Source: Oscillatoria sp. FACHB-1407
Lineage (GTDB): Bacteria > Cyanobacteriota > Cyanobacteriia > Elainellales > Elainellaceae
Length of the DNA stretch: 38,713 nt
Assembly (NCBI RefSeq): GCF_014697545.1
Contig: NZ_JACJSA010000034.1
Span: forward strand, 1 to 38,713
Reading direction: 5' to 3'
Part shown: one piece after another, positions 1 to 38,713 of the stretch
Layout: each line of letters opens with the position of its first letter
Numbering within the stretch: the first letter of the stretch is position 1
Notes under the pieces: model-generated
What the model saw: the letters and a program-made list of their open reading frames with translations, nothing else
Databases searched by the model: none
Told to the model about the DNA's origin: nothing
Translations under genes and position numbers: made by a program

Positions 1-33
1 GGATGCAAAGAAGTTCTGAACTTCTTTGCATCC
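1..33. repeat. 33-bp palindrome at the window edge, candidate hairpin telomere or resolution site
   Basis: The first 33 bases form two perfect 16-bp inverted arms (1-16 and 18-33, left arm GGATGCAAAGAAGTTC) around a single T at 17. No T-tract follows, so it does not look like an intrinsic terminator for rightward transcription. A contig that starts in a perfect fold-back is what an assembler can produce when reads turn round a closed hairpin end, and the same window encodes a telomere resolvase. Against this, the single-base centre is not the even dyad expected of a resolvase product. An ordinary cruciform or transposon end is also possible. Confidence 0.5.
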
Positions 34-62
34 AATCTAATATAGCGATCGCTACCTATAAG

Positions 63-110
63 CAATTCAAATGCAACCCAATCTATTTGAATCTTTTATC
101 ATTTGAATTG
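63..110. repeat. 11-bp inverted repeat
   Basis: CAATTCAAATG at 63-73 is repeated in perfect inverted orientation at 100-110. The flanking words GCAACCCAAT and ATTGGATTGC extend the symmetry with one mismatch. It could form a cruciform or bind a dimeric protein. Confidence 0.6.
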
Positions 111-120
111 GATTGCACCT

Positions 121-217
121 GTGATCCCCATACGATCGCAATTAAGTAAAATAGCTGAAAGCCTTGCTGGGTGTGCATTTTGGCGTTCCGAGTACTGGTT
201 TGGCTTATGGGGATCAC
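121..217. repeat. 12-bp inverted repeat GTGATCCCCATA, 73-bp spacer
   Basis: GTGATCCCCATA (121-132) is exactly inverted as TATGGGGATCAC (206-217). The spacing resembles paired recombinase or transposase sites, but there is no gene between the arms, so function is unknown. Confidence 0.6.
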
Positions 218-462
218 AAGGTTCATCCAATCCAATACATTAGAAATCCGTATCAAATTATAGAAACATCCAATACAATTAACCCATATTCATTTGAATT
301 TACTATGAATCAAACCATCTACTCTCTTCATAATGGATTGGATATAAGCAATTCAAATCTATTGGAAAGTTATGAGTTTTTGATTGTAGTGCCTGAGTTT
401 ATTGGTCTGTTTGAGTTCTAGCAGTTGACTTGCTCAGTGCGATCGCTCAATTGAATTGCATA

Positions 463-491
463 TTGAATTTGTATATGGATTAAGCTAAAAT
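463..491 (+). promoter_or_regulatory. Promoter of the left small ORF
   Basis: TTGAAT at 463-468 and TAAAAT at 486-491 are separated by exactly 17 bp, a good sigma-70 type promoter. The right-arm copy keeps the geometry (TTGATT, 17 bp, TAGAAT) although the sequence has drifted, which supports function. Transcription should start near 498, about ten bases before the leader hairpin. Confidence 0.7.
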
Positions 492-507
492 GAATGCATA
501 TTCAAAA

Positions 508-540
508 GGCATCCGCTCAACGCCAATCGAATCGGATGCC
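508..540 (+). promoter_or_regulatory. Conserved leader stem-loop ahead of the left small ORF
   Basis: GGCATCCG (508-515) pairs perfectly with CGGATGCC (533-540) across a 17-base loop. The right arm has the same 8-bp stem and the same loop length, with the core AACGCCAATC identical. Conservation of loop as well as stem suggests a recognised RNA element near the 5' end, or a DNA operator. It lies about 20 bp before the start codon. Confidence 0.7.
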
Positions 541-561
541 CTACCTATTAGAGGTTCTTCA

Positions 562-783
562 ATGGTATCAACTCTCGTTAGACCTGTTCAATCTGCCCTT
601 ACAGCACCTTCTCTGTCTGCTTCTGCTATTGAAGCAATTCAATTCCTTTCACTTTCTAACCTCTCTGCTGACCAGCAAATCATTGTTGAAACTGCGATCG
701 GGCAAGTCGCTCTACAACGCAATTGCTCACGACTCACCGCCGCCTACTGGCTCAACTCTAAGGCGTTCCCGGAACTCTTCTAA
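562..783 (+). CDS. Small conserved protein, left-arm copy (73 aa)
   Basis: Function is unknown. The protein is a paralogue of the one at 38061-38285 near the other edge. Shared parts are an STL motif near the N-terminus, SAIE-AIQFL-L-NLS-DQQ in the middle, and VALQRNC-R--AA-WLN-KAFPE at the C-terminus. I chose the ATG at 562 because GAGG lies just upstream, the alignment with the right copy begins there, and the longer frame from 490 would start inside the -10 box. No signal peptide or membrane segment is visible. The right copy sits directly ahead of the telomere resolvase, so this left copy may be a leftover of an end duplication or a working regulator. It is probably transcribed from the promoter at 463-491. 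Confidence 0.75.
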   Translation: MVSTLVRPVQSALTAPSLSASAIEAIQFLSLSNLSADQQIIVETAIGQVALQRNCSRLTAAYWLNSKAFPELF

Positions 784-792
784 CTCTCCTGC

Positions 793-811
793 GGGGACAC
801 TCCTTGTCCCC
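793..811 (+). terminator. Stem-loop after the left small ORF
   Basis: GGGGACA (793-799) pairs with TGTCCCC (805-811) around a 5-base loop, ten bases past the stop codon. There is no T-tract, so classic intrinsic termination is doubtful. The equivalent hairpin between the right-arm ORF and the telomere resolvase is retained with a G-U pair, so it may instead be a processing or attenuation element. Confidence 0.5.
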
Positions 812-1122
812 CCTCCTTATCCAAACCAATTCACAATCTAAAATTAATCCAATTTATCCCTTAAAAATACAAATAATTCTGCCTGAAGCTCTCTTTCCCA
901 TACCAATACTCTCGCTTGGTTTAATCTCTTTATTCACAATAATTACCTTCCCTCAGTCGCAGATTGCACCACTAAATAATTGAGCAAGCTAACTCTCTTC
1001 ATACCCTTGGTTCAACTGCCACAGTTTCCTACTGGAAAACATTTCTAGAGGATTACTAAATTCAAATCACTGCTTAAGCTATCTATGTTTGAAAAATAGA
1101 CACAATAGCAAGAAACAAGAAG
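812..1122. other. Intergenic stretch with no gene seen
   Basis: The first 45 bp are the fading end of the inverted repeat. The rest is AT-rich with no ORF that has a ribosome binding site, no clear promoter and no long repeat until the 25-bp element at 1123. It separates the left arm from the 3' end of the rep gene. Confidence 0.5.
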
Positions 1123-1147
1123 CAGCAAGCTGTGGCAGTACCGGATA
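1123..1147 (+). repeat. 25-bp repeat shared with the mobC upstream region, possible oriT core (copy 1)
   Basis: The 25 bases beginning CAGCAAGCTGTGGCAG and ending TACCGGATA occur perfectly, in inverted orientation, at 33881-33905 just upstream of mobC. About 30 more bases upstream match partially (an AAAA-TAGAC word in both). Here the element is followed by CTGCC, giving an extra GGCAG...CTGCC dyad not present at copy 2. Position beside mob genes at copy 2 suggests an origin of transfer. No nic site can be proven by reading. Confidence 0.6.
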
Positions 1148-1187
1148 GATCTGCCAAACAAGGAAGATAATTGGTAAGTTTATCGAG

Positions 1188-4100
1188 CTAAGTCACCTCT
1201 GAAGACAACGGACTTAGAGTATTAAACCAACCAAAGACACGCTCGCGCATCTCAGGGCTTAGGAACTGAAACACACAATGCCAGAAGTTAGCAGATTTTC
1301 CTTTGAAAACCTCCTGGCCCATTCGGGAGAACGCTTGCAAAGACTGGCAAACCTCTATTAAACACACAGCGTAGAAAACTTCGTTCTTACTAAACTGAAG
1401 ATCTTTGGTGGGAGAATTTGAACCAGAACTTGCTGAAGAAGTGGCTTCAGACAAGGTTTCTACGATAGAAGAAGATTCAATAGGAGGTGAATCAGATTCC
1501 TGAAAGTTCTCAGCCTGATCACCCCCCAAACTGGCTTTACTAAGAAAGTTATGGGGAGGGTGATCAGATTCACTTTCCAAACCGGTGGCTGGAGCGATTC
1601 TTGGTTTCATTGATTCTGTAGAATCTGCTTGCAGATCCTTCTGTGACTCTCGATAACGAACATACATCTGAGCGTATTCCCAGGATTGCTTGCTGATGCG
1701 ACGGCGTTTATAGCGATTGCCCTCAGCGCTGGTTTGCCACTCCCATTCTGTCTCCAGCCCAAGCTGCCCTAACAATTCGGTGTAAATCTGACCATCATAG
1801 AGATTGGCTGTGCTCAGGTTTAGTGAGTCTTTTACTTCGCCTGGCTGTTGTCGCGACTGGTCTCCTAATTGTGCCAAGTCACCCGGGTAGTACCATCGCT
1901 CCGGTTTGAGGTAGTCGGGCACCTTTAGCCACTCTCGTGTTCTTTTTTGGCGAGTGTGCCAGCGAACATCGCCCCCAAATCGTTCGCCCGTTTCTTTCAT
2001 CTGCCGTTCTTCTGGTGCAAGATCTTTGGCGATCGCCTCAGATACATCGGCTTGCAACAGATAGAAAGCCTCCAATTGCCTCGCATACTGCCCTCGCTCG
2101 TTTTTCAGGGCTATACCAACAAATCCAGTAAAGGTTTCCCTTAACTCCCCTGATTTGTACTCATAGACGGTTTTATCAATCAGTTCCTGACCAAACCGTC
2201 TCAAGAGTAAGGTTTTCTCGATCGAAAGCTGTTCGATTGGGTCAGGTGCTTTAGGAGCGTTTAAGAGGCGGTTTAGTTCACTTTCAGACAACAGTTCTGC
2301 ATTCGCAATGGCGTGAGCGCGAGAAACTTTGATATCCCACCATGCTGCTTGCAGACCCGCTTCAGTGAACTTGTCTCCTCCTTTGTGTGTTGTTTTGACT
2401 TCATAGCCTTCCTCTTTCAATCGCTCCTTGAACCGCTGACGAAACTGAGTCATGCAGGCATTTCGGTATGCGGCATTTTTGCAGAATAGGTCGAAGTGAG
2501 GAGAATCCCATTCACTTGTCATTGGGTTGTACTCTGCTCCAAAGCTAAGGAGGTGCTTGCAATTGGCTTGGTAGTTACGCTGATACCATGCCTTGATTTC
2601 TGCTGGGTCTGTGGAGCGATTGGCTGCAAAGGCTACTCCTCGTTCGGCTGCCCATACTCGAATAAGCTTTGCTCCTCGGTTACGGGCGATCGCCTGTGAT
2701 GCTTGCGATACAACTAGAATTCCGTTGAAGAAGCCAAAGACACCTTTGGAAAAGCGCCCATTCTGGATGCTGATGCCACTAACGACACTGGGACTGCAAC
2801 AAATAAGCCTAAATTTCTCGCTGGCTTTGTTAATAACCCGTAAGGACTCGATCACTTGAGGATCTCCGCTCGTATCCCCGTTAATTTCTAGAATTTCCTT
2901 TGCCCACTCAGGGTGTAGGCGACGAATGTACTCAGCGATCGATTTGCAGCCCCTGATTCCCGACTTCAAGTCATCAATTACAAAGCAGGGCTGCCCTTTT
3001 TCTAACTGCTGTAGAAGCTCACTGATTAGCCGATCTGGTGTTTTGGACTCATCAAATCGAACCTCACCGAGCTTTGGTCGGTAATCATTAACGATTAGAC
3101 GGACTGGCGTTTCAGGGGGAGCGAGTCGTTCAATATACTCTACATCCTTGTCTGTAATGTCAGCACTCATAAACAGGCAGAGTCCTCCGCCTGCAAGAGC
3201 TGCATGGATTTGAGCTTTCAAACTTGAAAGAATCATTGGTCGTACCCCACCTTTGTTGCAGGTATCACCAAAGTTATGGTCCGCTAACTGGTCAAATTCA
3301 TCACCCAATAGCAATCCATTTGTCTGGAGCAAGCGTGGGTTGAATTGATGGGCTGAGTTAGAGCAGAAACCTACCTTCAGGGTGCCTGCGAAGGATTTCA
3401 TGTCGTCCTTCCATATCAATCCAATCCGTTCGGTCTCCTCCCGACCCAATGCAATTCGGTTGAACCATGCATAGACATTGGAGAACTGCGGTACAAAGGG
3501 GATCAATGCTTCTGTTTTGCCTGTGCCTTTTGCAGAGCAGATAACATAGATTGCATTTCGCTCCAATCCTAATGCCTCTAAGTCAAGGTTGGAGGTGTTA
3601 ATCCGTTTCCAGGGTTCACGAGTCAACCGCGATAAGCTCTGATAATTCCGCTCGTCAATCTCTGCCTGAAGGCTTTGAAGTGATTGCTGAGCCTGTTTGA
3701 GAGTGGCTTGCCGGGTTAGTTTAACACCACCATGCTCGACAGCGATCGCTCTAAACTGGTCAAACTCAATGAATTGGATGCGGTTGTAATCGGATGCCGG
3801 CAGCTCATCAATATCTTTATTGTCTTTGCTGACTTGCCCCCACCAGGCGATTTTGAGGCTGTATTCCCATGATTTCAGTAGGGCATATAGTTTGCCCCAT
3901 CGGTCCATCACATGACGATTCTGAACGTCACCAGCATCGGGGTAGAGGATAATTTCCTTGGCTTTTCCCAGTTCGTTTGAGGCAGCTTCTAGAGCTTCTT
4001 GAAAAAATTTTGGCGAACTGGCGAACAGACCACCAGCGGCACTGATGATGAGTAGGTTTAGCCGCTGGCTGGTCAGAAAAGGCTTTGCTCCAGTACCCTC

Positions 4101-4859
4101 GACCAGACCAATCCCGATCGGTGCATCACTGGGGCGAGAAACGGCAATTGGTAGTTCGCCTTGAGGCGCAGCTCCTTCAGCTTGCTGGGGATAAAGGTGA
4201 GAAGTTTGCCCATCAGGGCGATTTTTCGTAGCACTGGTGAGCCAGCGATAGCGGTTCTTTTCACCATCTCGCAGGTGTCGGAGGCGAACCTGGCAGGCGA
4301 CGATCAAACCATCTTTGTTGCGAATTGGGCAGAGATAGCCTGCGTCAAAATTAACGAGCTGGCGACCGCCAACTCCCACCCCTGGTAGCAGGTCGTTATA
4401 ACGTCCCTGAAGCTGTTGGTATCGCTCAACAGACTTGAAGCCACACAAATCAATTTGTTCTTGGGTGAAGCCTCTACGGACTAAATCCGCTCGATCCTCT
4501 GGGTGCAGTTCAAGTTCTGCTAGTAACGCTCGATACTGTTTGTCTCGCTCGACTTCAGGTAGAGATCGCGCCTGTCGTGCTGCTGCCTCGGTCTGTTGCT
4601 GCTGCCTCCTCTGAAGGTTTTTGGCTTGCCATTCCCGTTTTTGCTCGTCTGACCACTCTTTGGAGTGGTCAATTTTGAAGGTTGCCCAGCCGTTGTTTTT
4701 GTTGCTGATGCACTTGAATCCATTCTCAATTTGACCTTTGCGGGCATCGCTGTAGGTCATGCACAAGTGAATGTCATTTTTGCGTCGGCACTTGCCAGTC
4801 TCGTCGCCACAAACTTCACAAGCTCCGTTGCGGCGGTTGGCTTCGATGAATTTGCTCAT
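1188..4859 (-). CDS. Plasmid replication protein, CyRepA1-like primase-helicase (1223 aa)
   Basis: The likely replication initiator, combining a priming module with an ATPase/helicase module. A zinc-finger-like cluster (Cys14, Cys17, Cys24, Cys33) opens the protein. A DUF3854/TOPRIM-like region follows, with Glu254 in LVEGTGAKP and Asp308/Asp311 in YPDAGD. A Walker A motif AKGTGKT lies at 443-449 and a Walker-B-like GDEFDQ at 519-524. The last 250 residues are low-complexity with a short ordered tail. Size and order match cyanobacterial CyRepA1 proteins such as that of Synechocystis pSYSA. The start overlaps the upstream ORF by four bases (ATGA), with GGGGG in front, so the two are translationally coupled. 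The exact family name is from memory of the architecture, not a search. Confidence 0.8.
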   Translation of the reverse strand: MSKFIEANRRNGACEVCGDETGKCRRKNDIHLCMTYSDARKGQIENGFKCISNKNNGWATFKIDHSKEWSDEQKREWQAKNLQRRQQQQTEAAARQARSLPEVERDKQYRALLAELELHPEDRADLVRRGFTQEQIDLCGFKSVERYQQLQGRYNDLLPGVGVGGRQLVNFDAGYLCPIRNKDGLIVACQVRLRHLRDGEKNRYRWLTSATKNRPDGQTSHLYPQQAEGAAPQGELPIAVSRPSDAPIGIGLVEGTGAKPFLTSQRLNLLIISAAGGLFASSPKFFQEALEAASNELGKAKEIILYPDAGDVQNRHVMDRWGKLYALLKSWEYSLKIAWWGQVSKDNKDIDELPASDYNRIQFIEFDQFRAIAVEHGGVKLTRQATLKQAQQSLQSLQAEIDERNYQSLSRLTREPWKRINTSNLDLEALGLERNAIYVICSAKGTGKTEALIPFVPQFSNVYAWFNRIALGREETERIGLIWKDDMKSFAGTLKVGFCSNSAHQFNPRLLQTNGLLLGDEFDQLADHNFGDTCNKGGVRPMILSSLKAQIHAALAGGGLCLFMSADITDKDVEYIERLAPPETPVRLIVNDYRPKLGEVRFDESKTPDRLISELLQQLEKGQPCFVIDDLKSGIRGCKSIAEYIRRLHPEWAKEILEINGDTSGDPQVIESLRVINKASEKFRLICCSPSVVSGISIQNGRFSKGVFGFFNGILVVSQASQAIARNRGAKLIRVWAAERGVAFAANRSTDPAEIKAWYQRNYQANCKHLLSFGAEYNPMTSEWDSPHFDLFCKNAAYRNACMTQFRQRFKERLKEEGYEVKTTHKGGDKFTEAGLQAAWWDIKVSRAHAIANAELLSESELNRLLNAPKAPDPIEQLSIEKTLLLRRFGQELIDKTVYEYKSGELRETFTGFVGIALKNERGQYARQLEAFYLLQADVSEAIAKDLAPEERQMKETGERFGGDVRWHTRQKRTREWLKVPDYLKPERWYYPGDLAQLGDQSRQQPGEVKDSLNLSTANLYDGQIYTELLGQLGLETEWEWQTSAEGNRYKRRRISKQSWEYAQMYVRYRESQKDLQADSTESMKPRIAPATGLESESDHPPHNFLSKASLGGDQAENFQESDSPPIESSSIVETLSEATSSASSGSNSPTKDLQFSKNEVFYAVCLIEVCQSLQAFSRMGQEVFKGKSANFWHCVFQFLSPEMRERVFGWFNTLSPLSSEVT

Positions 4860-5212
4860 GCCATACCCCCTTTATTTCGATGGGGGTTAGTAGCAAGCCA
4901 TACTGGGTCAACGACCCAACCATTTGAGCCGCAAGTTTTAGCTGGATTGGAGCAAAGGGAAGCGTCCAATCCAGGGATAGCGATCGGGAAACCGCAAATT
5001 CGGCAGCACTCGCATAATTTTTGTGCAGTAGCGAGTGCTGCCTCTGGCTGGCTTTCTGCCTCTTGGTGAGGCTTTGATCCAATCCGATTTCTTGAGGATG
5101 CTTTGGAAGCGGCTTGCTTTTGATTGGAATTGGATTTGTTTTTTGACTTGGGTACTGTTTCGGGTTTAGGGATAGTCGGAGCTAAATCCCTAATTAACGG
5201 TATTTGTGACAT
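4856..5212 (-). CDS. Small zinc-ribbon-like protein ahead of rep (118 aa)
   Basis: Unknown function. The N-terminal half is basic and low-complexity (KSKNKSNSNQK). The C-terminal half has clustered cysteines (CECCRICG about residues 67-74, then C and C in CSNPAKTCG) that could bind zinc. It is followed without a gap by rep (4-bp ATGA overlap), so it is the first gene of the rep operon. In pSYSA a short ORF likewise precedes cyRepA1 and is tied to copy control; a similar role here is inference. The ATG at 5212 has an AAGGA-type site about ten bases upstream. Confidence 0.7.
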   Translation of the reverse strand: MSQIPLIRDLAPTIPKPETVPKSKNKSNSNQKQAASKASSRNRIGSKPHQEAESQPEAALATAQKLCECCRICGFPIAIPGLDASLCSNPAKTCGSNGWVVDPVWLATNPHRNKGGMA

Positions 5213-5548
5213 TTTGAAGTTCCTTGAGTAGGTGTTTTGCAGCTACTCAGGGTGTCCAATGCCCAAACAATCCAATTCAATTAATCTCGGTGCCAGTCTT
5301 GGCGCAAGTTTTTAATTCTTTAGAAATTGCCGAAAGTTGCGCTAGATGCACATTTTAGTGCTATACCTAGACATCAAGGTCTAAGAATCGATTAATATGA
5401 AAACAGGTAGGTCTAACCTAGACCTGTCTGGGTTGGATTGCTGGGTGATTTTGGGATCTTCCGCTCAAGAAAGATTTACACCCTGGTTACGTTTGTGGTA
5501 GTCGTCTACGTCGAGGTTCGATGTGGGCGGCTATCACTTTTAAAGGGG
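5213..5548. promoter_or_regulatory. Rep operon control region, possible origin
   Basis: 336 bp with no gene, upstream of the rep operon. AGGTCTA occurs directly at 5378-5384 and 5409-5415 and inverted at 5419-5425; the last two form AGGTCTA-ACC-TAGACCT, and a degenerate CCTAGAC lies at 5366-5372. A GCGCAA/TTGCGC pair flanks about 5302-5336. CCAATTCAATT-like words near 5270-5285 resemble words in the terminal arms. Candidate uses are an operator for rep copy control, iterons, or the origin itself. No DnaA box cluster was evident. Confidence 0.5.
5409..5425. promoter_or_regulatory. Palindromic operator AGGTCTA-N3-TAGACCT
   Basis: A perfect 7-bp dyad with a 3-bp centre about 200 bp upstream of the rep operon start, with another half-site at 5378-5384. 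This is the sharpest regulatory-looking signal near rep. The binding protein is unknown; the MerR-like protein at 6500-6760 and Rep are candidates. Confidence 0.55.
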
Positions 5549-6463
5549 TTAGGCGTGTTTTTTTAACCAGTATCGAATAAAGCTAACAAGCTCAGTTTCC
5601 TCCATGACATAGGTAGTTGATTTTCTCTGGACGGCTAAGGCTTTTACCTCATTTGTATCTAAGTACAAGTGCTCTGAGTTTTTGCCTAGCTGCGTTTCTC
5701 CTGCCAAAGCAAGAATTTTTGTGAGGGGACGACGGACATCCCTGGCAGAAGTACCGAACAATTCTTTCTCATTCTTTCTGATCCAAAACTCCTGATCGCT
5801 CAGGTCTTTGAGATGGTCAATATTCCATCGCTTTACCCCTTTCGCGCCTTTAAGGTATTTGAAATATAAAGCTTCTTTGTCTTCTCGATAGGTGATTGCT
5901 GCGTATCCAACGGCACGAAGTGCGATCGCAAAGTACTGCTTACTTGGAAAACGCACGAACAAATCCAAATCACCGTGACCTGTTTTAATCTCTGGGAAAA
6001 TTTCTACTTCCTCAGAACCAAATTCTTGCAGCAGTTTCTCAATGCTGGGACAGAGCTGCATTAGCTTCCTATACCGTCTAAGTGGAAGCTCTGCCAATAG
6101 ACCTGCTGCTTTTGAAATCAGGTCATTAATGAATCCGGGTTTCATGTTGCAGAAGGCAGTGTCCATCGAGAAGCCGAGAAGACCTTCAGCCTCTACAGTT
6201 AACTCCTGTAATGCTTCATAGTTTTTTGTCCGATGAGCGATTCTGTTGAGGGAGTCTGCAGGCTTTGTATCTGCTGCTTTTGAAGAAAGGTGATTTCCTT
6301 GTGATGAGGAAGGATTATCAGTTTGGTGGAGTGAGGGTTTTGATGGTGGGGTAGAGTTTACGCTAGGGAGAAAATTGCTTCCACGCTCAACAGGCTCTTC
6401 CTTTGAGTGAGAAAGAGTTGCATTGATTTGATAATGGTTAGCGGGCTTGGCTCCCAGAATCAT
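5549..6463 (-). CDS. Uncharacterised protein, possible nuclease-fold domain (304 aa)
   Basis: Not recognised as a named family. About 75 N-terminal residues are polar and disordered-looking (rich in S, P, N, K). From about residue 80 the protein looks globular. The segment EIKTGHGDLDLFVRFP...YFAIALRAVG (around 155-185) has acidic residues on predicted strands that loosely resemble a PD-(D/E)XK core, but a clear (D/E)XK is absent. The C-terminal half is basic and may bind DNA. The ATG at 6463 follows an AAGG-type site. It is followed by the rep control region and preceded at 36 bp by a MerR-like regulator on the same strand. Chromatin-like or nuclease roles are speculation. Confidence 0.6.
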   Translation of the reverse strand: MILGAKPANHYQINATLSHSKEEPVERGSNFLPSVNSTPPSKPSLHQTDNPSSSQGNHLSSKAADTKPADSLNRIAHRTKNYEALQELTVEAEGLLGFSMDTAFCNMKPGFINDLISKAAGLLAELPLRRYRKLMQLCPSIEKLLQEFGSEEVEIFPEIKTGHGDLDLFVRFPSKQYFAIALRAVGYAAITYREDKEALYFKYLKGAKGVKRWNIDHLKDLSDQEFWIRKNEKELFGTSARDVRRPLTKILALAGETQLGKNSEHLYLDTNEVKALAVQRKSTTYVMEETELVSFIRYWLKKHA

Positions 6464-6499
6464 TCTTCTACCTTCTAAGTTCGGTATTCCCTCGCTGTA

Positions 6500-6760
6500 T
6501 CAACTTGCTTCGGCTGTAATCTTCTCGGGTTGTGTATGGTACTGAGCGTAGATTTGTTCGAGTGCCTCCTTTGGAGCAGCGCCCTGCGCCAGTAAGCGTT
6601 TAAAGTGAGCAACGTAATCAGCTCTGTAGAGCCGTGTTCCGTCCCATTGGCGGACGCTTGGTTTCAGCCAGCCTTGCCGGTCCCACCGTCGAATTGTATC
6701 GATGCTCCGGCTTAGGGCAGTTGCTACCTCACCGATCGCCAGAAGATTTGAATCACTCAT
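6500..6760 (-). CDS. MerR-like helix-turn-helix protein (86 aa)
   Basis: A short DNA-binding protein with the MerR/excisionase winged helix: LLAIGEVATALSRSIDTIRRWDRQGWLKPSVR, then GTRLYRADYVAHFKRLL. The helix-turn-helix covers roughly residues 5-35. No ligand domain is present, so it resembles stand-alone plasmid or phage excisionase/regulator proteins. I prefer the ATG at 6760, which has GGTGA about six bases upstream; a longer version from 6787 has no ribosome binding site. AGGTTTGCATAGGTGTGCGT at about 6795-6815 contains imperfect repeats that could be its own operator. It may control the 304-aa gene downstream. Confidence 0.75.
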   Translation of the reverse strand: MSDSNLLAIGEVATALSRSIDTIRRWDRQGWLKPSVRQWDGTRLYRADYVAHFKRLLAQGAAPKEALEQIYAQYHTQPEKITAEAS

Positions 6761-6890
6761 GGCAGTCACCAATAAAGACAGTTGCATTTTAAATAGGTTT
6801 GCATAGGTGTGCGTATCCTGTTGACATAGATTAACAGTTTTTTCCCGCTAGATCTTATTTATTTGGATTTCTGCTACACCTGCTCAGAAC

Positions 6891-7517
6891 CTACCGACTC
6901 ATGGCAAAAATCTGTTCGGCGGTCAGGGTTAGGTTTGGGAATAGCCGAGACTCAATTTTGTCTTGTCCCCGATAAACTTTTCCGGGTAGATATTCTCCTT
7001 CTTCAAGTTGATAAATAGTAATTGTTGGCTGCTTGGGCGAACCAATATACCGAATACCGCCGAAGGCTGCGTAGTCGATGATGAAGTATTCTGAGATGCC
7101 CAAATCCTCATACTCAGCCAGTTTGGTCAAGTAGTCGTCTTTCCAGTTGTTGCTGACGACTTCGATGACACCTGGTGGTGCAGTGTATGCGGCAGCCGAG
7201 ATCGAGAGAGCCTTCATCCGTTGCCATTCTTCCTGGTTGAACACGACAATGTCGGCTTTCCGGCTTCGCTCTTTCTCTTCTATCCCTATCTTTAGTCGAA
7301 TTTGTTTAGATTGCCGAGGCACTAAAGGTAGATTGTTCTCCTGGCAATGGTTTTCGAGGTAGGAACACAACCGCTGGATCAGATCCTCGTGGTTGGCGTT
7401 TGGTTCAGATAGTGGCACGGGAATCCCATCAATTAGCTCAAAATCTCTGCCTGAACCGTCGTCCCAGTCCAGGAACTCCTCAAACGTCAGTGGTTTTGTG
7501 ACGGTGGTTGCGTACAT
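6891..7517 (-). CDS. Uma2-family (DUF820) putative endonuclease 1 (208 aa)
   Basis: A PD-(D/E)XK-fold protein of the Uma2 family, which is strongly expanded in cyanobacteria and often mobile. Visible landmarks are FELIDG (26-31), RKADIVVF with Asp89, the VIEVVS strand with Glu119, and a later KLAEYEDLGISEYFIID block that carries the conserved lysine near 132. The order and length (about 190-210 aa) match the family. The active site appears intact. Its biological substrate is not established. The neighbour at 7553 is a second, diverged Uma2 member on the same strand, separated by about 35 bp. Confidence 0.88.
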   Translation of the reverse strand: MYATTVTKPLTFEEFLDWDDGSGRDFELIDGIPVPLSEPNANHEDLIQRLCSYLENHCQENNLPLVPRQSKQIRLKIGIEEKERSRKADIVVFNQEEWQRMKALSISAAAYTAPPGVIEVVSNNWKDDYLTKLAEYEDLGISEYFIIDYAAFGGIRYIGSPKQPTITIYQLEEGEYLPGKVYRGQDKIESRLFPNLTLTAEQIFAMSR

Positions 7518-7552
7518 GGTGTTGGCTTTGCTCCACGTAGTGTTTGCCTGTT

Positions 7553-8137
7553 CTACTGGCTAATTTCTCTCCGAAACTCGTTGTAAGCTTCGACTCTGGA
7601 GGTTTCAGCCATGAGGACGCATCGGCTTAACAAGTCAATGTCTAGATCCCGCAGTTCGGGAAGTTCGCTGCGCTGAATTCGCTCATAGCCGCCCGATCGC
7701 AAGTGATAGAGGGTGAAAACGCCGTCTTCCCAGAACCAGACTTCGGCAACCCCTAGCGCCTGATATCGCTCCAGTTTATTGACGCGGTTGGTGAATACCA
7801 CTTCGATCGCCAGGTCGGGCACCGGCTTCTTTTGAGAAACCCAGTAAGATTCGTCAGCCTGGGCTGAAGCGGTTCCTTCTTTCTCTTGAGTCATTGACCC
7901 GGCGGGGATGAACTCAACGCCACGCTGCATAAGAAACAGTTCTATCAGAAACCCAATAATGGTTTTGAAAAATTCGTGATTTTCTCCGGGCATCAGAATC
8001 TCAATCGTGCCGTTGTAGTAAGACAACCTGACATTGGCAACGCCTTCCAAGCCTTTTTGAATGTGCTTGAACTGTTCCCAGGTGCGATCGGGGTAAACCG
8101 TTACCTGGTCAGCTTTTTCAAGTAGTTGCTGTGTCAT
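7553..8137 (-). CDS. Uma2-family putative endonuclease 2 (194 aa)
   Basis: A second Uma2 member of a different subgroup, starting MTQQLLEKADQ. Landmarks are the YNGTIEILMPG strand (41-51), SAQADESYWV (91-100), PDLAIEVVFTN with Asp108 and Glu112, then a lysine at 121 and LGVAEVWFWEDG. The catalytic set looks complete. I chose the ATG at 8137 because AGGTGA lies six bases upstream. A longer frame to 8266 would overlap the small RHH ORF at 8232-8405 and has no such site. Clustering with another Uma2 gene and an RHH protein looks like a mobile accessory cassette. Confidence 0.88.
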   Translation of the reverse strand: MTQQLLEKADQVTVYPDRTWEQFKHIQKGLEGVANVRLSYYNGTIEILMPGENHEFFKTIIGFLIELFLMQRGVEFIPAGSMTQEKEGTASAQADESYWVSQKKPVPDLAIEVVFTNRVNKLERYQALGVAEVWFWEDGVFTLYHLRSGGYERIQRSELPELRDLDIDLLSRCVLMAETSRVEAYNEFRREISQ

Positions 8138-8231
8138 GGTGTTCACCTCTGCACGAAGCATATATTGCCTTAGCTGCTTCCTATATAAATGATGGCTTAG
8201 ATACTTCAGAAGAAGATAAAAGCTAGGTCCG

Positions 8232-8405
8232 CTAGAGTTTGCCTTCCTTTTCAGCCTGTTCGACAACTTGCCTAATCAGACGTTCTAAGAAATTGCTCAC
8301 GCTTCGATCCTCTAGAGCGGCTAACCGCTCTAGTTTCTGCTTCAGTTCCTCCTCTATATAGGTGGCTACTCTGGCTTTATCAGTAGGCACTTCAATTAAA
8401 CACAT
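8232..8405 (-). CDS. Small ribbon-helix-helix protein (57 aa)
   Basis: A short ORF starting ATG at 8405 after GGAGAAAAGTAT and ending at TAG 8232-8234. It reads MCLIEVPTDKARVATYIEEE and continues with ELKQKLERLAALEDRSVSN then FLERLIRQVVEQ. This is the strand-helix-helix plan of CopG/MetJ-like or Arc-like DNA-binding proteins, typical of antitoxins and plasmid repressors. It lies 94 bp upstream of the second Uma2 gene on the same strand. No toxin is recognisable next to it, so an antitoxin role is not claimed; autoregulation of the Uma2 cluster is plausible. Confidence 0.75.
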   Translation of the reverse strand: MCLIEVPTDKARVATYIEEELKQKLERLAALEDRSVSNFLERLIRQVVEQAEKEGKL

Positions 8406-8563
8406 ATACTTTTCTCCATTGTCTACGCTGGGTCGTCTTTTGATAAAAGTAATCTACTTTTGTCTACCTTATGCTACCATCTTTTGTAAGGAAGCGGATC
8501 AACCCATACCAACCCGGATCTTTTTCAGCCCACACATAAGAATTCGTACAAAAGGCGGAAACC

Positions 8564-9418
8564 ATGAATTATCAGGAATTTCAGGGGATTGAAGCCCCCG
8601 ACTTTGCTGCAACTCAATACATCCCGGACTCATCCGGGATTGCTGTTTCGGATCAAGAATCGGAGAGCGATCGGAGCAAATCGGACGAGTATTGCACCTG
8701 GAACTGGACGGAAGCTGCTACTGAGGTTGGTGTTAACGAAAGTACGTTGCGTAAAGTGTGGTGGGAGGAAGCCATCGAGCCAGCCTTCCGCTATTTCCCT
8801 ATGCCCTTGCGAGTCGTAACCCGTACAGTGAAGCGATCTGGGCGACAGATTGAAGAATTTACGGCTGCTGGAATCGAAGTTTTGAGGGCTTACAAGGCTG
8901 CCAAGGAGAAGGGCGATCGGGCTGCTGAGATGTTTCTGGCAGAGGCTAGAGCCAAATATCCTGCTCCCGATCCATCTACAGAGCCTGTTCAGACTCAAGC
9001 TGAGAAGCCTCTAAACGTGACGATCGAGGTTGAATCTGGCAATCACAAAATTGTGGTGCCTCCTCCAGTTTTGCCTCAAAGCTACTCTCTGGAAGGTTTG
9101 CGCCACATTGAATCAATTGAAATCGAAGATCCACTTGCCCTGGCTGATCAGTTTTTAGAAGCTGCTGATTTTGTTCAAAACGCGATGCAGCGGGATATTG
9201 AGCAGCGGGAGCAGAAACTCCAACAAACGCGAAAAGCTAAAACCGCTATCACCGCCAAAGCGCAGGAATTGAGGCTGGAGCAACGCCTCTACCGCGAGAG
9301 GGCAAACCAGGTCAGTGCTGCCCAAAGCGAAGAAACTCAAGCCCTGCAAGATGCTCTGGATGTGCTGCAAGGTCTGGGAAAGCCTACCGCTACAAGCAGT
9401 TCCAGTCCTGCTGGCTGA
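8564..9418 (+). CDS. Uncharacterised coiled-coil protein (284 aa)
   Basis: Not recognised. Residues 40-110 contain a segment beginning WNWTEAATEVGVNESTLRKV that looks like a helix-turn-helix, followed by a basic helix. Residues 135-185 are proline-rich and variable. From about 190 to 260 it is a long charged helix (QRDIEQREQKLQQTRKAKTA) typical of a coiled coil. The ATG at 8564 follows GGCGGAAACC. It opens a run of plus-strand genes (to 14520) that includes a membrane-bound ATPase. A DNA-binding plus oligomerisation role would fit the visible parts but is inference. Confidence 0.65.
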   Translation: MNYQEFQGIEAPDFAATQYIPDSSGIAVSDQESESDRSKSDEYCTWNWTEAATEVGVNESTLRKVWWEEAIEPAFRYFPMPLRVVTRTVKRSGRQIEEFTAAGIEVLRAYKAAKEKGDRAAEMFLAEARAKYPAPDPSTEPVQTQAEKPLNVTIEVESGNHKIVVPPPVLPQSYSLEGLRHIESIEIEDPLALADQFLEAADFVQNAMQRDIEQREQKLQQTRKAKTAITAKAQELRLEQRLYRERANQVSAAQSEETQALQDALDVLQGLGKPTATSSSSPAG

Positions 9419-9596
9419 TTTTAGTGTGTTTCACGGTGTCAATTGCGCTAATCGCTCTAGTTGCAATGCTGTCGATCGCTAAACCATCGAACTCTTCACC
9501 GCCTCACAACTCTTCTGTATTAAGCCTTTTGCAAAAGTGATAACCCCCTGCTTTTGCTGTGTTTTGAGCCATGCAGGGAATTTAGGAGTTTTCAAC

Positions 9597-9758
9597 ATGA
9601 TCGCTACCTGCCCTAATGCACCGATCGCCCTAGAAATTGTCATTCCAGAGCCATTGTTTCGCCGTATGCAGCAAACCCTTGATAGCCAGCCAACCGAAAG
9701 CATTGATGCCCTTGCAAGTAAAGCCATAGCCGCTTATCTGGCTCATCTGCAACGCTAA
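9597..9758 (+). CDS. Small protein, ribbon-helix-helix-like (53 aa)
   Basis: Starts MIATCPNAPIALEIVIPEPL and continues with helices FRRMQQTLDSQPTESIDALASKAIAAYLAHL. A strand followed by two helices fits a ribbon-helix-helix fold but the match is loose. The ATG at 9597 has AGGAG eight bases upstream; an in-frame start at 9537 lacks one. It precedes the 291-aa membrane protein by 35 bp and is probably co-transcribed with it. Confidence 0.6.
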   Translation: MIATCPNAPIALEIVIPEPLFRRMQQTLDSQPTESIDALASKAIAAYLAHLQR

Positions 9759-9793
9759 AGCTCCTCAACCCCTTACTCAAAGGATCTGTTGAT

Positions 9794-10669
9794 ATGAATT
9801 TTTCACTGTCAACCTACGCAGACCCTGACTATGGACTGCTTCTGCCAACCGCGCTAACTCTAGCAAAGCTGGGCACAACAGACTATCAGATCCGCAAGCA
9901 TCGTCCTCAACTGGGCGAGAACGAAGATTATCTGCGGGTGCGTGGGCAGGACAACGTAGAGCGCATATTTTACTCACTGGCTGGATTGGTGAAACTCTGT
10001 CACCTCTTGCCTTGTACGCCTCAAATTCAGCAGTTTGAGCAAGAACTAGGGCAATTTCTCCGATCCAACCAACCTGGTGCGATCGCTCCTGCTCAATCGC
10101 AGTCTATCCAGCCACAACCTCATTACCCGTCTGCGTTATCTCCGACTCGCCTAACATCTCCGGAAGTTGTTGCTTCAACTTCGCCTTTTGGGGCTGATTA
10201 TGCCCCTGCCAATCTCATGCAACATCCACCTGGTGCTGTTAATCCTGCTCAGCAAGTTGCCTCGGCTCTGGCTCCCCATGTTCAGGCGGCAGTAGATCGG
10301 GCGATCGCCCGTGCGGAAGTAAATCATCAATCCCAGTCAGACCTGTTGTTTCAGCAGCAACAGCTTGAGCTTGAGAAGTTCAAAACCTATACCCAGGTCA
10401 TCTTGGAGGCGCAGCGCCAGTCCAGCCAGAACAACGCTGAGGTGGTGTCGAAGATCCCAACCTCAGATCTCTACGTTGAGCAAAACGTTTCCTCTGAAGA
10501 TTCGCCCTGGTCGCGGTGGTTTAACTACCAAGATCCTTTGGCGATCGCGCTTTTGTGCTCTGCAATGGTTGCTCTTGCTGCCGTTAGCAGTTACGTGTTC
10601 GCGGCTTTAGCGAGGCAGTCGGTCGAACGCCCCTCCTACACTCCACCTGCAATTCAACAGAGGCACTAA
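9794..10669 (+). CDS. Uncharacterised tail-anchored protein (291 aa)
   Basis: Residues 1-85 form a compact domain with a possible helix-turn-helix (LAKLGTTDYQIRKHRPQLGE). Residues 90-160 are Q/P/A-rich and probably disordered. Residues 165-205 form a Q/E-rich helix. A single hydrophobic segment (about 249-273, LAIALLCSAMVALAAVSSYV) lies close to the C-terminus, so most of the protein should face the cytoplasm. The ATG at 9794 has AAAGGA nine bases upstream. It is followed after 3 bp by the next ORF, showing an operon. Role unknown; an anchor for the ATPase encoded at 11400 is possible. Confidence 0.65.
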   Translation: MNFSLSTYADPDYGLLLPTALTLAKLGTTDYQIRKHRPQLGENEDYLRVRGQDNVERIFYSLAGLVKLCHLLPCTPQIQQFEQELGQFLRSNQPGAIAPAQSQSIQPQPHYPSALSPTRLTSPEVVASTSPFGADYAPANLMQHPPGAVNPAQQVASALAPHVQAAVDRAIARAEVNHQSQSDLLFQQQQLELEKFKTYTQVILEAQRQSSQNNAEVVSKIPTSDLYVEQNVSSEDSPWSRWFNYQDPLAIALLCSAMVALAAVSSYVFAALARQSVERPSYTPPAIQQRH

Positions 10670-10672
10670 CTG

Positions 10673-11128
10673 ATGGGAATGACCGAAAGCCAGTTCAAAC
10701 GCGAGTCTGAGCGTCTTCAGCAGGATATCCGTGAAATCAAAATCGACGGATTGAGAGCAGATCGGGAGAAAGAACGCCTGACTGCCCAAACGAAGTGGGT
10801 GAAGGTGGATGTCGCCCGCGAACACCTTGCGATCGCCCGTACCGATCTCACAATTGCCCAGGAGCAGGGTTACCAAAAGCGACTAACCCTAGATCAGACC
10901 CGCTTGGAAACTCAGGTTATCGATGTTTCCATCGGCTCTACCCGCGACAAACTGCAATTTGCTACCCAAGAGCGTGAATTGAATCGGCAAATGATTCGTC
11001 AACGCCTGCAATTGCTGGATTTGAGCCTGTCAGAAGCCCAGTTCAACAACGACGATCGCCGGAGCGAAATGCGCCTCAAAGGGCAAGCTCTTCCAGGTCT
11101 GTTTAGCTCGCCTCGCCTAGGAGGTTGA
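10673..11128 (+). CDS. Coiled-coil protein (151 aa)
   Basis: Almost the whole chain is charged and helical, starting MGMTESQFKRESERLQQDI, with heptad-like spacing of leucine, isoleucine and valine. No enzyme motif, signal peptide or membrane segment is visible. The ATG at 10673 has AGAGG upstream and the stop is two bases before the next start. It is probably a structural partner in the membrane-ATPase operon. Confidence 0.6.
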   Translation: MGMTESQFKRESERLQQDIREIKIDGLRADREKERLTAQTKWVKVDVAREHLAIARTDLTIAQEQGYQKRLTLDQTRLETQVIDVSIGSTRDKLQFATQERELNRQMIRQRLQLLDLSLSEAQFNNDDRRSEMRLKGQALPGLFSSPRLGG

Positions 11129-11130
11129 GT

Positions 11131-11403
11131 ATGCAAACGCGTTTTGCTGTAGGACTTGTGGCGATTTTGGTTCCTGGTCAATGTGCCCAACTGGTGCGGT
11201 GGCTTGCCCTGGCAGGTTGGCTACCCCCAATGGTGCTGCTTCTAGGTGTCTTAATGGCTCTACTGGTGGGCTTTGTACTGTGGTTTCAATGGCTTAAATG
11301 GCTCGATGCCCAGCCCACACACTCTTACTACTTGCAGCAGCTACAGCAAGGCTTTCCGCTTGCCCTTGCCTTGTTTGGCATTCTTCTGGGGGTGCTGACA
11401 TGA
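11131..11403 (+). CDS. Small integral membrane protein (90 aa)
   Basis: Very hydrophobic, with about three membrane segments (around 5-30, 32-52 and 74-90). There is a tryptophan-rich bend FQWLKWLD after the second. I chose the ATG at 11131, which has AGGAGG six bases upstream, over an in-frame TTG at 11125. Its stop overlaps the ATPase start by four bases (ATGA), so the two are translationally coupled and probably act together at the membrane. Confidence 0.65.
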   Translation: MQTRFAVGLVAILVPGQCAQLVRWLALAGWLPPMVLLLGVLMALLVGFVLWFQWLKWLDAQPTHSYYLQQLQQGFPLALALFGILLGVLT

Positions 11404-13535
11404 ATGAACAGAGTTTGCTGTTGGCGATCGCTGCTGCATCGGTGCTGTCTTTTGGCATCAAAGATCCAAATTGGGATTGGATGTGGTGGAGTATCCGTTC
11501 TGTCGGGGCTGGGTGCGCGATCTCAGTTTTGTGTCAGAAGAAGGAGGAGACGGAGACCGAATCCATCGATTTAGAAGGCGATTTGGCTGCTGCTTATGAA
11601 TTGAAAGTGGCGCAGCTTCAGTCTCAATATCAAATTCAATTGGATACCCATTTGGCGCAGGTGTATCAGTCATTTGAAACTGAAAAAGCCCACTATCTAT
11701 CTCAATTTCAGCTACAGCAAACTCAGTTTGGGCAAGACTTTGAGCGAGTTGAAACTGAAAAAGCCCAATTGCAGCAGGAACGGGAAGCCCTGCATCAATG
11801 GGCTGAGTCCATAGACCAGCAGATGATGCAAGAACGAGCAGAAGCCCAAAAACAACTGGAGGAGCGACGGGAGCGGGCTGAAAAGATGCTGCTTCAGGAG
11901 CGGGAAGCCCTAGAAGAAAACCTGGCATTTCATCTCGACCAGAAGGACCGTCAGCACCAGGCTGAGATCGATCGCCTGATGCTGGAAATTGCTCGGCTAA
12001 ACGACCAATTGGTTCGCAACCTACGGTTAAAAGAACCACTGGGTACAAGCCGTTTAGAGCGGGTTGCAGGGCTGATTCAGGAGGTATTTGTGGGTCTGGG
12101 AGTGCTCGTCGATTACCAGGATTGTTCCACTGTTCACAATGCCGATTACGTCTGGCTTCGACCCCGTGAAATGGTCAAACAATCTGATGTGAAGGCGATC
12201 GTCCAAGAATTACCCAACCAGCTAGAAGATCTAGAGCGGGAGCCAACCTTTTCAATGGAAGGCGGCGTAATTTTGCTAGAACTGCAAACTCCACAGGAAA
12301 GTAGGAAGAAGCAACCCCAATCACTGACTCTACAGGGCTTTGACTATTTCAAGAAAGCGGTTGGACAGTCCCATCATGACCTGGTGATGGGTGGCACCGG
12401 TGGCGGCAAATCTACGTTGATCAGCAACCTTACTGATGCCGCCAGCCAAGACTTTGAAGCTATCCAAAAAGCCCGCGCCGACTGGGATACGGTCAATGTG
12501 CTGGCAGGTGTAAATGTCCAATATGCCGATCCAAAGTTTCCCCGATCTAAGTTCTACCTCAATGGTCGCCGCGTAAAGCCTCAATATCGGATGTTTGATC
12601 GGTGGCAGGCTCCCGATGGTTTGGTATTTCCTTCGGCAGTCGATGGGGTAAAGGAAATGGGGCTAGAGATCCGCCGCCGCCTCGATCGCGCAGCATTGGC
12701 AGACTACCAGGGTGAAGTATCGTCTGAGCAGCCTCTTATCTTTGTGGTAGATGAAGCCGAACAATTGGTTGCCGACAACAAGCGCGAAGTCTCGGAGCCA
12801 ATCCTTTTTACCTCACGAGTTGGGCGATCGGAACTGGTGCGAGTGATCGCTGCCGGGCAGAACACAAATCCCAGTGCCTATGGCTTACAGCGTCCCCATA
12901 TCAAAAATTTCACCCTGTGGTACTTAGGTGATGCGATTGATGCTGGCATCGAATGGACGTGTAGCACCAGTGTTCTCAAACGTCGATATAGAGGCGAATT
13001 GGAGCGACTCAGACAAGAAGCTACGACAGATCTTGGTAAGCGATGGTTTGCTTTAGTTAAATTTCCTGGAGAACCACCGTGCTTTGTTTATTTACCCCCA
13101 CCTGGCTACTTCACAGATGGCATTCATGACGCTGAACCAGCCCTGGAATTGCCCCATCTTGTCCAACGCGACTGGTTAACCTTTGACTGGAATGAAGATA
13201 AGCAGTCAAGAGGAGACGATCGCCGCAGCACCGTAGATCATCTCAATCGCTCTCTAGATTTGCCTGACGCTGAGCACGAGGCAATCGCTGCTGTCGATTT
13301 TGCAGCCTTACCGCCCCAGGGAGTGGAATTTTTGGAGTACCTCTCCCATCGCAATTTGCACGGGCAATGGCTGAATGTGCGCGAAATCCGCCAGAACTGG
13401 GGCTCAAATAAAGGATTCACTGAAAAGGGCGGTGCAGAAGCTTTTACCCAATTCTTACGGGCAATCAACTGTGCTGGCTTGGGGCAGTTCAATGCTGATG
13501 GGCGGCAATGGATGAGTCGCTACGACTCAAATTAA
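11400..13535 (+). CDS. Membrane-anchored HerA/FtsK-like P-loop ATPase (711 aa)
   Basis: The N-terminus has one or two short hydrophobic segments (about 4-20 and 33-45). A long coiled coil covers about 65-215. An ATPase domain follows with Walker A GGTGGGKST at 331-339 and Walker B LIFVVDEAEQL with Asp451/Glu452. The C-terminal 80 residues (QWLNVREIRQNWG region) look like a winged helix. This layout resembles DNA-pumping ATPases of the HerA/FtsK/TraD (coupling protein) superfamily. On a plasmid with a relaxase it could be the coupling protein, but a partition or transport role cannot be excluded. The start at 11400 overlaps the previous gene (ATGA); a longer frame from 11298 would overlap it by over 100 bp. 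Confidence 0.75.
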   Translation: MNEQSLLLAIAAASVLSFGIKDPNWDWMWWSIRSVGAGCAISVLCQKKEETETESIDLEGDLAAAYELKVAQLQSQYQIQLDTHLAQVYQSFETEKAHYLSQFQLQQTQFGQDFERVETEKAQLQQEREALHQWAESIDQQMMQERAEAQKQLEERRERAEKMLLQEREALEENLAFHLDQKDRQHQAEIDRLMLEIARLNDQLVRNLRLKEPLGTSRLERVAGLIQEVFVGLGVLVDYQDCSTVHNADYVWLRPREMVKQSDVKAIVQELPNQLEDLEREPTFSMEGGVILLELQTPQESRKKQPQSLTLQGFDYFKKAVGQSHHDLVMGGTGGGKSTLISNLTDAASQDFEAIQKARADWDTVNVLAGVNVQYADPKFPRSKFYLNGRRVKPQYRMFDRWQAPDGLVFPSAVDGVKEMGLEIRRRLDRAALADYQGEVSSEQPLIFVVDEAEQLVADNKREVSEPILFTSRVGRSELVRVIAAGQNTNPSAYGLQRPHIKNFTLWYLGDAIDAGIEWTCSTSVLKRRYRGELERLRQEATTDLGKRWFALVKFPGEPPCFVYLPPPGYFTDGIHDAEPALELPHLVQRDWLTFDWNEDKQSRGDDRRSTVDHLNRSLDLPDAEHEAIAAVDFAALPPQGVEFLEYLSHRNLHGQWLNVREIRQNWGSNKGFTEKGGAEAFTQFLRAINCAGLGQFNADGRQWMSRYDSN

Positions 13536-13551
13536 TGGTCACTGATAGTTC

Positions 13552-13610
13552 TGATGGGTTGATGGATCACTCTTCCTGCCTGGATTTCAGCACCCATCAA
13601 CAGCCCATCA
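13552..13610 (+). other. Imperfect inverted repeat between ATPase and SH3-like gene
   Basis: TGATGGGTTGATGG (13552-13565) can pair with CCCATCAACAGCCCATCA (13593-13610) apart from a 2-base bulge. It lies in the gap between two same-strand genes, with no T-tract, so an mRNA-processing or stability hairpin is more likely than a terminator. Confidence 0.45.
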
Positions 13611-13637
13611 CCCATCATTCAAATTCAAAAGGATCTT

Positions 13638-14138
13638 ATGAAAAAATCTCCGATTCCCGTTCCGATTCTCCTGTCAGGTGTTGCCGCGATCTCTGTGGGT
13701 GGCTTGATGGGCTATAGCCGTGCTACGAGCAGCTTGGGCAGTGTAAGAACTACGTCAGCAGCGACTTTGAACTCAATTCAGCCTCACCCAGAGGTTAGTT
13801 CTCCCACTACTTCAGAAGTTGTCCCGTCTCCACCCACTCCTCTGGCTCAACCGCCCCCAGAGCAGCCCACCTATTACACTCGACAGGTCAAAACCTGTGC
13901 AGGCAGGGAATCGAACGCTAACTTTCGGGCTTACCCAAGTCTTGATCCTCGTTCGATTGTGGGTGTAGTCGCATACGGCGACAGCGTAAATTTCACAGGT
14001 CTCACGATTCAGTCAGATGGGGTGGTCTGGTATGAAGTGATCGCCCCTGTCCTTTACCCCTCGCTCGATGCACTGGTTCCGCCTCGTACTGAGCCAGAGC
14101 AAAAGGGATGGATCGCAAGTTGTTTTGTTGAAAATTGA
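13638..14138 (+). CDS. Exported or membrane-anchored SH3-like protein (166 aa)
   Basis: The N-terminus MKKSPIPVPILLSGVAAISV is a signal-peptide or anchor segment. A proline/serine/threonine-rich linker (about 45-80) follows. The C-terminal domain (about 82-166) has the bacterial SH3 pattern: N-FRAYPSLDPRSIVGVVAYGD, VWYEV, and KGWIASCFVEN at the end. Cys91 and Cys163 could form a disulfide outside the membrane. Such domains often bind cell wall. The ATG at 13638 has AAAAGGA upstream. It belongs to the same plus-strand run as the ATPase, hinting at an envelope-facing apparatus. Confidence 0.75.
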   Translation: MKKSPIPVPILLSGVAAISVGGLMGYSRATSSLGSVRTTSAATLNSIQPHPEVSSPTTSEVVPSPPTPLAQPPPEQPTYYTRQVKTCAGRESNANFRAYPSLDPRSIVGVVAYGDSVNFTGLTIQSDGVVWYEVIAPVLYPSLDALVPPRTEPEQKGWIASCFVEN

Positions 14139-14187
14139 CGATCCAGCACTTCATTTCAACCGTTTATCAATCAATAGGAGTTAAGCA

Positions 14188-14520
14188 ATGTCTCAACAGT
14201 CTCAACGTGTGTATGACGATCGAGGAGTTCTCTACGTTGCCTTTCAGCGTCTTCCAGGGGAAGAGAACAATCCTTTGTATCTAGCTTCGCAAGCTCAAAT
14301 TGCTCAAAAATTTCCTGAAACTGAACAGTTTGGGTTAACCCGGTTGCCTGTTGCTGGGGATTTGCTGAAGGTAGATCGATTCCTTTGGCGTGTCGAGCAT
14401 GTGCTTCATTACCCAGCCAATTCACCTGTCATCCCAGATGATCTATTCTCTAATGCTCCCTCGGTGGTTGCTACTGTGCAGATTAGCTTCTATGGCGTGA
14501 TGGCAGAGTCTGAAGGGTAG
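14188..14520 (+). CDS. Uncharacterised protein (110 aa)
   Basis: Not recognised. A soluble-looking, strand-rich protein starting MSQQSQRVYDDRGVLYVAF, with RVEHVLHYP in the middle and VVATVQISFYGV near the end. It has no membrane segment and no enzyme motif. The ATG at 14188 has AGGAG seven bases upstream. It ends the unknown plus-strand run before the regulatory gap of the defence island. Confidence 0.6.
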   Translation: MSQQSQRVYDDRGVLYVAFQRLPGEENNPLYLASQAQIAQKFPETEQFGLTRLPVAGDLLKVDRFLWRVEHVLHYPANSPVIPDDLFSNAPSVVATVQISFYGVMAESEG

Positions 14521-14611
14521 AGGCAGACGCGTTCATCTTTTCTCTAGCTCTGGCGCTGGATTACAAAACTGTGTTGTATCCGGTCAAGGATTACCTGGTT
14601 TCCGACAGAGG

Positions 14612-14646
14612 CTTTAGTACAATTTATAAGTTTATTTGTACTAAAG
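14612..14646. promoter_or_regulatory. Perfect 11-bp inverted repeat, operator upstream of the methyltransferase pair
   Basis: CTTTAGTACAA (14612-14622) and TTGTACTAAAG (14636-14646) are exact inverted repeats with a 13-bp AT-rich centre. It lies about 130 bp before the MerR-like regulator at 14774. The arrangement fits an operator that controls the methyltransferase side of the restriction-type island. Confidence 0.65.
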
Positions 14647-14684
14647 CCAATTTTATATAAGATTTACTTTGGTAAACGTTCTAT

Positions 14685-14699
14685 TATATGTAACATATA
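14685..14699. promoter_or_regulatory. 15-bp palindrome TATATGT-A-ACATATA
   Basis: A perfect 7-bp dyad around one A, 75 bp before the regulator start, nested in CTATTATATGTAACATATAG. It is a candidate autoregulatory site for the regulator; the AT-rich half-sites could also overlap a -10 box. Confidence 0.55.
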
Positions 14700-14773
14700 G
14701 AAACAAGGGCGAAACGTATTTCACTCTTACTGGGTATTCTTGATTTGCTGTGTAAGCTGATAGCCGATTTCCA

Positions 14774-15283
14774 ATGGATGACTTTACCAGGCAAGAAACT
14801 ATAGTCCTTACCGGAACTACATCTAGTCGCCTTGCGTATCTGGATAGATCCAGGGTGGTTGTTCCTCAGAAGTATGGAAACCCTAAGAAGCCTACAGTTT
14901 TATACACCTGGGAACAGGTTTTAGAAATACGAGCGATCAGCCATCTTCGACAAAAAATTTCTTTGCAAACAATCCGTAAGATCATTCATTTTCTTGAAGA
15001 TGGCGGTTTTGATGACAGCCTGCGAGATAAACACCTTGTTTCTGTGAACGATGAGATTTACTGGGTGCTTCCTGACTGGTCTGATATGCCTAATGTGATG
15101 AAGGTTGCAGGAAAAAAGAGTACAAATCCTGGTCAGCTTGTACTTTTCACGATTCCTTCACTAGCTGATGTTGTTGACGATGTCTGGAAGTCGGCTCAAA
15201 GCTCAAAAATAATTGATTTCCAAAGTTTCAGGCAACGGGCCAAGTTCTCACCGCCTGAAACAACCATAGTGAGAGCCGTTTAG
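14774..15283 (+). CDS. MerR-like regulator of the methyltransferase gene (169 aa)
   Basis: The N-terminal half contains a MerR-like winged helix: an SSRLAYLDRSRVVVPQKYG segment, LYTWEQVLEIRAISHLR, then the ISLQTIRKIIHFLEDGG helix. The C-terminal half (about 95-165) has short strands of unknown use. It is 41 bp upstream of the cytosine methyltransferase on the same strand and follows two dyads, so it probably acts like a controller protein that times modification. It is not a classical C-protein of the XRE type. Confidence 0.75.
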   Translation: MDDFTRQETIVLTGTTSSRLAYLDRSRVVVPQKYGNPKKPTVLYTWEQVLEIRAISHLRQKISLQTIRKIIHFLEDGGFDDSLRDKHLVSVNDEIYWVLPDWSDMPNVMKVAGKKSTNPGQLVLFTIPSLADVVDDVWKSAQSSKIIDFQSFRQRAKFSPPETTIVRAV

Positions 15284-15324
15284 ATACGAGTGGCGACGAT
15301 TATTCTAATTATTGAACCGAGTAA

Positions 15325-16596
15325 ATGTTGAAAGATAAGAGACAGAAGCGAATTAAACCAACTGTCCTGGATCTCTTTTGTGGTGCAGGGGGAATGAGTC
15401 TTGGTTTTCAGAGTGCTGGCTGTGAAATTTTAGGAGGAGTTGATTCCAATCCTTATGCAATCAAAACACACCACAAAAATTTTCCTGACTGTATTGTCAA
15501 GCTGCCGCCAACAGATATTACTAAGCTGAAGTTCCCTAAGCTTGGACTTCATCCAGGAGATGTTGATATTTTGATTGGTGGACCTCCTTGTCAAGTCTTT
15601 TCGAGAGTTGGAATTGGCAAAATGAGATCTCTTAATAGAGATGTAGAGAGAGATCCTAGAAACTTCCTTTACAGATATTTTGTTGATGCTCTGGAATATT
15701 TTCAGCCTCTGTTCTTCGTGATGGAAAACGTTGATTTTTTAGAGGAAAAACCTATCTTTCGGAAAATCATCAAACAGCTTGAAAAAGGCAGAAGACGCAA
15801 GCTCAAAATATACCCTGGTTATAGAGTTTATTATCGTGTGTTGGTCGCATCGCAGTATGGAGTACCTCAAATTAGAAAACGTCTTTTCATTGTCGGGGTG
15901 CGTGAGGATCTGGATGTAGAGTATGTTTTTCCACGCCCATCAAGGCATAATCCAATTTCTGTAGAGGAGGCAATTAGTGACTTATTGCCTCTAACTCCGC
16001 CGTACATTCCTTTGAAGGAAAAAAGCAGCGGTCCAAAACAATTAGATACTAAAAAACCATACCGCTGCGCTCCCCAATCCAGCTATCAGGAGTTAATGCG
16101 GAAAGAAGTAGCAAAATTGAAAGAACCCGATGGGGTTATGAACCATATCTGTCGTGCCCATAATCCAGTAGACATGATCTGTTTTGCCATGTTGGGACAA
16201 GGAAAGAAATATCTTGACTTACCCGAAAATATGCGGCGTTACAAATGGGATAGCTTTGATGATAAATACAAACGACTGTCCTGGAAGGAGCCTTCATGGA
16301 CTTTAACAGCCCACATGAGAAAAGACTGTTTGGCTTATATTCATCCTCAACAAAATCGTAGTATTTCTGTTAGAGAAGCTGCAAGAATACAGAGTTTTCC
16401 AGATGATTTTGTGTTTGATGCACCGATGACAAGAATGTTTGAGCTTGTTGGTAATTCAGTTCCTCCTCTTCTAGCAAGAGCAGTTGCGAAGCCGATTGTA
16501 AAACTTGTCAAACATTTGAGATCTTTAATCAGACAATCGGAGAACTTGATTCAAAATATTACTTTTGGTAGCAAAGTTCAGCTTAATGTAATCTGA
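15325..16596 (+). CDS. DNA (cytosine-5)-methyltransferase (423 aa)
   Basis: Transfers a methyl group from S-adenosylmethionine to carbon 5 of cytosine. All core motifs are in order: motif I DLFCGAGGMSLGF (16-28), motif IV GGPPCQVFS with catalytic Cys89, motif VI ENV (134-136), motif VIII QYGVPQIRKRLFIVG (177-191), a variable target-recognition region (about 200-330), and motifs IX-X SVREAARIQSFPDDF and LVGNSVPP. It looks complete. Base composition is visibly more AT-rich than the flanks, and HIP1 sites are almost absent across the island, suggesting acquisition. It is the modification partner of the convergent four-gene operon that ends 44 bp downstream. Confidence 0.96.
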   Translation: MLKDKRQKRIKPTVLDLFCGAGGMSLGFQSAGCEILGGVDSNPYAIKTHHKNFPDCIVKLPPTDITKLKFPKLGLHPGDVDILIGGPPCQVFSRVGIGKMRSLNRDVERDPRNFLYRYFVDALEYFQPLFFVMENVDFLEEKPIFRKIIKQLEKGRRRKLKIYPGYRVYYRVLVASQYGVPQIRKRLFIVGVREDLDVEYVFPRPSRHNPISVEEAISDLLPLTPPYIPLKEKSSGPKQLDTKKPYRCAPQSSYQELMRKEVAKLKEPDGVMNHICRAHNPVDMICFAMLGQGKKYLDLPENMRRYKWDSFDDKYKRLSWKEPSWTLTAHMRKDCLAYIHPQQNRSISVREAARIQSFPDDFVFDAPMTRMFELVGNSVPPLLARAVAKPIVKLVKHLRSLIRQSENLIQNITFGSKVQLNVI

Positions 16597-16639
16597 TGAA
16601 TGTCTGTATAATTTTGAGTATGGTACAGAAATCTAGTGG

Positions 16640-18412
16640 TTAGTGATTTCCATTTAATCCTTTGAATGGCAATTCAATACTAATTGTTTTGATACTTTTC
16701 CAGCAGGCTTCCTTCTTGCACCACTCTGTTACATTGCGACCATCAGGGGGGTTGGTAATAGCATGGTGAACACGTCTAGAAATCATCACAATAGATTGCT
16801 CTAAAGCTTCCGGAATACTCTGCTGTCTCCAGATCAGATATAAATCAACATCTTGTTCAGCTCTATAGCTGAGGTAGGAAAGAGTATAGGTGACAATGTT
16901 GGCACGATAGCCACCAAATTCTTCTTTTTGAACAATCTTCTCTGTGCCTCTAAAGAGAATGGCTTTTGCAATAAGACGCTTGAAGTAGTTTTCATCAATT
17001 TCTACTCCATCTCGTTCAGCTATACGCAATGTAAACCTACAAAAATTCTTCTGAGCACCTAAGCTCACAATATGAGGGAGTTGTTCCCATGTCTGCTCAA
17101 ATTTGGCTAGATCCGTCTTGGTAAACTTCTGTCCCACTGGGTGCATCGCTGTAAAAGCTCTTTGTTTTGCTAGGGTTGACTCACGGCCTTTTGCATTAAG
17201 ATATTGCCCTCTTGCTCTTTCGTAGAACCAGCGAGTTTGTCTCTGTGTTCCGTCTACAGCAGGTGCCCAAACGGTGCGGGAAAACTCCTCAATTTTGACG
17301 TGAAAAGGATCATTGGCAGAGAAATCAGCTTCGCTTACTTTGTTCTGGTTGTTGGCATACCGGGAAATGAGCGGTACAATTTCGTCTACCTGCTCAGGGG
17401 CTACTATAGTAAGCTTTGCCTGAACATAGATTTTAGAGATATCAGCTTTATCTTTTCTGGCTGCCTGGTAAATTGATGCAGTAGTTTGCCCACCGTTGAC
17501 GATTTGCAAATCGCGCAACCAGATGATTCCTTGTCCACCATCGGGCAGTTCAACAAATCTAACTTCTTCAGCAGTTGCTGAGATTCCGTTATTGTAAGCC
17601 AGGAAGCGATGTGGCTCTTTAAGAATTGTCTGGCGAATTCCCTTGTTAACTTTTCCTCTAACTTGTAAGAAAGAGCGTACGTTACGCTCAAGTAGCCTTG
17701 ATCCGTATTCTTCATAGAGTTTACAAAGAATCTCGCCAGGAATAATTGCAAGGCAGGCATTGTAGTCAATATTTGATTCCGGCATCGGAAGGCATGGAAT
17801 TGGAAAACCGTATTGAGATTGAAAGTTGATCTCTATTGCTTCTCTTTGTTGTCCTGAAGTAACACATCGATATGTTCTTTGAATATCCCAGATGTTGAAG
17901 GAATACGTTATACCATCTTTAACTAGATTCTGTTTGTGTTTTACAGTTGTAAGTCCATCAGTAAAAAGGAATAGCCGAACTCGACTCAATTGATGCTTCA
18001 GTTTATAAATCAACTGAGCCATATCAAACACGCATGATGCTTCCTCTATGGACTTGTGATAACCTTTGACTGCTTGTTGTAGAAAAACAAGCAGTCTGCG
18101 GAACGCGGCTTCTACTTCATCTTTACGAACGGTTACTGGAGGGATAGATTGTGTGTAAATTGACACAAATAAGTCAAGGCAATCTTCCTCCTCAAGAATG
18201 CTGTAGCCATTAACTTTAATACCACGAGCACTGTGATAACAGATGTGACCATCTTCAATTTCACCTGCCTCAGTGAGGTACTCAACCATGAGTCGTGTAA
18301 ATTCGTCCTCTCGAAAAGAAGCACCTCCGTTGTCATTACCGCCCTCAGCGTTATTAATAACTTCCTGTCTAAAGTTTTCTGCAAATTGAGAAAAATCTGC
18401 ATCATCACTCAT
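16640..18412 (-). CDS. AIPR-family (abortive infection phage resistance) protein (590 aa)
   Basis: The AIPR family is linked to phage resistance and restriction islands. The signature blocks are LAYNNGISATA (271-281) and LQIVNGGQTTASIYQA (302-317), followed by the conserved helical core containing SRYANNQNKVSEADF. A basic C-terminal region follows. I chose the ATG at 18412, which has GGAGG seven bases upstream and an 8-bp overlap with the PD-(D/E)XK gene; the longer frame to 18646 would overlap that gene by over 200 bp. It is the last gene of the operon. Biochemical activity of the family is not settled; a link to nucleic acid cleavage is commonly proposed. Confidence 0.9.
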   Translation of the reverse strand: MSDDADFSQFAENFRQEVINNAEGGNDNGGASFREDEFTRLMVEYLTEAGEIEDGHICYHSARGIKVNGYSILEEEDCLDLFVSIYTQSIPPVTVRKDEVEAAFRRLLVFLQQAVKGYHKSIEEASCVFDMAQLIYKLKHQLSRVRLFLFTDGLTTVKHKQNLVKDGITYSFNIWDIQRTYRCVTSGQQREAIEINFQSQYGFPIPCLPMPESNIDYNACLAIIPGEILCKLYEEYGSRLLERNVRSFLQVRGKVNKGIRQTILKEPHRFLAYNNGISATAEEVRFVELPDGGQGIIWLRDLQIVNGGQTTASIYQAARKDKADISKIYVQAKLTIVAPEQVDEIVPLISRYANNQNKVSEADFSANDPFHVKIEEFSRTVWAPAVDGTQRQTRWFYERARGQYLNAKGRESTLAKQRAFTAMHPVGQKFTKTDLAKFEQTWEQLPHIVSLGAQKNFCRFTLRIAERDGVEIDENYFKRLIAKAILFRGTEKIVQKEEFGGYRANIVTYTLSYLSYRAEQDVDLYLIWRQQSIPEALEQSIVMISRRVHHAITNPPDGRNVTEWCKKEACWKSIKTISIELPFKGLNGNH

Positions 18413-19412
18413 TCTTGCCTCCAAGCAGAGACAAGAACTCAAATTCTGAAACAGAGAATTGTTTGCAGTGGGATATTTTGATTGTGTAGCGTACCTCTGC
18501 AATTCCAGGTTGTAGATTCGACCCAATAATTCTGGGGAAGCCCTCTTCAACTTTGAAGTAGCTTCTTCCTCTTTCTGTATACCTAGATTGCTCGTAGCGT
18601 GCAGAGTGGCTGTTAAGATAACCAGCTTCAAACAAAAGAGCTTCAAATGCTTTTCTAAAAGCTAGCTCACTGTCAACAATCAGTCTGATACTTTCAACCA
18701 TTTCTGGAAGGGTTTCTCCTTCTCCATGCCTTGCATCAAGAGCAAGATGTAGCAGAATAAGAGTTTTTCCAGATGTATTATCAAGTTGATGTTCGTTTGA
18801 AATAGCTAATTTTTCAGGTTGTTTTGTAGCAGTAGTTTTTACTTCAATAGCAAGATTATTGAATTGGAAGTCCTGTGCATCTCGATGGGGACCAGTCCAG
18901 CATCGTACTCCCTGAACTCCAAAGCTCGGGATTACTAGCTGACGAAGACACCAAAGTTCACCATACAGTCCTTGTTGTGCTTCTTCACTCAATCCCTCGG
19001 GATTATGTTTCTCTAGAAATATCTGCCAGCGTTGTAAACGCTCAATGAAAGCAGTTACGGCAATTCTTTCATCATTAATGGAAGCAAGGTGGTCGATAAT
19101 ATCCTGTACTAGAACGGTAAAAATGTCGCTGTATCGAGAGTTGATGAGCACAAGTTGAAGGGTGATATTAGCAGGACTGTCTCCTTGCAGTACTGCACGC
19201 CTGACCTCAAAACCACTTGAAGCTGGGTAAGCAGTGCTTCTTCCTGCTGATGAAGCATTTACCCGAATCATAAGCAATCGTGTATTAGAAGGCTTCTCAA
19301 TGGCCAGGTAGACATCGTATGGAACCTCAGGCAAAAACCGACGACTAATGTAGCCAGAGTCTACGTTGACTGAGTCTTCCTGTAGTAGTGTCCAGGTATC
19401 TTGAACTATCAC
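18405..19412 (-). CDS. PD-(D/E)XK motif protein, DUF4420-like (335 aa)
   Basis: Probably the nuclease subunit. The motif GPHRDAQDFQFNNLAIEVKTT (about 174-194) supplies Asp181, Glu190 and Lys192, the PD-(D/E)XK catalytic set, after GELWCL (151-156), another family landmark. The N-terminal WTLLQEDS...RRFLPEVPYDVYLAIE pattern is also typical. I chose GTG at 19412, which overlaps the Z1 stop as GTGA; the longer frame starts at a TTG at 19436. It is always found next to Z1 helicase genes in related islands, consistent with the gene order here. Confidence 0.85.
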   Translation of the reverse strand: MIVQDTWTLLQEDSVNVDSGYISRRFLPEVPYDVYLAIEKPSNTRLLMIRVNASSAGRSTAYPASSGFEVRRAVLQGDSPANITLQLVLINSRYSDIFTVLVQDIIDHLASINDERIAVTAFIERLQRWQIFLEKHNPEGLSEEAQQGLYGELWCLRQLVIPSFGVQGVRCWTGPHRDAQDFQFNNLAIEVKTTATKQPEKLAISNEHQLDNTSGKTLILLHLALDARHGEGETLPEMVESIRLIVDSELAFRKAFEALLFEAGYLNSHSARYEQSRYTERGRSYFKVEEGFPRIIGSNLQPGIAEVRYTIKISHCKQFSVSEFEFLSLLGGKNE

Positions 19413-22192
19413 AATAGCCCAGCATCCTCTTTCCAACGAGTGTTATTAACTCTGTACTCGATCGGGATATCCGATGTACTCTTTGGAAAGCTCATTACAA
19501 AACCAACAATAGGGACAGGAGATGTGATGCTCTTTATTTTTTTTGAGTCTAGTGGATAAAGCAGCAATAAGCCGTTTCTCTTGTCCCGTTTCTCACGTAT
19601 TATCTTTCCGTCAGGAGTTTTACTTTTCATGGGAGGTTTTCCTGCTTTCTCTCTCTTCTGTTGAGTTAGTTCAAGAATTTCCTCTTGTGTTTCAGCTGAC
19701 AAATCAAGCCATTCATCGGTAGGACTCAATAGGTGAGATTTGCTCATGCGATATTCGTGAGGTGATTCAGAAGAGCTATCTTTTCGCTCTGTTAATCCAA
19801 CTTCGTGCCCACCGATGACGTAGGTGTTTCTATCTTTTTTGGCTTGTTCATTGGATATGAGAACAACTGTCCACGAGACAAGTTCTTTACGAGGAAGCTG
19901 AGCTTTGATGTATTGAACAAGAAGTGTTGTGTTTGCTGGCCTACAATCATGATGCGACTGATATGCTGAGAGAAAGTCGATGACTTTATCAGCAGAAACC
20001 TCTCTCCACAGGTAGTTCTTGGATTTTTCCTCATACTTTCCAAGAGTTTTTAGAAGTTCATCTGTGGCTTTAAAGTTCTGCTCATTTATCTCGTCATTCT
20101 TGTAAAAAATTGTTGTTTCACTCAGGCTTCTGGTATAGGAGAGTTGCATGGTTGTCCCCGATCTCATTTTGTTAGCCGCAGTGATCATTAGTCCTTGAGG
20201 ATGAGTACGAACTTTAAGTCCGAAATCTTCGGGTGTAGCATCTTCAGCAGCCATATAATCCAGTTCCTGCCTCAGTTCTTCGCTTGCAACAGTGATGTGC
20301 TTGTACCACTGAACAAGCTCATCTGTTGTGTACAGCCTGCAAAGATCAAGGTAACCAGGTCTGTAGCCAAACCACCTTCCCATCTGCATCAATGAATCGT
20401 ACATTCTTGTGGGGCGGAGATAATAGCTTACAGTTAGATCCTCTAGAGTTAGACCCCGAGAAAGTTTATTTCCCCCAATAGCAATAACACTTAGTCCATT
20501 CTTATGTTCGCTGTAGTCCAAAACATCTTTTGCTGTACCGTTAATTTTTTTGATCTGAATTTTGGATGCAGCCTGATTCAGCAGAAGGTCGGCTTCTTCC
20601 CAGCAAACAGTCTGTATAGCATACTCATGCATCATAGATTCACTCGTTGGTAGGAAATCAGATTCCCACAACTGCCTGAACTCGTCCCTTAACTGTTTGG
20701 GGGCGTTACCATCTCCATATCGCAACCGCCTCTGTATAGAGGTCAATACATCCTGAACCTGAACTGCAACTCTTTCCTGAACACTTGTAAGAAGAGTTAC
20801 ATGCACAAGCATAGAGTTGTGTGCTTTTTCCTGTCCTCGTGCGATTCTCACTGCACACGAGAGAATAAATGATTTGATCGCTTTATACAAGGATTCGGGA
20901 ATTTCACCAGGAACATGCTCCTTCTTGTGTGCTGTTGGCATCCATTTTTCGTGGTCTTTAACCAACCTGACAATTGGTAACCCTTCTGATGCTTCAAGCC
21001 CAGATTGTGCATCTGCTTCAAGCCCAAATACACGTGCTGGTCCTACATAGTTTGATGGTGTTGGTAGATTAATGATAAAGCTACGTGGAAAAAGGTCGTC
21101 TCCACATTGATTTGTACGTGCTTCTTCATGAATAAAGATGTTTGCAAATGGTGTAGCAGTGTAAGCTACATAAGCACTTTGCTCAAAGCTATACAGTAGC
21201 TTTCTAATTAATGCATTAATCTTTGTAGGATCATGATCCTCAATAATGTTGTCGTCATCATCAAATACAAGTGGATTTGTGTCGATTGATCCATTATCAG
21301 CTTCGTCATCTATAACCAGTAAAGGTACTCCTCTAACAATACGTCTTCCTGATTCCTCGTCTACAATTCCTCGAACGCTGCTCAATGCCCAGTTGAACAA
21401 GTTATTGAGCACAGATTTATTCTTTTTGACAACAAGAACAAGTGGGTCCTGCCCACCAGGAAGAACTCCAAATTGATTTGCAACTTTTCGATTAAAGTCA
21501 CCTTTTTGATCACTGCTTGTTGCTGAATGGGCTATTAAGGGTTTTCCAATCGCAATTGTTCCTGCACCCACAAAGGAGTTTTTCTTCTCATCAAAAGCTC
21601 TATACACTCGTGAGTCAAAACCCAGAAAGCCCTCATCTAGACGAATTTGAGTTTGGCTTCGCAAGCTGTCAGTTAGTCCCGCAAGTACTATTATCACTTT
21701 GTACCCAGCGTCAACTGCCTTGCAGACAAGACCAGTGTAATTTGCGGTTTTACCAGATTGAACTTGCCCAACTACCATTCCTCTTCGATCCCATGCCCCT
21801 GGTCGCTGGGGATCTTCCAATCGCTCAAGAACGTCATTTGTCAGCCGGTCCAATCCAGTAATCGTGGCGGGTGCCCATCCTTTTTCTTCTTCCAGGTAAC
21901 GCACATAACGATTCCAAAAATCCCAGTTAATTTCGCTATTTCGATCAGACAACCAGGGAACATGACCTTTTTCGCTATCCAGTATGGTTCCTATACCCAT
22001 CTGAATATTTACGAGTGTTTGAATCTCTCGAATAAGCTTCTCCTCATCAATCTCAACAGCTCGACCCTGTTGACTAGTCAGCATACTGAGAACAGCTTTA
22101 ACTCTCTCCTGGATAATTTCACGAGTAGGAATTTTTTGCTCTGCCTTCAGAAAAACCTGAACAAGTTGGCGAGCCATGTCGTAATCGTTCAT
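19409..22192 (-). CDS. Z1-domain superfamily II helicase/ATPase (927 aa)
   Basis: A DNA-dependent ATPase of the Z1 group. Walker A is GQVQSGKT (142-149), Walker B/DEAD is LLVIDDEADNGS (291-302), and YTATP (344-348) matches helicase motif III. A second RecA-like domain contains the GGNKLSRGLTLEDLTVSYYL block and the MQMGRWFGYRPGY motif with its arginines. It is co-encoded with the GHKL ATPase (TGATG junction) and the PD-(D/E)XK gene (GTGA junction). I chose ATG at 22192 with GGAG upstream; a GTG one codon earlier is possible. It is thought to drive translocation during restriction. Confidence 0.93.
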   Translation of the reverse strand: MNDYDMARQLVQVFLKAEQKIPTREIIQERVKAVLSMLTSQQGRAVEIDEEKLIREIQTLVNIQMGIGTILDSEKGHVPWLSDRNSEINWDFWNRYVRYLEEEKGWAPATITGLDRLTNDVLERLEDPQRPGAWDRRGMVVGQVQSGKTANYTGLVCKAVDAGYKVIIVLAGLTDSLRSQTQIRLDEGFLGFDSRVYRAFDEKKNSFVGAGTIAIGKPLIAHSATSSDQKGDFNRKVANQFGVLPGGQDPLVLVVKKNKSVLNNLFNWALSSVRGIVDEESGRRIVRGVPLLVIDDEADNGSIDTNPLVFDDDDNIIEDHDPTKINALIRKLLYSFEQSAYVAYTATPFANIFIHEEARTNQCGDDLFPRSFIINLPTPSNYVGPARVFGLEADAQSGLEASEGLPIVRLVKDHEKWMPTAHKKEHVPGEIPESLYKAIKSFILSCAVRIARGQEKAHNSMLVHVTLLTSVQERVAVQVQDVLTSIQRRLRYGDGNAPKQLRDEFRQLWESDFLPTSESMMHEYAIQTVCWEEADLLLNQAASKIQIKKINGTAKDVLDYSEHKNGLSVIAIGGNKLSRGLTLEDLTVSYYLRPTRMYDSLMQMGRWFGYRPGYLDLCRLYTTDELVQWYKHITVASEELRQELDYMAAEDATPEDFGLKVRTHPQGLMITAANKMRSGTTMQLSYTRSLSETTIFYKNDEINEQNFKATDELLKTLGKYEEKSKNYLWREVSADKVIDFLSAYQSHHDCRPANTTLLVQYIKAQLPRKELVSWTVVLISNEQAKKDRNTYVIGGHEVGLTERKDSSSESPHEYRMSKSHLLSPTDEWLDLSAETQEEILELTQQKREKAGKPPMKSKTPDGKIIREKRDKRNGLLLLYPLDSKKIKSITSPVPIVGFVMSFPKSTSDIPIEYRVNNTRWKEDAGLL

Positions 22193-23706
22193 CACAGGTC
22201 TCCTTTATCCAGATTCTTACCAAAGCTGTTCACCAGCTCTTCAAAACGTTGGAAAGGCTCCATCTTAACCAAACGGCTGCGGGCATCCTCTGGCTTTAAG
22301 CCGTTTTTTATCATTGCCTGATAAACCTGCCTCATTACCTCTACAATTTCCTCTGGTGGATCCCCTTCAAAGGGTTGACTATGCTTTTCAGGTTCAACAG
22401 AACTGTCAAGCCAAATTCGTTGTACAGGCACTGTTTCTTCAAGCAGTCGAATCAGCGCTCGTATAACTTGCTGAAACTCCCCATCTATTCTTAAAGCCTC
22501 TTTAATCAGAGGATGCTCCTGGTTTATGAGATAAAAAATTTTTCCATGTTTAACTCTTCTCTCCCAAGGGAAAATATATTCCTCTGCTGCCGTTGTTGCA
22601 ACAACTTTTCCCCTATGTCGATAAATCTCCATTGCTTTCTGACGCGTTAGCCTAGCTATACGTTTGAGGTCCGATCTAAGGAATGCAGGTGGACGCGCTC
22701 TAGACTTTTTGACATCAATGTTCCAGTCACTGTCCATTGAATTCGTCAAGTTAACTTCGATACGAGCCAGCTTGTGATGCTCCTCTTTCTGAAAACCAAG
22801 TCCCAGCCAATCGCCAGCCACAAGCAGCCTTTCGTTGCGATAAACATAAAACCCTTGTTGAGCATTCCAGCCATCTGGACCTGCTGCTTTGTTATAGGTT
22901 TGTTGACTGATTTTAGAGTGATGAGGTAACACATAAGGTTTGATTAACAGGCTGTCTTCCTCTATCTGAAATCGTTCTTCCGGCAAATTCTGTGTGGCTT
23001 TTTCGTTAGGTAGGAATGGGTTCCAGGGTTCGACAGGTGCATCGTTTATCCAGAGGCGCAATTGATTATGACGCTCCAGAAACCGATGAAACACCATAGC
23101 TAAATGTCTCTCTACTACTTCTATAAGTTCAAGAAATCGATTATGGGCTTTCTGGTCATCTACCCTTGTACTACCCACAATTTGGTCTAGGTGCTCCCAT
23201 AAGACAATTGTTCCTTGCGAGTTCTCTCTAAAATCAGAAAGCTTGCTGAGTGTTTCAGCAGTAAATGATTTAAGTAACCGCCATTCCCCAGTTTGGGTAA
23301 CGTAATCTAAGTTCCATTGTCGTGTTGCAACACTGTAACCTGAAGCCTTTGATCTGACCGTGAGTTTTCTACATTGAGAAAACGAGGCTGTTTTAAGACC
23401 TAGACCAAAACGTCCTAAATCATCCGGTTTTCTGATCTCCATAGGACTCTGGCTGCTTGGTCTCATTGCGTTGACCAGCTCCGTCTCTGTCATCCCCTTT
23501 CCATTGTCTTCAATTGATATGTAGGAATCAGAACCATTCCAATGAAAGGTTAGCCAAATTTTCTCTGCTTTTGCTGAAATGCTGTTGTCAATGATATCAG
23601 CGATCGCAGTTTGAAGGTTATAACCGAATGCTCGTAATGACTCAATCATTGCTGAAGCACGAGGCTCAACTAAATCATATGCACTATCATTAGTTTGATT
23701 TGCCAC
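22192..23706 (-). CDS. GHKL ATPase of the MutL/MORC-like restriction group (504 aa)
   Basis: The first gene of the operon. The Bergerat fold motifs are clear: N1 AIADIIDNSIS with Asp37 and Asn41, N2 IEDNGKGM (65-72), and N3 DLGRFGLGLKTASFSQ (96-111). This is the pattern of Hsp90/MutL-like clamps. Iyer, Abhiman and Aravind (2008) described such MutL-like ATPases, ancestral to eukaryotic MORC proteins, next to Z1 helicases and cytosine methylases. The start is GTG at 23706; the next ATG is 19 residues in and would cut into the conserved N-terminus. The C-terminal 200 residues are helical. ATP-driven dimer closure on DNA is the expected activity. Confidence 0.92.
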   Translation of the reverse strand: MANQTNDSAYDLVEPRASAMIESLRAFGYNLQTAIADIIDNSISAKAEKIWLTFHWNGSDSYISIEDNGKGMTETELVNAMRPSSQSPMEIRKPDDLGRFGLGLKTASFSQCRKLTVRSKASGYSVATRQWNLDYVTQTGEWRLLKSFTAETLSKLSDFRENSQGTIVLWEHLDQIVGSTRVDDQKAHNRFLELIEVVERHLAMVFHRFLERHNQLRLWINDAPVEPWNPFLPNEKATQNLPEERFQIEEDSLLIKPYVLPHHSKISQQTYNKAAGPDGWNAQQGFYVYRNERLLVAGDWLGLGFQKEEHHKLARIEVNLTNSMDSDWNIDVKKSRARPPAFLRSDLKRIARLTRQKAMEIYRHRGKVVATTAAEEYIFPWERRVKHGKIFYLINQEHPLIKEALRIDGEFQQVIRALIRLLEETVPVQRIWLDSSVEPEKHSQPFEGDPPEEIVEVMRQVYQAMIKNGLKPEDARSRLVKMEPFQRFEELVNSFGKNLDKGDL

Positions 23707-23981
23707 GATTATAAAGGCGTTGATTAGTTGACTGAGAATTGCTACCAGACAAAACGACCTTTTGGAGAAGATCCTTAAGATTCTGAAATATATAATTCCC
23801 TAAATGGCTCTCGATGCTGCTGTTTCAAATTCATCTCAGCCTCTACTGATAGTGCCCGATCTATTCAGTGTATAAAAAACTTTCTTTAATTGTGTCCTTA
23901 AGCCCTTTCTACGGCTACCTGTCAGGCATCTGTTAGATGTGAAAGTGTAAAAATAACAACAGATACTTGGATAGTTATGGC
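23707..23981. promoter_or_regulatory. Divergent promoter region between GHKL operon and glycosylase
   Basis: 275 bp with no gene. It must carry the promoters for the minus-strand restriction operon and the plus-strand glycosylase. It is AT-rich. No strong dyad like those before the methyltransferase was seen, so coordinated control of both sides by the same regulator is not apparent. Confidence 0.5.
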
Positions 23982-24611
23982 ATGGACGTGTTCAACTTCC
24001 GACAAAAACTGATTGAATGGGGGCAAGAACACTTCCGTCCTTTTCCCTGGCGTTTTACCGATGATCCGTATTACATCCTGATGGCTGAAGTGATGCTTCA
24101 TCGAACCCAGGCTCAGCAGGTTGTTCCAGTATATAAACACTTTATTAAGCGTTTTCCTGACATTGCCTCTTTAGGTGAAGCGACTGAGGAGGAAGTGGGT
24201 GAAATGCTTTACTCCCTTGGACTTCATTGGAGAACCCGGCTAATTCATGAGATGGCTATAGCTCTCGTTAGTCGTTTTGATGGAAAAATTCCCTCTAAGA
24301 AATCGGACCTGCATAGCCTTCCAGGGGTAAGTGATTATATCGTCAGTGCTGTTCGATGTTTTGCATGGAAGCTACCTGATGCAATTGTGGATACAAACAC
24401 AGTCCGTGTAACAGGTCGTTTGTTCGGATTGGAGGTGAAGGACTCTTCCCGACGTAACCGTAAATTTCGAGAATTGATTGCCTCTCTGATTGACCCTGAA
24501 AAACCAGTCAACTATAACTATGCTCTGTTGGATCTAGCAGCTCAGATTTGTACTAAAAGCCGCCCTCCAAACTGTGGTCAATGTCCTGTGCAATCTGTTC
24601 GGCGACAATAA
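23982..24611 (+). CDS. Mig-type HhH-GPD mismatch DNA glycosylase (209 aa)
   Basis: A Nth/MutY-superfamily glycosylase. RFTDDPYYILMAEVMLHRT lies at about 24-42, the helix-hairpin-helix LPGVSDY at 113-119, and catalytic Asp137 in AIVDTN. Residue 119 is Tyr where EndoIII has its catalytic Lys and MutY has Ser. Tyr there is the mark of Mig, the T:G glycosylase partnered with a cytosine methylase on Methanobacterium plasmid pFV1. It therefore likely replaces Vsr in repairing deaminated 5-methylcytosine. Three cluster cysteines are present (190, 198, 201) but the expected fourth, at 207, is Arg and the protein ends two residues later; spacing of the first pair is also one longer. The ATG at 23982 is preferred over a TTG at 23967. 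An IS starts about 30 bp downstream. Confidence 0.85.
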   Translation: MDVFNFRQKLIEWGQEHFRPFPWRFTDDPYYILMAEVMLHRTQAQQVVPVYKHFIKRFPDIASLGEATEEEVGEMLYSLGLHWRTRLIHEMAIALVSRFDGKIPSKKSDLHSLPGVSDYIVSAVRCFAWKLPDAIVDTNTVRVTGRLFGLEVKDSSRRNRKFRELIASLIDPEKPVNYNYALLDLAAQICTKSRPPNCGQCPVQSVRRQ

Positions 24612-24748
24612 CCTTGGCTGGATCGAAAAGTAACGACTTGACCGGTTATGAGATTGCAACCCAAGGTTAGATCGCAAGGTCTACTTGGTCTGGTCAAAGA
24701 CTAAAAAAAGCACTAAAGAACTCCCAAGGATTTGCAGGGAGATCTACA

Positions 24749-26521
24749 GTGCCAGGTACATATATTCAAACCTATCAGGTTCAAGTGTATATGCGAGCAA
24801 GGGAAGAAGGGTGCACGCAACAAGCATCAGCTGCTATCGCTGGCTTTAGTGAACGCAGTGGCAGACGGATTGAGCAGGGAGAGCATCAACCAAAGTACGG
24901 ACAAGAGCGCGAGTGGCGCACCCGCCCCGACCCACTTGCCGGGGTCTGGGAGAGTGAACTAGAACCAATGCTCAAGCGGGAACCCCGCTTAGAGCCAACG
25001 ACCTTATACGAATATCTGACTAACAAATATCCAGGGCAGTATGAGCAAACCTTGCGGACACTGCAACGACGGGTGGAGACTTGGAAAACCCTCTATGGTG
25101 ACCCCAAAGCTGTGATGTTCCAGTTGCGACATGACCCTGGAGCAATGGGATTGTCCGACTTCACCGAGTTAAAGGGGGTCGAGATTACGATCAATGGCAA
25201 ACTCTTTGAGCACATCCTCTACCACTACCGCTTAGCGTACAGCGGTTGGCAGTATGTGCAGATTATTCAAGGCGGGGAAAGCTTTATCGGTTTGTCGGAA
25301 GGATTGCAGAATGCTCTTAACGCCTGTGGAGGAGCACCACAGCTACATCGCACCGACTCTTTGAGTGCGGCGTATCGCAACATGGCAGGCAAACGCTACA
25401 AGCCGTTAACTCGCTTTTATGACCAGTTGTGTGAGCACTATCGGATGCGACCGACGCGCAACAACACAGGTCTTGCCCATGAGAATGGCTCGATTGAATC
25501 GCCGCATGGACACTTCAAGCGCAGGCTGGTGCAACAGTTGTATTTGCGTGGCAGTTTTGATTTTGAGTCAGTGCAATGCTATCAGAAGTTCATCGAGCAG
25601 GTTGTAGCCACGATTAATGCCAAATGCACAACGAAGTTTGAGGAGGAGAAACACCACCTGCAACCATTGCCCAAGTATCGCTTTGCCGATTATGAGGAAG
25701 TCCTAGTCAAGGTCAGTTGTTATAGCACCATTGAGGTGCGCTGTGTTCTCTACAGTGTGCCGTCGCGACTGATTGGACGACAGTTAACCGTTCATCTCTA
25801 CCATGACCGGTTGGTAGGCTTTGTGGGTAAGCAGCAAGTGGTTGAACTGGTTCGTGTCCGAGGGGCTAGTAGCGGCACTAACCGACGGGCTCGGTGCATC
25901 AACTATCGCCACATCATTGAGGGACTACGCCGTAAACCGAGAGCCTTTTTGTACTGCACCTGGCAGCAGGAGATCTTGCCCACCGAGCAATGGCGAGGTC
26001 TTTGGCAACAGATGAGCGAACAGTTTGATGCGGATAGTGCTGCCAAAGTGATGGTGGAGGCTCTCTACATCGCCGCCACCCAGGATAAGGAGACGGCAGT
26101 GGCAGACTACCTTGAGGTGCAATTACAACGAGGCAGTTTGACGCTCGCCCGCTTACAGCAGCACTTCCAGTTGCTCTCCTCGCCTGCGCTGCCCACCGTT
26201 GATGTTCAGCAACACAAGTTATCCGAGTATGACCAACTCCTCAGTTCCAACACCCCCACCCCCAACACCAACCCCTTACCTGTCGGAGAGCAACCCTTAC
26301 CCGAGTCTGAGCCTACTGCTCAAACAACTCCATTTGTCCCATATGCTCAACCACTGGCAAAGCCTGGAAACCAAAGCAATTCAGGAGAGTTGGTCGTACG
26401 CTCAGTTCTTGCTAGCACTGTGTCAATTAGAGGCGGACAGAAAGTTACAAGTGAGGTTGCAACGGGCCCTAGCAGAAGCACAACTGCCAACTGGAAAAAG
26501 CTTTACCACCTTCAACTTTGA
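24749..26521 (+). CDS. istA: IS21-family transposase IstA (590 aa)
   Basis: A DDE transposase that cuts and joins the IS ends. The N-terminal 60 residues are a degenerate helix-turn-helix region with QASAAIAGFSERSGRRI. The catalytic core has Asp137 in GLSDFTEL, Asp203 in HRTDSLSAAY and Glu250 in ENGSIESPHGHFKRR. A Mu-transposase-like beta-barrel region follows (VLVKVSCYSTIEVRCVLYSVP). The start is GTG 24749 with GGGAG upstream. The last 107 codons overlap istB in another frame, and this tail (rich in P, T, S, N) looks like dual-coded linker, so the functional protein may effectively end near residue 490. Confidence 0.93.
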   Translation: MPGTYIQTYQVQVYMRAREEGCTQQASAAIAGFSERSGRRIEQGEHQPKYGQEREWRTRPDPLAGVWESELEPMLKREPRLEPTTLYEYLTNKYPGQYEQTLRTLQRRVETWKTLYGDPKAVMFQLRHDPGAMGLSDFTELKGVEITINGKLFEHILYHYRLAYSGWQYVQIIQGGESFIGLSEGLQNALNACGGAPQLHRTDSLSAAYRNMAGKRYKPLTRFYDQLCEHYRMRPTRNNTGLAHENGSIESPHGHFKRRLVQQLYLRGSFDFESVQCYQKFIEQVVATINAKCTTKFEEEKHHLQPLPKYRFADYEEVLVKVSCYSTIEVRCVLYSVPSRLIGRQLTVHLYHDRLVGFVGKQQVVELVRVRGASSGTNRRARCINYRHIIEGLRRKPRAFLYCTWQQEILPTEQWRGLWQQMSEQFDADSAAKVMVEALYIAATQDKETAVADYLEVQLQRGSLTLARLQQHFQLLSSPALPTVDVQQHKLSEYDQLLSSNTPTPNTNPLPVGEQPLPESEPTAQTTPFVPYAQPLAKPGNQSNSGELVVRSVLASTVSIRGGQKVTSEVATGPSRSTTANWKKLYHLQL

Positions 26522-27044
26522 GCACTGTCCTACTCTCAATCCAGCTCCTTTAATACAATTAAGCCAAGATGCTAGCTGGTTAGAGCGAGCCCAGAACCTA
26601 ATTCTACTAGGTCCAAGTGGTGTTGGAAAAACCCATCTTGCGGCTGCAGTGGGACGATCTGCAATTGAGTGCGGCAAGCGAGCTAAGTTTTTCTCGGCGA
26701 CTACCCTTGTCCAGCAATTGCAATACGCCAAACTGCAATTGCAATTGCCTGCAATTCTCACAAAACTAGACCGCTTCGATCTACTGATCGTTGATGATTT
26801 AGGCTACGTCAAAAAGAGTGAGGCAGAAACGGGTGTGCTCTTTGAACTCATCGCTCATCGTTATGAGCGTAAGAGTTTACTGGTCACGGCAAACCAGCCG
26901 TTTAGCCAATGGGATGCGATCTTCTCTGACTCCACCATGACGGTCGCTGCCGTAGACCGATTAGTGCATCATGCGCTCATTGTTGACATTCAAGCAGAGA
27001 GTTTTCGCAAGCAATCTGCACTAGAACGGGTTCAACCGACGTAG
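26202..27044 (+). CDS. istB: IS21-family helper ATPase IstB (280 aa)
   Basis: An AAA+ protein related to DnaC that selects target DNA and activates IstA. Walker A is GPSGVGKT (137-144), Walker B is LLIVDDLG (194-201), and sensor-1 VTANQPF and the arginine-finger region DRLVHH follow. The first 35 residues are proline-rich linker-like; the conserved family region starts at about LLKQLHLSHML. The true start may be downstream of 26202, because no ribosome binding site is visible here. Overlap with istA is about 320 bp, much longer than usual for the family. Confidence 0.92.
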   Translation: MFSNTSYPSMTNSSVPTPPPPTPTPYLSESNPYPSLSLLLKQLHLSHMLNHWQSLETKAIQESWSYAQFLLALCQLEADRKLQVRLQRALAEAQLPTGKSFTTFNFEHCPTLNPAPLIQLSQDASWLERAQNLILLGPSGVGKTHLAAAVGRSAIECGKRAKFFSATTLVQQLQYAKLQLQLPAILTKLDRFDLLIVDDLGYVKKSEAETGVLFELIAHRYERKSLLVTANQPFSQWDAIFSDSTMTVAAVDRLVHHALIVDIQAESFRKQSALERVQPT

Positions 27045-27385
27045 CCTGCAACGGTGCGATCTGCAATTGAAGCTTTGACTAGTTGCAACAAGAGCAACTA
27101 CTCCACCTCAGAATCATAACTCTGGTGTTATTGATTCACAATTTAACTTGGGTTGAGCAGACTGTAGTGTCAATACTACAGTCCGTTTTTAGTCCAAATT
27201 TAGTTTCTCTTTGTAGTGTCGATGAGTAGTTGTCACCCTAACGCGACAATTCCTTTGAGTCATTTAACCGGACAAGGTGAATTCAAATTAATCGAGCAAG
27301 GTAATTGACATTAGACAGCAATCTTTCTGCCACTATGGAAAGGACTCTCTGAAGTATCCGAAGTAATTGTTTTAAGGGGATCGAG
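27045..27385. other. IS right end and pentapeptide-gene leader
   Basis: 341 bp without a gene. Up to 27274 it is the non-coding right end of the IS with two related terminal repeats. A GACTGTAGTGTCAATACTACAGTC dyad around 27161-27184 (arms GACTGTAGT and ACTACAGTC) lies inside it. The remaining 110 bp lead into the pentapeptide gene, with AAGGGG as its ribosome binding site. Confidence 0.55.
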
Positions 27386-28252
27386 ATGGCGGACAAAGAA
27401 CACTTGGCTATGCTTATTCAGGGGGCTGACAAATGGAATGAATGGAGACAGATGATGGATGAAAGCGAGGAACTTTGTGATGATTTTTATGAAGTGAATT
27501 TAAGTGGGGCCGATCTCAGTAATGTGAACTTGAGTGGTTTTGACCTCAGCAGAACTGACTTGAGTGGTGCAAACCTGAGCGATGCTGGGCTTGTTGAAGT
27601 TGATTTCAGTTATTCTGCTCTGTGCAAGGCTGATCTCAGCAACTCTCGCTGTCAGGGATGTAATTTTAATGAAGCAGATTTGGAAGAGGCAAACTTTAGT
27701 AAAGCTAACCTTACTTACGCTAATTTCAATGGAACAAATCTAATTAGCGTGAATTTCAGGCAGTCGCGTTTATGGGAGTCTGATCTCTCCTCTGCTAATT
27801 TGAGCAATACTGACTTTAGTGAGTCCACGCTAGTTGGGTCCAATCTTCGTGGTATTCAGAGTAATGGAGCAGTTTTCTACAAAGCAATCCTTGGAAGTGC
27901 CAATCTTAGCGGTTCTGAATTCACTGGAGCTAATTTTAGTGAAGCCGATCTTAGTCGAGCCAATATGAGTGGTACGGACTTTGCGAAAGCGAATTTCGTC
28001 AATGCTAATCTCTATAGAGTTGAAGCTTTGGAATCTAGCTTTATCTCTGCAAATTTTACAGGTGCTTGTTTGAAAGACTGGCATATTGATGCTGCTACTC
28101 AACTAGATGATGCCATCTGTGAGTACTTTTACTGGGGATTGGATCAACAGAACCGCTGTCCGCAGAACGGTATCTATAAACAAGGGGAGCTTGCAGAACT
28201 GTTCAAACGGGCACGAAACTTGGTTGAATCGTTACTACAGAAGGGCTTGTAA
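27386..28252 (+). CDS. Pentapeptide-repeat protein (288 aa)
   Basis: About 40 tandem A(D/N)LXX pentapeptides run from about residue 38 to 235, for example GADLSNVNLSGFDLS. They fold into a right-handed square beta-helix. The capping helices are residues 1-35 and the last 45 (FKRARNLVESLLQKG). Such proteins are very common in cyanobacteria. Some members mimic DNA and protect gyrase, but nothing here shows that. No signal peptide is visible. The ATG at 27386 follows AAGGGGATCGAG. It ends 7 bp before the convergent regulator gene, and no terminator was seen between them. Confidence 0.92.
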   Translation: MADKEHLAMLIQGADKWNEWRQMMDESEELCDDFYEVNLSGADLSNVNLSGFDLSRTDLSGANLSDAGLVEVDFSYSALCKADLSNSRCQGCNFNEADLEEANFSKANLTYANFNGTNLISVNFRQSRLWESDLSSANLSNTDFSESTLVGSNLRGIQSNGAVFYKAILGSANLSGSEFTGANFSEADLSRANMSGTDFAKANFVNANLYRVEALESSFISANFTGACLKDWHIDAATQLDDAICEYFYWGLDQQNRCPQNGIYKQGELAELFKRARNLVESLLQKGL

Positions 28253-28259
28253 ACTCAAC

Positions 28260-29183
28260 TTAGTAATCCCCAGGTAAAATGCCTTTCTCTTTTAGAAACT
28301 CAGGAAGAATCTGCTGTTCATATCTCCATCCAGACAAAACCTGATCCCCGTAAATGTGCCTTGCCACGATATAGAGGTAGTCTTCGTAAAGCTCCTGCGG
28401 TATCACTAGTGGGCGGGCAATGAAAAAGCCTGGACCCAATCCTGCTCCAGTTTCCCAATCTACCCCACGTTCCTGCTTCAAAATTTCTTTGACTCTTTGC
28501 TGGTCTTCTGTCGAATTTCGCTGTAACCCCACATCTTCAACAAGTTGAGCAAGAATTCGGTATGTGGTTCTGCCCAACGGTTCACCAGTTCGCCGATCGA
28601 CATATTGAATTTCCGTCCTCACTAATGGCTGTTCACCTCGAATAAAGGCGAGCATGGCAGGACTAGTTGCCTGCACAATTTCCCAGCCTGTGTCCTGATA
28701 GCGTTGCTTCAGCTTTTGTAGCTCAACTTGAAGCTCTAGTTCTCGTGCCGATGAACTTTGCCCTCCCCCTTGAGCCACCATCTCAATCAGAAGGGTTCTG
28801 ATTTGTTTGGCGATCGCTGAATCTCGCAACAACATCCCCAATCGCAGAGCAGCGCGAGGAGTCCAAACCGTTAAATTGGGGGTTCGGGAACTGATGTCGA
28901 ATATCGACATCACATCCTTCAAAGCTTTCCCCCGTAGGGTTTTTAGCCCATCAGACTCAAACTCATCCCGGTTAACCTTGATTGCTGTTTGCACCGTGTC
29001 CAATGGCACTTCATAGAATTCTGCGATTTGCCCTGTGAGTGCTAATCCTTGCCCTTGCCAAACCGCGAACATTAAAGCTTTTGCCTTATGCAAAATCTCC
29101 TCTGCCCGATTGCTTTCAATCTCAGCAAGTTGGCGATCGCGAATTGATCTTGATTCAATGAAGGCATCCTCTGATAGATACAT
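28260..29183 (-). CDS. DNA-binding-like protein downstream of parAB (307 aa)
   Basis: Not a firm family match. Residues 50-125 have the layout of RhuM/KilA-type phage and plasmid regulators: FYEVPLDTVQTAIKVNRDEFES, then RGKALKDV, then WTPRAALRLGMLLRDS. A helix around 145-165 (ELELQVELQKLKQRYQD) is coiled-coil-like. The C-terminal part (ending FLKEKGILPGDY) is conserved-looking but unknown. The ATG at 29183 lies 38 bp after parB on the same strand, so it is likely the third gene of the partition operon. Confidence 0.6.
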   Translation of the reverse strand: MYLSEDAFIESRSIRDRQLAEIESNRAEEILHKAKALMFAVWQGQGLALTGQIAEFYEVPLDTVQTAIKVNRDEFESDGLKTLRGKALKDVMSIFDISSRTPNLTVWTPRAALRLGMLLRDSAIAKQIRTLLIEMVAQGGGQSSSARELELQVELQKLKQRYQDTGWEIVQATSPAMLAFIRGEQPLVRTEIQYVDRRTGEPLGRTTYRILAQLVEDVGLQRNSTEDQQRVKEILKQERGVDWETGAGLGPGFFIARPLVIPQELYEDYLYIVARHIYGDQVLSGWRYEQQILPEFLKEKGILPGDY

Positions 29184-29221
29184 ACGGGCTACTAAGCAAC
29201 GCTAGAAAGAAATGGGAAACA

Positions 29222-30388
29222 TCATTTTGCTTTTGAGATCTGTTCAAGCTCTGCAAGCTTCGCCTTGAGTGCTTGTTTCAAGGCTTTGATCTCGTCAGCT
29301 TGCCAGTCTTCCACTGAAATAGACTGTAAACTCTTAATCACTCGTTGGGAGGGACTACGAATAGCCGAGTTGTCGCTATTATGGGTTTTGAGCAAGTCAC
29401 TGACTAACTCACGGGTCTCACTTAGCGATAAGTTTTCTGCTGCAACCCTTCGAGCTGTCTGACTTCTTACCTCTGCTGCCGCTACTGCATCCAAATTCAG
29501 TTTCTCAGCAGAAAGCTTGTTTAGTTCTCGTACTTTACTGGCATCTAAGCCAAATTCCCGAACGATCTCCTTAAGGTCGTCGGCGATCGCCAGCATCGGA
29601 AACACGTTGGCACTGATGGAAGCTGGGTTTAGTTGGTAGTCCATCAGTGCCTGAAAGATTTTTAGCTCTGCATCCTGTTTTAACTCAATGGATTCTAGCC
29701 ATTCCCGTTGCTCCTCCCTGGAGGCAGTAGTGATAGCGGTTAACTCCGAAAGCTTTTTATTTCGCTTCAGGCGTTGCAGGCAAGTATTGAGCATTGTTGG
29801 AATGCGATCTCGTTCCTCCTCAATCTCGGGATTTCGATAAACAATTTGGTTGATCAGACACTCTGCTAAATCAAGAGGGTGTAGATCCTTCCGATGAATG
29901 GAGGTAGATAACGCCTGACTTTGAATCTCCTGGAGGTTAATCTCCTCTGACTCCAGTGGAATGATGACAGCCTTAAGGGTTGTCCATGGGATGAGAGGAG
30001 CTGCCCGCCACCGGCGCTCGCCGTCAAAAATTAAATAGCCTTCTTTCCAGGGAAACAGGATGACCGGAGTGTGCTGCCCCTCCTGCTTTAACAGTTCTGC
30101 AAATGCCTTAAGCTCAGACTGCGGAAATGTCTGCCGGGGTTGAAAAATGTTGCGCTCCATGCGTGCAATCTCAATTTCTTGAACCCCGCCTTGTGCTGAC
30201 AGTTGCTGTGTTAATTCCTGGATTTTTGCTTCCAGTTCCAATTTTTCCTGGGTGGCAAGTTCCTGACTTTTGAGGCGTACAATCTCAGCCTCCAGTTCCT
30301 CTACCCGACTCGACAAATGATGAACTTTTTGGGTTTGCCCAGCCTCAGCAAAAATCTGGCTGGCTCCAATCGGCTTTGGTCTTGGCAT
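29222..30388 (-). CDS. parB: ParB-family partition protein (388 aa)
   Basis: A CTP-dependent centromere-binding protein partner to ParA. A coiled coil (about 25-65) precedes a ParB/Srx domain with IFQPRQTFP (81-89) and the phosphate-binding GERRWRA motif (123-129). An HTH-type helical region follows (LSTSIHRKDLHPLDLAECL, about 145-163, and downstream). The C-terminal 60 residues are helical (dimerisation). It is longer than minimal ParB because of the extra N-terminal coiled coil. The ATG overlaps the parA stop (TAATG), showing translational coupling. Confidence 0.9.
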   Translation of the reverse strand: MPRPKPIGASQIFAEAGQTQKVHHLSSRVEELEAEIVRLKSQELATQEKLELEAKIQELTQQLSAQGGVQEIEIARMERNIFQPRQTFPQSELKAFAELLKQEGQHTPVILFPWKEGYLIFDGERRWRAAPLIPWTTLKAVIIPLESEEINLQEIQSQALSTSIHRKDLHPLDLAECLINQIVYRNPEIEEERDRIPTMLNTCLQRLKRNKKLSELTAITTASREEQREWLESIELKQDAELKIFQALMDYQLNPASISANVFPMLAIADDLKEIVREFGLDASKVRELNKLSAEKLNLDAVAAAEVRSQTARRVAAENLSLSETRELVSDLLKTHNSDNSAIRSPSQRVIKSLQSISVEDWQADEIKALKQALKAKLAELEQISKAK

Positions 30389-31245
30389 TACTTCCCTTTC
30401 AGTAGATTGATGATACGCGCCACGATGGGGTCGAATGACTTCACGATCGAGTCCCCTGGTTGATAAATCTGTACAGGTAGCCCTGTACCACTGGCACTCA
30501 AAATGAATCCAGATTCTTTAATCGGTGGAAAGCAAGTGATCCCCATCTGCTCAAGTTGATAGGGGATCGTATCGGTTAATTCGATGTCGGTTCTGGGTTT
30601 ACCTTTGCTATCAAGTCCCAGCAAATTACGATGAGCGGCAAACTTAGACACGTTTACCCTAGATGGCACAAACCCCAAAATTTCTGGCTTAGGACGTAAT
30701 CGAAGAGCTTCTATTTTTTGATAAAACCAGTTGACCATCCCCGCTGCCCCGAAAGAGTCCTTATATTCTGGTTTCAAGGGAACCAAAACGTGGGTTGATG
30801 CTGCAAGAGCGATTAGCCCCATTGGCTCTAGGGACGCAGGAGTATCCAGAATGACGACATCCGCATCAAGAGGGTAGTCTTCCAGCCTGTCCTTAAGGGT
30901 TTCATACTTTCGCTCGTAGAGATGTAGGCTGCGGACGATTTCTTCTAGCGCTGCGCCACCTGGAAGAACCTGAATATTGTCCACATACTCTTTCCAGATA
31001 GGAGCTAGGGGGTAACTGCCATCAAAACTCGGATCGAAAACGGCAGCAAGAGACTGTTCCCTTGAAGGAGTTGCTGTTTCCCCTGTAAACAGGCTTAATG
31101 AACCATTTTGATCCAGGTCAATCAAAACAACCTTGTACCCTTTCTTCCCTAACGCGTAGGCTAAATGGGTCACCAATGTTGTTTTCCCTGATCCTCCTGT
31201 ATTGCTCTCGATCGCAATTCTGATTTGCTGAGCAGCTTTGGGCAT
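30388..31245 (-). CDS. parA: ParA-family partition ATPase (285 aa)
   Basis: Drives plasmid segregation through ATP-dependent DNA binding. The deviant Walker A NTGGSGKTT (15-23) lacks the usual KGG lysine signature (it reads TGG), a small oddity. Walker A' is LIDLDQNGS (41-49), and Walker B is VVILDTPASL with VLVPLKPEY following. Length is normal for a plasmid ParA without an N-terminal HTH. The ATG at 31245 has no Shine-Dalgarno; it is only 12 bp from a 20-bp near-palindrome, so a short-leader or leaderless message controlled by that site is likely. Confidence 0.92.
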   Translation of the reverse strand: MPKAAQQIRIAIESNTGGSGKTTLVTHLAYALGKKGYKVVLIDLDQNGSLSLFTGETATPSREQSLAAVFDPSFDGSYPLAPIWKEYVDNIQVLPGGAALEEIVRSLHLYERKYETLKDRLEDYPLDADVVILDTPASLEPMGLIALAASTHVLVPLKPEYKDSFGAAGMVNWFYQKIEALRLRPKPEILGFVPSRVNVSKFAAHRNLLGLDSKGKPRTDIELTDTIPYQLEQMGITCFPPIKESGFILSASGTGLPVQIYQPGDSIVKSFDPIVARIINLLKGK

Positions 31246-31257
31246 AAAAAATAGTTT

Positions 31258-31305
31258 GTACCATAACGTTAAAGTATATCACTCTGTACCATAACGTTAT
31301 AGTAC
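31258..31305. promoter_or_regulatory. Two 20-bp near-palindromes upstream of parA, parS or operator
   Basis: GTACCATAACGTTAAAGTAT (31258-31277) and GTACCATAACGTTATAGTAC (31286-31305) are direct copies spaced 28 bp apart. Each is nearly self-complementary around AACGTT, the second with only one mismatched pair. Phase of 28 bp is just under three helical turns. Placement against the parA start suggests ParB binding (parS) or an autoregulatory operator. On the minus strand TATACT-like words between them could be the -10. Confidence 0.75.
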
Positions 31306-31358
31306 ACCGAGTTTCAGTTAAGTGTTGATGAACAATGGTGTTCAGTTAGCTCTATCCA

Positions 31359-32081
31359 TTAGCCTACTGAAAGCTCTTTGCTAACTTTCTCCTTGAAGAG
31401 AGCGGAGCTACACTCATTCCATCGAAAGCCTGACTTCCACATTGCTCCGTCATAGATGAAGTAAATGACTCTTACCTGCTGCTTATCTTCATTCACTTTC
31501 AGAAAATAATTTTTCCGTTTTACAAAGTCAAATAGTATAAAGTAGGGCAACTCGGAGCTAATCTTTAACCATGCTTCCATTGTTATGTCATCTGGAAAAT
31601 GAGTATCGATTACTTCAATCGCAACCCAAGGGTGGCGCTCCGTATGTCGGTGGGATAGTTCTGCTCCAAAGACATCGTGCCGCCACTGAGCTGTGCTTGA
31701 CAGTGTGCGAGTCACTTCTTTCGTCCATGTATAATCTTTGCCTCTAAACAATGGTACAAATGTTTGGTTTCCATCATCAAAACTGTTGTACCCAAATAAA
31801 AAATTTTGTTTCTGAAGTTGAGTCAGTAATTCATCAACTCTGCTTCTGTGGCGGTTTGATGATTCTTCACGACCTCTCAAATATCGCTTTGTTTTAGATA
31901 GGGAACAAAAATGGGGTGTGTTGAGCCTATTGCGAATTGACAGTCGATATTCTTGACTTTCATCCCAAAGTTCTTGAGTTCGCAAAAATGCACGTACATT
32001 TGGATCGTGAAGTTGATCCGGATAAACAACTTTCAAGCTGTTACCGTTAGGTTGATATACTGCTTTGGTCCACTTCAGCAT
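31359..32081 (-). CDS. Uncharacterised protein (240 aa)
   Basis: Not recognised. It starts MLKWTKAVYQPNGNSLKVVY. The middle is basic and helical (RYLRGREESSNRHRSRVDEL). Residues about 145-190 contain HPWVAIEVIDTHFPDD followed by a helix and YFILFDFVKRKNYFL, an alpha/beta pattern that could be a nuclease-like fold (E in IEVI, K in VKRK), but this is weak. I chose the ATG at 32081; a TTG at 32093 is in frame. It sits alone between the partition and mobilization genes, on the minus strand. Confidence 0.6.
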   Translation of the reverse strand: MLKWTKAVYQPNGNSLKVVYPDQLHDPNVRAFLRTQELWDESQEYRLSIRNRLNTPHFCSLSKTKRYLRGREESSNRHRSRVDELLTQLQKQNFLFGYNSFDDGNQTFVPLFRGKDYTWTKEVTRTLSSTAQWRHDVFGAELSHRHTERHPWVAIEVIDTHFPDDITMEAWLKISSELPYFILFDFVKRKNYFLKVNEDKQQVRVIYFIYDGAMWKSGFRWNECSSALFKEKVSKELSVG

Positions 32082-32241
32082 AACTAAAGTCAAACTCGAC
32101 TTCTTTAAAGATAATCAACTTTCAAAGTCTTTTTGGAGAGGTGGTTCTTCACTTACTTGGAAAGATTAACTTTAATCCTCAAATACTTGACTTTCTACAT
32201 TGCCTCCTTCAATTACCCATTCCAGGTTTACCTTTATGGAC

Positions 32242-33546
32242 TTACTCTAATTCGATCCCAATGTGTTCCTGACTCTGATTATTGGTGGAACGTAAGAGAG
32301 ATTGATATTGCATTTGTTCTTGAGCAATCTTTGTTTCCTTGATCCCTCTCTGGAAATGCTGCCAATGCTCTAAAGAAATATCGGCGTGCAGGATGTCCCA
32401 ATCGCTCTCATTCCGTGTTTCTCCTTGAAGAAGAACTTGGTTGGGCTTTTCCTTTTCGACCACAATAATCTGTTGTGTTTCCTCATTCCATTTGGCGGAT
32501 AGCCAGTTGTCCTCTAATTCAGTCTTCTCCACCTCATTCATTCGATCTTCGAGGTAGCTAAGTATTGCTCTAGCTCGCTTCCATTGAGCACTTCCATATT
32601 TAGGTCTTTTACCATTAAAGATGTGCTCCTGGTGTAAGCGATCGTGTTCAAGCTGTTGATATTGCTCGAAGTGAGTGTCAAGAAAACGTTGGCACTCGTC
32701 AGGTGATGCTTTCTGAATGTCCCGTAATTGTTGAGGTTGGCTGTCATCGTATTGTTGGACGAAATCGTTGCGCTGTAGTCCAATAAAACTGTATTGCCGC
32801 CCCAGGTCTTTACCCTTTCTCAAAGCTCCGTCAATTTCAAAACTGATTCCAATAACTTTGCCATCAATTTCCTTGAACCGAACGCCTACTTCTCGAGTCT
32901 TCAGCCGGGCTGCCATTACTGCAAAGGTCGGTTTATCCTCAGTTGCCTCTCGAATTTGCTCCCAAAGTTTTTCGGTTGGGGTTTGCTCGATACTCAGTCT
33001 TTGCTTCATTCGATATTCGCCCGTTGGCAGGTTGTTGCGCTCTCGTTCCGGCCTAAATGTGTAGGGTTGCAGATTAAATTCTTCCTCTATTTGTTCCTGA
33101 ACCGATTTCTCCCCTCCCAAGCCATACTTCAGTCTAGTAACGATGTAGGCATCATCTACCCACTTGCCATTTTTATCAACTGCAGAAACTGCACCATGCC
33201 CATGCTCCACCTCCAGCTTTTCCTCCTTGTCGTAGTGTTTAGCGTTTACATACAGGCAATCCTGGTGCCCAGTTAGTTCATAAATTCTTTTGAAGATTCT
33301 CGCAAACTTCTCTTGACTAACTTTCTCTCCAGGCTGAAACGAAACTGCAAGGTGGCGCATTGTGATTTTGACATTAGGGTTTGTCTTGTGGCTGAACCTG
33401 AATTCTTCTGTTAACTCCTCCGCATCTCGTCCAGACATGTTGGTACTGATAATGGGATTGTCGTTTTCGTCACGTTGTTTTTTCGGATTGAGCAGGTACT
33501 GACACAATCCCAGTGGGTCGCTGCCATTGTTGTACTCGATATTCAT
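32242..33546 (-). CDS. Relaxase/mobilization nuclease (434 aa)
   Basis: Nicks one strand at oriT for plasmid transfer. The N-terminal 130 residues show the relaxase layout: an early tyrosine (Tyr5 or Tyr17), MRHLAVSFQPGEKVS with His65, CLYVNAKHYD, and the metal-binding HGH (His115, His117). The third His of a strict 3H motif is probably His65 or His94. The C-terminal 250 residues are charged and helical. The start overlaps the mobC stop (ATGA) with AGGAGATTTT upstream, so they are one operon. It most resembles MobP/MobV-like cyanobacterial relaxases. Confidence 0.82.
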   Translation of the reverse strand: MNIEYNNGSDPLGLCQYLLNPKKQRDENDNPIISTNMSGRDAEELTEEFRFSHKTNPNVKITMRHLAVSFQPGEKVSQEKFARIFKRIYELTGHQDCLYVNAKHYDKEEKLEVEHGHGAVSAVDKNGKWVDDAYIVTRLKYGLGGEKSVQEQIEEEFNLQPYTFRPERERNNLPTGEYRMKQRLSIEQTPTEKLWEQIREATEDKPTFAVMAARLKTREVGVRFKEIDGKVIGISFEIDGALRKGKDLGRQYSFIGLQRNDFVQQYDDSQPQQLRDIQKASPDECQRFLDTHFEQYQQLEHDRLHQEHIFNGKRPKYGSAQWKRARAILSYLEDRMNEVEKTELEDNWLSAKWNEETQQIIVVEKEKPNQVLLQGETRNESDWDILHADISLEHWQHFQRGIKETKIAQEQMQYQSLLRSTNNQSQEHIGIELE

Positions 33547-33881
33547 AAAATCTCCTGTGCTCGGTACTGGAGCCGCTTTAATGCAATTTCGCGCCGGGTG
33601 TCCTGTATCAGTTCATGTAAGTTTGCTTTTTCTACTGTGCTTAAATCTGTGCGATCGAGAAGCCGCTCTGCCATTTCTCCTAGCTTCCAGTGAAGCTGTG
33701 AGTTGGCTAATGCTCCCTCTGCTCGTCGCCTTGCTCCCGAATCCCGTCCGTTGGAGAATGCCATCTCGATCAAAAACTTGCTCACTGACATTCCTCGCTC
33801 TTGGGCAAGAGCCTTAATTTCTTCTTTTTGATCCTCGGAACTGCAATAAATCTCGATACTTGGTCGCTTTAGCTTGCTCAT
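33543..33881 (-). CDS. MobC-like ribbon-helix-helix accessory protein (112 aa)
   Basis: A relaxosome accessory protein that usually binds oriT and helps open it. The N-terminal segment RPSIEIYCSSEDQKEEIKAL plus AQERGMSVSKFLIEMAF is a strand-helix-helix DNA-binding motif. The C-terminal half is helical. I chose the ATG at 33881; a GTG at 33896 in frame is possible but neither has a strong ribosome binding site. The 25-bp repeat ends exactly at this start codon, so MobC may bind its own promoter and oriT. It is coupled to the relaxase by a 4-bp overlap. Confidence 0.75.
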   Translation of the reverse strand: MSKLKRPSIEIYCSSEDQKEEIKALAQERGMSVSKFLIEMAFSNGRDSGARRRAEGALANSQLHWKLGEMAERLLDRTDLSTVEKANLHELIQDTRREIALKRLQYRAQEIL

Positions 33882-33905
33882 ATCCGGTACTGCCACAGCT
33901 TGCTG
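33881..33905 (-). repeat. 25-bp repeat abutting mobC, possible oriT core (copy 2)
   Basis: The reverse complement is identical over 25 bases to 1123-1147, and about 30 further bases outside it match partly. Here AGCAAGCT is repeated on both sides of the core (also at the start of mobC). Position immediately upstream of a relaxase operon is the normal place for oriT. Confidence 0.65.
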
Positions 33906-34035
33906 TCTCTACTACTTCCTTCTAGCGTCTACTTTTGAGGAGCACAAAAAAACTAAATAATATGTATTGTCTTTGAAGATATTTTTGAAACTTTTCTAAG
34001 ATGAATTTACACCTTGAAATTGGAGATTTAACCTA
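33897..34035. promoter_or_regulatory. Divergent region between mob genes, probable oriT and promoters
   Basis: The region separates mobC (minus) from the 165-aa gene (plus). It includes most of the 25-bp repeat, an AAAAGTAGACGC word shared with the left copy, and AT-rich promoter-like sequence. The plus-strand gene has GGAG about 11 bases before its ATG. The nick site is expected here by context. Confidence 0.5.
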
Positions 34036-34533
34036 ATGGCGAAGAAAATTGATCTATCTCTTATTGGGAAAATTGAGGAAAAATTAAATTCACAAAAAGA
34101 ATGGCAATCAGAAATTAATTGTCATGAGTTGGTGGGATTAGTATTTTCTGCAATTGACAAAGCTGTAAAAGAAAAGGCTACCTGGACTGCAATCGCTCAA
34201 TCAATTCAGGATTTAATTGGTGAAAGCGAGAAAATAAATCCAAATACGTTAAGACAGTATTACTTCTATTTCAAGAGCCATCCTGAAGCTTTGCCTAAGA
34301 AGAAGCGTAAGGTTGGAAAATCTAAAGAGAATCAAAAATCAACCACGGAAGAAGCTTTAGAGTCTACAATAGTGTTAACGGCTTCGGATTGCTCTGAGCG
34401 TCGCTCCACACCGACGGTTCAAGCTTTGGCTCAAACTGTTGATGCTCAAGTGAAATCTGGAGAAGAAACGACTGAAATTCAAGCGCTTTTACCAGAACCC
34501 AGGAAAAAAACTGGGTCTAATTTTGCATACTAA
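34036..34533 (+). CDS. Uncharacterised mobilization-cluster protein, TraJ-like position (165 aa)
   Basis: Not recognised by motif. Residues 1-95 are helical, with AIAQSIQDLIGESEKINPNT and LRQYYFYFKSHPEALPKKKRK, resembling a DNA-binding helical bundle ending in a basic patch. Residues 100-165 are polar and probably disordered. It is followed by a ParA-like ATPase and a coiled-coil membrane protein, the order (small DNA-binding protein, TraL-like ATPase, TraM-like protein) of plasmid transfer regions. TraJ is only a positional analogy. Confidence 0.6.
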   Translation: MAKKIDLSLIGKIEEKLNSQKEWQSEINCHELVGLVFSAIDKAVKEKATWTAIAQSIQDLIGESEKINPNTLRQYYFYFKSHPEALPKKKRKVGKSKENQKSTTEEALESTIVLTASDCSERRSTPTVQALAQTVDAQVKSGEETTEIQALLPEPRKKTGSNFAY

Positions 34534-34548
34534 TTGAGATCTGCAACT

Positions 34549-35370
34549 ATGAATTCTAGAAATTCACAGGCTACAAAGCAGCAATCTTCTGCTGTTAATT
34601 TAGCCCTGCCTTCTCCACTTTTCATTAACTTTTCAACTGGTGGAAAAGGAGGGGTTGGGAAATCATTTTTCGTTCGACTTCTCTATCAGTATTACTTGGA
34701 TCAAGGATTTCCTGTTGAAGGTTTTGAAGGCGATGTTCGCACGCCTGATTTTGCTGGGATCTATCAAGAAATTAGAAAAGCTGGTAATGGTATTCATTTC
34801 AGTGAGGATGAAAATCAGGCAACCGCTCCGAATATGATCTTGAATACTGTAATTAAGCGTAAAGTGAATGCCGTAGTGAATTTGCCTGCAGCAGTTGATC
34901 TTGCATTTGAAAAGTGGCTTGAAGTCTCTCCAGTTCTAGATCTATCTCAGGCAAATGGAATTCAGCTTGTGAAATGGTTTGTTGTTACTGGTGAGTATGA
35001 CAGCGCCCAATGCCTTCATGTCTCCCTAAAACTGTTTGGGCATCTAATTCCTCATGTGATTGTGAAGAACCGGAAGCTCAAAGATTGGAGCTATTTCGAT
35101 TCTGACCAAGATACGCAGGCGCTGATTCGGGAACATAATTGCAAAGTCATCGATTTACCAAGTTTGAATGTCCTGATTGCTGGAACTATCCTTAGAAAAC
35201 GTCTCCGCTACGACGAGGCGCTGAGCTACCAGGGGGAAAACTACGAGGTAACTGAGCAATCTACTGTTAGAAGCCTCCTTCGATCAACCTATCAGGCGAT
35301 CGAGTCCACTGGTTTTGTCCCTAATTCCAATGTAGTGATTTCTGGTAGCGGTAATGGCAAATCAAATTAA
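34549..35370 (+). CDS. ParA-like ATPase, TraL/MobD-like (273 aa)
   Basis: A deviant Walker ATPase distinct from the partition ParA. Walker A is GGKGGVGKS (31-39), followed by FEGDVRTPDF (59-68) in place of a typical Walker A' D-x-D-x-Q. The core continues with IDLPSLNVLIAGTIL. TraL-type ATPases of IncP and related mobilization systems have this pattern. I chose the ATG at 34549; a TTG at 34534 is in frame. It overlaps the next gene by 17 bp, so the two are coupled. Partition use is less likely because parAB is present elsewhere. Confidence 0.75.
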   Translation: MNSRNSQATKQQSSAVNLALPSPLFINFSTGGKGGVGKSFFVRLLYQYYLDQGFPVEGFEGDVRTPDFAGIYQEIRKAGNGIHFSEDENQATAPNMILNTVIKRKVNAVVNLPAAVDLAFEKWLEVSPVLDLSQANGIQLVKWFVVTGEYDSAQCLHVSLKLFGHLIPHVIVKNRKLKDWSYFDSDQDTQALIREHNCKVIDLPSLNVLIAGTILRKRLRYDEALSYQGENYEVTEQSTVRSLLRSTYQAIESTGFVPNSNVVISGSGNGKSN

Positions 35371-36115
35371 TAATAGTACATCCTCACAATCACATCCGTT
35401 TGACCCTGAGCAAGATCCTTTAATTCGTAAATGGTCAGCGCGGCTTAACTTGCCTTCAGATGATCGAATTGTCGTAATTACCGCTGAAGTAGAACGTATT
35501 CGAGAGTCTATTGTCTCTCAATTGGAAAGTTCTGAGTTGACGTTTAAGGAGTTACAGGAATTATGGGGAGCCAGCTTCAACCAGACGAATATTACCCTGT
35601 CTCAAGCTCTATCGCTGATCCAACAGCAGCAATCAAATCAAACGGCGCTTACTCAGACTTACAGCAGTTTGACAGACTCCTTGCTGAAATTCGAGGAGGT
35701 GTTGAATACGTTATCCGAGAGAACCAACGAATTGCTAAAGCCCTCACAGGAATTAGCGAGCGTCTTGAAGCCCGAATTGTTGGCTCTGAAGTCGAGCAAC
35801 ACCTCAATTCAGAATACGATCAGCAGTCTCAAATCAGAAAATCGGACGATCTACAGTTGCCTAAGCGACATCAAAACTGCAATCACAACCATCAGCGACC
35901 GCAGCCAGAAATTGAACCTTAAGCCTTGGTGGGTGCAGTGGTTGATTGTCGTGCTGTTAGTTCTTAATGTTGTTTTGTCAATTCCCCACGATGAAGGTAG
36001 CCCCGATCTAAGCCTTGGTTTTGCTAACAGGGACTTGAACTATGTGGCAACTAGGTCGGAATGGACATTAACAAAGTTAGAGCGCATTGAGAAAGCGTTA
36101 GGAATTCAGAATTGA
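35354..36115 (+). CDS. Coiled-coil membrane protein, TraM-like position (253 aa)
   Basis: Residues 1-60 are soluble (PLIRKWSARLNLPSDDRIVV). A long coiled coil with S/T/Q/L heptads covers about 65-180. One membrane segment, WWVQWLIVVLLVLNVVLSIP (about 192-211), follows. A short tail ends in a helix (LTKLERIEKALG). The position after a TraL-like ATPase matches TraM of other mobilization regions. It probably docks the relaxosome or ATPase to the membrane. Confidence 0.65.
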   Translation: MANQINNSTSSQSHPFDPEQDPLIRKWSARLNLPSDDRIVVITAEVERIRESIVSQLESSELTFKELQELWGASFNQTNITLSQALSLIQQQQSNQTALTQTYSSLTDSLLKFEEVLNTLSERTNELLKPSQELASVLKPELLALKSSNTSIQNTISSLKSENRTIYSCLSDIKTAITTISDRSQKLNLKPWWVQWLIVVLLVLNVVLSIPHDEGSPDLSLGFANRDLNYVATRSEWTLTKLERIEKALGIQN

Positions 36116-36173
36116 AAGTCTTATGAATAATCTCTGCCTGGTATTAAAAGCATGGATATATGGGCTTTCATGA

Positions 36174-37979
36174 CTAAATCTGAATTACATCGCCAATTTT
36201 CCGTTTGCGCTTGTGGCGATTGTTATGCCCTGCTCTAATTTGGTGCTGTTGGTGGTGAGCGTCAATCTCATCCCGTCGCTCTGTCACAATCCGCTCAATT
36301 ACTCGTTGGTTGGCGGTATAAGTTTTGAGACCATTAATCGTAATTTCCCACTTGAGATCGTGTAGCTGATCAGGTTGATTGTTGTGAGCCATGATTGCAT
36401 CGATCGCCCGATTCACGATCGCGTCAGCCTCACCAGTTTTGTACTTGCGGGGTTTGTTTTCCTTAATTGATTCTTCAGTTGCATTTGTTTCGTCAGTAAA
36501 AGTTGTCTTAGCGATAGGTTGAGGTGATGGAGCTAGCTTTGCTGTTGCTGCCCTTTGAGCTGATACAACAGGCTGAATGTTTGCTTGCTGGATCTGCATC
36601 TGAAACTGCATAAACTGAGCCATCACATCGACGAGCTTATCAAGCTTTGATTCCAATCCACTCGATACAGGTTTTTCTAAAGGTTCTTTGGATTGGATTG
36701 ATTCCGGTGAGTCAGCTTTTTCTACGTCCTCCGTTTCCTCCGTTTCAGCAGGTATGGCGTCAGCAGGAGAAGCGATCTCCTCCCCCACCTCACCAGAAAT
36801 AGTTTCTTCCGGCTCAATTACTGCAGATTGCATAGGCAACTGCTTTTGTGACCATGCAATCCAAGCAGATACCTTGTCTTGCTGCGTTTTGCCTTCAAAT
36901 TGCCTCAAAATTTCTGCTACAGCATCATGATCTTCTCGCCAGATCCGGAGACTAGAGCGATGTTTCTTCTCAGTGATTGTAGGTTGTGGTGCGTCAGCCG
37001 CTTCCTTAAACACTTCTAATACCTCCACCCCTTGCCAATCCAAATGAATGCCCTGCCGCCCATCAATGTTGCCCTTACCATCCCCTATTTTGAAATCGCT
37101 GTAGTGCCGTGAACTTGCAAGTTTCCGCCGTAGTTCTGGATTTTTTTCATCTAATACAGCAAAATGCCCCTGACAATGTGCCTTAAACTCAGTTGCATCC
37201 ACATTCACAGGGCAGTAAAACCAGACGGCGATCGTGCCGTAGATTGCTCGAAACAAATGACTGTAGAGGTTATCTTTGCCTGGACGGTTGGGAATGAGAT
37301 CAGCGAAGTGGCGATCGCAAGCGTCAGCGACCTTGTGCCCATACTCAGCATTAATAGCCTCCCTGGTTTTACCTTCCACATTTACTAAGCCTCGCAACCG
37401 CTTAAGCCCATTCAGAACGTATTCTGCTTGGCAAAGGGTAGGGATTTCAAAGCTCAAAGTTTGCTCCTCTCCCCTTCTTTTTAATGCGCCTTTGAAAATC
37501 ACGCTGTACTGAGTTTTAGGGGTAAATTCAGCCGTTGCCATTACCTCGGTTGATCGTCGTCCGGTGAGTACCGCCAGTGCCGCTGCTACATCAGTCCACT
37601 CAGGGGACTGTAACAGGTTTACCGATCTGGTGATTAAGGCGTTGACATTACCAGGGTCAAGAATGATGCATTGAGTGTTCCTTCGTGCGACCTGGCCTTG
37701 TTTTTCCTCATTGAGTTGAGTGTATTCAGCTTTAGTGAAATTGATATAGTTCAGCGAGAAATGATTTTCACCCAGTTTGTCCTTAATTGCTCTACGAGTC
37801 TGATCCATGAGGGATTGTTGCTGTTTGAGTTCCTTAGCGCCCCTCGCTGCCCAAGCATCACGAATCGATAGAGCAAGTTGTTGAGCCTTAGCCACTCCAT
37901 CTGGAGAGTCTTCTAATTGAGAGAGTGCAGGAATGTACTCGTTATCGATCAAATGATTGAGCCAGCCACGTTTACCCAT
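36174..37979 (-). CDS. Telomere resolvase (protelomerase family, 601 aa)
   Basis: A tyrosine-recombinase-related enzyme that cuts palindromic telomere junctions and forms hairpin ends. Catalytic landmarks in order: LAVLTGRRSTEV with Arg141/Arg142, IFKGALKRR with Lys163 or Lys167, YSHLFRAIYG with His241/Arg244, and SSRHYSDFKI with His292 and probable nucleophile Tyr293. The N-terminal 110 residues and a C-terminal basic DNA-binding region (KYKTGEADAIVNRAIDAIMA to HKRKRKIGDV) flank a disordered linker (about 370-500). I chose the ATG at 37979 with GGAG upstream. It is 81 bp after the right-arm small ORF on the same strand. Linear replicons need it, but homologues also occur in cyanobacteria whose plasmids are reported circular, so linearity is not implied by the gene alone. 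Confidence 0.85.
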   Translation of the reverse strand: MGKRGWLNHLIDNEYIPALSQLEDSPDGVAKAQQLALSIRDAWAARGAKELKQQQSLMDQTRRAIKDKLGENHFSLNYINFTKAEYTQLNEEKQGQVARRNTQCIILDPGNVNALITRSVNLLQSPEWTDVAAALAVLTGRRSTEVMATAEFTPKTQYSVIFKGALKRRGEEQTLSFEIPTLCQAEYVLNGLKRLRGLVNVEGKTREAINAEYGHKVADACDRHFADLIPNRPGKDNLYSHLFRAIYGTIAVWFYCPVNVDATEFKAHCQGHFAVLDEKNPELRRKLASSRHYSDFKIGDGKGNIDGRQGIHLDWQGVEVLEVFKEAADAPQPTITEKKHRSSLRIWREDHDAVAEILRQFEGKTQQDKVSAWIAWSQKQLPMQSAVIEPEETISGEVGEEIASPADAIPAETEETEDVEKADSPESIQSKEPLEKPVSSGLESKLDKLVDVMAQFMQFQMQIQQANIQPVVSAQRAATAKLAPSPQPIAKTTFTDETNATEESIKENKPRKYKTGEADAIVNRAIDAIMAHNNQPDQLHDLKWEITINGLKTYTANQRVIERIVTERRDEIDAHHQQHQIRAGHNNRHKRKRKIGDVIQI

Positions 37980-38032
37980 AGTAAATCTCCAGATTGAATT
38001 GATTGTAGGGTGAATTGGGTTGGATAAGGAGA

Positions 38033-38049
38033 GGAACAAGAAGTGTCCC
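38033..38049 (-). other. Stem-loop between the small ORF and the telomere resolvase
   Basis: On the minus strand GGGACA pairs with TGTTCC (one G-U) around a 5-base loop, matching the hairpin at 793-811. It lies in the 81-bp gap before the resolvase, so it may attenuate or process the operon message. Confidence 0.5.
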
Positions 38050-38060
38050 CCGTAGAGGTG

Positions 38061-38285
38061 TTAGTAGATTTCAGGGAAAGCCTTCTTATTGAGCCACCAA
38101 GCTGCTTGCTGTCTAAAGCAATTGCGTTGTAGAGCCACTTCATCGATTGCCGCTTTAATCGTCAATTGTTGGTCATCAGAGAGGTTGTAGAGCTTAAGGA
38201 ACTGGATTGCTTGCTCAATAGCAGAGGTGGGCAGAGAGACTGGTACAGAGACGGAATGCTTGAATTTGGTAAGAGTTGATAGCAT
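38061..38285 (-). CDS. Small conserved protein, right-arm copy (74 aa)
   Basis: A paralogue of the left protein at 562-783, starting MLSTLTKFKHSVSV and ending WWLNKKAFPEIY. More than half of the aligned positions are identical. The ATG at 38285 follows TTGAGG. It is expressed from the conserved promoter at 38357-38385 through the leader hairpin, and precedes the telomere resolvase in the same operon, which suggests it regulates or accompanies it. No known domain was recognised. Confidence 0.75.
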   Translation of the reverse strand: MLSTLTKFKHSVSVPVSLPTSAIEQAIQFLKLYNLSDDQQLTIKAAIDEVALQRNCFRQQAAWWLNKKAFPEIY

Positions 38286-38307
38286 AAGAGAACCTCAAGA
38301 AGGTAAG

Positions 38308-38340
38308 GGCATCCGGTCAGATTGGCGTTTGGCGGATGCC
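38308..38340 (-). promoter_or_regulatory. Conserved leader stem-loop, right copy
   Basis: GGCATCCG/CGGATGCC stem (38333-38340 with 38308-38315) with a 17-base loop that keeps the AACGCCAATC core of the left copy. It lies about 10 bp after the predicted transcription start. Confidence 0.7.
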
Positions 38341-38356
38341 TTTTGAATGCATATAC

Positions 38357-38385
38357 ATTCTAGCTAAAACCCATATACAAATCAA
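38357..38385 (-). promoter_or_regulatory. Promoter of the small ORF-resolvase operon
   Basis: On the minus strand TTGATT (38380-38385), 17 bp, TAGAAT (38357-38362). Same geometry as at the left arm; both hexamers differ from the left copy by one base yet remain promoter-like. Confidence 0.7.
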
Positions 38386-38425
38386 TATGCAATCCATGTT
38401 CAATGCAATTCAATTATGCGATCGC

Positions 38426-38713
38426 CTCAAGTGTATGACTTCAAAACCTCTGATAGGGGTCTAATAGGCTTGATATTAGCAGCGGAAAAATTTTGGTCGT
38501 TAGTGAAGCTTTAGAAGCAACTGTCCCATTTTTGGCGACTGGGTGCTCAAACATGAGAAGTCTAGAATGGCGCAAAATCGTTCTCTGTAAATTAGACTGT
38601 CCCATTTGTGGCTCTTATATATAGTCCGCTTTTGGCTGTCTTCAACGTACTTAACGTAGGCAAAATCAGGAATTTTTATTCGTTGTAGACAGCATATATT
38701 GAGTTTGTCTCTA
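38426..38713. other. Right subterminal region with tandem TGTCCC-type repeats
   Basis: No gene seen. Three spaced direct repeats of about 15 bp occur: TGTCCCATTTTTGGC (38522-38536), TGTCCCATTTGTGGC (38598-38612) and TAGTCCGCTTTTGGC (38622-38636). Ends starting TGT with tandem internal copies are typical of transposons with Mu/TnsB/IstA-like transposases, so the window may stop inside such an element. It shows no resemblance to 1-438, so the two outer arms differ. A weak TAGACA...TGTCTCTA dyad is at 38686-38713. Confidence 0.5.

Follow-up and report, generated by a model that had tools for sequence, protein, structure and literature searches.

A telomere resolvase and a terminal palindrome centred on a single base point to a hairpin-ended linear plasmid in a cyanobacterium

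The window analysed here is a complete contig of 38,713 bp (C34) from a genome of 66 contigs and 8.13 Mb, and we hold with high confidence that it represents the greater part of a linear plasmid whose ends are covalently closed hairpins, predicted to be partitioned by ParAB and probably mobilisable; this confidence refers to the hairpin-ended linear plasmid and does not extend to the odd stagger discussed below. At the left it very probably terminates in a closed DNA hairpin formed by the plasmid's own telomere resolvase, with base 17 very probably the apex. A hairpin-ended linear replicon is much the best reading of the contig because it has a resolvase gene, a palindrome at its terminal base and homology to the end of another contig (G444:C4; G, C and L numbers are our handles for genomes, contigs and loci), and shares its architecture with a relative (G533:C4) whose two ends both resemble telomeres. 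The first-pass annotation of this DNA had proposed a linear replicon with hairpin ends from a resolvase gene, diverged inverted arms near both edges, paralogous small ORFs in both arms and a palindrome exactly at base 1, and our results agree with it on all of these points. The coordinates of the features are compiled in Table 1.

Table 1. Features of contig C34, with the evidence for each assignment
Feature	Position	Strand	Evidence
Left telomere as assembled	1..33		16+1+16 palindrome, arms without mismatch, apex at base 17
CTTTGCATCC box beside hairpin core	24..33	+	Half-site listing
Left subtelomere	34..460		Homology to G444:C4 and G437:C33
Leader hairpin upstream of left small ORF	508..540	+	Match in G585:C72 (46 bp, 91%)
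Left subtelomeric small ORF, 73 aa, function unknown	562..783 (562-780 without last codon)	+	Paralogue comparison
Replication protein candidate, 1223 aa	1188..4859	-	PHROG 4913 'replication', E 6e-33; no Pfam family
ParB-like partition protein	29222..30388	-	PF02195, E 1.7e-13
ParA-like partition ATPase	30388..31245	-	PF13614, E 6.8e-25
MobA/VirD2-like relaxase	32242..33546	-	PF03432, E 1.8e-16
NikA-like relaxosome protein, weak	33543..33896	-	PF21983, 25.0 bits, under cut-off 27
Telomere resolvase, 601 aa	36174..37979	-	PF16684, E 6.4e-35; TelA/TelK similarity; predicted fold
Inverted arm on the right, with its homologue at 439-853 on the left	37993..38425		Arm alignment
Small ORF of the right subtelomere (74 aa), paralogous to the left copy	38061..38285 (38064-38285 without last codon)	-	Paralogue comparison
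Leader hairpin of right small ORF	38308..38340	-	Hairpin at 38340 in the first-pass annotation
Repeat-like segment; C50 and C56 have segments ~75% identical to it	38467..38613		Contig comparison
101-bp assembly overlap with C51, no telomere	38613..38713		End comparison

The 132 ends of the 66 contigs were surveyed for palindromes (minimum arm length 8 bp, centre no more than 100 bases from the end), excluding the four ends of two N-only contigs, which left 128 readable ends. Only two of these have a palindrome that begins at the terminal base, the left ends of C34 (16+1+16) and C52 (18+0+18), while arms of 8 bp or none were listed for the remaining readable ends. These two are also exactly the contigs on which matches to PF16684 were found in the genome. 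Bases 17-33 of C34 would be the plasmid end, and bases 1-16 a read-through onto the opposite strand. The centre reads GTTC-T-GAAC, and the core GTTC-W-GAAC also occurs at the ends of L214, L221, L301 and G533:C4. A CTTTGCATCC-like box, probably a contact site of the resolvase, adjoins the core in C34, Chroococcus FPU101, G444 and G419 and is absent from Microcoleus FACHB-1515.

The left end has homologues on other contigs. Bases 1-373 align with the right end of G444:C4, the alignment reaching the terminal base of that contig (377 columns, 68%, E 3e-25); bases 43-362 match the beginning of G437:C33 (E 3e-31), and bases 455-554 also match G444; the E-values refer to a database made of the loci fetched in this analysis only. 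That the palindrome is an ordinary terminator, or a repeat met by chance at a contig end, is hardly credible, since the frequent occurrence of repeats at the contig ends of this assembly, which would favour such an origin, has to be set against a loop of 1 nt, an arm without a second exact copy in the genome, a terminal position seen at 2 of 128 ends, both on resolvase contigs, and the homologous end in G444. When the left half-site was searched across its own genome with up to 2 mismatches to find the right telomere, no further exact copy was obtained, and the four matches with 2 mismatches equalled the number in a backward-read control.

Many pairs among the 132 contig ends compared have 101 bp or slightly more in common, and the assembly therefore looks to be of the de Bruijn type with an overlap of 101. 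Its contig ends often fall in repeats. Two points about the left end were counted against the hairpin reading. The first is that its lack of sequence shared with any other contig end is equally true of 25 others, including the four N-only ends, so that being a dead end (26 of 132) does not by itself set it apart; the second is that the fold-back assembled there is only 16 bp long despite the 101-bp overlaps between contigs.

By its sequence and its predicted fold, the C34 resolvase is a member of the ResT/TelK/TelA family, with both the ResT-TelK catalytic domain and the residues expected of a tyrosine recombinase. Among the solved protelomerases, its sequence matches TelA (4dwp) and TelK (2v6e) and, weakly, ResT (8vs5; E 0.004). 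An AlphaFold model built from 17 sequences has a mean pLDDT of 73 and a pTM of 0.49, and a Foldseek search with it returned eight matches at E<=0.001, all of them to TelA (6 chains, TMt 0.71-0.73), TelK or ResT, the next being a Cre-type recombinase at E 0.03. Six residues, R142, R143, K168, R245, H273 and Y294 (numbered with the ATG codon at position 2), do not vary across an alignment of 17 sequences, which comprises C34 and 16 relatives. The catalytic residues listed for TelA are R255, K286, R366, H394 and Y405 (PMC3558466), and we propose that, by position, R142/R143, K168, R245, H273 and Y294 correspond to them. The assignment of Y294 as the catalytic tyrosine is the more cautious part of this proposal, because its distance from the histidine is 21 residues in C34 versus 11 in TelA, and because the model, with a pLDDT mostly above 85 up to residue 270, falls to about 70 at residues 271-300, the region of H273 and Y294. 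The named relatives of the resolvase are nearly all cyanobacterial; its sister in the tree is that of G444 (56% identity, support 99/96), and on four contigs that have both a resolvase and a hairpin centre, the resolvase starts 594 to 1,154 bp from that centre.

The replication protein candidate adjoins the left arm, and beside the putative partition and mobilisation genes the cargo comprises a Mza-like defence set (MzaB-E) with a neighbouring C5 methyltransferase and an IS21-type pair. None of 20 C34 proteins matched a PHROG family annotated as structural, several matching families of unknown function. A Streptomyces-type linear plasmid carrying terminal proteins would share the inverted terminal arms, but we consider it extremely improbable given the telomere resolvase and the palindromic end, and no terminal-protein name appeared among the Pfam hits of 30 C34 proteins, in a database that may not hold those families.

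The inverted arms are clearly homologous, left 452-853 aligning with right 37993-38396 at 73% identity (E 9e-55), and the two small ORFs are 58% identical, with an NG86 dN/dS of 0.33/0.81 and 20/19/32 differences at the three codon positions. An Rfam scan of C34 gave zero matches. The homology of the arms ends at 38425, and the last 101 bp of C34 are the first 101 bp of C51 on the opposite strand. The right arm is thus broken by repeat-like sequence and by this 101-bp junction, and the right telomere was not assembled, a gap that counts against the hairpin reading; it presumably lies past the repeat-like sequence at the right edge. The first-pass annotation had expected the right end, if the arms are mirrored, roughly 100-150 bp past the edge, an estimate that did not hold, because the repeat-like sequence and the junction with C51 interrupt the arm. 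Placement of the right end by mirror symmetry was rejected on the same ground: an edge of 101 bp shared with C51 is an assembly junction, so symmetry gives no distance to the telomere.

Terminal palindromes were also found in other genomes. Searching genome contigs with an alignment of the resolvases gave 29 loci, in which 2 of 34 contig ends have one, those of Chroococcus FPU101 seq079 (22+1+22) and Microcoleus FACHB-1515 contig6 (26+1+26), both with the same GTTC-T-GAAC centre as C34. The next set added 3 of 18 ends, namely G444:C4 (16+1+16), G419:C45 (11+1+11) and G404:C56, the last being the FACHB-1515 contig again. In a third set there were 2 of 14, the Drouetiella scaffold G390:C76 (20+1+20) and G525:C11, whose 45-nt odd palindrome has an imperfect 3-nt centre and whose resolvase is outside the tree. 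As a point against the hairpin reading, 32 of 34, 15 of 18 and 12 of 14 ends near resolvases have no terminal palindrome by the same kind of automatic test, several contigs recurring between the sets; draft contigs often stop early, which is a caveat to these counts.

One relative, G533:C4 (45,320 bp), has the same architecture as C34 and telomere-like ends on both sides. Its right end, GTAAGTTC-W-GAACTTAC, is an 8+1+8 palindrome with the core GTTC-W-GAAC; its left end has the same core and only one base of fold-back. Its arms are identical at 722 of 859 positions, and the small ORF is present in both. G533:C4 is probably the same plasmid as pLBY of Leptolyngbya boryana (NZ_AP014641.1; 44,369 bp, deposited as linear, with a gene annotated 'protelomerase family protein'), because their resolvases are at zero tree distance and the matched parts of both small-ORF copies are identical.

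Some deposited records were counted against hairpin ends. The linear records of the same clade, pLBY, pLBX and NIES-2135 plasmid2, have no palindromic ends, and one end of Chondrocystis plasmid3 is likewise free of a palindrome. Three records with related resolvases were deposited as circular, NIES-3755 plasmid1 (same clade), Nostoc UHCC 0926 pn6 and PCC 7424 pP742401, and no palindrome with 12-bp arms spans the junction of pn6. Such circular records, together with a right edge that is an assembly break, would suit a C34 that is a piece of a circular plasmid or phage-plasmid, its palindrome being an internal resolvase site at an assembly break; phages of the N15 type keep such an internal site in their virion form. 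We regard this as very improbable, however, given that the palindrome starts at the terminal base, as it does at both ends of G078:C59, G078:C53 and pGLO7428.02, and that none of the 20 proteins scanned matched a family annotated as structural, though several matched families of unknown function.

With regard to distribution, matches to the clade profile at E<=0.001, including weak ones and ones to the C-terminal part only, were found in 98 of the 388 genomes sampled from the class, and matches to the Pfam family in 15 of 386 genomes of the phylum, 14 of them above the family cut-off. In viral contigs, the exact half-palindrome pattern was discarded as a candidate signal (28 stretches, taken as chance level), and the profile scan gave 27 pattern matches, none of them encoding a relative.

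The comparison of telomere centres, taken from replicon ends or from inside fold-backs, separates the resolvases into two types. Ten replicons from nine genomes have odd, one-base centres: C34, FPU101, FACHB-1515, G444, G419, G390, G533:C4, Chondrocystis NIES-4102 plasmid2 (odd at both ends, 94-bp arms) and plasmid3 (odd at one end, 46-bp arms), and G027. All ten centres read TC-A/T-GA. Another ten, from seven genomes, have even centres: C52, Gloeocapsa PCC 7428 pGLO7428.02, G078:C59, G078:C53, G412:C120, G412:C126, Calothrix NIES-22 plasmid8, Fischerella NIES-4106 plasmid7 and plasmid4, and G410:C1; the centre is even at both ends of pGLO7428.02, G078:C59 (TCATGA) and G078:C53. As far as we have found, the existence of ten resolvase replicons of C34's clade with odd centres, versus ten with even centres in other clades, is new.

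Resolvases were paired with telomeres by their presence on the same record. The first of two trees has 37 rows and separates 6 odd resolvases from 7 even ones with support 99/98; 0 (odd) and 2 (even) of 500 shuffles scored as low. The second has 41 rows, for 21 of which no telomere is known; here the split between odd and even requires one change, on a branch that is present in 84% of 200 bootstrap trees and whose support of only 81/75 was counted against it, and none of 500 shuffles was as low. G278 and L205 had very long branches in the first tree and were omitted from the second; L205 has no telomere. The contig G278:C104 was counted against the split, as it has a 29-nt odd palindrome at its end and a resolvase outside the clade; it was left out because its centre is an A4T5 run and its branch very long.

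As in other members of the family, replication from an internal origin would copy round the hairpins and give a head-to-head dimer, whose palindromic junction the resolvase would cut, folding each half into a hairpin. When a palindrome is centred on a base pair, a symmetric cut is incompatible with an even stagger, and we infer an odd one for this clade. A symmetric cut at TC-A/T-GA would most simply have a stagger of 5 bp, leaving a TCWGA overhang. On folding, this would give a hairpin whose apex is either one unpaired base or a triloop, so that of two sister ends one would have A at its apex and the other T. We lean slightly towards a single clade-wide reading that joins odd TC-W-GA cores, an odd and probably 5-bp stagger, sister apices that differ by A and T, and at least one linearised main chromosome, that of G027.

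The main rival to the odd centre, which we consider unlikely, accepts the hairpins as real and takes the odd centre for a copying artefact, the true core being an even TCATGA from which polymerases or assemblers lose one apex base to give TCAGA or TCTGA. It would account for the fact that ten of ten odd centres are TC-W-GA, i.e. TCATGA minus one base, and TCATGA is the core of TelA in the published text (PMC3558466). On the other hand, both ends of G078:C59 retain an intact TCATGA, a single assembly contains C34 with an odd and C52 with an even centre, and an artefact would not divide ten odd from ten even replicons by resolvase clade unless TCATGA were confined to the clade of C34. If the odd centres are true, a natural clade with a one-base-centred site would show that refolding can accommodate, or is even organised for, another geometry, and the coexistence of odd (C34) and even (C52) systems in one genome provides a ready comparison set. 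Our results also suggest that hairpin-ended replicons are commoner among cyanobacteria than published work indicates, some of them going unnoticed in records deposited as circular or in draft contigs.

Hairpin linear plasmids are not without precedent in this phylum, where the first-pass annotation took them to be not well described: in 2018, hairpins were inferred from palindromic reads for the linear plasmids pNPM8-10 of Nostoc sp. N6, which end in AAATTAACRGAC (PMC5987646). That paper calls linear replicons rare in cyanobacteria and points to earlier cases in Cyanothece 51142 (a linear chromosome of 429.7 kb) and Anabaena variabilis (an element of 37 kb); its main text contains neither 'resolvase' nor 'protelomerase' (PMC5987646). 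Two of these Nostoc N6 plasmids, CP026683 and CP026690, do carry protelomerase-family genes, and AAATTAACRGAC fits the even half-sites of G078:C53 and Calothrix NIES-22 plasmid8. The TelA study names cyanobacteria in passing among the bacteria with hairpin-ended linear chromosomes (PMC3558466), and Nanopore reads revealed hairpin linear plasmids in Rhizobiaceae in 2025 (PMC13293297). Among the papers listed in our literature search, which lay mostly outside subscription journals and bioRxiv, none dealt in its title or abstract with telomere resolvases of cyanobacteria or with telomeres of odd centre.

Among the closest known systems are pLBY and G533:C4, with which C34 shares a resolvase of the same clade (41% identity), inverted arms and, in each arm, the same small ORF, a relaxase being present in pLBY; G533:C4 has at both ends the GTTC-W-GAAC core found at the left end of C34. 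Their cargo differs from that of C34, and the pLBY record has no palindromic ends. The Nostoc plasmids pNPM8-10 are, like C34, cyanobacterial and linear with terminal inverted repeats, and differ in ending in the even-centre type instead of the one-base centre GTTC-T-GAAC. The N15-type telomere phages (TelN, TelK) have the resolvase family and the linear plasmid state in common with C34, in which, in contrast to them, no structural-annotated family was found among 20 proteins. The telomere cores of N15-type phages are even. TelA and the Agrobacterium linear chromid share with C34 the resolvase family, the fold and a TC..GA core, but TelA has an even 6-bp TCATGA core and a 6-bp stagger in the published description, where all telomere resolvases known in 2013 are said to cut 6 bp apart (PMC3558466), whereas the core of the C34 clade reads as an odd one of 5 bases.

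At about position 2,113,190 of a single 4.68-Mb contig (G027:C1; loci L193 and L194) lies a perfect palindrome of 2 x 3,079 bp, which is centred on TATC-A-GATA and carries one telomere resolvase on each arm; a dnaA-like sequence is found at the contig start. To one side of the palindrome are genes that we take, from their sequences, to be dnaG, queA and a malic enzyme; the opposite flank carries what we likewise take to be cytochrome bd. Judged from its sequence, this contig looks like a linear main chromosome that ends in hairpin telomeres and was assembled as a circle. In a single-contig genome (G432:C1; 5,458,034 bp), a resolvase is located about 8 kb from the contig end, and its profile match (E-value 2e-80) is about equal in strength to that of the G027 resolvase. 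The start and the end of this second contig show inverted similarity (76% over 893 bp; 77 bp identical), and it is perhaps another linear chromosome.

Resolvases are also present on each arm of a palindrome in a 1.5-Mb contig (G410:C1; L320), whose arms measure at least 9,477 bp and meet at the even centre GAATTC. Contig G585:C72 (L318 and L321) has two head-to-head arms of 4,116 bp with 99.98% identity and an unreadable centre; both arms carry a resolvase, and the contig also has the leader hairpin of the window and a relative of its small subtelomeric ORF. On sequence grounds, this arm pair is perhaps another folded telomere. Two plasmids of Fischerella NIES-4106, plasmid7 (AP018305.1, L243) and plasmid4 (AP018302.1, L246), are circular as deposited and contain perfect palindromes with arms of 1,491 and 2,828 bp, respectively. 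Since the palindrome centre coincides with the record boundary in each case, both plasmids are probably linear.

The genome to which the window belongs possesses a further resolvase contig (G000:C52, L018), in which the telomere differs from that of the window: it is even, with a GGTTAACC centre and 18-bp arms. A nearly identical telomere is found in G412:C120.

The leader hairpin precedes relatives of the small ORF in G585:C72 and in locus L219, as well as a different ORF in G404:C10. Its DNA was matched in 5 of 388 genomes sampled from the class (E ≤ 0.001), and an Rfam search of the window, leader hairpin included, gave no match.

Features of the window and of the linear Leptolyngbya boryana plasmid pLBY
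Feature	Record	Position	Details
Leader hairpin GGCATCCG...CGGATGCC	window	508-540 and 38308-38340	immediately upstream of small ORF
Exact inverted repeat, 25 bp	window	1123-1147 and 33881-33905	75% over 56 bp
Mza-like anti-phage defence genes	window	15325-23706	MzaB, C, D, E
20-bp direct repeats (n = 2)	window	31257-31304	95%; spacing 28 bp
Large hypothetical protein	pLBY	24010-27414	
Third, internal small-ORF copy	pLBY	27797-27970	adjoins large hypothetical protein

The Mza-like genes, which adjoin a C5 cytosine methyltransferase, are defence cargo of the linear plasmid. One copy of the inverted repeat is downstream of the replication-protein ORF, and the other overlaps the start of a NikA-like ORF. 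The direct repeats, directly upstream of the ParA start, are a candidate parS or operator.

The internal small ORF of pLBY (NZ_AP014641.1, L155) and its neighbouring large protein resemble the left arm of the window in their arrangement, and pLBY may hold a former plasmid end.
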